Below are positions 1-64,000 of a stretch of DNA of 64,000 bases, piece by piece. The stretch comes from Lentinula raphanica (taxonomy: Eukaryota; Basidiomycota; Agaricomycetes; Agaricales; Omphalotaceae). A program made the position numbers and the translations under genes. The stretch is taken from contig JANVFP010000021.1 in NCBI GenBank assembly GCA_027919835.1, positions 496,001 to 560,000 on the forward strand. The letters run 5' to 3'. Positions within the stretch are counted from its first letter, which is position 1, and the number at the start of each line of letters is the position of its first letter. The notes beneath the pieces are model-generated. The model was given only the letters and a program-made list of their open reading frames with translations. It made no database searches and was not told the DNA's origin.

Positions 1-516
1 GTACAGAGATTAGCCCGGAACCTGCTATAACAACATGTACCTACCAGAAGATTGGGTATGATATCCCAGAAGAGATAAAGCACTAGTCACGGCATGAGTA
101 AAGAAGAGATACACCACATAAAAAGCTTACTTCGGTCCAGAAACGGTGAGTACATATTTTGAACCTTGATCGAGCCTTAAGTCGACTTGGACCGTGTTTG
201 TCTACCAACCTCGCGTTACCCAAGTGTGTCGGACACAGATAGCAGAAGCAACTTACCTGTCCAGCAATAAGAGTGGCAACTGTATAGCGAGGAGACGAAC
301 GGCCATCCACTAGAACGACGGAAAGCAATAGAGAGGTAGGGGCGAAAGCATCGCGAAAGTCAAAAGAGACGGAGACATTGGTCAAGTGCAATGGGCGAGG
401 AGGGGTGATTTCGATCGATGCCCCAGATACGATATTTCTGGCCCTGTGAAAGCACTGAGATTGAGTAAGGTGAATCATGAGCCTTCGAAGAAGTCTTACC
501 AGAAGTGAACTTGCAT
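1..516 (-). CDS. 5' part of a gene just outside the element, possible nucleoplasmin-like domain
   Basis: The reading starts at ATG 516-514 with a short exon encoding MQVHFW. A 45-bp GT-AG intron follows, then an open exon to about 256, another intron, and a further exon before the gene leaves the window. The predicted protein has alternating hydrophobic strands and a segment YTVATLIAGQ that resembles the conserved end of nucleoplasmin-like domains found at the N terminus of nuclear FKBPs and related chaperones. The match is by eye and weak. The element lies about 190 bp upstream of this start codon, so the insertion probably sits in its promoter region. Confidence 0.35.
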
Positions 517-701
517 GGTGTCTGTTGAAGATTAAGTGTCAGAAGTCGAGGTCGCGGTCGTCGTTTTAGTAAGAAAATGAGTATGTCGAAAAAGATGATT
601 ACGACAGGCTTTTATGTACGGAAATCCAAGCCCTTGTTCATTCATCGGCATGTAGCTATCCAAGCACGCCGTATAAGACAAAGGAGCAATGCATGCAAAG
701 G

Positions 702-704
702 GAA
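702..704. repeat. Left target-site duplication, GAA
   Basis: GAA directly precedes the CACTGG terminus of the left inverted repeat and matches the GAA following the right terminus. A 3-bp match arises by chance about once in 64, so it supports the boundary only together with the terminal repeats. Confidence 0.65.
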
Positions 705-1177
705 CACTGGAGGGGAATCAGTATTTTACATCTGTAAAACTATCTGCATTATCAAAAATTTTACAACAAATTTCACTGTCCATCTAACCAAGGTTATACA
801 GTGTATAGAACCTCTGTGGAATGGCTTGAGAAAAACCATATTTAACCTACATTATTTCAACTGTAAAATGACATGTAAACTAGTATATATGTCCTGTGTT
901 ATATTGACATTTCTTCAAGTGTTAAACAAAAGGACTTACCGGCCATATTGTCTTTGATATACAATAAATTTCACGAGGCAAATTACCCTCGTTGAATGTC
1001 AGATTTTACGGCTGCGAAAAGAAACGGGCACTGAGCGGGCACTGAGCGGGCACCCATTGGGTAATCGTTGGGTGACCATTGGGATATCAATGGTCATTCA
1101 GGACCTCGAGTTAGCTGAAGGGACGAGCGTCGGCCTCTCTCTCTACCATCAGTCATGATTGCGGCCATTGTTTCTTC
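705..1177 (+). repeat. Left terminal inverted repeat, about 473 bp
   Basis: It aligns over its full length to the reverse complement of 61697-62166, with scattered substitutions and almost no gaps. The first 60 bases are nearly identical. Between 1026 and 1090 there is a cluster of short direct repeats (GCACTGAGCGG twice, then several CATTGGG/GTTGGG units), of the kind that forms subterminal transposase-binding arrays in CACTA elements. Open frames inside it are accidental, because the DNA rather than any protein is conserved in both copies. Confidence 0.85.
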
Positions 1178-1479
1178 TCTCAATAAATGAGTGCAATTCC
1201 AGAACGGATAGAATTGAGTAAACATTTGAGATGTCACAATCATAAGGTATCTGCCAATTGCAATACACTAGAACTTGCTGGCCAAAGGATACGTTAACTT
1301 GAACGGCCTGGAAAGCAAGGCTAACCTCCTATCGTCGTACAACCTTATCTTTATTCTTCGCCCTTCCCGTGATCTACTTGGAGCATTTCCAAGCCAGAAT
1401 ACTCGCCATCTCGTTGTTCTTACAAATCCTGATTCGGTCTGTGCTCAACCCGGAAGCTGAGGCAGTGTTCATAGTATTC
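1178..1479. other. No gene recognised
   Basis: Between the left inverted repeat and the first doubtful coding stretch I see no conserved reading frame, repeat or RNA. A 61-codon plus-strand frame here has no recognisable feature. Confidence 0.4.
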
Positions 1480-2400
1480 CCGTATGGAGTCCCGATGAAG
1501 ACTCAGTGGGCTTGGGAGAAAATGTCATAGAAGAATTCAATCTGTCCTGATTCCTGAACGCAGTGGGAAAAGGAAACATTGAAGGACTACACTCCCCAGA
1601 AGAACTAGATAATTTCGCGACACAATCGATCAACTTGCGAATATCATTCATCTTGTTCCGGCTCGTCAACTCCATCGCATCATCCTCGCATGCACTCAGC
1701 CGAACCGACGCAGGTTCTTGAAAAAAGGCGGGGTTGACTTCAGACGATGACTGGGCTCCTTGGATGATCTCTTGCGGTCTCGGAACATCGCTCACACAAG
1801 CGAGCAATCTGATAACGACTCGGTCTCCATACCATGCTTTTCACAGAGACGTGGAAGTAGGTTGGGTGCAAAGGCGATTGAGATGCGAAAAGAGAAAGGT
1901 ACCAGCGGCTGAAAGACTGGTAGCGGATGATTTTCAAAGGTTGGTGAGAGACAGGGAGGTGAGATTGAGCCATGGCCCAAAGAGGACAAAGTCGTCAGCT
2001 GGGAGGTGTGTTTGTGCCAGTAATGAACGAGGTTGCATATAAGATATATCGAGAGGCTGGAGCACACAATTTTAGAGTTCATCTCAGCATAAGGAGGCCG
2101 TGTTCTGTTTGCAGCACATACCTGCAAATTCGAATTCGGACAACCATCCAGCATGCCTTTGACACAAGTGAGTCCTGGGTGCTTGAGTGATCCATACGCG
2201 TGTCGCGTTGACTAAAGTAGCTTCATTTGACGCACCTACAAGTGCCCGTAGGTCATCGTATACAGCTCCAAAAAATTCTGCCAAACTGACCACAATATTC
2301 CAAGGGCCTTCTGCAACAGCCCTCGACGAGCGACGAGGGCAGTTCTGCAATTCCTCCAACGTAAGTTTGTCATCTGCTTTCCTCAAGTCGGTCTCAGTAC
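1480..2400 (-). other. Possible minus-strand gene, unidentified
   Basis: Several open minus-strand stretches could be spliced together. At 2386-2200 there is a well-composed segment including TLEELQNC and VVSLAEFFGAVYDDLRALVG, and at 1800-1480 a Ser/Glu-rich tail. No family is recognised, no ATG is obvious in the first stretch, and the frames do not join cleanly. It may be a decayed gene. Confidence 0.22.
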
Positions 2401-2813
2401 TAGGCGATATTCCACCGGGACCATCTCTGTTGCTCCATCTTCAGTAACATTTGCATCGTCCGAGCACGACACTGCGCGTTCTCATCCAAGCCTCCCAGAC
2501 GCCTGATACTGACGAACGCTCAGGTGATTCCACATGCTGACACGGCTCACTCTGCATTTGATAACTCCTCTGTAGTCAAAGTGTCTCGGGATAACCACGT
2601 CGTGCATGCAAGTTGATCAACGCGAGATGTCGGAACGAGGAGCGGTTTTCTAACGATCACATCGTGAATTTCCGTTGGCTGACCGCGTTCTGAGTGCTCA
2701 TTTGGATGACATAGCCGCGTAAAGCTGACGAATGGTTCGAAGATGTTGAGCAGAGTAGATGAATAGAGAATTTGTGTCCCTGTGAGGTCAAGCGATATTG
2801 GTATCCTCCGATA

Positions 2814-3026
2814 CTACGTGACGAAAGGAGGAAAACTAGGAGTCGGACATTGAAATTTGAAACCTTGGACAGAAACAGTGAGGTCGTACGAGTTTAGATT
2901 GATGTCGATGTCCTCGATGTCCAGAATACGGACACCAAACTGGTTACTGTGGCGTCCAATTTTTTGGATGACCAAGTCGACTTCGAGAAAAGTAGTATCC
3001 CTGGAGACGTTCGTGATTAATACCAC
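2814..3026 (-). other. Possible terminal exon of an unidentified minus-strand gene
   Basis: The frame reads as a hydrophobic-patterned peptide (for example FGVRILDIEDIDINLN and SYDLTVSVQGF) ending in a stop at 2814. It looks more protein-like than the plus-strand frames over it, but no family is recognised and upstream exons are unclear. It lies head-to-head with the protease gene that follows. Confidence 0.25.
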
Positions 3027-3304
3027 AATTGTTTGGACTCGGTACTCCTCCAGCCTTCAGAAAATTACTGGAGATAACCAAGCTATGGAGATGTGACTCG
3101 GAGCGCTGGCGCTGATGCGTCAACGGTACGGTCAACGCCCTTTTTGTTTATCAAGCGCTCATGTACGTACCTATCTTATCGCTCAGATCTGAGGATTATT
3201 TGCCAACGTCCTGCAACGTCGCCTCTCTTCTTGTCACGACTTGGGCAGCAGGTGTACAGACTCAAGAATACACCTAGTGAGCCTGCTGACATTACTCATC
3301 TCCA

Positions 3305-4919
3305 TTGAAGGGCACTGATGTTTTTGTCACGATGGCTTACTATGATGTGAAGGAAAGATTGGTCGGGACGATTCATCATCCACAGACACAAATGGAATCA
3401 CGAAGCGCCAACGGTGATTACATTGTTCGGTGTTCTCTTGCAATTTTTGATTGGTTTACTATCAGCAGCAGAGGTAATCCTGATATCTGAAGCGGTTCTT
3501 CCACCCCCAGGAATCTTGACTACCTGCCTCAATGATTTGAGCGAAAGCGTCAAACATTGGTTTCTGGAAACCGGATTTCCCTTACCTCGAAGCGAAGCAG
3601 AACTGCCCAATTTCACCGTCGAGGGTTGGCTGGAGAATTTGAATGAAGTTATGACCGCTAAGTCGCAATATCACTGGAAAAACCTCATATCCGGCGACCT
3701 TGAATCGTATCAGTTGATCATCGACGAAAGGGCAAGATTTCGCGACATAGAAGTACACAGAAAACTGCTTCTGTATACGTTTCTCGAAGCCGTGAAATCG
3801 TGCCAATCTGAAGGACACTCGACGTTGGCAGAGATTATTTCCTACCAACATTCTCTATTTCGACGTGCCAGCCTGGTCTTTTTAGCCATGAGCCAGAGTC
3901 TTGAGCGAACAATTAATTCATGGAAAGATATGTACCCGTCAGTAGGAGATGCGTTGTTGAGCAAAGTGCGTGTGTATCAAACCTTTGGAATCTGTTATGT
4001 TGAACGTAAATCATTCAGCGAATAACTGCCCTGCAGGGGGCTGGCAAGGAATACCCGTTTCCGAAGACAACCTGGAATGACGAATATATCATCAATCATA
4101 ATGATCTCGACCGCATGCTGTCCTTGAAATGGCTCAATTCTAATCTCATGAATGTATTCATTTCAAAACTCAACGCCAAATTTTCTCATCCAGACAATCA
4201 ACAATGTGTCGCGTATCTGGATACCAATTTTGCATATCATTACATTCTTCCCGCATCGAAACCACACGACACCCTCAAAAACTCAGAAGGCGAGATCAGA
4301 TCCAAACCATTGAAGGTGGGCATTCGAATTCATCTTAGTATATCACACCAGTACCAAGGACTTGTACTTAGGCCCTCAGACCTCGTTTCGAGAACCGGAA
4401 TATCAGACTGATATTTCCCCTCAACATAAATAATACGCATTGGTTTGTAGGGTCAATCTGCGCGGCCTCGTCAACAATGCAGGTTTTTGACTCATTAGAA
4501 AGAGGGAGTTTAAATACACAAGTCTACCAAACTGCATACGAGGTAAGCTACTTGATCATACCACAATTTCAAGCTGTGTTAAGTTACAAACGATTGAACA
4601 GAACATGCAGCAGGTATGGAAAGTACTTGTGGAGGCATGGTCCGACACTTTAAGCAATCACGAGCAAAGGTGGAAACTTGAAATTCATTCCAAAGTAAGT
4701 ATAGTCTACGGTTCGACACTGCAGCGACTGAGTGTCTATAAGATACCTAGGCAAGTCAACAATTCTGATTGTGGAATTTTCGCAATCATGTACATGTTGC
4801 ATCTGGGATATGGTCCGCACATTAATAATGAACAAGTGCCAGTTTCATATCGACTGCCCCCTCAGTCGAAAAATTTGGCAGGTTTGCGCTTACTCTTATT
4901 GGAGGAACTTGGGTTATGA
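3305..4919 (+). CDS. Ulp1-like cysteine protease (peptidase C48), SUMO-protease type
   Basis: C48 proteases cleave SUMO or related proteins from their targets. Exons that join in phase are 3472-3965, 4037-4315, 4372-4542 and 4602-4919. An upstream exon ending about 3414 joins in frame but its start (about 3305) is uncertain. The catalytic domain begins with LKWLNSNLMNVFISKL. It then shows the His of NINNTHWF, the Asp of MQVFDSL and the active-site Cys in QVNNSDCGIFA, so His, Asp, Gln and Cys are all present. About 180 residues of unknown function precede the domain. Ulp1-like proteases are a known accessory of CACTA/CMC and KDZ transposons, which fits its place near the left end of the element. 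No frameshift or internal stop was found. Confidence 0.8.
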
Positions 4920-5339
4920 TCTGAGTTGGGAAATATCAAGAGTGTGGCAGGATGCAATATTACAAAAGATTATTACTGCTCTTCAAATGTAGAACAATCA
5001 AATTTTTTGGTTATGCAGATAGATCCTCCGATCCGGATTTTTATCGAGTTGTAAATATCTGCATCTGACTAAGTTGGTTCAGTAAAGATACAAATGTGCT
5101 GTAATATTTGGACCCATGTCTTGAGGCGTGTACTTAATAGTAAACCTAGAGGGTCACATATATCCAGCATTCATATAAGCATAAATTATGTGAATGAGGC
5201 GGTTTCAGAATACACAAAGGGAACATTATAATGTCCAATCGAGCAACTCCAACCCCTCCCTCCACATTTCCCGACGGTACGCTAACCATTTCTTCAACAA
5301 TTATGGAGATGCATAGTAAGAACAGAAATCTTTGTGGTT
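4920..5339. other. Intergenic, nothing recognised
   Basis: AT-rich spacer after the protease stop codon. I find no coding segment, repeat or RNA. Confidence 0.4.
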
Positions 5340-6210
5340 TATGAAGCCATTGTGGCACCAACGGAAAAGCCCTGCAGCAGAGTATAACGAGCAAACATCG
5401 CGGAGCGTCTCTGGCCACCACCAAAACTGCCACTTATGGGTGCTGCACCATACGTTCCTCGCGAATTCGGTTTCCTCTTCATGGGGGTAAAGTCGAGTAC
5501 CTTCTGAGCCTGTTCGAGCCTTTGGTCAACGATAGAATCAAAGTCCTGCGGACGACGACCCATAACTACAAGAGGGAGGCCTGAGTTGTCCTTTGTAATG
5601 TTTGTATGCCCAGCACGCAAGCGATAAGGCCATCTTAGAGAACATCTGACCAAGGACAGTGCCAGAACCATACATAATCTCGAAGAAGTCGAGAGCAGCA
5701 GGAGGTTGTATTCACAGGATTAGCCCCACCTTAATTTTGCATAAGTTCAAGAATATCACTTGCATGGAATCGTGGCTTAACCAAGTGTTGGAACTGCCAG
5801 TATCGACTATCAATCCAAAGAGTTCCAGTCAGAAAGAGTACAAGCATCGAAGAACGTTAATGCCTACAGTTCTTTCCGCCCACAACCGAGTTGATCGTGA
5901 AGGTCACAATCTGGTCGGTAAGACTAGCAGAGGGAGGGGCCGAAGACGCAAGCCCCTTCGTCCGCGTTTTGATCTCACCTTGCGTAATACTGACAGCACC
6001 GTTCCTCGGCTCATGGACGAGTGTATTAACCAATATCTGCGATGAGCACAAAGAGTTGAGAGAGAGTGAGTCGACTCTCGCCGAGTCTGACGTTTGCAAT
6101 TGCACCGTGCTATCACTGCCACGGTGAGCATAAGATACGCGATGGCTGCCCACTGACCAGTACATGTACACTACGCGTGGTGAGTATCGTTTCGGCAACT
6201 GAGGCATCTA
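5340..6210 (-). pseudogene. Decayed A1 aspartic protease (polyporopepsin-like) fragment
   Basis: Pepsin-family enzymes use two DTG/DSG motifs. On the minus strand at about 5812-5770 the frame reads LIVDTGSSNTWL, the textbook first active-site motif. About 110 bp downstream (about 5680-5640) EIMYGSGTVLGQ matches the flap region that follows it in fungal polyporopepsins. Upstream segments such as VTFTINSVVGG fit the start of the mature enzyme. These pieces are in different frames and cannot be joined by clean introns, and the second catalytic Asp and C-terminal half are absent. The open frame at 5671-5339 beyond them does not look like protease sequence. I read this as a broken host gene. Confidence 0.5.
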
Positions 6211-6340
6211 AGCACTTACATCGGTGCTGGCCAGCTTATGAAGTATACTGAAGAAGACAACATCCATACAATATATGATCGTTTTACATGACTGAGCGAT
6301 AAGGCTGAACGTCTAGATACCCATTCTGCGTGTCTTCAAT

Positions 6341-7114
6341 TTAGAGCTGACCTTCAGCTAAGCCAATGTCTGCACGTTCTTCCGTCTCTTCCAAAAGTTC
6401 CTCTCTAGCTTGGGGGACTCTAGCATCTTTATGCTCGAGGACCATGCGTGCTTCCTAAGCCACAATCAGTGAATGTCGAGGTAAGTGAAAAATCAGATAC
6501 CGTACCCGGAGTCGTTTTGCACGAAGAACAGGCCAGATGAATAGAACCATGGTGCTCACAGTGACCACACACATGATCAGCGAAACTCTGAATTTCATGA
6601 GAGAACCATCGGAAGGCAGTGCGGGAGTGATCGATACAGGCGATGCCATTGTTGAAGAGGGTGTACTCAGGTCAGCCATGAGACTGCCGCTGAGAGAAGA
6701 TGTGACGCTTTCGGATGCACTCGCTGGGGTCAAAGATGAACGCGCCACTGTAATCGGTCCATCAAAGAAATCGACGAAGGCCTGAAACATCAGGTGAGTC
6801 GTGCGGTGATCGGTGGCAGTACTCGACGAGGACGGTATGATTGTCGAGGTCCCCTCAAGAAGTTTGACAAAGGATGGCGACACGGGGTGAGCTGTGGGAG
6901 TCCCAGCCACATGATTCGGGACGGGCAGATTATTCATAGTCAAGATTGCTGGTGTTGGTGTAGTCAAGGAAGGAGATGTTTGTTGTGATTCTTGAAGACT
7001 TTTCGCGATGGTCTCCAATATTTCTAAAATTTCAGTGAGTGGTGCTTTATATAGTCAATCGCAGGGCTTACGGGACAAAAACGTGTAATCCGATATGCAC
7101 AGGTTTGAGAACAT
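6341..7114 (-). CDS. Single-pass membrane protein with Ser/Thr-rich ectodomain, 224 aa
   Basis: Three exons join in phase: 7114-7072, 7023-6506 and 6454-6341, with introns of 48 and 51 bp. The start ATG at 7114 gives MFSNLCISDYTF. Residues about 20-150 are rich in Ser, Thr and Pro. One transmembrane helix follows (VSLIMCVVTVSTMVLFIW), then a basic stop-transfer RAKRLR and a charged tail rich in Glu ending AEGQL. There is no clear signal peptide, so topology is uncertain. A TATA-like element (TTTATATAG on the minus strand, about 7193-7201) lies about 80 bp upstream. I do not recognise a family; layout resembles small fungal sensor-like proteins, but that is only a resemblance. The frame is intact. 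Confidence 0.6.
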
Positions 7115-7139
7115 GAGGCCTGAGGCCTGAGGCCTGAGG
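7114..7139. repeat. 7-bp tandem repeat TGAGGCC, almost four copies
   Basis: Three perfect TGAGGCC units and a partial fourth abut the start codon of the membrane-protein gene, in its 5' leader. Confidence 0.7.
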
Positions 7140-7423
7140 GTTCGACTCGGACGCGCCTCGCGCCTTTCCAAGTCAGCTGATTTGATCTTGATCTATATAA
7201 ACTTGGAAAATAGGCTATAGCTTTGAAAGATGGTAGATAGATGTGAGTGGACAAGTGGAGAGCCAGAGTCCTTTGTCTGGTGGTAATTGTTGCATAGGAA
7301 TAGAGAGAAATATGATGAAGTTAGAGTTTGAGTTCGTGGTTCAACCTTGTGACTCGAAGCGGGCGCTTAACATATAGCGCTCACGAAATCTCGATGAATG
7401 AGTGATGCGTGACGCGTTGCGTT

Positions 7424-7439
7424 GACGGTCCAAGCATAA
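7424..7439 (+). promoter_or_regulatory. Conserved 16-bp upstream motif shared by the two orphan paralogs
   Basis: GACGGTCCAAGCATAA lies 75 bp before the start codon of the gene at 7514. The identical 16-mer occurs, in the corresponding orientation, 93 bp before the start of its paralog at 59251. The surrounding promoter sequence is otherwise diverged, so the motif is probably a conserved core promoter or factor site. Confidence 0.55.
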
Positions 7440-7513
7440 CTATGGTATAAGGCCACACATTTCAAATGCTTATCCTTCTCCTCACTCTTCCATGCTCATA
7501 GAGGAACGCTCAC

Positions 7514-9211
7514 ATGAATCAAAGACACTCTCCCGTCAAAACTAATGCAACGGTAGCTCTCAATTTCTGGTGTACATGTACGATCGCGACATCTGCTCAT
7601 GCTGGTCATCTATAGAAACTGAAGGTAGTGGCTCAGGAGTCGCCTGCCACCCACCCAATGGTATTGGAACTTGGACACCGTATTATTGCACTTCAGAACG
7701 AAGTCAAGCTTAGAGATGTGGCTTTGCTAAAGGTTCAGGATGACTGGAAGAACAAGCAGCAGGAACTGGACAGGACTATCGAAGAGGTTTTGGTAATGCT
7801 TGATCTGCTCTCGTATGCTGGCGCTTTCTCATCTTTGCAGGACTGGGTCCCTCGCGCCATCATCGATGCTCGAAGAAAGCACGATTACACCTACCGCTTG
7901 CTACTCCAGACGAGCTCTCAACTCATGTCTTATCAGCGGCAACTGAAAATTCCAATGTCGCCAGGCTTTGCGGGAGAGCTGAAAGAGTGTTCCCCAAACG
8001 ACCTTATCAAGATCCATGCTGAAGCTGGTGATGTCAGTGCCGTACTACGTCAGGAGTTGGCAGATTCCGAGGTGAAAAACTTATCTTTCTCTTCCCTGCA
8101 ATGCTTTTGTAAATGCTTTATATCCAGCAAGCTCATGAACAGGAGGTCGCCAAACTCAACGAAAGAGTGGCTTATCTGGAAGCCAGGCTTGCAAATGCAA
8201 AATCGGAGGGCGAATGCGCTCGACTCGAAATAGGCTCAGTGAGTAGAATGCCGCTGTCTGGAGCAATTACCGATTAGAATTACTAAGGGAAGCGAATGTG
8301 ACGAGAGCGAGATTAACTATTTAGAAGACGGAAATGCTCAACTCGAATCAGGCTCAGTGAGGAATGCTCTATGTGTTAATATGACAAGATCTGACAAACA
8401 TTGCAATCACTATAGGTATCAGTATTGGGACGCATGTCTTCACGGTCATCTGCAGCGATAGAAAAGGTATACGCTGTGCGTGTTGTCTCTGATCTTCGTC
8501 TATCCCAATTGCTGACTTCATTGTCAGCAGCCCCAAAGAGGAGAGAACAACGATATGCCCTCTACCACACTCGTAAATGAGGTCTGTGGCAACGAATAGT
8601 CGAATTGGTGTCGCGCTGATTAAGCCTTTTAGGGTCGCCCTCATGTCCCCGATCTCTCGTCCTACCATCTTCCTTTTTCCCCAGAAGCATTGGCTGTCAA
8701 GTGGTTCAAAGATGCTTTCGATTTTTTGAACATCGACCTTGGAACGTCCTTCGCTACCTTGGTAGCCTGTTGGCTCAAATTCGAGGGCCTTTATGGATGG
8801 AAATCGAGCAGAAACGCGCTTTCGAATGTCAATCGCCCCGAAGAAGTCACTAAATGGATTCGATATGGGCGTTATACTAAGATCGAAATCGTCATTGCAC
8901 CTTCACAAATCGAGGAATTCGCGGAAAGAATGTGGCTGTGGTGGGTGCATCTTCAGCCAGAATGGCGAGAACTTGGGCAAGATTTGCGGCTCTTACCAGT
9001 CGATCAATTTGGAGACGATTGGAGGTCGCTTGACATTCATGGTATCAACGGTTGGTTGAGTCTGCTCGCTGGTCTCAGATGGTGGGGTGAGAGTCTTGCA
9101 CAGCTTGACAGCTCTGAACGAAACAGCCGAAGTAACGATTGGTTGGAGCTCATAGCGGACATGTGCAAAATGCTCGAGGGTTTGATTATGTACAAACAAA
9201 AGACGATGTAG
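7514..9211 (+). CDS. Orphan Agaricomycete family protein, copy 1: coiled coil plus W-rich domain, 436 aa
   Basis: Eight exons join in phase: 7514-7552, 7616-7792, 7841-8071, 8128-8238, 8288-8356, 8416-8466, 8528-8581 and 8633-9211. The N terminus is MNQRHSPVK. Residues about 25-75 form a heptad-rich coiled coil, a second helical repeat lies in exon 4, and the last exon encodes a conserved 190-residue domain. Landmarks there are VNRPEEVTKWIRYGR, WWVHLQPEWR and GINGWLSLLAGLRWW. I recognise this domain as a family of unknown function that recurs many times in mushroom genomes. Its paralog is at 57210-59251 in inverted orientation, with the same final-exon length of 579 nt. Exon 5 here looks like a fusion of two exons that remain separate in the paralog. 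No function is assigned. Confidence 0.8.
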
Positions 9212-10089
9212 TTCCTGTAGATTTCGTTCAAGTTATCTGAGACTTTGGAGTCCTCTGCATCACAATCATGAGACGCGATTACATACCTTTACAGATTTCA
9301 GTCGACTCCTCGCATGCCCAGCTTTGCAAGACATCAGCACAGCCAATGAACCTTTCCGAGCTTGCGCCGAAGGTCAGAAGGCAGCCTTGACAAACTTAAT
9401 GACCTATCCGAGCTCGAGGAGATAGAGGGATTAGAACTGCCTGCTGAAAAATGTATCTGCCGTGGAGGCTAACAGTGCTACACTAAGTGTTCACTCTGTA
9501 CCCGAATAAATGTTGTTTGATATCCTCACCCTACATTAGCTTGGCACTTGCCCCAAACCCTTCCACCAGAAAGTCGATGAATTCTAGGTCTCTGGAGGCA
9601 GTGTCGTCTGAAAACCTGTGCATGAAATAAAAGATCGTCTTGAGTCGTCTTGATGGCGCTGCTTGCTTCAAGTAAGTACGGAATGAATGAATGAATCAGA
9701 CCGGTTGTGAAAGATATCGATAAGACTGGGGAGATCAATACCAGATGGTATAAAATACTTGACCGACGATATCGGTGATGCGATGGCAAATGGTTTGGAT
9801 GATGATCCACTGAGCATTCGGACAAACGGCTTCGAAGATGATTCATTCTGGATTTGCTGCTCTTTGCATTGATTATACATAGACCGTTACTCGTCCGATA
9901 AGGCTTCATCCCCCAGAGCTGGACTCTATCCTGAAACACCGAGAAATTCGTCTTTTGGGACGGACAAGGAATGTTTCAGACATGAACGATGCTTCACTAC
10001 TGTGTGCTGGGCACATATTCGAGTGTAATAAGTTATGTTCGAGATAGATTGTACAACTGTTGCTTCCGGACTAGATAGGCAGATGCTGG
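9212..10089. other. No clear gene; doubtful minus-strand stretch
   Basis: Open minus-strand frames at 9526-9939 and 9668-9880 have no recognisable family. They lie downstream of the acetyltransferase relic on the same strand and may be its decayed 3' part or unrelated sequence. Nothing else is seen here. Confidence 0.3.
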
Positions 10090-10505
10090 AAAGACATCAT
10101 ACAAGTCAGCCACATTCGCAAAGCACTTAAGGAGGCTTCGACATTACCTTGGCCTTGGAGAACTTCAAACCCAACTCATTACTTTCCCTCTTCAAACGAC
10201 TCGAATCTTTATCTGCGGGCTTCTTGGCCAACGAAGGTGAGTATTTTTCAGCTAGGGTGGGCCACAAGTGCTCTGCTGCATAACGATCGAACTTCTCTTG
10301 AGTTCCTCGAGGCTAGTACATACCCAATGACTTCGCGAGGATCATCGTCTGAAGAAGAGTTGTGATCGTCGACCAGCACGAAGCCAAGGGTGGTAGGGAA
10401 TTCGACGTAGGGTACGACATACGTTAAACCTGGGAGTTCTTTGAAATCGTGAAGATCGTCCGCATTGGCCTCCTTTCGCGGTGAGGAGATAGATTCAGCA
10501 AATCG
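10090..10505 (-). pseudogene. Decayed GNAT-type N-acetyltransferase fragment
   Basis: The minus strand encodes a stretch with KELPGLTYVVPYVEF, TLGFVLVDD and REVIGYVLASRNS, followed one base out of frame by EKFDRYAAEHLWPTLAEKY. Together these match the first half of a fungal GNAT fold: hydrophobic strands, the entry to the acetyl-CoA site, then a helix. The frame change near 10300 cannot be explained by an intron of normal length. No in-frame start codon precedes the segment, and the acetyl-CoA P-loop half is not found. The piece begins just after the GT15 stop codon on the same strand. Confidence 0.5.
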
Positions 10506-10509
10506 AACA

Positions 10510-12081
10510 TCAAGAAACCCACCTCTTCCACTTCACAGCCATCGAATTGTCATAATCGCAATGACACCTCCCTCGTTCATATGCAGGGGTAGAAGGATCT
10601 GGACACTGTTCCCAGCCGGTATGTGCGTACGCGATGTCGTTAAAATGATGTATGCGGTCTCGGTCGAGAAGAAGAGAGATGGTGATGCCGTGCACTGGTG
10701 CGTCACCCCAGCACTATTAGAGTAAAAGGTGTACAAGATAGATAGCGGATATCAGAAGCAAGAGAACATCAGCACAGTTTCACCAAATTGTTTGCAATCG
10801 AACGCACCTCATAATAAAACCCTCCCGCAGCTTTGAGATGCTCGAAGTAATTACTATATCCTTCTGATCCACGGAAAAAGTCGAGGTCGCCGATTTCGAA
10901 ATTGGTCCAATCTATGTAGATGGACGATGAGTACAGATTACTCGGGTATATGGACGTATAATGATTACGCACATGTACAGCTTGTCCATGTATTCCCCCC
11001 GTCCTCTGAGGCGAAACACATAGCATTATCAGGATGAAGATAATGTGGATTTTGATTGAAGAACTCTGCCGAGGAACAGTCAGACAGGAGCGAAGAGAAG
11101 CGGGTCGTTTAAACATACCCATTGAAGTATCCCAGTAGGTGCAGTCTCTTTCTGTTCCGGAAGGGAAGTCGTGAAGCCTAGGAGTCGTTAAGAAGCTTCG
11201 AGTAATTCCAGCAAAAGTGTCGACCATGAGCCTTATTATTGTCTTCCACGTACAAGAATGGACCGTATTCAATCTCGCAGCAATAGTTTATGTCCGGTCT
11301 ACGCGTCGTAGTTGTCAGTGAGAGCAGGAAACGACAACCGATTTTGCTCACTCTACACGCCAGTAATACTTGAAATTTTGCAGTAATGGTTGTCTATAGA
11401 AGAATCCAGAATAGAAACGATACATGTTGCAATACCTTGAGCAGCGAAGATTAACATGCAGCCATAACCGCAGATACACCTGGTACTTACGATACACTGT
11501 CTTTGGTAAACGATGGATCCGTCAACATACAGAGATTCTATTTGCCAGAATAATGAACATACCAGTATAAAAAAGACGCCTCTAATCTTAGACTTGCCTT
11601 GATCGCTCTCTCTTCATCTATAAAATCTGGTTGTGCCCACTGCTCGCGAGGGATTTGACCATAATAGGTTTTAGCGGAGGTTACGGTGCATCTATGTGGT
11701 ATGCAAATGTGAATGAGCATTGTGAAGGAAGCCGAGAACAAAGTACCCACCTGATAAGCTCTTCCGTGAAGAGCTCGTCGTTCAGAAAGACCCATGGAAT
11801 GTCTATCTGAGTCTCTTTTGAACCTTCCTTCGACCTGTTTCATACCATGCACCACCCCTGCTAGATCGCTAGTTCGCGCCAGGGTGAGAAAGGCAACATT
11901 GGCGTTGCGTGAGTAATAAGTATGTGGGTCGAGGTGTACTGTGTTTACACGATAGATTCGAATATGAGGGTGGTGGTTCAACTTTTGGAGAGTAAGAGTT
12001 GCTTCCAGTGAGATGGAGATGAGAATAGAGGTGAGTATGAGACCATAGAAGATATTGGCGTTAGAGCAAATCAATGAGCAT
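10510..12081 (-). pseudogene. GT15 alpha-1,2-mannosyltransferase (KRE2/MNT1 family), frameshifted
   Basis: GT15 enzymes are Golgi type II membrane proteins that extend O- and N-linked mannans. The order of landmarks is complete: an N-terminal hydrophobic anchor, NANVAFLTLARTSDL, then IPWVFLND, YYGQIPREQW, YRFYSGFFYRQPLL and YYWRVE. These are followed by CCEIEYGPFLYVEDNN, the signature NFEIGDLDFF, GGFYYE, WGDAPVHGITISLLL and HHFNDIAYAHTGWEQCP. Many short introns are kept, so this is a DNA-level copy. Two breaks are visible. The anchor frame has no ATG, and a one-base shift near 11815 separates the first segment from IPWVFLND. Everything downstream splices in phase. It is either a young pseudogene or a gene with sequence errors. 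Confidence 0.75.
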
Positions 12082-12624
12082 TACGATTGGGCGTAGAGAG
12101 TTTTTAGTCAACGTTGACACTAATGGTCGAAACCTTCGTTGATGGTCGACGGTCGATGGTCATGAAGAAGCAGTGGGCGTCAAATTTCCGAGCATGTGCA
12201 TCAGCGCTTGAAAACACCCAAACTTTGCATCGGACCAACCCAAGCCAATTATGACTCCAGTTCCTTTTTCAAGCTATTCGATCCGGCCTGGTCATTTAAT
12301 CAATCTGTCACGTATAGGATAGCGAAAGAACAACCACGCCTGCCGAAAACAGTCGGAATGATGACCTCGAAAAACGGGAGAGTCTAGATATCAGTCAAGG
12401 AGAAGTTGGAGAAACACTTCCTCCGATGTATCTCTCCAACTTTCTAACGAAGCATCTGCTGAGTTGGGGTGTAGAGAGTCGAGGCGCGCTTATCGTATAC
12501 TTCTGATATCTATTTTACATCTTATCTGTTTGTCGAATCAGGAATATCACCCGTTCTACCTTCGCCAAAACCAAAGACTCTGAAATTATTGGAGAAACTT
12601 GCTCTTGGTCTTCAAGACTTCATC

Positions 12625-15600
12625 ATGTCCAACGAACAAGATGCTCCTTCTTCCTCATTCGTTTATCCTATTAAATCTCTCCTAGGAAACATTCAGCCCG
12701 CTCCAGATGTGCATTCATCCTCATCAGGTTCTTCAACCTCTCCAGATTTGTCTCGTTCGGTTACGATGGATATTGGCTCCAAAAGCCCACCATTAAGTAC
12801 GCATATTCCTCAGTTCTCTCTATTAAAATTTCATCATTCCATCAGCTTCACCTGAAATCAACGACGTCGTTGTATCTGTTGCCTCCTCATCGAGATCAGA
12901 TGCCGCCAATCGCAAATCATTCACGAAACGACGAAACAAACGCTCACAAAGCTCTATCTTGATTTCCGATAGTCCTCAATTCTCCAGACAAAATCAGAAA
13001 TGGATCGAACAGCAAACGGGTAAAGCCCCCAATTTCAGCCATTTTCCTGCTGGCGAAGATTCCAACGCAGAATCTCCTGTTCCTCGTTTCTACACATCGA
13101 CATCTCCTTCTCCGACTACCTCACCGTCCGGCTCTCCTATCTTTTCAACGACGATGTTGAACTCAGGGGAACCTCCTCCTCCGAGTCCTCAGGAGTATAA
13201 TTCTCGACATCCTCCTGCTCTTCCAGTCGTCGCTCAACAGTCATTCACGAGTATGAGCGACTCTCTCCTACCCAGCACCTCAACCCCCGCTCCGCAGTGG
13301 AATCCTTCAGAACTCGGCATAGTCCATCTAGCTTCTATACCTTCTTTACGAGAAACCTCCACAAATGGTTCTGAGCGATCTAGTTTGAGATCGCCCCAAT
13401 CGACATCTGGTTCAAAATCGGAATCGAGTAGTAACACATCGTCAAAGTTTTCGAAATATCATACACCCGAAGAACTATCCTCGGGAGATGATTCTAAGGA
13501 CTCTTCTGGGAAGCCAGCCTCCAAGAGCTCGTCAGATGGGGACGGAAGAGCGCCATATTCAGGCGAGGTCTCTGTGCGCTCTCAAGACTCAGATGCGCCA
13601 CGCGTCTCTGTTCGGTTTCAATACATGCGCGATGAACATGGAAATCATGTTATTACAGGTCGAGAAGGAAAGCTAACGCGTTGCGAGGACGAGGTACGTC
13701 AATTCTACTCTAGTATACCCTATTCAAACTCAACCATTTCATGCAGCCTATCCGTACCCCACGCGCCGTTCAAGGATTAGGGGTGCTCATCGTCGTAGAA
13801 GAAGTCGAGGACGCGTTGGTAGTGCGTCAAGTATCCGAGGTGTATCCTCTCTACTCCGTGGCAATCGTACCGTTGAAAGACGTTCCATAGAACTCTACGG
13901 AACTTCTCGGGTTACCTCCGCGTTATCTCTTCAAACTCGAATGCTTCACGGACGTCCTTCCCGAATCGCAGGCTTCGCTGCTATGGGACAACGTGCAGTA
14001 CCTCTCAGAACCACCCGAAACAGGAGATAATACGGCGGATGACGAGCTAAAACGAGGTACACTGGATATATTCCTGCTGTTTGGATACGGGGCTCCTGGG
14101 ACTGTCATACCAGGCTTACCGGTTCCATCTGATCCATATGACCCCTGGGGCGTGCATGAAGGCAAGTGGCGGTGGACCTGTTGGTGTGCGATACACCGTC
14201 CGCAACCTAGTCCGTATCTATCCAACAATAAACCGAAAACACATAAATCACTCATTGTCATGGAATTCGAATTGAAGAGTTATTTCTTCAACCCACTCTA
14301 CCAGACGCCGAACTCTGCAACACCGTCGACTTCTGCACCTTCAGGTATCGAATCACCGGATAGTATAGGGAGTGGTTCCTCTGGTTCTCTCAGCTCTGCA
14401 AGTGCTTCAGGTAGTTCAGGGAGTGGCGGCACGCAAACAGGAAACTCCACCGACGCATCGACTAATAGACTTGTCTCCAATCCTACGAGTAGCGCCGATG
14501 TATCTCTCAACGAATCATCTGGCTCGAACTCAGACTCAAGCATCGCGACTCTGCGAAATCTTTCCGATTCAGAAATCACTCCTCCTACCCTGAGCAGTGC
14601 TGATTCCACCCAATTGCTATTTGAAGAAACAGATTCTCTGGGTCCCTTACACTCTGGGCATTCACTGGATGGACAGCTCGTGCCGGTCTATGGTCTGGAA
14701 GGAGATCCTGGATGGACTCCGAGCACAGAGGATATCATCGAGAGCACCATGACACGGTCAAAACCGCTTCTAGCTCTGGAGAGACTGCGACGAATGTCAC
14801 GGTTACCTGGGGCTCCGGATAACGATTCGTCCAAAGCCTCTCCGAGTTTTTGGGGCTCTCCAAAAGGCCGACGAGGATCCCGTCGATTGAATCCCACCAT
14901 AAGACGGTGCGGGACCTTCGAGCGGGAATGGGAACGTCAGCATGATGGACGTGTTCGCTGTCATGACTCAGATCAATGAGCAGCTGGGGGATGCGCCGGA
15001 TCTGGATGGTTTTTTGAAAGTGACGGGTGGGTGTAATCAAGGATTTGACGCAGTTTCATCGGGTGTTGGTTTATTGATGAGGTTTGGAATGGGCAGGTTG
15101 TAGCGGAGCTCGTGGATTGGAGTGTGACGCATGATCTGTTCAAGTAGCTACATTCTCCTGCTGGTGATATACCTGCTCAGGTATGCTGGTCTCTGATGCA
15201 TTTTCTTTTGGAAATTGGCTTGACTGACTTGTAACAGGCTAGGGAACTTTATAAACTGAGTTTGTCAAGGTCCAACGACGTTTATCTCGATCTCCTACCC
15301 ATCACTATCTTATAGACAAAGTACGAATCCTCTATGATCGTGACCAACCGACAGCTCGTATTGTCGTTCGCAATAGAGAAGATCTGGAAGAACCTCTGAA
15401 CATGACGCATTGTTATCTGCGAGCTATGAGTCCCATACACATCAAATGTCAGTCCTCAAAACAGTCGCTCATATCACGTCCTCTTACTGACCTATCCAAC
15501 GTAGACCTCGGTAATATGGGTGTCAGAGCATTCATGTCGGTGGTAAGGATATCCTCTGTAAGGATCGGAACATACCTTTCGTGATCAACGTACTCCAACA

Positions 15601-17578
15601 GTCAATCATGGCTTTTGGTTCTCTGTGGGGCTTGGTAGCTCACTCATATGGCCAGCATGGCATGCGCGTTTCCTTTCCTGTTCGACAGATGTTACGGCTT
15701 CTCAACCAGTCTATATCTCGTAACATCGAAAGACTAAGTTATGCACAGCGTCTCCATACCCGAAAACTGGTTTGTATGCTTTATACCCTAATAATCTCAG
15801 TCTTCTCACCTCAGTGTTAGATCAATACTGTATCATCGGATAATCACCCAGTGCGAGGCATTCACGTTCCACAACAGTTTTTCAAGCTCACGATCACATT
15901 CAGACAGGTCATATCGTTTCAAACGCGGATGATCTTCTCGGACTATTCGACGCCGATTTTGGGATCTTGGTTATTGGCGACGGTGCGAAGATTCTGGGTC
16001 CAAAGCAGCACGGACAAGAAATCCAGATCATGGCTGAATATCTTCGGCTAAAGTAGTTCAAGTACGTGTTCTTTTTGGTCTCATTGTAGTGTTCTTCAAG
16101 GTATTCATGCCCTGTTGTTCTCTTGAACAGTACCATTCAAGTGTCTCAAGCCGTCACCAAAGACTTTCCCGACCTAAATCTCTCAACGGGTCTAGAGGTT
16201 ATTGCAGGTTTACTCTGTGTTCCATTATCAAGTGGTGGAAAGGACTTCATTGCTCTTCTGCGGAAGGGCCAGCCTCGCGATGTCCGCTGGGCTGGGAAAC
16301 CGTATAAGCCAGACGTTGGCGCTAATGCTGCGCTTGAACCATGAAGGTCGTTCAAAATATGGTCTGAGACTGGCTGGACGATGTAGAGCTTGGACGGACG
16401 AGCAACTGGAAACAGCCGGGGCGTTGGCTTTGGTGTATGGGAAGGTTAGTCGGTTCTTCGACTTACATTGGTCACGGTGTTACTAACATTGGCCTGATAC
16501 AGTTCATAGAAGTCTGGCGACAGAAAGAGAGTGCTCTACAAACCACCAAGTTGACCAATCTGCTATTATCAAATGCTAGTCATGAAGGTGCGTGTTTTGA
16601 GAACACCACGTTCCACCGTATTGATTCCACCTCACAGTGCGAACACCGTTGAACCATATCATCAAGTATGCAAAATGATCTTCTTCGCCATATGCGGTGG
16701 CCACTGATTTTCCTCTTCCAGTTATCTTGAGATGGCTCTGAATGGATCTCTTGACTTCGAAACCCGGGATAATTTAAATCGATCGCATACTGCGTCCAAG
16801 GTATCGCAACTCGAATGCATCAATGATCTATTGGACTCACCACTTCTCTTCCAGAACCTTCTTTTCACGATTAATGATCTTCTGGTAAATACAAGGCACC
16901 AACGGATGAACAGTCATTGACTGATTTTCTGCAGGAGCTCACCCGTCTGGAAAGTGGCAACGAAACTTCGCTGAACGAACCGTTCAACCTCGCTGAGGGA
17001 ATTCAAGATGCCATTTCTATCTACAGAAATGAAGCCTACCGGAGGTTGACGTAGATTAATGTCCAGGTATCGTTATCGGGGATCGCAAGAAGATTCGAAC
17101 GGTCGTGCAGAATCTTACCGCCAACGCTTGTAAGTCTTTGACCTGTGTTGTTCTCTTGTCGTCAGAGGCTTAACATCAGAACCCAGTAAAATATACAATG
17201 AAAGGCAAGATAGCCGTGCGCTGCATTCCGTTTGGGGAACCTGAGGGTCTCCGTGGACCGTCATCCACAGCAATGGAAATTGTTGTAGCGGACACTGGAT
17301 GCGGAATTCCTCCTGTCAAGTTGGAGAGTATCTTCCGAGAGATCAACCAAGTTGAGTCATTCGAGCCCAAAAATAGTGTGGAGCCAGGTGCTGTGGATAG
17401 ACGCAGACCGCGATATGAATATCCTCCGCAGTGGAATGTATGTGAGCTGGACTTCTCTGTGAGGAGCTCCTTGGGTCAGCTTTTGGATATCGTGGGGGAA
17501 TCCAAGCGTGCTGAGCTGAACGCTTGGTTACCAGGCTATGTGGTGACTACGCATATTGCACTTGCCTCTCGCAGCTAG
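12625..17578 (+). pseudogene. Fungal phytochrome (hybrid histidine kinase), broken and truncated
   Basis: Fungal phytochromes bind biliverdin and signal through a histidine kinase and receiver. From ATG 12625 the first about 700 codons are open: a low-complexity Ser-rich leader, then the chromophore-binding PAS start with RCEDEPIRTP (Cys codon 13682-13684) and later ECFTDVLPES and WTCWCAIHRP. The GAF/PHY part follows with FHRVLVY, VRNREDLEEPLNMTHCYLR, YLGNMGVRA and SFPVRQMLRLL. The kinase part keeps NASHEVRTPLN (His codon about 16581), VVQNLTANA and VADTGCGIPP. Lesions include a frame break at 14880-14940, a deletion near 15075, TAG at 15145, TAG at 16054, TGA at 16342, a one-base loss near 16365 and a deletion with stop near 17050. 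The final kinase G2 box and the receiver domain are absent. Introns are preserved. Confidence 0.85.
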
Positions 17579-17984
17579 TTATGAACATACTTAGGGACGT
17601 CGAACGGTGTATAAAAATTTCTGTCTCTCATATACCCTTTGCAATTCTTGTGCCTAATACAACTCCCCAACGCACAAACCTCATAATTTCCATTCAGCTG
17701 AGAATTCCGTGAGCTGTTGACACGTCCGTTAATGAGCGATTACACAAAGAATGAATGATATGGTCATTGATGCACTGAGAGCCTCCTCAGGATTTCAAGT
17801 AGCAGTTGGAAAAGCACAATCGTGTTTATGTGCATATTGTGTATGCGAAACCGCAAGGCTTTCTGAGAGTAACAGTTGAGTATGAGCTGAACACTGAACA
17901 GTACGGGAATTGCCTTTGATGTTGGAAGACAATGATTATTGGTGTTTACAATATGTCCTACCGCACAAACATCTATGCTATGAT
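17579..17984. other. Spacer between convergent genes, nothing recognised
   Basis: No receiver domain or other coding signal continues the phytochrome here, and no RNA gene or repeat is visible. Confidence 0.4.
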
Positions 17985-19320
17985 TCATTGTGAATAACCG
18001 AAAGATACTGGTGCCTCCTGAGCTTGTGTTGACTCGGACTTTGATGTAGGTTTAGCGCAGACAATCTTCATCGGCTTGACCTTGTCGGTCGATGTTGCGA
18101 ACGAGATGTGAGTACCGGCAAAGTCAAGATAACTGTCCATGTCCTTGCCAATACAGTCTAAGGCTTTGAACGCGGAGAATATGTCGGCGAATTTGATCTT
18201 AACCGGTTTACTATCGCATGAATTAGTAGAGTACTCAAAATGAATTGAGAGCCTCAACCACGCACATTTTAGAAGAATTATAAGGATGACTGACGACCGT
18301 ACTAAATCTTTTGGCGACTTTCAAGACGCGTCTGAGCTGATCCACGTTGTGACACGGATATTGTACGAGAAGCACCCCCGCGCTGACTGCCAATCCGGAG
18401 ATTGGCACTCGCAGGGTCGAAACAGAGACGCCTGCGGTAGATGATTTTGCGTTGTTAAACGAGTGGAAGACGATCTTGACAACGGCAGGCTCAAGGAAGT
18501 CAATGAACTAGAGGGCATGAATCAGCAAAACAGTTCGTGTTCCACTGATGATTCGAGCACAAACAGCTTTGGCATTGGGTTCATCGAAGGTGATGCTCCG
18601 CATAACGTCTCGGTTAAGATTAGGTAGACCACTCTGTATCCGTCGAAGGAGTTCGCTGGTCGTGGCACCTTTTCGGATGACGGTGACGACCAGGTCTGTT
18701 TGGGAATTGGAAGGATATGGAGTGGGTGTATCGCATTTCTTGTCGTATCCATGATAGACTGAGTATCCCGCGTATGCCTCACTAGTGCGGAGGAGGTCTG
18801 AGGCCTAGAGGGGGTCATAGTGAAAATTCAACTTATAACGCGAAATATGGAGAAGTACCTTCATAGCTGCATATATTGACATGAAATGAACAGCCTTCTT
18901 CTTAACATCGTTGATCAGTGTTTCAGGGATATCCTTCGTATTGTTGGAGGAAACGCGAATGACTCTACTCGCATTCTTGAGCTCAACAGCTATGAGAGTC
19001 TCAGCAGGCAGAGCCGTAGGTCGTCCGTATTCTATCGAAGCGTCTTTGAGCGGCGGCGCTCGTGGTACTGAGAGGAATTTCCGGGTGAACTGGGATGCTG
19101 AGCGAGAATCCAGGAATTCTATGACCAGTGAGTCGTTCTCTCGGGGGATAACGTCGCAAAAGCGGCCTTGAGAGAAGCAAGAAAGGGCTTGTGAAGCCTC
19201 CAGGTAAGAAGGTAGATGTTTCAAGACTACAGAGCGCGTGAAACATGTTTGTGCAAAACGCTCATGAGCGTCCGACCGACGAGAAAAAAACAGGAGCGTG
19301 AGCGGGCCGGCCGGATCCAT
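17985..19320 (-). CDS. RNA-binding protein with RRM-like repeats (Nrd1/Msa2-like), 389 aa
   Basis: Four exons join exactly in phase: 19320-18859, 18804-18565, 18507-18266 and 18210-17985. The start ATG gives MDPAGPLTLLFF. The protein shows about four repeats with the beta-strand pattern of RNA recognition motifs: RSVVLKHLPSYLEA with LVIEFLDSRSASQF, then NASRVIRVSSNN, then DLVVTVIRKGATTSELL with AKAFIDFLEPAVV, and finally KIKFADIFSAFKALDCI followed by HISFATSTDKVKP. The strand-end consensus is loose, so the assignment to the fungal Nrd1 type is by pattern, not certainty. Intron 2 uses a GTTTGT donor. Unlike neighbouring host-type genes it has no lesion, so it may be under selection or recently captured. 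Confidence 0.55.
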
Positions 19321-19437
19321 TAGTCCTTCGGACTCAGAGCCGACTCTGATATCTGAATTTCGTCTTTGCAGAGAAACTGGGCCTATAGCCAGCTACTATC
19401 ATTGTGCACTCGCTACTGCTACTGCAGAAACTGTGTT

Positions 19438-20408
19438 ATGCCACGCACTGCCACTCCTGGTGGAGAACACGCCAAGAAAAAAGTCACTGGTGTAAGAATT
19501 TACTCATCGCTTCATGTAACAATATTGACACCTCTACTTCGGTACTTCAAGGACATAGCCAGAGAAGTAATCCGGAATTCCTTCGCAGTCACTTCTCTCG
19601 AACATATCTCAGAATTGGAACCAGTTTCTCTGGATTCTCTGGACCGCTTTCGCACCCGTCCAGAACACGGCCCAACTCTGATTAATGCTCAGCTTGACAC
19701 CTCTGGAAGGAACATTTCGGAGCTCAAACAGTCACCTTGGAATCAAGCTCTTATATACATGATAGCTCGAAAAGCCGAGAGTATCGCCCAGAGTACTAGA
19801 TCTGGATCCGGCGGTGCGGAACCACTGCAGCATGACGAATGGGATAAACTGGTCGCGGATAAGATATATAGGATACTTCGAAAGATCTGCTCCCACAAGA
19901 GCCCGGACGATTCTTCTCTTTCAAAACATTCACGGAGCCTTCGCGTCTGGGTAAGTTTACCATTGCTTGCGCCCTTGTAACCACTGAGCAGATTCCTTAG
20001 AAAATGACTCGAAGGCAGACTATTGCAACTATAGAGCAACAGGACTGCAAGGATAAAGGTGACATAGAAGGGTCTGATTGCTGGGACTTCATTCTGTATG
20101 CAGTTACGGTGCTTGGAATTGATGGGATGTCAGACGAAGAAGATGATGAAGAGAACGGGGAGAAGGTGAAATCAGTACTGGATGTCGATTTCAGGCGGCC
20201 AGAGTTTCGTACGCTTTTCCGATCTGTTGACACCAGAGCTATGGCTAAAGGCCAGGGTGGTCGAAAGCTTCGGAGAAGAGTGGAGGTCTCAAAAGTGGTT
20301 GAACGACAACCGCCCGGAAACATACCCTGTATCTTTCTGAGGCCAGGTTTCAGAAATAATAGCAATGCTGTAGCGGCTATTCAACTTGAAGCAGACTTAG
20401 CGAGGTAA
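19438..20408 (+). CDS. MSDEE-motif family protein, short form, 286 aa
   Basis: Three exons join in phase: 19438-19491, 19552-19950 and 20001-20408. Landmarks are SGRNISELKQSPWNQ, DKIYRILRKI, a segment GIDGMSDEEDDEEN, RRPEFRTLFRSVD and a C-terminal PPGNIPCIFLRPGF. The same order is found in the larger convergent gene at 20534-28211 (SGKSIDEFMASEWNQ, DRVYRVLLEI, HEFMSDEEDMW, WRHGYFTKLF and PKSFFNPIW). I recognise this as an Agaricomycete orphan family; function is unknown. The copy lacks the coiled-coil N-terminal part of its neighbour. The two genes end 125 bp apart, tail to tail, suggesting an inverted local duplication. The frame is intact. Confidence 0.65.
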
Positions 20409-20533
20409 GATTTTTTCGAAGCATGCTTTACATTTTGTTCTCATTAGTGCAGAACGGTCCAATTTTTTCAGGATAGATACAATATGCTCAAATAGACTGG
20501 TCCACGCGCTGTACATAACATACTAGCATGAGA

Positions 20534-23500
20534 CTATGAATCCATGTATCCTTCAAAATTACGCAGGGGAAATTCGGCATCGTCCAACTGCAGTGCTGAC
20601 CGCTGTACAATGCTCCTGTTTGCTAGCCAGATCGGGTTAAAAAAGCTCTTTGGTCGACTGGGAGGCGGTGGCCAAGTGGATTCTTTCTCCACATGAATCC
20701 GGGGCATTGGAGGACGACCTATCTGGTGAAAGATCATCTCCTCAACGCCTGTCGTGACCTCAATGAAGGTGAACAGCTTCGTGAAGTAGCCATGGCGCCA
20801 TTTGAGATGAAGGACCTGCTTGGCCGCTTTCGGGATGCGGCTACTGCTACTTCCACCGGTTTCATCCAAGTACCACATGTCCTCTTCGTCCGACATGAAT
20901 TCATGCCCCGCACGATTGAGAAGCAACACTACCCATTGCCAGAAGCTGAGTCCATCCTTATCATCCCTATCTTCACAAACCTCAACCATGCTAGCGGCAA
21001 CTTTCATCCGTAAGTCATATTTCTGTGCAAATTGTTAGTCAAGATGGGGAGCGTTAGACAAAAGTGGCGGCCATACCCTGTGTCTTGAAGAGGTGTTCTT
21101 TGCATTCTCAAGCGACGCAACGTATTTCTCCAACACTCGAGCCAAAGCCTCTTTCTTGGTTTCGCCGGGCCGTGGTAAAGCATGAGAAATCTCGAGCAGT
21201 ACACGGTACACTCTGTCCTTAGCAACGTCTACCCACTTGAACTTTGCAAAGCGTTTGCGATCCCTGGATTCCTGGACAATGGCCTCACACTCCTGGGCTA
21301 AGTTCAGAATGAACATCTGGTTCCATTCAGATGCCATGAATTCGTCAATGCTTTTTCCGCTGGTATCGAGATAGGTGCAGCGAAGCCCAGGCCCACTCTC
21401 TGCCGCTCCGTTTTGGAAATCATCCAATCGAGATTTTGATACTTGTTCAATGCCGGGGCGCCTTGTGCCATCATTGTTCTTGGTAACATTCAGCATTTCT
21501 CTAAGTTGCGTTCTGACGAGTATCTAACAGAGATTGAGCTTAGACAGGTGAAATTAGAGCTGACATACATTTGACTGGTTTTCCTGAGCTTCTTTGGTCC
21601 ATCGTGCTCGAATTCCCTTTCGACTGTAAAAAGCGCGAGTCCGACCGACTTTGGACTCGACGTCATTGTCAGAGTAAATGTCTTCTTCTTCGCTGGACAT
21701 TTCTGCCCGAGAGGTTGTCGCTTTCTGTTTCCCCTTGTCATTCTTATCGAGCGTCGTTTTGGGAAGAGTGTCATCGGTCTAAGATTGATTGTAAATGAAA
21801 CACAGCCTAGATAGAGGAACGTACTCACCAAACCAGCTCCAGGGTTGGCTTTCTCAGTTTTGACCGACTGGTGTATTCACTAGATTTAACGATCAGTATA
21901 ATATGCATAAAAATCCTGACTCACGTATGGCGACTTGCGTTTCGGCTTCTGTCCAAGCATATAGGTGAACTGGGGCTGCTCGTTGTCATTCTCGGTATCA
22001 GCCACATAACTTGAATCGTTCGACTACGAGTTCATGAGCAAGAGATCGTAAGAACTAAGAAAGCTGCTTACTTCTATTGGGCCTTTCAACATGTACTTCC
22101 GGTTAGCACTGGAAATAGCAGCTTCTACATTGACCTTTGATAATATTTTTCTGGCATTTCGTCTAGTGGCAGCGAAAATTTGTGGTACACTGTCAGTGGT
22201 TCCCGAAGTTGAGGCCATCTTCTGTGATTAAGTGAATATCAAGCCGTCAACTTTATAGCAAACATAGAACTGACATCGATATCAGCTCTGTAATCCGCAT
22301 TCGTTTGCTCAAGTCTATGGTTGGCTTCTCTGAGCGTCTTGATATCCTCGCTGTTTTTAACGTCCAAAGCACTGAGCCTCGAGATTTCGGTTTGAAGTGA
22401 GGTCAAGTCCCCAACTGCAGCAGAAGAGGACGACGGAGAATGCAAAAGAACCGAAATTTGGTTCTTCAAATGTTGATTATCCAGCGAACGTGTTTTCGCA
22501 TCTTTCTCAAGGGCCGCAATTTGCTTCAAAAGATCTTCTTCCTGCACCGGGAAAGGAGATCAGAACAGCTGGACATTAGATGATAGTCTGTAGACAAACT
22601 GTTGATGTCGGCTTTGTTTGGTTCCAAGTACTAGTACTGGCTGCATTCTGTGATCTCATACTTCAGTGTATTCATACGGCCATGTCAAATGTCGACCGTA
22701 CCTTGCTGTTCGAAAGCTGCCGTTGAAGATCGACGACCTTCTTTTGTTGGTCAGCGAGCATGTTCTTGATCTGGTCAAAACGAGACTTGGTCATGATAAA
22801 ACTTTAGCAAGTAAAAATGATACAGTAAAACAATTCACCCGTTGTACCCAGTCGCCATCGAGCCGCTCTTGCAGAGGTTTGAGCTGCGCCTCCAACTCTT
22901 TGATCCTATCCGGAGACGAACTGGAAGTCTGGAGAGCTCGTTTCAAGCTGGCTATTTCTTTCCGCAGGTCCTGTTGAAAGTGAGGTGTATATCTCACGTT
23001 GAATAGATGGAGTCCCACATCAATTTCGGCATCCTTTTTGTTCAACAATGAGCTCGAGTCCTCTTTCTGTTTATTCTTGGAAAAAACATATATCAACTTT
23101 CGCTCGAAGCAGGGCGCCCACCTGTAGTTACCTGTAACTCAGTCTGATGCTTTGAGGCCATCTCACTGCATTCATTCTAAAACAACCGTCAATCCCATAA
23201 AGCCTGTCATCAGGTATTTAGTTTCACCTGTAAGCGCTCGATATTGTTTTGGGCGTCCAGCAACTGTGCTTCGAGCACCTGGGCTTCCCTGTCGCGTTTC
23301 TTCAAGAGCGTAGCTCTGGCCTGTATTCCGGCAAGAATTTCTGCCTACATTAGCATTGTCAACATCGTAGAAAGAATGGTTTCGAGAAATCAGACATCTT
23401 TGCTTCGGATATCTGTCTCCAGTGCCTGAATCCTCTTTAAATCTTCCTGACGTTGCTTCTAGTTTGAAGGTATGAGATCATCCCTTGCGTAGATACTGAA

Positions 23501-26500
23501 AGGACTGACCGCTACATTGCCAGAGTTCTCTCGAGCAAGCCTTTCGGATTCTGCCAAACGTTGAGTGTCCGCTTGCAAGGTGCCATTCTGAGTTGCCAGA
23601 CCTTTTTTAGTACCCTTCAAGAAGTTAGTGTTTGCGGAGGTATTCATCGCAACGGCGGTCACCTTCAGTTCTTGGTTTTCATTGGTGAGTTTGTCCACAC
23701 TATCACGCAGGGTCTTGATTGTTAAAGTGAGTTCTTCTTTTGACTCTTTCTCCCCTGCGCGTGCGGTTGTCCGACGCTAATTAAAATGAGCGTTATGATC
23801 AGCGGTTCAGGCTTCATGTTCCCGTACTTCAAGCCGTTCTATATTTGATTTGACGGATCCCAATTCCCGCATGAGCTCTCGAACACGCGCCTCTCGTTCA
23901 TGTTTTTCCTTTTCGAGACTTGATATAGTTGCCTTCAAAAACTTCAGACGTGCTTCATATACCACAATTTGTGACTCTCACCGCTTTTTCCAACTTTTGA
24001 GTTGTGAGTGCCTGCACTTCGACCGTAAGTTGTGCTTCTTTTTTGTTCTTCTCCTTTTCAAGAGCAGCTACTTTCAACTAATCAAATATTCTTCAGATGT
24101 CGTCCCAAGATGAATACAAAAATTTCATACATTCAACTTGTTCACGTCTGATTGAGCGGACGCTAAATTCTGTGTGAGGGTCCTTATTTTGTCTTCTTGT
24201 TGGTTCTTTTCTTTTTCGGACTTCTGCAAAGAGGCCTTTGAAATTTCAGCTGACGTAGAGAATCATTTCAAACCCAAAGTCATACTCACCGTCTTATTCT
24301 TGGTGAGTTCTTGCACTTTGTCTCTGAGTTTTTTTTCTGTGTCCATTCGCTCCTTGGAACCTGTTTCAGTTTTCATCTAGTTATACCGTGATGAGTCAAC
24401 GCTTCACAACGGATCGAAAGGGGTACGCATGCCTCCAACGATTTCATCTCAGCCTTGACAGATACCAATTCTTGGTTGAGTGCTTGCATCTTGGTTTCCC
24501 ACTGGTTCTTCTCTTGCTCGAGATTCTGTAGTGATAGCTTTTGCAAACTTCATATACCACAATTCGTGAGACTCACCGCTTTTTCTGACATTTGTGTTGT
24601 GAGTTCTGCTTCTTTTCCGTTCTTCTCCTTTTCAAGAGCGGTTAATTTCAACTAATCAAAGATTTTCAAGATGGCGTTTATGATGAATACGAAAGTCTCT
24701 TACATTCACCTTATTTACGTCTGATTGAGCGGACGCTAAATTCTGTGTGAGGGTTCGTATTTCGTCTTCTTGTTGGACCTTTTTTCTTTCTAACTCCTGC
24801 AAAGAGGCATTCGAAACTTCAGGTTGAAGTATCTCGAATCGAACACTCACCGTCTTATCCTTGACGAGTTTTTGCACTTTGTCTCTGAGTATTTTTTCTG
24901 CATCCGTTTGCTCCTTTGAACCTGTTGCAGTTTTCGTCTAGTTTTACGATGATGAGTCAACGCTTCACAACGGATCGCAAGGGGTACGCATGCCTCCAAC
25001 GATTTCATCTCAGCCTTGACAGATACCAATTCTTGGTTGAGTTTTTGCATCTTGGTTTCCCACTGGTTCTTCTCTTGCTCGAGATTCTGTGATAGCTTTT
25101 GCAAACATCATATACCACAATTCGTGAGACTCACCGCTTTTTCTGACGTTTGCGTTGTGAGTTCTGCTTCTTTTCCGTTCTTCTCCTTTTCAAGAGCGGT
25201 TAATTTCAACTAATCAAAGATTTTTAAGATGGCGTTTATGATGAATACGAAAGTCTCTTACATTCACCTTCTTTACGTCTGATTGAGCGGACGCTAAATT
25301 CTGTGTGAGGGTTCGTATTTCGTCTTCTTGTTGGATCTTTTTTCTTTCTAACTCCTGCAAAGAGGCCTTCGAAACTTCAGGTTGAAGTATCTCGAATCGA
25401 ATACTCACCGTCTTATCCTTGACGAGTTTTTGCACTTTGTCTCTGAGTATTTTTTCTGCATCCGCTTGCTCCTTCGAACCTGTTGCAGTTTTCGTCTAGT
25501 TTTACGACGATGAGTCAACGCTTCACAACGGATCGCAAGGGGTACGCATACCTCAAATGATTTCATCTCAGCCTTGACAGACACCAATTCTTGCTTGAGT
25601 TCTTGCATCTTGGTTTCCCACTGGTTCTTTTCTTTCTTGAGATTCTCTAGCGATAGCTATGGCGAACTTCAGGTCATAGATGCGGAATAATATATCAACA
25701 AGCGCACTGAAGTTTCCGACAGTTTCGTTTTCAAATCGCGCACGGATTGTTGCTCGACTACAATGGCTGCATTCAGCTCCTTTTCCTTGTTGCTGTGGTC
25801 GATTGCAAGGGCCTTTTCCTTATTCTAAACAGAGCCTCAGAATCGATAGATGCATAACAGGAATGGCCACCTCTTACTGTGAGACGGTCGATCTCCGAGT
25901 TTGCGTCCACCAGACTTTGCTTGATAATTTTTAAATCGCTTTCGTGCGACTGGATAAGGTCAGCTTTGCTTGAGACCTCCTTATTGACCGCGGACTGTCA
26001 AAGGGATAAGTCTGCGTTTCAAATCAAAGGAGACAAACTTGCCTCTTTTGCTGCGATTTGTTTCTGAAGCTTGTCCGTTTCTTTGCTATGTTGATCCTGA
26101 GTATTTCACCAATGAGCGTGGTACAGAACGCAGTTGGAACAAGTGACCATGAAAGACCTTCACCTTGAGTTGCTTCAACTCCTCTTTCGACTCCTCTAGT
26201 TTGTTCTTGCATCGATCGATGCCATTGAAACGTTGGTCATTATTGTACAAGTCAGAGCCGATAGCTCACCTGTACATCAGCCGTGTCCGAACTCCTGTTT
26301 TCTAGTTGGGCCTGATAACATTCAGGCTAAACTGAACTGTGAGACATACAAATAGCGCACCTCTAAGTCTCGAATCCGGGCAGAATATTCCCCTTCGCGG
26401 TTTTCCAATCGCTTCTTCCACAAATCCTGCCCATTGTCGATGAATGAACATGGCAGTTATATATAGAGCTTACTCACTTCTAGGTCATCTATGACATCGG

Positions 26501-28211
26501 CGTTCTCTGCCTCGTTCATCATATTTGTATACTGCTCGTCGTGCAATTTCTTCTTGGCGTCGTCTCGTTCGGCCTTGCAGTTGACAATTTCGCTGGTCAG
26601 CGTCTGAACTTCGTTCTTTGCGCAAGTCTCCTTTTCTCTCAGTTCTTTGAGTTCCGAGTTCTGTTTCTCTAACAAGAGTTTTATCTCCTGCAACGAAAAT
26701 CATGAGAAGACATCCACTACTGATTTGTAGGGCTACTAACCTGGAGCTCGGTCATCTTAAGGGATAAATCCTCTTTTGACTCCACCATCTGGGTCTTAGC
26801 TTCTTGGAGCTGCTCGCCAGCGCGTGTGAGATCATCCTGAAGCTTCGTCCTCGATTCATCCAACTCAGCGCATTTTTCTTTGGAAGTCTTGATCTGCCTT
26901 CTAAGCGCATTGATCTTTGAATCGCGCTCCTTCACAATCTGTTCGACATTCTGCAAATCATTGAAGCAGAACGCACACTATGTTGGGAAGAATCCTCACC
27001 TGTAGTTGTGTTGACTGGGTGTCAAAGTCGTATTGAAGCTTTGCAACCTGCTCTTGATTTTCAACAACCTATTCCAGTCCTATGAATACAGTGAACGACA
27101 TCAGAAAGATCGATTAACAACCTCGGATAGAGGCTCGGTATTAGTCGAATTGTCCTTCCTCTCTATCTGCTCTGCATCCTAACACGTCCCCGATGATGAG
27201 AATGCTAGTACGCGAAGTCAGAAGTGGCTTACCTGAGATAGAGGCTCAGTATTAGTAGAATTGTCCTTCCGTTCTGGTTGCTCTGCATCCTAACATGGCC
27301 ACGGTGATAAGAACACCGGTATATATGTAGAGTCAGAACTAGTTCACCTGGGATAGAGGCTCAGTGTTAGTCGAATTATCCTTCCTCTCTATTTGCTCTG
27401 CATCCTAACATGGCCACAGTGATGAGAACGATAGTATGTAGTCAGAAGTGGTTTACCTGAGACGTTGTATTCCAGAGGATTGATACTTGAAATGAGTAGA
27501 GAGCAAATGCAATAGATCATGTGCTACCTGGTCGTTCGGATACATCAGATCAGCATTTTTCCGGAGGAGAGAGTTGATCTGATGCTGATATCCCATGGAT
27601 TCTCCCTAATTCATGCGTCATCAATCAACAATCTCGAATTGAACAGAGATTGATTTGCACCTCCCAAGCTTCCTGCTCTTGTCTTAGGGTTTCAGCAATT
27701 TCTTCCAACTCCCTGTTTTTCTACAAAGAGATGAGAGTTGGTAAGACGATCGGGCGCGTAAAATGCCCAGCCACAGACCTTCCGAATACTCAAGAGTTCC
27801 TTTACAGCTTTTGAATATTTCCCTAAAAGTTTACCTTCCTCTTGAACGAGGACCTTTCGCACCGGAGCCTCGAAGGTCGACACGATTGAAGCCGAGGTTC
27901 ATAAAGCAATATGAGCCGACTCACCCCAACGACCTTCTCAGGATCGCCTCCCCGAGCTCGCTTCTTCCCTTTCGAATCGGGCGGGAATGTCTGCATCTCA
28001 ACGTCGTCTACAGGAACTGTATTCTGGATCTGGCACAATAAGAACAATTCACAAACGGACATGCAGAATTTTAATGACATACTTCGTTTGACAACAGTGG
28101 CATACTAGGCCCGGCTTCAGAGATCTGTTGAAGAATATCAAGAGAGGTTCTGCGATCATCACATCTAGCTGCTCTTACATTGTGAGGAGGTTCTGTATCA
28201 TCCACATCCAT
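20534..28211 (-). CDS. Giant multi-exon coiled-coil protein fused to a MSDEE-family domain
   Basis: The start ATG at 28211 begins MDVDDTEPPHN. Several dozen short exons follow, encoding an almost uninterrupted coiled coil rich in Lys, Glu, Leu and Gln (for example KNRELEEIAETLRQEQEAWE and ALRRQIKTSKEKCAELDES). An exon ending LEQTNADYRADID is joined by a 53-bp phase-0 intron (22222-22274) to MASTSGTTDSVPQ. The reading then runs through the MSDEE-type domain to the stop at 20534, ending LRNFEGYMDS. The junction supports one gene, but two adjacent genes (starts 28211 and 22218) remain possible. Exons have been tandemly duplicated twice inside the gene (see repeats). Exon phases near the repeats were sampled, not all checked. 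The function is unknown; a structural scaffold is a guess. Confidence 0.55.
24030..25667 (-). repeat. Tandem array of about three 558-573 bp units containing exons and introns
   Basis: The anchor GTCTGATTGAGCGG recurs at 24146, 24719 and 25277, giving periods of 573 and 558 bp. Units 2 and 3 are almost identical, including intron sequence, whereas unit 1 has diverged more, so duplication was stepwise. Each unit carries several coiled-coil exons, and lengths keep the protein frame open. Confidence 0.85.
27120..27430 (-). repeat. Three tandem copies of an approximately 112-bp microexon unit
   Basis: GATAGAGGCTC recurs at about 27126, 27237 and 27352. Each unit holds one 57-nt phase-0 exon encoding a peptide of the form DAEQIERKDNSTNTEPLSQ plus a short intron. 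One copy has Pro in place of Ile and another ends in Glu. The exon can be added or lost without changing frame. Confidence 0.8.
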
Positions 28212-28869
28212 GGTAACTGAGTTGGAAGGAGTGAGTGAACAAAGGTGTCCACGGGATATCAAGCACGTTCCAACACGTTCCAACACGTTGACTGGGTAAT
28301 GATCAGATGCTGGCTAGACTATAGCCTATGTAGAATGTCAATGACAGATTCAATATTACATGAAGGTGCGCCGTCAACGTCAAACAGAATTTGTCGCAGA
28401 TAACATATTTCGTCTGTGCTGGTGTTCTCTAGCTCTCCCTAGCTCTAGTGCTGAATGTATGCAGATCAAGTTCTATTGAGATGCCAATATGCGGCTACCG
28501 TTTCGATGGTGTGGTCTATGTATGAGTGGCCTTAAAATGTTTCAACGCAGTGACCGTCGTGTTTAAAATATTAGGTCCACGATACAGGAGGACCTATCAT
28601 AGGCAATTCTCTGCGATACTGTAGGAGTTTATTACTTCATATTTAGCTCACTCATTCGAAGCGTAGTGCGCACCTATTACTACTCTCACCATGACGATAA
28701 GTGCCCGAAACACATGGCTGATCAACGATGATGAGCGACGAATTCAAACAAACGGTGTTGAAAATTTGACGACACTTACCTTGTCCTGAGCGATTTTGCA
28801 AGATGGCCTACGATGAAGCTGGTTGAAAGCAGTATATCAGGATTTTGAGAAGCGAAGGTCTGCAAAAGA
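28212..28869. other. Intergenic; short CACGTTCCAA repeat
   Basis: No gene recognised. Near 28264-28286 the sequence CACGTTCCAA occurs in about two and a half tandem copies upstream of the coiled-coil gene. Confidence 0.4.
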
Positions 28870-29694
28870 ATCATAGTCAGAAACGGGACAACAAACATGG
28901 AGCGGATTTACAAGAGGTACTGAGTCGCGGAACCTCTTTGTCGACATCCATTCTGTCTGGTGAAGCTGGCTTGATGGTTCGCAGGGGATCGTCCGCGCTT
29001 TTCGAGGGAGCCAAGGGCACCATCCGAATGTCTTTCAAGTCAGAATCCACACCTTTAGTGGTCGGAGTAGTGTTGAGGTCACAATTCTTCCGCAATGCTT
29101 CAACAGCCTTGCGAGCAAGTGATTCTTCTCGTCGTTGGCGTTCCATGTCATGCAGGGCGGCGAAACCCGTAGGGTGTTCTACATTTTTAGGGGTATCCCT
29201 CGGGGATCCTGCTCGGTTGATAAAGGTCTGGAAGGTAAGCCTAGATGGCTGAGACGACGTCAATGAGGGATAGCGTCTGGTCTCGGGGACGGAGTGATGA
29301 AGGTAAGCCTAGATGGCTGAGTCGATGTCAATGAGGGATAGCGTCTGGTCTCGGGGACGGAGTGATGATTCCAAATTAGCTGGAGGGTATGGAATGATCC
29401 CAGAATGATCCCACTGGAATTGAGATTTTTGGGCAAATGCAAATTGAGCTCTTTGAAAACGTAAAAGAGAGCCACAGTCGATGAGATATTCTTGGGACGC
29501 CGAAGGAAGAGATGTGGCCGACGTCCTTTCCAGCTGGCTGATTGGTCTTTGCTTTGGGTGAGACGATTGAGAGAGATGGCTGTTTCTTGTGCAAAGGCAG
29601 CAAATGAGTGACATATTGAAAAGTAGGTGGGGATGAGGCAGCTTTGGGATGAGGTTGTTTGGCGTTGGGTGCTACAGTCCCAGTAATGATTCAT
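28870..29694 (-). CDS. Unidentified gene, frame interrupted by a recent tandem duplication
   Basis: From ATG 29694 one frame runs to the duplicated 68-bp block at 29300-29367. If one copy of the block is ignored, the same frame continues into a well-formed charged segment containing FQTFINRAGSPRD, GFAALHDMERQRREE and SPDRMDVDKEVPR, ending near 28877. With both copies present the frame is lost, because 68 is not a multiple of three. No family is recognised. Further exons upstream (to about 30030) are possible. Confidence 0.35.
29232..29367. repeat. 68-bp direct tandem duplication
   Basis: AAGGTAAGCCTAGATGGCTG begins at 29232 and again at 29300. The two 68-bp copies differ at only two visible positions, so the duplication is recent. 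It shifts the frame of the overlapping minus-strand gene. Confidence 0.9.
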
Positions 29695-30591
29695 TCCTTC
29701 GACGAGGGGAGACTACGGGCGACGAGGTAGGGAAGAAGTCTTGACTGGGATTGTTCGAGTTGAGGTGCAACACTCGACGGCGCTGATCCATTTCCGCAGC
29801 GAGGTAAACGAGGACAATGTAGTAATGGGGTAGCTGTTTTCGTATGGAATTTGCAGCCGTTTTCGCTTGATTAGGTTCTTCGGAGTCACTTCTCTCTCCC
29901 TCCTCACGCATTGGACCTCCAGATGATCTCCTGTCTGGAACCTCTCAGTGAAATTATGAAGCGGTCTCTTTTGGCTTGACTGTCCGCTGGAAAGCCGGTT
30001 ACTAGCACCCTTAAAACGTACATTAACTTTCAAATTTCCTCTGAAAATATAGCTCCCAACCTTTGTCAGACCATAATCCTAGATCTGGATGACGAGTACA
30101 ATGAGGCTCCTCGTGCGGGTCCGTCCGAGGTCCAATGACCAGATCAGAGCATGAAGAATTGGAGGTCGACGAGAATCTCACAGTTGCAGGAAGGCGGAAA
30201 CAGAATCATCACGTAATGATCAAGCGCGAACGCGTGATAAGCACATGATGCACTTTTGGTACAACCAAAAGAGCCAGTGGTCAGTTAACCACTCTGTGCA
30301 CGCGCCCTGTGGTACGATAAAGTAATCCGATGCACAACTGTGATCGTAGGACAACCCCAAGTATGTACATACTGCGTAATATCTCCCGCAGATGAACCTG
30401 TATTCTGATTTCAGCAAGTTCACTGCTATAACGAGGCGGGTGGAAACCTCAGAGGGAGACGAGAGGAGAGGGAGATCCTAACATTAGAGTGCTACTAGTA
30501 GGGAGCAGTTTATATCATATAGTTTATGTCAGTTTATGTTGAAAGTGTATGCAAAGGATTCAATTTATCTATTGAGCATAGGATGGCATGC
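29695..30591. other. No confident gene
   Basis: Minus-strand frames at 29911-29672 and 30033-29713 may be 5' exons of the unidentified gene to the left, but no clean splicing is found. From 30034 to 30591 nothing is recognised. Confidence 0.3.
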
Positions 30592-31461
30592 TTAAGCATT
30601 GCGAGATCTCTTCGAGGCTGGAATACTGATGGTGATACGCTCTTTGGACTTTGCTCGCGCTTCATCTGCGAGCCTACTATCCGTTTTACGTTTCAAGGCT
30701 GTTTTCTCGTATTTGAGGCGAGAGCGAATCATATCGTCTATCACCCACAAGTTCTCATAATCGTTCAAGAATGGGAACTTGGTGCTAGCCTAAGGGGTAA
30801 AATAAGTACTTCATTGAGTTCGAGTTCGATGACCTGGCTCTGTTTTACCTGATCCCGAATGGCCTGAACACGGAGCAAGGGCTGATCGGATAAGGGTAAA
30901 GAACAGTCTAGCGTTTCCAGGACTCGCGACCGAATGAACCCCTGTAGTTTATAGAGTCAGAATGGAAGTTCAGCAGCAAAGACGTAGAATCGATAACCTG
31001 TACGGATCTCCACTTCTTGACGGACCACTTCAGAGTCGCCTGTAGGTTGTAACCTCCTCGACCTGGCCTTCCAGCTTCTCCATCGGGCTTAGGTATTCCA
31101 GCAGATTGTCCTTTTGAATGAGGATGGGGCAATCCAGGAGTATCAGATTCACTCCCGGAGTCAGAGCCATATACAATGGGGGTTGGAAAGCGACGAGGGT
31201 ACCGACTCGAAGAGGCGGTAGGAGTATCAGGCATTAATGGCGCACTGGCAGTAGTGTCCACATCGGAGAACACCAAAGGGACAGATGTAAATCGTACTTG
31301 CTGTTTCTTTGCCAAACGAGTATCAGATCCTGAAAATTCCTGAACAATGCACTCACCGAGGTCGGAACAGTAGAAAAAATTGTTCGGTCCACCATGGTGG
31401 GAGTTCCTTCTTCACGAAATTCCTCCATCTGATCGACAAAGTGGGAGGAAAAGTATGCCAT
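30592..31461 (-). CDS. Orphan Agaricomycete protein, 234 aa
   Basis: Four exons join exactly in phase: 31461-31357, 31306-30998, 30941-30849 and 30789-30592. The N-terminal half is low complexity (MAYFSSHFVDQMEEF, later SDSGSESDTPGLPHPH). The C-terminal half is a compact helical domain with IRSRVLETLDCSLPLSDQ, VQAIRDQASTKFPFL and NDYENLWVIDDMIRSRL, ending in a basic tail KRSRNA. I recognise the helical part as an orphan family repeated in mushroom genomes; its function is unknown. It is divergent from the WD40 gene and shares a 463-bp promoter region with it. No lesion was found. Confidence 0.65.
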
Positions 31462-31924
31462 GGGAAGAAGAAAGAATGAGAGGTGAGTGGCTCAAAGAAA
31501 CGTTGCAGGCAAGGCTAGTTTAATTGTATATACACACAATATATTATATTTACGGCCGGGGAGAAAATCGATGTCGACAAAATATCATGCGGCAAGCAAC
31601 GGCACGAAGGCGCTTATCTACCTAGTGAAGAATATATATATAATGTAGTGGTTCGTTGAGATCAATATAGCGCACTTCTTTTTACCACGACCAATGTTTG
31701 CGCACAACGATTTTCTCCCTTTCGTTACTCGAGTCAAGCAACCGTGTTTCTCTTCTATTCCAGCTCAACAAATATCAGATGGTAATACCCAATGATCCGT
31801 TCCTACATCTACCGCGTGGGCTTGACATATGAGCTTTTCCAGGAATTTCTCGCGTGTCATTAAGCGCGCCCCCATAAAAGAGTGACAAACAAAGAAGACC
31901 AAACCGTCTTCCTTTCTTCGAATC
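31462..31924. promoter_or_regulatory. Shared divergent promoter region
   Basis: This 463-bp gap separates the start codons of two intact genes transcribed in opposite directions. It contains AT-rich runs (TATATACACACAATATATTA near 31529 and ATATATATAATG near 31631) that could supply TATA elements. No specific factor site is assigned. Confidence 0.45.
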
Positions 31925-33483
31925 ATGATGAACTTTTTCCGATCTCAAGACCTCTACAAGGAACTGACGACTCTCAAAGGGCCTGAAGATGCGATTACAG
32001 CTCTCGCCTTTTCTGTCCATGGGAAGTTTCTAGCCGCTGTCGGTAAGCAAACTTCATTTTCCTTTCCTTTGTGAAGCAGGGGTCAATCATGAATTCCTAG
32101 GACCTGGAGGGGTCAATGTTTGGAACTTGAGCACCCATCAGAGCGTCGTATTCAGCTCCTCGCCTGTAGGAAGCTTCGGGACGTCTAGCACCTCAAGTGC
32201 CACTCGTGCCACTCAACCCCCAGAAAAGGGTAGATTCCCAGCTCTTGCTTGGCTTTATTTCGCGCAGAGATCTCGTCACGTTCTCCTTCTTGGTACATTG
32301 GATGGGCAATTACAGATTTGGGACTACATTGACGAACGCATGGTAAGTGATCATGAACCTACTGCGTCTATGTTTGTTAGAAAGCTCCTGCTGTTAGGTT
32401 TTCGAATTAAACAGGAAGATCGTCAATATCACCTTGCCTGTCGGAAGCATCGGGCACAAGCAAGTTTTGTGCTTGGACGTATATCCCCGAGAGGTAGCTC
32501 TTGGAAGCCACGTTCAGATTGTGGCTTCTTACACCAGCCGTTCTGTCCTGATGGGGACCCTGAGGGCAGACGGGGATTTCAAACAAAGATACTTCTCCAC
32601 CCTTGAAGCAGGTTTCATGCCCAAGACTGTACGTTTCGATAAGACTGGGAACCTCCTTGTTTTCTCTATGTATGGAGGCATCGTGTACGTCCGTCTGATT
32701 TCTATTGACCCTCTTTTGACTTCGTGTTTCTACGTTGTAGTACTCTGCTTGATGTACAAACGGGTAATACGTTATGGCGAAAAACAGACGCCCCAGAATT
32801 CATGTGCGTACTCCAAAAATTTGTGCGTGTTTTCCGTGACTGAAACCAACAGATTTTTGATGTCACAGGGCGACCGTTACCTTGGATGAAGACTGTAAAG
32901 ATTTCATAGCCTGTACCACTGAAGGCTTTGAACTGTGGAACCTCGATCGCATGATTCTTACCAAGCAATTTGAGCAGGCTCCCATTTCTCTTTCGCTGCC
33001 AAAACATTCTTGTTTCAGCGAATGGAAGGCTAAAGTAATTGGAGGAACAGATCGTGCATGTGCTGAGGTCTACAACGTCGGGAGCGGCCGGCTCGAGCAG
33101 CGTTTGAAATATCCTAATGGTGGTATGGTACAGGCCGTTGCGGTGAGCTTATCCACTCGATCATGCAAACCCTCGAAGAACTTACCTATCTTATACAGGC
33201 TTACCCTACGACTGACCGTTTCCTTGTTGCGGTGGCTGGGGCTAATGGAGGCCGTGCATGCGACGTGATATTGTGGTACAAGAAGCGAGTTGGAGATCCA
33301 CGTCCCGTCCATGAGCCAGGCAGCTCCGATAATTACCACACCCTCCGAATCAAGAAGAAGTATATCAAGTCCATGACATGCATCCTTTTTGGCATATGGA
33401 TCATGCTCATACAGATGTTCATCATAGTCCAGTTCTCGGACGTAAGGAATACGACTTCACTTTCTCAACGATCCATCTACTGA
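31925..33483 (+). CDS. WD40-repeat protein with C-terminal membrane anchor, 422 aa
   Basis: Six exons join in phase: 31925-32042, 32101-32342, 32398-32684, 32741-32803, 32869-33142 and 33199-33483. The protein is built of degenerate WD repeats: AITALAFSVHGKFLAAV with VNVWNL, LLLGTLDGQLQIWDY, VLCLDVYPREVALG, VTLDEDCKDFIACTTEGFEL with WNLDRM, and ACDVILWYKK. Near the end MTCILFGIWIMLIQMFIIVQ is a hydrophobic helix, so the propeller is probably tethered to a membrane with a short tail. Similar anchored WD40 proteins are common orphans in Agaricomycetes. It probably scaffolds protein contacts; no partner can be named. The frame is intact. Confidence 0.7.
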
Positions 33484-34447
33484 CGGGATTCCATTAGGCT
33501 ATACGGTATTACGCTTGTCATGAAAAACTGGGCCTCTGCTCTCCTAGTTCATCTCTGGCGTTGCCTACGGTCATCATTCCAGCCTACACCAAGGAAAGGC
33601 TCCCCTCTGGAACCCAAACCACAGCTCGTTACCGAGCCGTTCGCGCCCATGAGCATGTGAGTCACTTGCGCTTCTAGTAGGAAGTATAGTACTGATGCTC
33701 ACGCTCCCGGCGTTTGGTTATGGTAGCACTAAGAACATTGATGTTGTCGATGTTGTTGGAGGAGTTAAAGTTCTCGTCTGACGTTCTTCAAGCCTGCATG
33801 TCAATGATTGTATTCTCTATCAATTGTGTTTGTAAATATAGACACCTAAACGAGCGCATTTCAACTCATTCCACGGGAATGTAATGGGAACAAGGTTCCC
33901 GCCCAAGTATCCCTGTCTCAACACCCTACCTGGTCCCGACGAACACCTCGTATGTCTATAGATAAGGGATTGATGTACCGATCAGAGCCAGACTTTGCAA
34001 TTGACCAACATAGCTTTGCGGACCGCTGGCTGTGCCCAAGGTTCTCGCGAGTCAAACGTCGGTTCCAGTGTCGGAGGTAGAATCCTGAGAAATTATAGTT
34101 GATACGGTCTTCTAGGTGACGGCTGCGGCTTGGTTTAGTCATTGTTCTTTTGTAGCCGTTGGCCAGGACTGTAAGCAGTGAGCTTGGGAGTCAACATCGT
34201 CGAGTAGAGGATTGATGGGTTTCCCTACGTTGGACAATGTTGCCTTTTGTTGCCCTAGGCATGCTGACCAGCTGAGGATAAGGAGGAGCTCAGAGGGAGT
34301 CCGGACTCGGGACGCACACAAGTTGAAGGCGATCAAGATTAACAACGTGCCGATAGTTGCCGCCAAGTCACATGACTAGCACAGATAAAAGGACGAAGCT
34401 GAGACATTTGAAAAACAATATCTCCTAGTCTCTTACCACCATCTGGA
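33484..34447. other. No gene recognised
   Basis: Short open stretches on both strands lack recognisable features. A segment ending STKNIDVVDVVGGVKVLV near 33730-33780 could be a leftover exon. Confidence 0.3.
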
Positions 34448-36185
34448 TGCCGGGTGAGTTTTTTTCCCCTTGTTACCCATTCCCTTCCTCCCTTGCACGA
34501 TGAGGCCATCCCGACTACTGGGACAACCGCATGTTCAAAGCTAGCGCCGGCGCTTAGTGCAACTCCGACAACTGGGGCAGTCAAGCGCTGGTGCTATTCA
34601 GTCGATTCAATTGTTCTTAGAGTCACATTTTCTCTTTTATCGCACTCACGTTACCGTGTTCAGTCACTAGGAATGGCAAGGAGGGTACTGGTGTATCCAG
34701 AGCCGAAACGGGCAAGGTGTTTGAAGGCTGCCGCAGCGTAGTGCTCTCAAACTTCGACGTTGTATCCCTCCTCCAACCTCTACATGCTCAAACCCTCCAG
34801 GGTGAACATGATGACGACAAAGACGACAACGAGCCTGTGTTCAGGGATTATCATCTTCGTAACCGCCCTCCGCCTCAACGCTCGTATCAAACCACCTCGA
34901 TTGCGCAACTGGCCGTTTATAGGCCCAAGCCCCGCTCTTCCAGGTTGATATACGGGCAGAATCCTCAAACCGAGAGCCACAACCGCAGGGCCCGTCAACT
35001 ACAAAAAAAACGGGATCGATCCAGAGCAAAGCGGGCGGAAACGCGTTACACGCAACAGATTCAGCTGGGGTGTTCAATCAAAACGCACCAGTTGGCTCGT
35101 GTCCGCGAAACTCAATCGCGAGCTGTTGCCGTGGATTTCGATATCACCCGCTCGATCGCTGAAGGGCCGACGTGGACCGGTGCCCAGGACTCCAAGAAGG
35201 AGGAGGCAGCGATCTCTTTGAAGGAGGCACGAATGATTCCAGGGTTCAAGGTAATCAGTAACGATGGCAGGTGAGTAAATCATCGTTTCGCCGGTTGGTC
35301 ATACGCTCACATTGTGTTATAGTGAAACCCTTCTGTTCAAAGATCGTTCCGGTCGGCCCCTTTTCTTGATAGACAAGCGATTCGAGGCTTCGGATCGTGC
35401 CCGGCTATTGGACACGCTCAAGAATGCGAAGAACGATTGTAGCTTCGCAAACACCTCCATCTCCCATCGACGAGGATATTACTATGCCAAAAGTTTTGGG
35501 ATATCATTCGGGGGTGGTCAAGTGTACCCGGCCAACTTCAGTCAAACGAAAACGGACGACAAAGCCTGGAATAAGTTTCGAGCCACCCCAGAGGCACAGA
35601 TGCTTGCACGTCGAGTTGATTGTAAGTCACCCCGTTTTGTCAATATAGCTAATTCACAATCTTTCTACAGATCTTCTGAAATGTTACTATCCTCGGATCC
35701 ATTCTTTGTACACCAACGTCCTCACAGATCTATGCAAAGCGGACCCGACTCTCGATCCCAATTTTCCGGGCTGCTGTTTCGCGGCTTCTACGCTTAATTT
35801 CGAGCGTGCAGTAAGCGTTCCTCATCGGGACTCGAAGAATCTCATATGCGGCGAATGTGGCATCCATAGCGAAGGGAACTTCGATTACACGAAGGGCGGC
35901 CATCTCATTTTGTGGGACTTGAAACTCATCGTCGAGTTTCCGCCGGGTTGTACAGCCCTCATACCGTCTGCGTTACTTCGTCACTCCAACACCACCATAA
36001 GACGCACAGAGACCCGCTACTCCATGACATTCTTTACAGCTTCGGGTTTATTTCGTTGGAGACACAACAATTTCATGTCGGACAAAGACTTTCTTGCTGG
36101 TGCCCCCCGAGAGCAGGTCACAAAGTGGAATGAGCACCGCGACAACCTGTGGAAAACCGCCTTGGATCTGCTTCAGGGTTTGTAA
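34448..36185 (+). CDS. TET/JBP-family 2-oxoglutarate/Fe(II) dioxygenase
   Basis: TET/JBP enzymes oxidise 5-methylcytosine or thymine in DNA. Exons ending 35270, then 35323-35621 and 35671-36185 join in phase. The first exon is open from about 34667; an ATG at 34448 joined by one intron is my best but uncertain start. The N-terminal third is basic and low complexity (SHNRRARQLQKKRDRSR). The catalytic double-stranded beta-helix shows the metal His and Asp in VPHRDSKNL, a core GGHLILWDLKLIVEFPPG, the distal metal His in LLRHSNTTI, and the 2-oxoglutarate Arg in ETRYSMTFF followed by SGLFRW. All catalytic positions are present. This matches the fungal TET/JBP expansion that is known to travel with DNA transposons (Iyer et al. 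described KDZ elements). Here it sits inside a Tnp2-type element. Confidence 0.8.
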
Positions 36186-36711
36186 ACTTACATGAATCCA
36201 ATTAATATTCTTGCTTAGTTTGTTGAACTCGAAGCGGCACACAACGTCTCGGTGTCTGAAAATACTTTTTGACTTTTTGACCTGTTAACACCACCGCCTT
36301 TGTAATTATCCTCTTAAAAATTCATTGTATTTCAATCAGTGAGTTCTCGAGGCTCAACAGTTTGTAAGTGATGCTGCATGCGGAAGCAGTTACCCTCAAA
36401 AGATTGACTCTCACTATAAGGCCCACGTTCAACTTGTCTGGTGACTGGTCCACCCTCCCCCCCTGTGGAAGTAGGGTATGCAGGATTTCGAGGCTAGACG
36501 AGATACGTTCTTGAGTTAGTTCCGCGTCAGCATTAGGACATTGATTGACGCACTTATAGGTGAGCCCGTAATCGGCGTGGCGAGCAAACAGCGGCACATG
36601 TCGGACCGATCCGCTGGACAGTTTCAGACGAAAAGACTTTGTCCTCCGGTTCTCCTCCTTATTCCATCTCAAGATTTAATCAACTCTCATTTTCATCTCA
36701 ATTATCGCTAC
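36186..36711. promoter_or_regulatory. Upstream region of the RING gene
   Basis: This 526-bp spacer separates two genes on the same strand. It ends in a pyrimidine-rich leader (about 36645-36700) just before ATG 36712. No coding segment is convincing here. Confidence 0.35.
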
Positions 36712-37899
36712 ATGGGTACCCACCATACTGCTGCATCCGCTAAACATAAATTCAAATCTCCCAGAGCTGCCCGTCGTAGAGTGGCAATTGATGTACCTCA
36801 TACCATGGTCCTTCGTAAAAGGAACAGGTCTCCCGTTCCTCAGGTGCAAGCGCCATCCCTGGACTCTGTGGGAGGATCAGACCTGTCACTAAGCAGAGAC
36901 CTGACTCCCAGTGCTCAGACGGGAACGAATATCGAGCTCAGAGCGACCACAGCCTTGACATCGGATCTTTCTGCCACTCCAACAAACCATACCCAAGCTA
37001 GCGCTTCAGTGACTACAAGGTCTTCGGTTGAAGAGAGCTACATGCCTCCTAGATCTTTGACCACTGATCCTCTCACTGGTTCGATTGGCAGCAGGGCTTC
37101 TACCTCTATGATGCACCACTACTGGGACGCTTCGAACTTGGCTCCCTTGGCTCAAATGGCCTTTGGTACTGAGCCTGAACCATTGATTCAAACGAGCCAC
37201 ACACAGAGCGGTGCTTCGACTTCGGGTTCTTTCACTGGAGCGAGTGCCGTGCCTACCAGATCCTTCACTCCCGATTTTCTCACTGGAATCAATCGCAGTA
37301 GGGCCTCCACCCCTGTGATCCAGCAAGGTGTAGTAAACACATTCCGACTCGAAGTTGATCAGTACGAGACTCAGTGGAACACTGTCATTGCTGAGCAACT
37401 GAAGGTGCTCAACCTGCTCAAAGAGAAGGAGGCGTTAGTACAGAAACAATTTGATGTGAGTATTCCATGCCTACAGATGATCTGAGTGCTGAGTATGTAC
37501 CCCCTGTTGTCTCGTAGTCTTCCGAGAAGGAGACCGGGGATTATCTGGCCGCGCGCAAAGGGAACTATCAATGCCCTCTTTGCTTAGATCTGGCTTGGGG
37601 AAACCATGTGTAAGTGACTCTTTGCCACACATCTATCCGGTTATGCTCATTCCGCTTCTAGTCTTGGATGTGGCCATTCCTTCTGTGTGAGGTGTCTCAA
37701 TCGATCTAAAGCTGAGCATGTGCGAATGCGCCAAGAGGAACCTGACACCACCGAAGTCCTCTTTCATTGCCCAACTTGTCATTCTTCTGTTTGTGCCAAA
37801 CCCGTGCACTCTGTCACTATAGAGGCTGGTGTGAAGGCTGTAGCAGCTGAGTCTGCAGTAGCTGTACCACCAGCTGAACCTCTTCGATGGTTTTTGTAG
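36712..37899 (+). CDS. RING-finger protein, copy 1
   Basis: Three exons join in phase: 36712-37455, 37518-37609 and 37662-37899. About 200 residues of Ser/Thr-rich disordered sequence precede a short helix (QYETQWNTVIAEQLKVLNLL). A C-terminal RING follows with CPLC, the split motif HVLGCGHSFCVRCL and CPTC, giving a C3HC4 pattern. RING domains usually act as E3 ubiquitin ligases. The gene has a paralog at 50456-51430 with the same 92-nt middle exon and the same intron positions. The start is chosen at MGTHHTAAS because the region upstream looks like a 5' leader. The frame is intact. Confidence 0.75.
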
Positions 37900-38289
37900 A
37901 TTGATGTGCCAAATTCGATAACAAAATTCCATAATGAAAATCAGACATATGTCATCCAGAGACGCAAACCGAGTTGTTGTGGCCCGGTGGGCAAAATGGG
38001 TATCACTTCTGATAATACATGCCTGCAAACGGACGGTGGAACATGCAGGTACATCGTTCTGTTCGCGCTGTGCGGCGTCTACATTTGAACATGTGTGCTA
38101 GGGTTGGTTCAGTCCGTGCTCTTCAAGAGCTCTGGAAATTGCGTTCAGCATCTGTGATGCACCGAGAGAGTTTGACATTTTCAAAGAGACAGATATGATA
38201 AATGTGGAGACTGTATTCAAATCGCAGACGGCTGGAAACGCATAGTCTTGTATACCTGAATATATGTATTCCTCAGTGAATCTTTGACG
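37900..38289. other. Spacer, nothing recognised
   Basis: No coding signal, repeat or RNA seen downstream of the RING gene. Confidence 0.4.
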
Positions 38290-40450
38290 TATATGTTCAG
38301 TACTCAGTGGAAATGAATTTCGATGTCATCCTCATATAGAACTGGGCTGCATGAGTTGTCCAGACTATGGTGGATCCTACAAGGAAACCCGGCCTGTACG
38401 CTATGCGACTGAGGCGGCCACATCTTCTTAACAAGAACCTCCGCCTTCTGACCCAATCGTCTTGGATGACAATTTCGACGATCTGGCTCCTGGAGCAGCC
38501 TCGGAAGCTTCCAAAACCACCTGGCATCCACAACCTATCGCGGCTCGTATGTAACAGCTAACAACCTTCTTCACATCTGCATTCAGCGACTCATTGCCGA
38601 TTTGCACTGCACCTGGACGATTATGGGGAGAGTTGACAACGTGAACACGTGCATCATTTCCAGGTAAGCGGGTTGTCTACGAAGAACGCGAGGTCTCCTT
38701 GCTAGGCTTTTTGAGATCATATGTGGGACTAACGTAGTCGAGCACGAGAGAACTCTCTTCCTCGTAAAAGTCAGTAAGCACCACTTCGAAGCGAAGTGGT
38801 CACTGACAGGCGACAAGAGCACGGTTCCACCAGCGAGTAACCGTCTTCATGTCTTCCTCTGATCGAAGGACGCGCGCTCCGAACTCGAGCCTCAGAGTTT
38901 GTCGTGGGTCGATCGAGGTAGGCAGAGTGACACTATCCAAGAGTTCTACCGGCTTCACTGGCTGATACGTCTTTTTGCCCATGAGTCGGTAGAAGATTGT
39001 GGGTGAAGATATAGATGGGCTCCTGGGAATTCAGTTTGTTCTTGTTGAAGACTGAGATAGTTCCCGTCAAGTAGTTGGTCTCTGAGTTGGTGAAGTCAGG
39101 AGTGAAGGGTCTGATAAAGCTTCAACACAACAGGGAGTTCCGGTGTAGTCCGAGTTTGAAAGTTTGTTGGAAACTCTCGGGTTGGTTTCTTGAGAATATT
39201 CCCAGTGACTCGTTGTACGTCAGGTAGAATATGAGGAGTATCAGGTTCATAGGAACGGAAGCCGCCTTCAAACAGGACACGGATATCTCCCGAACGTGTA
39301 CAGGAAATGATGTCGATAGGACGAAGATGGATGAATGTTCGGAAGTGGCAGCCTTTGCAGTCGTTTTTACCCCGACAACGATTCCGGGGGCCGAACGCGG
39401 GGGCGATGATTGGCATCTTTGCGAGGTCGGATAGGGAACCATGACGGACATGGCGTGTTGGACGTAATCTGTTGTTTGAGTGACAGTCGTATTCGACTAT
39501 CTACTCGCGTCGCTACTCGAGATATCTTTGCTGAGGTTACCAACCAGGTTTGCTGCTCCCTTGGCCACTGTGGCAGCGTCTGCCATTTCACTACCAGAGG
39601 CTTTGTTCCCCTGCCCATATATCTGACCATGACCGTTAGCGTCCAGGTCAAACTTTTCAGTAGGGATATCCTGGAGGGAACCAGTATGGTCATCCAAGAA
39701 GCTAGGGTAGGGATCAGTCAAGGAGAATAGACGGGAGGAGTGTAAGAGTATACCGGAGTACTGAGAAAAGATAGATATGACAAGACCAGCTTGATGTCTT
39801 TCCTGGGATCCACAAGAAACGCAGTGTTGAGCTACATATATGACACGGGATCATTAGCTGAGGAGAAAGAACAACACGAATGAACGAACATCGGAGACTA
39901 CGCCATGATGATCACCGTGTGGATATAAATCAGAAAGCGGAGCTCGGTCATCTGCAATCTAGAGAGAAAGAATGTCAAGTTTCAACGACAATTTCAGAGA
40001 AGAGAGCCAAGAACACCATACGAGGCTGAGTTGAATATTCTCCCGCAGTGAACCGACGATCGTAGTGATGCAGAACTCAATCCCAATGCTAATGTTCTTT
40101 CCAGTTCTTCGAGAATCTTATGATTTTGAATCTTCGTTGGTCGATATCCGAGAACCTCCGAACGACTGCATAGAGCTCTTTAGATATAGGAGAGCCCAGC
40201 CTAAGCCCGGATGAGAGAAGACTATCGTCTACCAGAAAACTGAGCAAGAATGAGACTAGGAGTATATAAGAATCATACCTATGATTTTCCACTCCATTGA
40301 TGGAATTGAGGGGTCTGTCTGCGCTGCGAAATTGGGAGCGATAGATCCTGGTTTGAGAGGTACGCAAGACATGAGGAATTAATGTCGTTTCTTGTAGTAT
40401 GCAACTGCGCGTTGAGGTTTTCTATAGCTCTTGAGTCGTCATGGCAATGA
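38290..40450 (-). pseudogene. Unidentified, probably decayed minus-strand gene
   Basis: Several minus-strand stretches look coding but lie in different frames: LSLPISQRRQTPQFHQW near 40310, FDLDANGHGQIYGQGNK and ATVAKGAANLVGNLS near 39600, DIRVLFEGGFRSYEPD near 39250, and LRLEFGARVLRSEEDM with VTRWWNRALVACQ near 38850. I cannot join them by plausible introns, and I do not recognise the family. The pattern matches the other broken host genes in the element. Confidence 0.3.
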
Positions 40451-40735
40451 TGGCATGATGGTGCGGTGCAGAAAGTGAACCTTGACGCGGACTTGATCGT
40501 TCGATGAGGATTCAAAATTCAAAAAAATTCAGGCCTCAGGCTGATTGGCGTCGGCCGACGGCGGCATCATGGGCGTGGGAATGATTTGCGATAGCTCCGA
40601 ACGTTCGAATTCCGGAATTTTGTCATCCCTCTAACTGAAACTCCTGAAAGTTGGAACCGCGCGTCTCTTTGCCTTATAAACGGTCTTTCACTCTCTTTCA
40701 CTACCTCAACCGTGACCACGAACAACACTGTCACC

Positions 40736-41859
40736 ATGTCTTCCCTCGTCGTGACTCGTCGTCAATTCGCGCCACACTCAAAGTCGAACAGGATGGTCCT
40801 CTGTCTGCTGTCGGCAAGCAATGCTCGCATCCTACTTGTCATCTAGTAGACTTTCTACCCTTTCAATGTCAGCACTGCCGAGAATAATTTTGTCAAGACC
40901 ATTACAAGGTTGCCGAGCATTCTTTTTGTCCAAAGTATGATGAGAGCAAGCATAATAGGATTACACTGTGCGTTCATGCATTATTCGTCACTTCCGATAC
41001 TGATCATCTTCGTTTCTCAGGCCCGCTATGCAACGAGCCTGCTGCTATTCGTCCTGGACAAGACCTGAATGTCCGGATAGAGGATCATTTTGCAAAGGAA
41101 TGTTCCGTAATGACGGGACAATGCAGCTAAAAAGTCTACGCTGGTATTGTTTGCTCCGACATGCTGTGATGTATGTGATTATACTTCTATACCTTCGTAT
41201 CTCGCCATAACATGATACTCTCCAGAAATGCAGAAAGTCGTTCTGTCCATCGCACTCCTGGGGATCACGCATGTAGCTCTACACAATCTGCGCGATCGAA
41301 TGTTCAAGCCACCAGTCGTTCATCGGTATCGAATAGTGCTTCTCATGCAGCCTCTTCTCTTCTACCATCGGCGTGATCAATGTGACGTTGTCTTCAAATA
41401 CGAATGTGTCGAAGGTCGCGTCCACTACATCATCGACTCATTCCGTCACCTCAATGCCTGATCCATTTTCTAGAGCTGACAGGTATGTTTTGTCCCTGCC
41501 CATAACACTCAGTATCCGCTCACGACGCTCCAGCTCTTCCTCCCTCCCTTTCGATCACAAATCTATTGCGATGACCTCTACGACTTTGAATGACCGTCCA
41601 CTGAAATCTAAACGCAATAATGCTTCTCATTGACGTTTGGAGGTCGCTGCGGTGCAAAACCCACCGCAAATTTTCTCACTGGCTTAATATCGGCGTTACC
41701 TCCTGTATCCATACCATGTTCCAGGCGCGCAAAGGCAGAACGAAGGCGCAAAGCTCTGCAAGAACAGGCCAACGGGGTTTGCTGACTGAAGAAGAAAAGT
41801 TGAGATTAGCTGAGGAAGAGGAGACGGAGAAGGAAGGAGATTATTGTGCGTTGATGTGA
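40736..41859 (+). pseudogene. AN1-type zinc-finger protein (ZFAND2-like), broken
   Basis: ZFAND2-type proteins bind ubiquitin and the proteasome under stress. ATG 40736 opens a frame, but the first AN1 finger is in another one: VGKQCSHPTCHLVDFLPF with QCQHC, then FCQDHYKVAEHSFCP. TAA at 40885-40887 falls inside this finger. Next comes LCNEPAAIRPGQDLNVRIED with HFAKECSVMTG, one base out of phase across the intron. The second finger KCRKSFCPSH is separated by a further shift from TPGDHACSS. A frame change also precedes the tail GLLTEEEKLRLAEEEE, which ends DYCALM, comparable to the prenylation-type end of this family. Domain order is complete, but at least four lesions prevent translation. Confidence 0.75.
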
Positions 41860-42032
41860 GGATATACACGTGCTAATCTAATCGTTCAATGAGCATCGCT
41901 TAAGTATGGTTCTCAAATACGGGTTATTTTTTTCGAAATCTCTGTCGTACAGAACAGCTACTGAGCAATGTGTATCATAGATCACAGGAGACAATTATAT
42001 ACATAAATTATCTGGTACCTTCAAAATATTCC
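41860..42032. other. Short spacer, nothing recognised
   Basis: Gap between the converging AN1 and polymerase gamma relics; no signal seen. Confidence 0.35.
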
Positions 42033-42900
42033 TTAGTGTATCAACTCACGACCCGAACGCAAAAGACGTTCCGAAGCTTCTGACCAACCCACCCACTCTC
42101 CAACAGGTATCCCTTTTCTACTCCTTGTTTTTGAGCTTCGGTTTTCTCTGGAGCCAGTGCTAGGCTTTCCTTCGGGTGACCTGGTCTTGCCCTGAACTTG
42201 TTTTGCAAGGTGTCTCACTTTGCTGAGGTCAGTTGTCGCTTGAGCTCTCAGGAAAGCGGCGTTGTCTGCGCGATGCGTGAGGCAGTCTACCTCGAGATAC
42301 CCGTCTAGAGTACCTTCAACTTGGGTTCAATACGACCAGACCCCGTAGGCATGTCAACTTCCTTCCGTAGCACCTTGTTCACATCAACAGCAGAAAAGAA
42401 CGCCACACCCTGCGGCAAATCATCTAGTCCGAGTTTGTACGCGAACATGGATCGAGTACATAGGTTACTACTACAGATTAGCGATTTAAAGGCCAGAGAG
42501 CAGCCCTGAACCGATCTTCCTCTTTCACGAAGTATCTCAGTTCATCGTATTCAGCGCCGATTTTATATTTTCGGATGAGATGATCCATGCAGACAATAAG
42601 AACTTAGAAGATGGACCGGATACTAATTGCACGACTCCCCTTGAAACAGTCTGTTTGCAATGCATGCGTTACGGCGCAGCCCAGAGCGGGTGTCTGACTG
42701 TGTCTGAGACTTGTAGGATGAAGCTTGTCGGATAAAGCAATCGTTTGTTGTTGAACAGAAACTTAGCTCTCGATACCTCCGTACCAGAATTTTCCATTGA
42801 AAAGGTCATTTCTATGGGTGTTCTTCCCTTTCGTGGACGCATACAGATTTTCAGCAAGTTTCTGAGCTTCTTCCTGTGTCAATGTCATGTTGGAGTTCCC
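42033..42900 (-). pseudogene. Mitochondrial DNA polymerase gamma (MIP1/POLG), C-terminal fragment, broken
   Basis: POLG replicates mitochondrial DNA. The minus strand encodes segments in family order: EEAQKLAENLYASTKGKNTH, FWYGGIES, IALSDK, TPALGCAVTHAL, then [20 protein letters not shown] with [11 protein letters not shown], and [20 protein letters not shown] followed by VLRKEVDMP. These correspond to the polymerase C motif region, where HDEVR in animals reads YDELR here. The pieces change frame and carry stops (after FWYGGIES and after RSIF). The linker between CFKGSR and MDHLIRK has lost most of the usual block, including the motif with VNWVVQSS. Only the last quarter of the gene is present. 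It lies between other broken conserved genes. Confidence 0.75.
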
Positions 42901-43434
42901 TTGTTGTAATAAGAGCATCGCATGTCATATACCAGCACCCGGTATATCCGAGAGTAGTCGAAAACCTTTGCCTGGTCTCTGGAGATTCCGAGAATACCAT
43001 TAGCAGTCTTGGAATATTTGCAGGTCGTAACAGTATAATGCAAAATTCAAATAGTACAAACTGTGTCAATAGTTTCTCCCTGTTTTTCCGTCCGTAAAAA
43101 ATCCGGATTCCAGAATTCACATACATACATCCGGTGGTCATGAAGCTGAAAACTCTCAGGGACCTGGTGCGTCAGACAGAATGCTAGTGAGCACCGGATG
43201 ATAGAGATAGAATATCACCCCTGCGCATCGCGGTCCGCGTAGTCCAGCAGAGAAAGAGAGAATGGGGAGCTTAATGCGGAGTGTGGACTCTGGAACAGAG
43301 GCGCATCGAATGCAAACGTGGTCTAAAAGGGAGAAATCGAGCGTTTACGGCTCTCGGTGAATAATAGCTGCGTGCTTTCAAAATTCAAAGACGACGAGAT
43401 AGCACTCCAAGTTGTACGCAATTTTGATTGAAAC
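42901..43434. other. No gene recognised
   Basis: Upstream of the polymerase fragment no further POLG motifs are found, so the relic is truncated rather than merely frameshifted. Nothing else is seen up to the acyl-CoA dehydrogenase relic. Confidence 0.35.
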
Positions 43435-45217
43435 TTGAGATCGAGGAGTATACTCCTTCTGCATGAACTTGGCTATTGCCTGTAGCTGAATATTAGAGGT
43501 TCCTTCATATATTGCGCCCTAGAACGAGGAGATCAACCAAAGTCAAGAAGAACGAGGGAAAGAGCAATCCTACAATCTTCGAATCCCTCCAAAACTCCTC
43601 CACCCCCATCTCCCTAGTGAACCCCAAACCTCCTATCCACTCTACCGCATTCCCACTAACCTCCTGCGCAACCTTGCTTGCCCACCATTTAGCCATCGCC
43701 GCCCCTTTCACAAATGATAACCCAGCCTCTTTCCTGCGGGCGGCGTTGTACGCAAGCGATCTGGATCTCTGTCGCGGCTTCAGCAAAGGAAAAGGCCATG
43801 CCTTGGAAGGTTCCTATGGGTTGATTGAATTGGTTTCGGGTGTAGGTGTATGGAAAGGAGAGTGCGAATGCGCCTTGGGCGTTGCCGAGCGGCAACGCCG
43901 AGCATTTGGGCTGCTATACAGATGGGACCTGCGCAAAGAGGATACTTATGAGTTGCGGGTAGGAGGTATTGAGGAAAGCGAAATACCTTCGTTGAGAATC
44001 TCGATAGCGACCTAGAAGAGAGGTGTAAGTTCGGATGTAAGTAGCACGACATCGTGTCTTACCTTATAACCTTGCCCTTCGCCACCGAGGATATTCTCAG
44101 CAGGAATCTGGGTATGTTACTGAGTATGGTAGCAAGCTCGGACGTTTCGTACTTACCTTGACATTGTCAAAGTTGAGTACTGAGTGTGCAGGTGGACGAT
44201 GCTCGGATACCCAGTTTCTGTTCGTTCTTTGCAATTTCAACCCATGTCCTTCGTCGCAATGAAGCACATCATGCCTTTGTAGCCTTTAGAAGAATTAACG
44301 TGACCAAATTGAGGATGTCAGCTTGGATGTAAGTAGACGAAAATCGCCCATGAATCTCACATTGGCAAATATCAGGAATATGCGCGCTTCATTAGAGTTC
44401 GTAATCCACATCTTCGTCCCGTTGAGCACATAATTGTCGCCAACTTTCTGAGCGTTTGGTTTGTTGGAGCAAATGCATCGGACCCTGACGCTGGTTCTGA
44501 TAGACAAAACGATCCTCACTATACATTGCTCGTCAACAAGACATGCAACATACGTACAAAAATTCACATATGCTTACTTTCTCAGTAGCCAACAGAGGTA
44601 GCAATTTCTCCTTTTGCGCTTCAGTCGCATGCTTCCTCACGACCGTGTTGACCAAAGTGTTGTGCACGTCACATAATGCAGAGACAGCAGGATCAGCTTT
44701 TGCGAGACTCGACTGGGATGATAGCAGATGTGAAGGAGGATTCTGAGCCGCCGTGGGCAGGTTTCCGTACCCATCGACTGGAAACAGTACCGTGGTGTAA
44801 TTATACATCAACCGAAAGAGGGAGCAATACAGAATGGACATACCCCTTGCTCAGAGAGCCCTTTGATAACATCCGGGTCTATCTGTTCGTTCTCGTCTAT
44901 CTCTCTTACCTTTGGTTCAATGACCTCATTGGCGAAACGTTGGACTGTAGAGTACACGATGAATGGATGGATGTTGAACACTCTACATTGTACAATTTAC
45001 CTTCTCTCGAATCATCTTCTCATCTTCAGACAACACATCAAGAGGCTTCAACCCATCCGAACCAAATATAGATGCGGAGAACGGTCTATGCTATGTATGT
45101 AGTGTAAGCCTGAGTACATAAATCGTGTATTATGACTCAAAGTACAGACCTAGAGACATTTACTGAGCGCAGAGGTGCACAAGACCTCAGTGAGCGCGAG
45201 ATTGAGGTTCTGAACAT
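43435..45217 (-). pseudogene. Short/branched-chain acyl-CoA dehydrogenase, broken
   Basis: This enzyme catalyses the first step of mitochondrial branched-chain acyl-CoA oxidation with FAD. ATG 45217 gives a basic presequence (MFRTSISRSLRSC) typical of a mitochondrial target. In order follow VREIDENEQIDPDVIKGL, GGSESSFTSAIIPV, KADPAVSALCDVHNTLVNTV, FCLSEPASGSDAFA, VGDNYVLNGTKMWITNS, GYKGMMCFIATKDMG, PAENILGGEGQGYK, VAIEILNEG, RNQFNQPIGTFQGMAF, YNAARRKEAGLSFVK and the end AIYEGTSNIQLQAIAKF. Nearly every pair of neighbours is in a different frame: at least five single-base shifts, two within 60 bp near 44770. Introns are retained. The full-length domain order shows a once-complete gene. Confidence 0.85.
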
Positions 45218-45827
45218 GATAGGCGAAGAAGAACAGTGAGAGAGAGGAAGGCATTCGAATGTCGAAGGGAATTCATACGATTCTACGAACGCCCAAAGAA
45301 GATCCATGCACTTATACCCCACAGGGCGCTCGGCAAACTTCAAGCCGATTGTCCCGGCCGAATTTTCTTTCCGGGAGCCCCAGCATAAGTACATTCAACC
45401 CTGTTCCTCGTTCCTCCATGACCCGTTCAGCTCAGATTCTGTTAGCCTGTTCTCCATTGGATTTGGCATTCTTCAATACCGCGCCTCTCATTGCATGGTC
45501 ATCTCATGGGTAATATTATACCTTCTACTCCAACGAACGATGTTCACTCCCTCCACCCAGTTCAAATCTGATTGACCGCTAACTTCCTCTGCTTCCAATA
45601 CCCTGCACTCCAAGAACCTATTTCAAACTCTCTTACTCAACGATGACGTCTGTGACCATGAAGCGGTAGTCTTGATTCATTAACCTGGTGTACGTTTGGT
45701 CCAAGTACACAGCTTCTAGTAATGTTCACGAATCCCTTTCCATAGCTGCACGCTTCCGACCTGCGTCAACTTCCGAAAACCTCTCATATCGCTCGCTCTA
45801 AATTTTCCGCACCGTCTTCTCGTTAAT
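45218..45827. other. Divergent spacer, nothing recognised
   Basis: Region between the dehydrogenase relic (minus) and the BIG1-like relic (plus). No coding signal is seen. Confidence 0.35.
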
Positions 45828-46356
45828 ATGTCTATGTCCCTGCCTCTTCTTCGTCTGCTTCCTCCGAAGCAGAGCGCGTCAGCTCGTTCGCGCAATTCGT
45901 CTCGGAGAAATGCCATTCGAAGCTGCTCAGCGTTTTGCCCGGACAGAGAACAGATAGTGAGAAATCCGTTGTTATCATCATGGCCGCTATGGGTGCTCAA
46001 AGAGGTTCTACTATTGCTGAATACGGTTCGTCTCTGAATTCTGCTCGTTCTCTGTTCGCCTTACTAAGGAACTATTTCAGATGCCCTTCTGTCTATTACC
46101 CTCGACTCCCATTATCGACACCGGTAGCCCTCCCATGCGTTTAAGACGCCAAGAAAATCTTTCAACCACAGATCGTCCAGTGTTCGATCTGAACGAAGAT
46201 CACTCTTCTCCTTCCCTTCCCTCGCTGGCCAAGTCAAACAAATGCGACATTATACATAAGTACCAGCTCCTTACTCCTGGTCTTATCGTGGTCTCGCTGG
46301 TAGTGCTGTTCTTCTTTGTGCCTGTACTTTACTTTGGTATACATGCAAAGTTATGA
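45828..46356 (+). pseudogene. BIG1/VOA1-like V-ATPase-associated membrane protein, degenerate
   Basis: An open stretch reads ASSEAERVSSFAQFVSEKCH then KSVVIIMAAMGAQRGSTIAE; after an intron at about 46026-46080 an open frame ends with YQLLTPGLIVVSLVVLFFF and VPVLYFGIHA. The last hydrophobic segment resembles the C-terminal transmembrane region of BIG1/VOA1/ATP6AP1 proteins. The first part and the tail are in different frames, and the protein stops right after the helix. The assignment rests mainly on the membrane segment. Confidence 0.4.
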
Positions 46357-46499
46357 ACAGTGACGTCTGGTGGAGGAGCTGCGCCACTTATAAGCAGGTA
46401 CCGCAGTTAGAGCTGACAATTGGTTGTTCCTGGATGGTGTAAGTACTCTTTAACAAAAGGAGACCGGCATGGTCACCTCACCCATGATATCACTTCAAA

Positions 46500-47540
46500 C
46501 CTTTGGAAAGTGGCGCGGAATGGATGTATTACTATAAGTATGACCTCAAATTCACGCAGTCCGCATTGCCTATATTCCTACTAACATGTCTGAAATCAAC
46601 ATCTAAGATATGCGCGACCCAAACACTGCTGCAACCCCTCCGGACGTGGCCCACCAGACAGGACCGCCCAGTGATACAACCAGTGATGTCTGTAACAATA
46701 GGACGCGGAGCTTTCTGAACGTCTGTCAAAGCTCATCGCTAACTCGCGAGTGGTGCCGCTCTGCAAGATGATTCGTAAGGTAAGGAGGTCATATTCTCTT
46801 CACACAATCTGTAGACTGTCAGCACTCATGAGTTGATCAGCACATCGAGAATATGAAGGCAAGAAAGGAAGAGGACCGCCATGAAGGAGAACTCGTCCAA
46901 CAAGTTAGACTCCTCCTCCAGCAGGCTGAAAAAAATCCTCAATGAAACAATGGGAATGATCAAAGGCGCTGATCCAGATAATTGACTGTCTGACAGAGCT
47001 AAACGCCATGCCCAAACCCATGACGCGACACCTAAGGAGCAGAGACTCGCCGAGGCACTCAAAGTGGTATCTTTCTTCAGATGGAACTGAGCAGTGGGCT
47101 GTAGCGCATCTAATATTCTCTAACAGCTGTGGGAAGAAGTCGGAGGTACGATCGAATGGGCTAGGGATAAATTAGACAGTTTACCCAAGGTGAAAAAAGA
47201 TCTCGGACCCTTACTTGATGCCCTTGGTCGTACGTTTCTTGTTTTGTTAACATGACGAAGGTAGTGATCATTCCATCGCAGAGCCTTTGATTTAAATTGT
47301 TGGAGGAGTCGGGCTTCTACTAGCTGGTGTCCTCAATTTCCTGGGCAACTGGCTCAGTGGTCTGGGGCTAGACAGTTTATTGAAAGGCATAGTTGCAGCC
47401 ACGGTAGTTCTCAGTATCCTTCCCTCGTCAGTGAAAGCTAACGTACATCTGTCGTAGGGTCTTCACAAAATATACAATGGCCTTAGGCTGGGTAAGTGGC
47501 CCGTTGAATACCAAATAGAGGTGGACAAACATATTTTCTG
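46500..47540 (+). pseudogene. Unidentified helical membrane-associated protein, degenerate
   Basis: Plus-strand segments in several frames look related to mushroom orphan proteins that combine a helical, charged part with glycine-rich hydrophobic ends: HIENMKARKEEDRHEGELVQ, KILNETMGMIKGADPD, LWEEVGGTIEWARDKLDSLP, KVKKDLGPLLDALG, IVGGVGLLLAGVLNFLGNWL and LHKIYNGLRLGKW. Frame changes near 46930 and a stop before IVGG (47290) break the reading. Introns are preserved. No function is known. Confidence 0.35.
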
Positions 47541-47689
47541 AGTATCTGTGGACCTTTGTATACATATATCTTCCTGTAGAAACACGCAAAATTCAATCAG
47601 ATATTCTGATAATGATAATCGTAGAGCTGAAGCGTGAAGAAGTCAATGATTCTATATGACTACGTCTAGAACGACGATACAGATTAGAT

Positions 47690-49735
47690 TCATTTTCGTC
47701 CAGCCCTCTTCTTCTCCTTAGCCTTTTCCCTTTCCGATGCCTTCTCTTCTGCCCGTTCACCTTCCAGCGAGCCAAACGCGCGCTTCATATGTTCGTTATA
47801 GCTTCTGACCTTCTCCTTCTGTTTAGCTCGTTCTACTCCTGCAAGAAACCTGGCATCCTTGCGAAGCTCCCTAATGGCACCTTTACGTTCCTTCTTGTAC
47901 CGGGGTCTTGGTGTTTGAGATACGATGAGGACGTATGGTCGAATTTGAGCACGTATGAAGGTATGGGTATAGCTTTGTGTGTTTACAGCAGCAAAGGACG
48001 AGCAAACTTGATCAGTCGCTCAATCATTTCACGAGCTGACGTAGCTCGAGACTGAAGGGTAGACATTCATTGATAAGAAGACACGGTCCACGAAGCATCA
48101 CACACCTGGACCTCGGAGTAAAATTCTGCAATTTGAGATTTTGCAGAATTTGGCATATCGGAAAAGCGTCTAGACCTTTGAGCAGATTCGCATAACGACC
48201 AAGTAAATCTAGCCAGAGCACCAAGAGGCTCAAACTCAAAGCAGGTTCATCGCCTACGCTGGTGAGAAGATTACCCAGTTTAGGTTGCTGAATCTTCAAC
48301 CCCTTGGTGGCTTTCGCATCGAGAGACAAGTATTGACAGTGCGTCGACCGAAATCAGGTGAAGGAAACGCTCCAGGAAGCTCCGCTACGCTTTGAAACTT
48401 ATTCGGAGCCAGGTGAAAAACATTATTGATCAGGAAGTTTACCGCCTCTGGGACGAATCGTTGAGATAGTTGTTCGTACTATATGAAAAGTGTACGGAGA
48501 AACAACCCGCTAGCGATATCGCTGAATGACCGTACATGGGCTAAGCCGAGATATGCGTCATTAAGATTCGTGTGGGGATCACGATTGCATCGTTTAGATC
48601 ACTGGTAGGCCAAAGTGAGCTGACGATCCGCAGAAGAGTCAGTTCGGCGGGACTAGGCCAGGGTTTGGCTTCGGGTGAAAGGGCACCTTGGGGAGAATTG
48701 AGGCCTCTGCATTTGAAGATCCAGAACGACCGGCTAAGTCAGACGGAGGAGGTTGAGAGTTATTCTCAAGTGGGTTGGAAGCGTAAAGAAGATTGCGTAT
48801 TGAATCAAAGGTTTGGTCAAGTTCGAGTCGAATATTTTCGCCTTCTTCCCGTTCCATTTGACGTTGTATCTAAGTTGTGTGTTGGAATTTTGTAATATAT
48901 CAATATAGAAAGAGAAGAGCTTGAACGATACATTTTGCACTTTACTTTTACCAAAGACTTCAGCCATAACCTCAGCTTTGGTTTTCTTTCAAGCTGGCTG
49001 CAAGTAGTTAACTCTCGGGTGTACATGGAAGCTCAAGGATTGGAGTACCTCTTTGCTGACAGTCTCTTCGTCATCGAATCCACCAGAATATGTATGTTTG
49101 ATGATATCTTCGTTGACTCGACCTATAGAGCAAGCGTTTGAGTGAAGTTCAATCACCGCTGAATGCACTGTTTACCGGCCTCCTCGTCATCATCATCGTT
49201 TTCGTTTGCGAAACCAATGTCATCGAAGGCATCAAGTTTGGACAAACTTTGGTGTGAGTTCGTCTTCATCGTCAAGGCTGAAAGCTACTCCTTTTGAAGC
49301 ACGTTGTCGTTCATTTGTAAACCGTTCCAGCATACGCTCCTCGAAGCCCATTGAGGAATTGTTTCACCAAAACGACGAGCGATGATGCCTCCTGCTCGGT
49401 GTCTCTCCTCGAACTCTTTCTTTTTCTTTCGCTAGAATACATATACTTCCATGAAAAGTTCTGATACATCTAATAATCTCAAGATGCACGTACTTGTTCG
49501 ATCACAGCAGTCTTACTTTGTGCGAGCTTCCCAGTGACACCCTTGAGCTTGCGCCCTCCCACGTCGTGCTTCAACTTGGTAACTTTCACATCGAAAGAAT
49601 TGAGCTTTCCTTGTATTTCCTCTAATTTGGGCCTGTCTTTTCTCGGGCAAAACGGGGCGTTTGCGCTTCTGCCCATTCTAATTCTATTTCCAGTAATACC
49701 GACTTTAACTGAGTAAGTTGAGAGTCTTTGGCCAT
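47690..49735 (-). pseudogene. NOP14 (small-subunit processome protein), broken
   Basis: NOP14 is a nucleolar protein essential for 18S rRNA processing. From ATG 49735 the reading is MAKDSQLTQLKS. After frame changes, LEEIQGKLNSFDVKVTKLKH, DVGGRKLKGVTGKLAQSK, EFEERHRAGGIIARRFGE, MGFEERMLERFTNERQRAS, KGVAFSLDDEDELT and QSLSKLDAFDDIGF follow. Later pieces are KTKAEVMAEVFGKSKVQ, IRLELDQTFDSIRNLLYAS, KATKGLKIQQPKLGNLLTSV, GDEPALSLSLLVLWLDLLGR and a C terminus RGAIRELRKDARFLAGVERA-like in position (here KGAIRELRKDARFL), ending at 47690. The 5' part alone uses three frames within about 150 bp, and the middle of the gene is strongly shortened. A dead copy of an essential gene implies a working copy elsewhere. 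Confidence 0.8.
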
Positions 49736-49921
49736 GAAAGTAAAGTGCGAAAGACGAAGTGAACGAAAATTTGAGATTTTCGGGCATTGCGGTCACGTGT
49801 GCTGTTTGACGCGCCGATTGCACACGCAAATTGAATTCTGAACCACAACATTGCAACTTCAAGGATAACAGTCCACGGTACTCTATCATCATGGGCGCAA
49901 TGCTAGAAACTTCATCTAGAA

Positions 49922-50270
49922 TATGGATCCGGAGGAGGATAGAGGCCGAAGGCAGTCGAGATATGCCTTCTTCATCTTCTGTTCCCAACTTCGATGACTG
50001 CAAAAATTTCATTTTCAAGCGACGGACCCCAAACCAGATCGCGATGACCACGAATCAGACGAAAAACCAAGCTTCGAGCGCATGGGCTCTCCTATTCGTT
50101 TAACTCCAGCGGCTTCCACTCATCATGCATCATTTATTCGTGCAACCTCTAGTACCTTCAGCACTACACGTTTTGCCAATTCGCTCGTCGCGATTCGGTC
50201 CCTACCTTCCCCGCAACCGCTGGACACAGTCTCCGTTTCCAGAAACTCCCGCGTATGTTTCCTTGTACAT
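49922..50270 (+). other. Possible 5' fragment of an unidentified gene divergent from NOP14
   Basis: From ATG 49922 a frame begins MDPEEDRGRRQSRY. After a change of frame, SDEKPSFERMGSPIRLTPAA and STTRFANSLVAIRSLPSPQP follow, stopping being protein-like near the RING gene. It may be a captured gene end truncated at the edge of the right host-gene block. No family is recognised. Confidence 0.25.
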
Positions 50271-50455
50271 AATGTCTGTAACTGTCTAGTCATGAATATT
50301 AACCCAAACCTTACTAGCGTTGTCATACCCCTCGTGCCGCTATCAAGGGTAACAACTAATGTTCATCGATGGCTCCGGCCTCGTGGTAATCATGCCTTCT
50401 GGTTGATCCTACATTGCGACTCTCACCTTTGGACAGTCATCATCTCGTACTTCTT

Positions 50456-51430
50456 ATGGCACCTGAACGCGCTCGTAAAACTTCCCGTCGTCCAACCAAC
50501 CAACAGGAAAATCCGCCTGGGCACAGTTATACCATGGCTTTACGTAGTGCGACGAGGAAATCCCAGGACGTCAATGCCACTAGTACTATCACTTCCAAAC
50601 CTACCACAGCGATCAGCACTCCTACTCCTGCCATTACTGCCACAGCGGCGGGAGAATCCAATTTGCCAGTGTTCAATAGTTCCGTCGACCTGTTCAGCTA
50701 TGATCTCCCGCTTGAAGCGCGCATGCTTTCGAATTTTGCGCCTCTGGGTGCTGTGGTTGCACCGGGGGGCTCCTCTTTATCCGAGCCTGACCCATCCATC
50801 GATGTGCCTGATCCTACATCCCACACGGACACCAATGCATATAGGCACGATTTTCCATCGAAGCCACTCATTCCAGTCGAGCTTCCCGCCACAGATCCTT
50901 ACATAAAGAGATTGGAAATGTTTTCTGCATCGAGCGCGCATCTCTTCGACAAACAGGAAGCTTCAATCAAGTCCACAAATGAGTACATTGAATTATTGAC
51001 ACAGCTAAGTATTGTGAGTCTTCACTGTCTGACTGATCTCAATCGATCTCTGCCGGCTAAATCATCATCTCTTAGGATTACAAGGAAATCCTAGACTCGA
51101 AGCAAGCCATAGAACGAATCGATCATAGTTGTTGGTCTTGCAAGGAACTTGCGTGGAATCCTCACGTGTACGCTTTTTATCTTGCTGTGTCTCCAAATTT
51201 TGATCTATCATAGTTTGCGATGTGGGCACGTCGTTTGCGCACGATGCATCACCGATGCTCGTCGTCTCGAGATCGAGACGGGAAAGACATGCCAATGCCC
51301 AACGTGCAGGGTTCCTGTTCGACATAAACCAATTCCATCTGTCGCCATCCAAACTACGATTGAAAGGATAGCCTTCGAGCTAGATGTTACGCCACCCGCT
51401 CACCAAACCCTCGAATGGCCTGATCTTTGA
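50456..51430 (+). CDS. RING-finger protein, copy 2, 288 aa
   Basis: Three exons join in phase: 50456-51013, 51076-51167 and 51214-51430. The start is MAPERARKTSRR. A Ser/Thr/Pro-rich region is followed by a helix (SSAHLFDKQEASIKSTNEYI) and a C-terminal RING with CWSC, HVLRCGHVVCARCI and CPTC, then a conserved end VPVRHKPIPSVAIQTTIERI. This end matches the paralog at 36712-37899 (CAKPVHSVTIEAG). The middle exon is 92 nt in both and both introns fall at the same codons, so the genes are duplicates. Probable E3 ubiquitin ligase; substrate unknown. It is the first intact gene after the block of broken host genes. Confidence 0.75.
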
Positions 51431-52738
51431 TTCCCGCATGGAGTTTCATTTCTCATTGCAGGTTATCTCAGAGCGGCGTTGTCTAACATATCTCTTCTTG
51501 TTCTTTCCAACTCACAACTGCCTCCTTGTTGTTTTCTCTTCGACTCTCACCCATGGTGACACTTCTATGTTGACTGTCATTGCTTCGCATTATCTACAAT
51601 CTCCTAATGGATCTTATTTTGCTTTTGACACTACCAGAAGTAAAGAATGTGAGAGTGAAAACGATGTTTAATCAACATTTTTTGCTAGCTGATAGAGTTG
51701 GTCGGTTAAAGGTGCGAGTTGTAACGACAACGAGCAACCCACGGAATAGACACAGAAGAGGCGTGAATATGCGAAACCGGAGGCAAGCCGAGAAGAATGC
51801 TATCCATGTTCGGAGATAGTTTGCTTCATTCCGAAATTCCTCTACAATGTGTTTTATCTTGGCTAGTGCCGATGTTCTACATACTTGGTCTCCTTGCTCT
51901 CAGCGGTGTTCGTCCCACGTCCTTTGATCCGGCGAAAGAAGCTGCTAGAGAATCCGCTCATTCAAGACTCTGGTCCAAAGGTGCTTAATAGTAACGCATT
52001 GCACTGTGAACTTCCTTGCTAACCATTGTCTCCTTCGATTTCTCTGCTGGTAAACAGTCTGTGGGCATTCGACAATCCAGCCACCGTGACCTATCTTGTA
52101 CCCCTGCTCGGCCTACAAAGGTATGATTCCTTCTTTGAGTAGATGGGAGACCCACTGGCGTGTACTGAGTAGGATAAGAAGGCAAAAGGAGTTGATAGTG
52201 CCGAGTGAATCGAGGGATGTTTGGAGGAGGATAGAAGGGAGATGTCATTGGAAGGTCTGTAATGATTCGACGTACTCGTGTTATCATATACTCATTGCGC
52301 GATTGGCGTATATGTAGGTGCTCTCTAGGAGCGACAAAGAAGTTAGACTGGTCAATTTGGTCGAAGTTGTTGTTGGCTGGAACCAGAAGATCTTGTGCTT
52401 TTAGGCTTTTACTAATGTCTCATGTCTATGCGAATCGCATTTTATTGCAGAGAACCTCAGACAACATCAAGGATGAGACTCATCAGTTCATACATTTTTG
52501 CCTCTTCCTACCAGGTTGGGCACGATTTGAATAAGAGCGTCCCTGATGATTCGCAGAACTAGAGATATCCGCGCTTCACATGAGACATTCAGGAATTCGT
52601 TCGTCGGAAACACAAATTCTTGAAGTTGCTATATGTATTTGACGATTAAGCTCAGAGCAGTAGCCTTCAATGGATATAGTATTCGTATATCATGTAGTAC
52701 TCGAACTATTATCCATTCCATGTATGATATGACATGAT
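51431..52738. other. No gene recognised
   Basis: Plus-strand open stretches at 51580-51988 and 52096-52534 have no recognisable domains and no convincing splicing. This is the 3' side of both the RING gene and the transposase gene. Confidence 0.35.
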
Positions 52739-55700
52739 CTAGAATTTATTCCTTGAGGTGAAGAATTTGGTCAATATCATGAAAGGTATCAACTTGAATG
52801 TACCTACTCGCGATAAGTTCACCGCAATCGATATCCCCCCTGTAAGGTCCCATCGTGCTACATGTCCAAGCACGCATGACCAGTCCACGATTGTGAGATC
52901 TCCTGAAAAGGACTTCGCAATCATTTTTGCTTCAAACCCGCCAGACCACCAACTCTTGAACGGGTCTTGCCAAAATCTTCCTTCTGGGCGATATTCTAGA
53001 TTCTGCCGGATTGCACACTGGATCGGACCATCTTCTCGTTGGAAAATGTATTTGATTTGTCCAACTTTCCATTCTGTCTCCTTGTCCAAGCAAAAACAAA
53101 CATAACTATTACCTGGCCCGGGTACTCCCATAACCGTGAAAGATTGAGACTGAGTCTCTATGCGTGTGTAGCATTTGACACGCCGATGATCATCTTTGTT
53201 GAGCTTCTGAGCAAGATCGCGAGGTATTTGTTTTGAAGTTGGTGTAAGCTTCGGTGAGCAATATTCGTTCTGAATAGAGAAGTGATAAGCTTTGTTCAAT
53301 ATATCGTGGCATTGCGTCAACAGCGGCGAACAATCCGAGCGCATGAGCCACCGATGAGCTCCGACTCCCTTCCCGTAAGAATGAAGAAGAGTGATCTCGA
53401 ATTGCCCTGATTCTGGAGTTAGCAAAAACCGCATAAAAGACTGAGTACCCACCTGGCTTATGGTTTGTCAAGGTTTTCTGGAAACTTCCAATGAGACGCT
53501 CTCCAGAGAAGCACCAGAAATTTCGCACAGCACTGAAAAGGCGCATGAAGTCGTAAACGTGAAACCCAACATGGTGTGATGGCACACCAAACCCCGGGAA
53601 GACCCTCTTTAAACCTTCGATATGAGCTTTGTAATGCTGAAGGAATGACTCTCTTCGTTGCAGGGGCATTGTTTGTTTTGCCATCAGAATTGACGCACAC
53701 GTCAAGTGCATGGCGGTGTTAAGGACGTCTTCCATTTCATTGTAGTTATCGGCGCGAAGAGGTGAATCTTTCGTCCACAAACTCAAGAGTGCAAGCGGGA
53801 GGTAAAGGCAGCTCAGCAAACGCCAGTTATCCGCCTTGAGTGTCCCTCCAGATTTCAGACAACAATCAAATGGAGGCTTTGAAATCCAAGAGGGAACGAC
53901 CACGTCACGGATGCACCTATGAACCTGGGTAAGTACATCACCGCTGCGAATCGCTGGCCAAGTCAGAGGTGCGACGGGCTTGTCAAGACGCTGAGAAACT
54001 CCTATCAGGATCAGATGGTAGTGGTTTAGTTCACGCACGCACCCAGTGAACGAGTTGCTCGATCAGCATTGCCTTTGTGGTACTTCCGGATGCAGGCTTG
54101 AGGGGAATCCGGTTGATGTCTAGGCATACATATTTAAGGGCATCTAGTGTTGAAGTTTCCAGGCTCTTCTCTAGTTTTTCCTGGTCATTCAGAGGTTGAC
54201 GTAGGTAACGATGAACATGGCCAACACGAACGGCAGACTGATAAGTCATCTCGCTAGCTAATTCCTTCATGGCGGCTTCACGGTCTTCAGCCGCAAGTTG
54301 GCTGTATTGAACATCTCCGCTGGATCCGAAAATCAAGGCAGGGGGTGCCCACGGGGCTATTGGATTGGAACGCTCTTTCATAGAAAAGTGCGGCCAGACA
54401 AACCTCCCGGTGTCATGGATGTCATTGGTGCGCTTGGGAGTCATTCAGATCAGAGTTTCAGACAGGATGCAGCTATTGACTCACCCAAGATAGGAGCGAT
54501 TCGGCCATTGCTTTCCTAGTCACTGATTTACTGGATATCTTCGTGTCTTGGCTATTATGTTGGCTGGGCCCGATCCAGAGGTCATTGCAGATATAGAACA
54601 GCGAGTGCCAACGAAGATCATTCAGCTGCTTGAGTAGCTTCGTGGTGTCCGAACTTCCTGAAGGTCGACGTTGAGAAAGAAGTTGATGTCCTTTGATAAC
54701 GTCTCCCAAAGCCCTGATATCGTTCTCCATAGTGGGTATCAGCCAATCATAGATGCGCGACATCCTCAATTGCTTTTCAGTAATTGTCAAATCATCCCAC
54801 TCCAGGTGAGTAAGAAATTCCTGGGCAGTGCGTGACTGGGTCATTTCCTTCAGACTGGGGCGCGGAGGAGGTGAAAACTCGTGATGGAAGGCAACGTCCG
54901 ACGTATGAGGTGGTGATATAGTAGGGCTGAGGGTGGTTAAGCCCAGTGCATTACGGATGAAGAGATGGATGATGCGATGGTAGAAGGCATGCATGGGGTC
55001 TGCAATGATCTGTAAGGAGAATTTGAAGTATGGTAAAATCTCCAGCGTGGTACATCTCGTGCCGTAGTAATGCTCAATGGTTTCTCGGTCTCTTGCTGTT
55101 TGAGCCGCTCTCCATTTCTGCATTCCTTCTCGTAAGAAGCCGTCATCGACGCAGATCCAATTCTCAAAGTCCGTTCGTAAGATGGCTTCCTGGTGGAAGT
55201 TGTTGCAGGTGAAACAATCATGATGTGAATTTACATCCAAGAGTCCAGCGTGTGGTCGTGCCGCCTTTAAGTCCGAGCAAGAACCCGCAAGCATGCAACG
55301 AAAAGTAGTTTGTTCTCCAGGAATACTCGGAGTGTTAGATGAAGGGCTTCCAAGACATCTAATGCCACGCGTGTAAGCTTTCTCTAGATCTGAAATCAAC
55401 GGCTCCAACAAATGAGCTAGTTGAGCGTCAGGCGATGATGGCTCTTTGGGACCCCGCCAAAACCCAGGGATATATACGTTGCTAATATTGTCACGGAGAT
55501 GGAAGGGTAGATTGAGACATTTCAGTGAAGCAATTCCAGTGGATCGGTGTTTTCCTCTTCCTGTTGTTCCTTCTGAGCTGAAGAAATCAACATGGAGCAG
55601 AAAGAAGAAACGACCTTCTTCGCCCCCATCTACGAACAGCTTCCCATCTGGACCGAGCAACATGTGATAGATGTCACCGTCCCAGGTGGACACCTTATCT

Positions 55701-57005
55701 GCTGGGGGAACAGATCTGTTGCAAACTTCGTCACAAAAGCGCTTGGCGTATTGTTGGACACCAGGTTGTGCGACAAACTGAGAAAACCACTGAGGGAATG
55801 GGTAATACTCGTACCCCTTTAGCGGTTTCCCCAGTTCGTTCAAGAGCGGCGTATCGCATAGAGAATCTGGCGGGGATCGGTTCGTGCAAGTGGCTGGATA
55901 AGTCGCAATTTCGGGTTTCGAAGAATATTGAGGCTCATAGAGAAAATTGCAAGTAGGGCAAACGGCATAGGTAGTGGTCTCGATCCCAAGATTGAATCGA
56001 TTTTCCACCGTTTCGACCTGAGAGGGAATAGCTTCAAGGGCACGCTCTTGTAGAAGAGTGGCTTGGCCACCGAGAGCAGCCACAGCCGAGCCATACAGGC
56101 GCATAACTTGTAACGTAGCATTAGCGCTGAGCTCACTTGCACCAGAAAAAATCCGTTGTGATAGCACGAGACTATAAGCCATCAGAGTCGGTACAAGGTA
56201 AGTTTTACTTGGGTCGACGAATGCCGATGCTATAGAACCTAGCATCATTATAACATATTCTACAATCAAGTCATTCTCGCTTACCGTTATCAATTTGGAT
56301 TGGAGAGTTATCGGGATAGAGAGAACGCCAATTCTTCAAACAAGATTCGACTTCTCGTACCATTGCCGCAGCATCCTCCAAGATCGCTGTTGCCTCTGAT
56401 CGAGTGATACGTTGCGCCTCTTCTTTGTCGGCCAAGAATCTTGCTTCAACTGAACACAACGTCGAGTGAATTTGAAGGCGAGTTTCTGAATGTGAGATGT
56501 TTTTGAGGAGCAGAATACACTCTTCGAGGTCTTTTTCAGCTGGCTAGCTCTGAAACACGCCTGAAGGCCCTCGCGTTTCATGAATTTAGGGACAATGATT
56601 CTACTGGAACCCTCTGTATTGACATAGTCAGACGATACATGATCAACCTAATGATTAATATGAGTGTTGTTTCATTTTCTCGGGAGGGTGGGCGATAACT
56701 ACCATATCATCAATGACTCCACGAGTGAACCGAGACCAATCTGTCCCTCCTGAAATCATAGCCGAAGTAAGGAGATCATCTCTGTCCACAAGCATGTTGT
56801 CTACATTGTGGTCAACAGATTTGGGCGAGGAAGGTAAACTGGACATAGCAGTGCGAGAGGAAACCGTAGCTAGATCAAGCTCGTCTCGTGAACAAGTTTC
56901 ATTTTCGACCACAGAGGTTTGAGTAGATGTTTCAAAGGACATGCATTGATACTCGTGCTGAAGGAGTTCCAAATGCGTTCTCTTGCGTTTTCCCTTGGAA
57001 TACAT
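52739..57005 (-). CDS. Tnp2/Plavaka-type transposase of the CACTA/CMC superfamily
   Basis: The enzyme cuts and reinserts the element by a DDE-type reaction at its terminal repeats. Exons are 57005-56703, one about 56570-56280, then 56238-54485, 54432-54043, 54001-53453 and 53406-52739; the joins after the second exon were checked and are in phase, while the 5' splicing is uncertain. The core shows FFLLHVDFFSSEGTTGRG, LKCLNLPFHLRDNISNVYIP, SDLKAARPHAGLLDVNSHHD, CFTC, IIADPMHAFYHRI, GTLKADNWRLLSCLYLPL and FSGERLIGSFQK. The Asp residues in HVDFF, SDLK and ADPMH are the likely metal ligands by analogy. The usual N-terminal Cys-rich segment of Plavaka proteins was not seen. No stop or frameshift occurs in more than 3 kb of coding sequence. 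Confidence 0.85.
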
Positions 57006-57209
57006 CGTTCGAGTTCAAGGTTCAAGCTAAGGTTCAAGCCTTAGCGCGCGCTACTCGCGCAGTTTTCTCATACTTATTCGCCGACCGGCAAAATTTCTAC
57101 GGACGTCCGGATGTCCATATTATCGAGAGGCGTCTAGCTGCAATTGTTTATGTAGATCCTGTTCAGCATCAATCATACGCATACGCCTTCAGATTCCCTT
57201 CCACATAAG

Positions 57210-59251
57210 CTACATCTTCTTCCGCTTGTACTTGATCAAACCAAGAAGCATTCTGGACATATCTTCCAAGAGTTCCAACCAATCGTGATCTCCGCCATTT
57301 TGCTCAAGGCTCTTCTCCTGCGCAAGGCTCTCACCCCACCATCGAAGGCCAGCCAACAGACTCAGCCAACCGTTGATACCATGAATGTCCAAAGACTTCC
57401 AATCGTCTCCAAAATGCTCGACTGGTACGAGTCGCAGATCGTTCTCGAGTTTTCGCCATTCTGGCTGAAGTTGAACCCACCACAACTGCATTCTTGCTGC
57501 AAATCCGTCGATTTGGGAAGGAGAGATGACAATTTTGATCCTAGCGTATCGCCCGTATCGAATCCATTTACTGACTTCTTCAGGGCGATTGACACTCGAG
57601 AGCGCATGTTTGCTTGATTTCCATCCATTGATGCGTTCGAAATCAGACCAGCGATCTACCAACGTAGCGAAGGGACTCCCCAGGTCTATGTTCAAAAACT
57701 CGAAGGCTTCCTTGAACCACTTGACATCCGTTGCGTCTGGAGGATATCGAGGAAGGTAAAGCGAAGGAGGAGGGACGTGAGGATAACTCTGACCATCTAA
57801 TCAGTGGAACATCAATTCGACCGATTATCACCACGAACCTCATTCACGAGTGTCATAGAGGGCGAATTTTTGCCGCTTTCTCCTATTTCGGGCTGCTGAT
57901 AACAGTGAAGTGACTGAGTGAGATGGATGAATATAAGGCATAACAGGATAAAACGTACTGCGCGCGCCTTGTCTCCCTTCGTAGGGAACTGCGAAAGAGA
58001 GGTGTTTCCAAGTGCTGATACCTACAATGAGAGTGATGTTGAACTGATATCTATGGAATTACGCCTGGACATAACGAAGTACCTGGTCGTTATCACGGTC
58101 AGAATTATTCTCCTGCATGCGTAAGCCATGGAAGAGATCACAGAAAAAGAGACTTGAAGACTTACCAAGTCGACAGGAAAAGATCTGCAAGCTCCACCGT
58201 TCTCGTCGTATTCACCTTCCTTGTTGATTCTAGTCAGCAATTGGTTGGATAGACGGCGTTCTCCTCACCGAGCCTGAATCAAGCTGAGCGCGTTCGTTTT
58301 CTGATTTCGCAAGTCCGCTTTCTAAGAAAGCCACTCGTTCCTTGAGTTTGGCAACATCTTGTTCATAGGCTTCCTGCATACTGCATAAGCCACGAATGCG
58401 GTTACAGAAAACTGAAGACTTACCAGGTCAATAGAGGACGATCTGTAGCCACTTTCGTTTTCGTCGTATTCCCCTCCCTTGCTGATGTTAGTGAATGATC
58501 GGTTGGCCAAAAAACTATCTCCTTACCGAGCCTGATACAAGTTTTGTGCGCCCGTTTTCTAAATCCGCAAGCCCACCTTCTAAGAAAGCCACTCGTTCGT
58601 TGAGTTCGGCGACGACTCGTTCGTGAGTTTCCTGCCAGATGCAAAGAATTTACATTTGCAGACGGGTTCGTGGAAAGGGAACTCACCTTAGAGATCAATA
58701 GTTCCTGAAGCAACATCGCACTGACATCACTAACTTTGGCGTTGATATTGTGCGGAGAACATCCTTCAAGTTCATGATTTACAAAACTCAAGGACACTGG
58801 AATCTTCAATTGGCGTTGGCAACGCATGAGTTGAAAGCTCATTTGACGCAGCAGGCGGTAAGTATGATCATGCTTCGCTTGAACATCAGTGACAGCCTTA
58901 GGAACCCAGTTCTAGGAGAATATGAGAAGCGGCAAGATACGAGAGGAGAAAGAAACGCGCCAAGACTCGTTCAATATCCTTGTCCAGTTCCTGCTGCTTC
59001 GTATTCGAGTCGTCTTGTGCCTTTTGCAAAACTACGTCTCGACACTCTACTTCTTTCTGAAGTGAAGCGATTTGCCTTTCGAGGTCTAAAATCGTTGACT
59101 GGACGGTTGATGAGTCCGGATTCTGTGCCACTACCCTCAATTTCTAATATACAGCTGGCGTGAACAGATGACCGAACAGATTTCGAATATTAGAACTTAC
59201 TGTGTGTCTCTCTGTGGCATGGGCTTTAACAGGAGAGCGACTGCGTTTCAT
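57210..59251 (-). CDS. Orphan Agaricomycete family protein, copy 2: coiled coil plus W-rich domain, 501 aa
   Basis: Eleven exons join in phase: 59251-59201, 59143-58961, 58911-58687, 58631-58527, 58477-58424, 58373-58269, 58219-58166, 58112-58083, 58021-57959, 57895-57839 and 57788-57210. It starts MKRSRSPVKAHATERH and ends YKRKKM. The last exon (579 nt) matches copy 1 closely (VNRPEEVSKWIRYGR, WWVQLQPEWR, GINGWLSLLAGLRWW). Exons 4-5 and 6-7 are a tandem duplication encoding helical repeats (ERVAFLEGGLADLENGR and ERVAFLESGLAKSENER) each followed by an EYDEN peptide. Intron 2 starts with GC instead of GT. It lies about 200 bp upstream of the transposase start, on the same strand, and mirrors copy 1 at the other end of the element. 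Function unknown. Confidence 0.8.
58166..58631 (-). repeat. Tandem exon-pair duplication inside the orphan gene
   Basis: Exons 4+5 (58631-58424) and 6+7 (58373-58166) each span exactly 208 bp with identical exon sizes of 105 and 54 nt. The encoded peptides are clearly homologous (GGEYDENESGYRSSSIDL against EGEYDENGGACRSFPVDL). Phase 0 borders keep the frame. Confidence 0.85.
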
Positions 59252-59343
59252 GGTGACTGTTCAGAACGTTCAAGTGGAAGAGCGTAAGAAGAGTTAGCTC
59301 CAGCGTGCCCTTTATATGATTTACGGCCTGTGGTCAATGCTCA

Positions 59344-59359
59344 TTATGCTTGGACCGTC
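59344..59359 (-). promoter_or_regulatory. Conserved 16-bp upstream motif of copy 2
   Basis: The minus strand reads GACGGTCCAAGCATAA, identical to 7424-7439 upstream of copy 1. A TATA-like CATATAAAGG follows about 25 bp downstream on the minus strand. Confidence 0.55.
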
Positions 59360-60134
59360 GCCCATTCATCTCTGACAATCAATTTAATAATTAGAACAAT
59401 AGTTCCGGGAGCTGTCATCGTATAAAAAGAGAAACACTCATCTACATATCTGTACTTCATTGATCACACAAAAGGGTCAAGTCGTCTAGTCGTATAACCC
59501 TCGTAGTAGTACCAGGATCAAGGATGTGTAGAGTTGTGCTGACATTGCGTAATAGTGATGACGTAGCTCATTTGTGATAAGTTATGACATTGATTGATTT
59601 TTTCTCTCATATGTGTTCGAACTTCGCCCCGAGTTCGCCCGATTCTTCACGTTGATGAGCCTGTTTCGAAATACGCTTGTTCTGTCACGCACGGTACGAT
59701 TTGCAGGATTTGCCAAAACATCCGTTCGAAAACACTTGTTGTCAGCAACGAGTCGTATCCTTCAAGCATTCTACTATGGGGTAAAAGGTGATCCGGATCC
59801 AGACCATGTCGAGGAGAATTTTTCAAAAAGGACCCTCCTAACCTCCTGCCACACCCCCTCCAGCTATCTGGACCTCCAGTTCTGAATCCGAATTTCGAGG
59901 TCGGCTCAAGATACTTATACAGTTTGCACATGCACCAATTCTCGGGAGCCGTGACTACGAAGGATCCTAGTGTATATAATTACATCCCAGTAGCTCACCA
60001 GAGCTTACCAGTCTTCCTAACAGAGGCCGAATCGAGATCACACCTGGTCAGAGTCGGAAATTCGGGGAGCTGGGGCTGACTTAGCATAGATTGTACATAG
60101 AATGACGAAGTATTCAACAAGGATGCTTTTCGAT
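59360..60134. other. Mostly non-coding; one small open frame
   Basis: An ATG-initiated plus frame at 59655-59885 encodes 76 residues starting MSLFRNTLVLSRTVRFAGFA, basic and hydroxylated like a mitochondrial presequence, but no mature domain follows. It may be a leftover first exon. Nothing else is recognised. Confidence 0.3.
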
Positions 60135-60760
60135 TCAAATAATGAACGCAAATTTAATAGCGCAGGATCGAACCGTTTTGTGGTTCAAATCGAAAGTGGT
60201 GTAATAACTTGTCAGGAGGTCAAACGGGCAGTGGGTTGTCACTATTGCCTCATAGCCTCCGATGTATCCCATTCGGATCCCTCGACGGCCTTCTTGAGTC
60301 TCAAGTTCGATTAGTCGTTTCTGAGACTTCTGTCTCCAGTGTTCCCCGACCTGGTATGTTCTTGACAAATCATCAGGATGCGCTCCAATATGGCTGCACA
60401 AAGAGGGGTGAACAGAGGAGGGCGATCGGGGAGGAAGATCGAAGGTAGGCTCATTGTCGTTGAACTTCACCAGCTCCCACCTCATGTATTGCCAGGCAGA
60501 GGAGCTGTAAGTGTAAGAGAAAGAAACGAGGGAATGGTCTTCTGTTCCGCAACAGTCATCCCGCAATCTGGATGGTGGCTCTTCTTGGGCAATGTCGATG
60601 AAGAGAATGAGACAGGGTAACATATCGTGTTGTTAAGCGCGTTTCCTAGTACTGAGCTGAAGTCGACAAGGCGATAGGATACATCCCGTGGTTGAACTTG
60701 AGCAAGAAGGGCGCGCGAGTACGGTTTCAAGGGGTGAGATAATATAACAACCTCCTTCAC
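60135..60760 (-). other. Unidentified minus-strand open frames
   Basis: Two overlapping minus frames (60623-60135 and 60760-60482) have protein-like composition, for example MRWELVKFNDNEPTFDLPP and RLIELETQEGRRGIRMGYIG. No family is recognised and no clean gene structure is found; a degenerate gene is possible. Confidence 0.25.
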
Positions 60761-61696
60761 TCAGCAAAACACCGGGATAGTATATCACTAGAAGTAAGAG
60801 TTATACAACCAGAAGAGAGACTGTATACGAAAAAGACGTACCTTCATCAAACACCTGTTACCCTCTTCACCGGCCAAGATCGGTCCCCGCATCGAGAATC
60901 GACACACCCGTATCGACGATAGTTGAAAGTATGGCCTGCTTGGCTATCTCGATGATGCTTACTACTAAAGCGCAACCGCTTGCGATGTATCGCCACCGAT
61001 AAAGTTTCGACGAGATTTGTTAGAGAGCTTTCAACTTGGTGTTGTTAGGTATGAAGGAAAAGGGGATTGAAAGGTAGGGAGTGGGAGAGAGAGGGAAGAT
61101 AGGGACTAACCGTGGGGTATAGAGGACAGACGTGACGATAAGGGAAGGAAAGGAGGGTTCATGATTCCATATAGTTGCTCGTTACCTCATATCCTTCCTC
61201 ACGTCCACTCCCCACGACTCATCCTCCAAGACACGTCCGCCAGTCTATCGACAGTGACCGCATCATGTCTATCGACAGTGACCGCATGCGAGAAAGCAGC
61301 TCCCTGCCGGTATAACAGCCCATGCGTCTAGGCTTGACGTATCTCCTCCTCGGTGAAACTGCAGAGCTGTACTAAGGTACGTGAGCTGAAAGGTTCTATG
61401 GGCAGTTTCAAATACAAGGTCGTCCGTGCCATTCTGCATGTACGCAGCGAAGACAAAGTCGATGCCATGCTGATGAGCTCGATGATCAACTGTACTTATT
61501 ATGTTTGTAAGATACTTGGGAGGTTCGATATAATTGAACCACACGTACATATTGCATCCGGATCCATGGTCTGAAGAAGCAAAGACAGTGCCTGTATATG
61601 ATACATTTGGCAAGAATTTCCAATGTTATCCTATTGAAGGTATAAATGATACCTTGGAATGGCAGATGAACGTTAACTTGCAGGAGAGGTGTCTTG
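60761..61696. other. Spacer before the right inverted repeat
   Basis: No convincing gene. A short direct repeat, TATCGACAGTGACCGCAT, occurs at about 61246 and again at 61269. Confidence 0.35.
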
Positions 61697-62166
61697 AAGA
61701 AACAATGTCCGAAATCGTGACTGATATCAGAAAGAGGCCGACACTCGTCCCCTCAGCTCGCTCAAGGTACTGAACGACCATTGATACCCCAATGGTCACC
61801 CAATGGTTACCCAATGAGCACCCGCTGAGTGCCCATTCAGCGCCCGTTTCTTTTCGCAGCCGTAAAATCTGATATTTAACTTCGGTAAATAGTCTTGTAA
61901 AATTTATTATATATCGAAGGCAATACGGCCTGTAAGTCCTTTTGTTTAACACTTGAAGAAATAACAATACAACACAGGACATTGATAGTAATTTACTTTT
62001 CATTTTACGGTTGAAATATTGTTGGTCAAATATAGTTTTTTGCAAACCATTTTACAGAGGTTCTATACATTGTATAACCATAGTTAGATGGACAGCAAAA
62101 TTTCTTGCAAAATTTTTGATAATGCAGATAGTTTTACAGATGTAAAATACTCATTCCCTTCCAGTG
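61697..62166 (-). repeat. Right terminal inverted repeat, about 470 bp
   Basis: Reverse-complement partner of 705-1177. The outer end is CCAGTG at 62161-62166. The subterminal CATTGGG-type repeats recur at about 61775-61850. Divergence between the two ends is spread as point differences, suggesting an insertion that is not brand new or ends that evolve independently. Confidence 0.85.
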
Positions 62167-62169
62167 GAA
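62167..62169. repeat. Right target-site duplication, GAA
   Basis: GAA directly follows CCAGTG of the right inverted repeat. The bases beyond differ on the two sides (CGAGG on the right, reading outward; AAAGG before the left GAA), so homology ends at the repeat boundary. Confidence 0.65.
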
Positions 62170-62490
62170 CGAGGATCAAGGTGAGAGGTTTGGACCATGT
62201 ACACATTGGTAGTACCGAGCAAGGAAGCACAGCTACGGCTAGCGCTCGTCACAAAGAACACAAGCGCCAGCTTCTAGTATCCCACGCTATCTCTTCTGCA
62301 GCAACTACTACTAGCAAATGTTTGATCATGTTGAGCCTTGAGTATCAGCGAACAACCATTGCCTCGGAGTACACATGTACTCGTACAATCGCGATGTTAG
62401 AAAGACCGATAGTATTGGGTTCAGGTCCGCACTTTTCAACAACAATAAAAAATCATCATCTCATGCATTATTTTGACTTGAAAGGCTTGA

Positions 62491-62904
62491 TTATTTCGTC
62501 AAAGAACGCGGACTTGGTATTTTGAAAAGTCCGCTCCACAAAGGCTTTTCATGAATCCCATTCGTCAAGTCTGTACAGAGCGAATCTCTCCTCTCCGTCT
62601 CGCTACTTCGAACTCGAACCTCGAGACCTGCTCGCCCTCTCTCGTTCATAAGAATCCAGACGGAACAGACGGGAGATTGCAGACAACATGCAGGTACATC
62701 TAGTGAACAGTAAGTAAAGTATCCGGAAACTGGCGGCGTACGCACCAGTAACATGTAACGTTTCTTGATGAGCAGCAGCCCTTTCACATCACTCCTCCCA
62801 CTCGATCTCCAATCGGTGCCTTGTATTCTCTGACTCTGTACCAAGAGCAATGAAGACAACTTTGTGCTTGCAACCGAAGGCATGAGAAAGCCTTCTATGC
62901 GCAA
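62491..62904 (-). other. Possible downstream exon of the flanking minus-strand gene
   Basis: An open minus frame outside the element (FLMPSVASTKLSSLLLVQSQ near its start) could be a later exon of the gene at 63842. No family is recognised and the frame may be fortuitous. The gap 62170-62490 shows nothing. Confidence 0.2.
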
Positions 62905-63041
62905 AGTGTCATCGAGAAAACCGCTGGCTTTCCCGAAACCAATCGATATGTCCTAGAATTATGGACTTACGCGTATCCTTGGCAAGATCTACAAGATTTC
63001 AGATCTTCCTCCCTCGGAAATTCGGTGATTTTGTTTCGAAA

Positions 63042-63842
63042 CTAGACGTCAGCAGGGTTCGAAAAGCGCAGAGGATTTTCTGTGATCTCCTGCAGTTGAG
63101 TTTGAATTTTCTGATGTACTTCCCATGCGTAGTCGATGTTCGTGGAAGGTTTGGACGTGATATCGGCGGGAGGCTTCTGAGTAACAGGCCGCGAGACTGA
63201 TGGCGGGGGACTGTTTGGAGGGGCAAAAACGGTTTCCGGAGTAGACGAGTGAGCAGTGAAGGATGGGCACAATGCAACGTGATCTTGATCTGGTTCAAAG
63301 GCACTAATCCGTCCACGAATCCGGTCCAAAGCACGGTTCTGGGATAGGTGATCACAGAGCACATATTCACTGTAGAAATATCGTCCAGAGCTATAGGCTC
63401 CGTTGGGTTCCACCACTATCCCGCCCGAGCTGATGCATTCATCGCAATAGCAGATAAATAAACATTGTTCAGCCCGACTCTCCATGTTGTCGCTGGAGAT
63501 ATTGGCCGCGTGGGCGGGTTTTGGAAGCAGTCTGCTGTACAGATATGTCAATGCAATCTCGTGATCATGGTTTCCAAAGATTCCTAGCCTGCAGTATATT
63601 TTGGTCCAGTATGTGTTGAACCAGACCAATCCCTCAAATAGAACGAGAACGACAAGGATAAGGACGAGGTGGAATTTGAAAAGGTTGAAAAGATAAGCGC
63701 TTGAGCGCTTGAGCTTGAGTACAGCGCCGACTTCAAGTTGACTGCCTTCAAAAGTCTGACATTTCGAACGTTGAATGTGAATGGGGACCTCTTTTGAGTT
63801 GTCTTGTATACTACAATCTGAGCTTAAGGCTTCCTTTACCAT
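63042..63842 (-). CDS. Flanking gene: single-pass membrane protein, N-terminal part
   Basis: ATG 63842 opens a frame of 266 codons. Residues about 48-75 form a strong transmembrane helix (FHLVLILVVLVLFEGLVWF). A Cys-containing segment follows (LFICYCDECISSGGIVVEP), then a Pro/Ser-rich region with APPNSPPPSVSRPVTQKPP and a short amphipathic helix. The stop is at 63042, or splicing continues leftward. I do not recognise the family; the CYCDEC segment might bind a metal. It lies outside the element, whose right end is about 880 bp downstream. Confidence 0.4.
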   Translation of the reverse strand: MVKEALSSDCSIQDNSKEVPIHIQRSKCQTFEGSQLEVGAVLKLKRSSAYLFNLFKFHLVLILVVLVLFEGLVWFNTYWTKIYCRLGIFGNHDHEIALTYLYSRLLPKPAHAANISSDNMESRAEQCLFICYCDECISSGGIVVEPNGAYSSGRYFYSEYVLCDHLSQNRALDRIRGRISAFEPDQDHVALCPSFTAHSSTPETVFAPPNSPPPSVSRPVTQKPPADITSKPSTNIDYAWEVHQKIQTQLQEITENPLRFSNPADV

Positions 63843-64000
63843 TCACGGACGCGTTTATCTAATTGAGCTAGCCAGGCTAACGAGGTCTCTATGATCGTGC
63901 AAAATGGATAGAATGCATGGTGCTGCTTGTACTAGTTGTACCAGGCAAAGCGAACATGATCACCTATATTCCATCCTGCACAGTATTGTCTTGACCACGA

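Follow-up and report, generated by a model that had tools for sequence, protein, structure and literature searches.

The window analysed here is a 64,000-nt stretch of Lentinula raphanica DNA (assembly GCA_027919835.1, contig JANVFP010000021.1, positions 496,001–560,000 of the forward strand), within which a segment of 61,462 bp (705–62166) is bounded by inverted repeats and holds a transposase gene, a set of genes shared with other elements of the assembly, and stretches that match host loci (Table 1). A blastn comparison of the first 3 kb with the last 4 kb aligned 705–1177 with 61696–62166 at 405 of 473 positions (86%), with two gaps; the match begins exactly at CACTGG and finishes at CCAGTG, and GAA lies directly outside both tips. 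An inverted repeat with few gaps, tips at which homology stops and the flanking GAA had all been proposed in an initial annotation, and all were borne out. That annotation also gave the ends as 470 bp; a repeat of this length is real in the window, but an alignment of the ten ends of the family described below shows that the conserved stretch is ~440 bp. Only two inverted pairs of at least 40 bp occur in the window (seed 14), and the second (8639–9221 with 57200–57782) is an inverted gene duplicate. No identity between the flanks was found beyond GAA over the 1–11 bases tested. In CACTA/EnSpm elements, short subterminal repeats bind a TnpA-like protein; with regard to this feature, a few repeated motifs were found inside the end, in a count made without a control. 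No Rfam family or tRNA was detected in the window.

Table 1. Features of the 61-kb element and its immediate borders (window coordinates)
Feature	Position	Strand	Basis or remark
Left 3-bp target duplication, GAA	702–704	.	flank comparison
Left terminal inverted repeat	705–1177	+	blastn; ~440 bp family-conserved
Core gene	3115–4411	+	rough model; no Pfam match in exons scanned
Core gene	5731–7114	-	rough model; no Pfam match in exon scanned
Core gene, inverted paralogue of 57210–58842	7658–9211	+	sequence comparison
Glycolipid 2-alpha-mannosyltransferase-like exons	10769–12074	-	Glyco_transf_15, over cut-off
Copy of host phytochrome-like locus	12558–17390	+	C25:235371-230512, 91.7% including introns
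Core gene, divergent neighbour and paralogue of partner gene	19438–20408	+	
Core partner gene	20534–23171	-	rough model, with best support for the last two exons
Coiled-coil-like core gene	23459–26212	-	judged from sequence by eye
Core ORF	30908–31461	-	no Pfam match
Core WD40 / beta-propeller gene	31925–33677	+	WD40 6.8e-07, over cut-off
Core RING-finger gene 1	36598–37899	+	best RING model 1.9e-06, below cut-off; PF00097 just over cut-off
Host block	38343–40507	.	C3:976919-980397, 78–86%; first 169 bases opposite strand
Host block	40545–43015	.	C21:126664-129303, 73–82%
Host block	43019–46340	.	C25:169753-173303, 75–80%
Host block	46341–50188	.	C19:963887-968711, 83–84%
Core RING-finger gene 2	50456–51430	+	RING 6.6e-05, below curated cut-offs
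Transposase, EnSpm/CMC type	52739–56640	-	1200-aa six-exon rough model
Core gene, inverted paralogue of 7658–9211	57210–58842	-	sequence comparison
Right terminal inverted repeat	61697–62166	-	blastn; genome search with either end
Right 3-bp target duplication, GAA	62167–62169	.	flank comparison

A Tnp2-type transposase had been predicted inside the segment and is present, with a DDE motif and a stop-free ORF of 606 aa (54473–56293). The model carries D302, D419, C426/C429, H501, H939/H943 and E963, a 2C+3H motif in which the second D and the E enclose C(2)C and H(3-4)H; a DDE domain with this motif is described for the CMCT clade (PMC12730594). We aligned the window model with 11 relatives (12 rows). 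The first D, H501 and both C residues are found in all 12, the C spacing being one residue wider in P0004, and the second D in 11 (N in P0005). Three shorter proteins stop before HxxxH and E, which are present in eight of the nine rows with letters there (P0011 being the exception). Comparison with the Pfam family Transposase_21 (PF02992) gave a mixed outcome: a transposase exon of the window scored 12.3 bits against a cut-off of 28.6, the spliced model gave no match, and only two of the 12 aligned members matched at E 0.01. A PDB sequence search with the alignment gave no matches, and the predicted structure of the main exon had a mean pLDDT of 45.

We refer to the ten end copies and the elements that they bound by contig of the one assembly (C7, C14, C21, C28 and C36), C21 being the window copy. 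All five elements carry the same transposase gene, at least in part, at 91–94% identity to the window in the other four (partial in C7). The next best place in the genome reaches 73%, and sister transposases at 63–73% lie on C53, C17 and C25. The C7 copy lacks the N-terminal half and adjoins another transposable element, and in both C14 and C28 the matched exon shows a single in-frame TGA. The genome has 39 more Tnp2 rows in addition to those of the five elements. Exon dN/dS of the transposase against C36 and C14, as point estimates, is 0.04–0.27.

The three elements fully read besides C7, namely C14, C21 and C36, have about a dozen genes in common, in shuffled order; the gene models are our own rough ones, drawn from sequence alone. 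In the same exon comparison with C36 and C14, likewise as point estimates, dN/dS of the core genes is mostly well below 1: 0.10–0.14 for the partner gene, 0.12–0.15 for the WD40 gene, 0.12–0.36 and 0.21–0.53 for the first and second RING genes, and at most 0.67 (the gene at 3115–4411 against C36). Three core exons are each interrupted by one stop in either C36 or C14, and C7 has distant versions of only a few core genes (28–57% amino acid identity). The coiled-coil-like gene contains a direct repeat of ~0.6 kb. NCBIfam gave no matches for the eight ORFs scanned. Of 43 Tnp2 places, 24 have a relative of the partner gene no more than 40 kb away, against ~3 expected from a random-placement formula, and we regard the partner as a candidate TnpA-like protein.

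Much of the remaining window matches host loci at 73–92%. The phytochrome-like stretch covers 4.8 kb, includes a weak HATPase_c match (17198–17578) and has a broken frame, exon 4 being disrupted by three frameshifting indels; the match may extend further, since it reaches the end of the stretch compared. Farther along, four host regions tile ~94% of a 12.3-kb patchwork, the last block of which includes a Nop14-like fragment (49479–50051, minus strand) just under the Pfam cut-off. Blastn found no match to the mannosyltransferase-like gene in either C36 or C14; judged on sequence, it is likely a captured host gene. The interior had been described as cargo; this holds for the host-like patchwork, which is cargo proper, but much of the rest is the gene set shared between elements.

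A genome search had been suggested as a check, and with either end as query it returned the same ten end copies, which form five convergent pairs enclosing 55.7, 56.2, 61.5, 92.2 and 103.5 kb. No unpaired end was found at the sensitivity of the search; scattered single ends, which would have told against a mobile unit, are thus absent among the ten, and other copies share these ends around different contents. All ten ends carry the CACTGG..CCAGTG tips. The 3-bp flanks are identical within every pair and differ between pairs (GAA, ACT, AGT, AAT and TCA), an agreement with a chance of ~1e-9 given the base composition of the window. The CACTA-like ends and ~3-bp duplications of the initial annotation thus extend to the whole family.

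The joined flanks of C36 match other copies of the repeat that harbours it, giving a paralogous empty site. The junction search returned 81 rows, of which 40 span the junction, one covers half the length and the remaining 40 are short fragments; 40 of 969 candidates were scored. Among the matches listed, the best is at C41, with 594 of 600 positions identical, no gaps and a single ACT, as read at base level. Two arms at the right flank of C7 also match the C36 empty site, ungapped around the junction at base level. Because the joined flanks match uninterrupted copies of the repeat, we conclude, from sequence comparison, that the 55.7 kb of C36 inserted as a single unit. Both arms of one inverted-repeat element account for many of the 40 junction-spanning matches, which also include the opposite arm next to C36 itself.

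No empty site was found for the window copy or C14, the flanks of which are single-copy in the genome, or for C7 and C28, for which the genome gave no second copy across the junction. The flanks of C7 and C28 lie in mutually related sequence. Movement of a whole element as a unit, as initially claimed, is therefore shown for the sister C36 and inferred for the window copy. Given the shared ends, 3-bp flanks, transposase and host-matching stretches, the 61,462-bp segment likely moved, and the element likely jumps, as one piece. We conclude that the window very probably contains one of five giant CACTA/EnSpm-type elements with captured cargo.

An alternative, which we consider unlikely, is that the element is a non-autonomous giant mobilised by a different CACTA element in trans, with its interior genes as passive passengers; this overlaps with our preferred reading, which allows movement in trans. 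The 39 further Tnp2 rows and the truncated C7 transposase are consistent with it, and trans mobilisation of giant EnSpm/KDZ copies has been proposed in Ectocarpus (PMC12477816). However, the transposases of the five elements are of one close kind with no comparable copy elsewhere, the interior genes have dN/dS below 1, and there are no end copies beyond the five pairs, so that no smaller element with these ends is seen. It is very improbable that a pair of small CACTA elements, or of solo ends, came by chance to surround 60 kb of ordinary host DNA that was never one mobile piece: identity between the window ends is only 86% and a large part of the interior resembles host loci, but convergent pairing of all ten ends, matching flanks in every pair and a gene set common to three elements argue against this, and the uninterrupted target contradicts it for C36.

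Size, long inverted ends and many proteins with no assigned family would also fit an integrated DNA virus, or a Teratorn- or Polinton-like virus-transposon fusion, using a CACTA transposase. We give this reading hardly any weight, since Pfam detected no capsid, polymerase, packaging ATPase or protease in the partial set of ORFs and models scanned, the sole virus-named match (UL42, 0.0012, below cut-off) is in a flanking ORF beyond the element, one scan of the transposase exon against viral contigs gave no match, and the long host-matching stretches include introns. A Starship is extremely improbable: size and cargo are similar, and Starships are reported in a basidiomycete, one with terminal inverted repeats (PMC13066641), but all five elements have a DDE transposase and a partial scan of ORFs gave no tyrosine recombinase match.

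We predict that the giant CACTA/EnSpm-type element that we favour is related to plant and fungal cut-and-paste CACTA transposons, although far larger than these. It shares with the CMC/CMCT group, including fungal EnSpm, the CAC..GTG tips, 3-bp duplications and a DDE domain that includes the C(2)C and H(3-4)H pattern (PMC12730594), and differs in its family size of 55–103 kb, its common set of about a dozen genes and its ~440-bp inverted ends. Reported CACTA-type elements measure 16–20 kb in the red alga Chondrus (PMC6431247) and 20.5 kb in soybean (PMC2613891), and EnSpm elements of Ectocarpus up to 15.2 kb (PMC12477816); the present family is ~2.7–5 times the largest found in print, and the literature, partially covered, yielded no earlier CACTA/EnSpm element of this size. 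Plant Pack-CACTA elements also carry host DNA between CACTA ends, but Pack-TYPE elements are described as non-autonomous (PMC8903248), whereas here there is a stop-free transposase ORF and a shared core beside kilobase host blocks. Plavaka and KDZ (Kyakuja-Dileera-Zisupton) elements are likewise fungal DNA transposons with accessory genes, and Plavaka transposases also carry a C2C/H motif; Plavaka tips are TGT..ACA with 2-bp or CATCA..TGATG with 2–3-bp duplications, and Zisupton duplications are 8 bp (PMC12730594), in contrast to the CACTGG..CCAGTG tips, which are not of Plavaka form, and 3-bp duplications seen here. Teratorn, also a giant from a cut-and-paste superfamily, is in the available descriptions a piggyBac-herpesvirus fusion, whereas the ORFs scanned here have no viral genes.

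Giant gene-carrying mobile elements of fungi are nearly synonymous with Starships, which likewise combine a mobility gene with variable cargo but move by a tyrosine-recombinase captain, in contrast to the DDE transposase here. The initial annotation assigned Starships to Pezizomycotina; this no longer holds, since giant Starships are now reported in the basidiomycete Tremella fuciformis (PMC13066641), and the novelty of the present family is therefore DDE/CACTA machinery at this size. We think it somewhat probable that it represents a mushroom-specific giant class built on a CACTA/DDE transposase, 50–100 kb long, with a conserved core set that serves the element itself (transposase, TnpA-like partner, two RING genes, WD40), kilobase host blocks stitched end to end and ends traded with sister elements, and that it belongs to a wider clade, represented in this genome by some twenty loci that combine Tnp2 and the partner. 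Cargo above 6 kb is said to make DNA transposition less efficient, although artificial constructs of 100–200 kb have been mobilised (PMC6431247); a natural DDE-moved family reaching 103 kb, if true, would lie far beyond that limit, and basidiomycetes would gain a second route for shuffling host loci.

In the mechanism that we propose, the transposase, whether it acts in cis or in trans, would recognise and bind the ~440-bp ends, cut at CACTGG/CCAGTG and insert the element at a target cut with a stagger of 3 bp. The proteins of the partner, RING and WD40 genes probably aid mobility or shield the element from the host. Host DNA likely entered by transduplication of the Pack-CACTA kind: two adjacent copies whose terminal deletions complement each other would become a single hybrid element and retain the host DNA that separated them. 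This hybrid-element model, put forward for Pack-CACTA (PMC13317346), would account for swapped ends. Such swapping is visible in the alignment: the left end of C7 matches its own right end at 221 of 222 positions in columns 1–222, and the right end of C14 at 213 of 215 in columns 223–440, and the ends of C21 and C28 are closer to ends of other elements than to their own partners. Such a family would make gene capture testable, as a single assembly contains the swapped ends, the junctions and the loci from which the host DNA likely came. An internal inverted pair in C7 (71%) was considered as a nested second element and rejected, its ends being unlike termini to the eye. Partial copies of the C14 interior at C33 and C50 are 99% identical and lack ends; therefore, pieces of these elements also spread by some other route.

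The window element is bounded by an inverted repeat of 470 bp (405/473 identities, two gaps) that runs from CACTGG at 705 to CCAGTG at 62166, with GAA on both sides and no longer flank identity found. The window contains just one other inverted pair of ≥40 bp (seed 14), which is an inverted gene duplicate. The initial annotation had read this structure as a single giant transposon, a reading that single ends scattered without partners would contradict. Each end was used as a query against the genome (49.06 Mb, 75 contigs). Both queries returned the same 10 matches, all falling into five convergent pairs, and neither detected an unpaired end at the sensitivity used. The pairs bound giant elements on contigs C21 (the window copy), C36, C14, C7 and C28; a search for further copies was among the checks that the annotation proposed. 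The 3-bp flanks are perfect in 5/5 pairs and differ in triplet from pair to pair, an outcome with a chance probability of ~1e-9 given the base composition of the window.

Features of the giant elements and related loci (window positions unless a contig is named; dN/dS against the C36 and C14 elements, values without a significance test against 1, from rough gene models and one assembly)
Feature	Position	Length	Flank	dN/dS
C21 element (window copy)	C21:496705-558166	61,462 bp	GAA	
C36 element	C36:433697-489389	55,693 bp	ACT	
C14 element	C14:111144-167325	56,182 bp	AGT	
C7 element	C7:696854-800304	103,451 bp	AAT	
C28 element	C28:489121-581322	92.2 kb	TCA	
Transposase	52739-56640 (-)	1200 aa		0.04-0.27
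Partner gene	20534-23171 (-)			0.10-0.14
Divergent paralogue of partner	19438-20408			
WD40 gene	31925-33677 (+)			0.12-0.15
RING1 gene	36598-37899 (+)			0.12-0.36
RING2 gene	50456-51430 (+)			0.21-0.53
Interval	23459-26212			0.45-0.58
Interval	3115-4411			up to 0.67
Direct repeat in core gene	23953-25671	~0.6 kb		
Mannosyltransferase-like gene	10.8-12.1 kb			
Phytochrome-like copy	12558-17390			
Its host locus	C25:235371-230512			
HATPase_c match	17198-17578			
Patchwork	37910-50220	12.3 kb		
Its host regions	C3:976.9-980.4 kb; C21:126.7-129.3 kb; C25:169.8-173.3 kb; C19:963.9-968.7 kb			
Nop14-like fragment	49.5-50.0 kb			
Flanking ORF	63042-63842 (-)	266 aa		
Second Tnp2 region in C28	C28:554363-566959			
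Sister transposases	C53:116948; C17:516573; C25:396426			
Inverted-repeat stretches in C7	708576-711723; 754349-757236; 795980-799392	~3 kb		
End-less copies	C33:57855-64000 (L041); C50:234178-237132			

The C36 element sits within repeated sequence. We joined its flanks through one ACT (600 positions) and compared this query with the genome, scoring 40 of 969 first-look candidates. Among the candidates scored there were 81 matches, 40 of which cross the junction (with query ranges of 1-600, 3-600 or 1-598); the rest comprise a single half-length match and 40 short pieces. The junction-spanning matches include many that are paired arms of one inverted-repeat element, and one of them is the second arm next to the C36 element. 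Base-level reading covered the best copy, at C41:184834-185433, which is ungapped and identical at 594/600 positions, and two arms at the right flank of C7, which are ungapped around the C36 junction and have gaps elsewhere. This empty site is paralogous, not allelic, and shows that the 55.7 kb was inserted in a single step. The initial annotation had proposed looking for an empty site of the window element in another strain or haplotype; for the C21 and C14 elements the flanks are single-copy in this assembly, and no second genome copy spans the C7 or C28 junction. The repeat hit by the C36 insertion is also present at the right flank of C7. Both C7 (fetched stretch L025) and C28 (L003) adjoin related, acidic-looking coding sequence (tblastx), and the ORF flanking the window element has a weak, sub-threshold Pfam match to UL42 (0.0012) that is probably due to chance.

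The transposase, in a rough six-exon model, has eleven relatives among 7996 candidates scored, nine with fungal names; the nearest are from Lentinula (up to 76% in local alignment), then Collybiopsis, Schizophyllum and Antrodiella. The model contains the CMC-clade features described in PMC12730594 (D302, D419, C426/C429, H501, H939/H943 and E963). The exceptions among the aligned relatives are N in place of the second D in P0005 and an additional residue separating the two C in P0004; P0011 does not align at the C-terminal motifs, and three shorter proteins end before them. In Pfam the window exon scores 12.3 bits, below the cut-off of 28.6, and the spliced model has no match; PF02992 is matched by 2/12 aligned members, and less closely related sequences from this genome exceed the cut-off. 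The closest genome places are the other four elements (91-94%; 176 residues only for C7), followed by a next best of 73%. The C14 and C28 copies carry one TGA each, and the C7 copy is missing everything upstream of residue 430 in the 606-aa exon ORF, the break adjoining another TE. Three related inverted-repeat stretches, likely TEs, lie in the C7 interior, one of them right at this break. A further Tnp2 lies in the C28 element; it is diverged (40%, three TGA), is accompanied by partner-like genes and may mark a nested sister element. Sister transposases at 63-73% occur on C53, C17 and C25, all three having a partner relative at a distance of 9-12 kb; they show no match to the ends of the giant family and possibly represent further giant families with other ends.

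By their ends, 3-bp duplication and transposase, the giant elements are classed as a CACTA/EnSpm family, a known kind; what is new is its operation at the scale of Starships, which, in contrast, use a tyrosine recombinase and have been reported from a basidiomycete (PMC13066641). In the portions of the literature searched, we found no giant EnSpm/CACTA elements larger than those of 16-20 kb in a red alga (PMC6431247), 20.5 kb in soybean (PMC2613891) and up to 15.2 kb in Ectocarpus (PMC12477816).

The partner gene has 41 matches genome-wide, its own divergent paralogues included, and 36/41 lie ≤40 kb from a Tnp2 place. Conversely, 24/43 Tnp2 places (from 44 matches, excluding the second piece of a C25 gene) have a partner match within 40 kb, where ~3 are expected from a random-placement formula rather than a shuffle; these 24 include four of the giant elements, plus one place within the C28 element.

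In total, 29,553 of the 61,462 bp of the window element align with C36 or C14, in blocks that differ in order and orientation among the three. The shared set comprises the transposase, two RING proteins (RING2 below curated Pfam cut-offs), a WD40 protein, an inverted pair of paralogues, and the partner gene with its divergent paralogue; the other shared genes gave no Pfam family among the ORFs scanned. In three exons the C36 or C14 copy contains one stop. C7 has only distant versions of a few shared genes (28-57% aa), and genome searches matched the transposase, partner and RING1 in C28. A direct repeat lies inside a coiled-coil-like core gene. Contigs C33 and C50 each hold a 99% identical copy of some of the C14 interior that lacks terminal repeats, which the giant-element account does not explain; searches with the transposase and partner returned nothing on either contig.

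In a ten-end alignment, the two ends of one element differ by 2.3, 4.3, 8.4, 11.3 and 15.3% over columns 1-60, 61-120, 121-222, 223-330 and 331-440, against 6.9, 9.0, 17.5, 13.3 and 15.2% between elements. Part of the inward rise within elements is plain conservation of the tip. Private variants common to both ends number 21 in C14, five in C7, one each in C36 and C21, and none in C28; since ends of different elements share up to five (C14_L with C28_L), C14 is the one clear outlier on this measure. C7_L matches C7_R at 221/222 positions up to column 222, and C14_R at 213/215 beyond. This switch, with the end comparisons, argues that ends trade sequence between elements, and the tip-to-inward divergence together with the sharp C7_L switch may reflect end-to-end conversion and end swapping. 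Such exchange fits the Pack-CACTA capture model (PMC13317346), where a hybrid inherits its two ends from two different neighbouring elements and retains the intervening DNA; capture may also have followed other routes, such as gap repair.

Parts of the window element match host DNA. The phytochrome-like stretch is 91.7% identical to its C25 locus, introns included, and the 4.8-kb match extends to the end of the fetched stretch and may continue beyond it. The phytochrome-like assignment comes from two domains: PAS_2, which is over cut-off at the host locus (2.1e-10) and below it in the window copy, and HATPase_c, a weak, sub-threshold match in the window copy. Exon 4 of the window copy carries three frameshifting indels, while its chromosomal counterpart has an open frame of 619 aa. 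Substitutions at codon positions 1, 2 and 3 number 37, 16 and 83, indicating that coding constraint acted during much of the divergence, on one or both sides. In the patchwork, four host regions tile ~11.6 of 12.3 kb (94%, own sum) at 73-86% identity, each in a single order and strand except that the C3 block opens with 169 bases matching the other strand, with 37, 3 and 0 bases left at the joins. Weaker matches in C51, C57, C9, C11 and others show that parts of the patchwork belong to gene families. From the gene types and the broken window copy, we infer that the DNA probably passed from the host into the element. The C28 element has a 74-90% version of the first patchwork block beside its RING1 gene, and further host-type genes in the window are a mannosyltransferase-like gene and a Nop14-like fragment just under cut-off.
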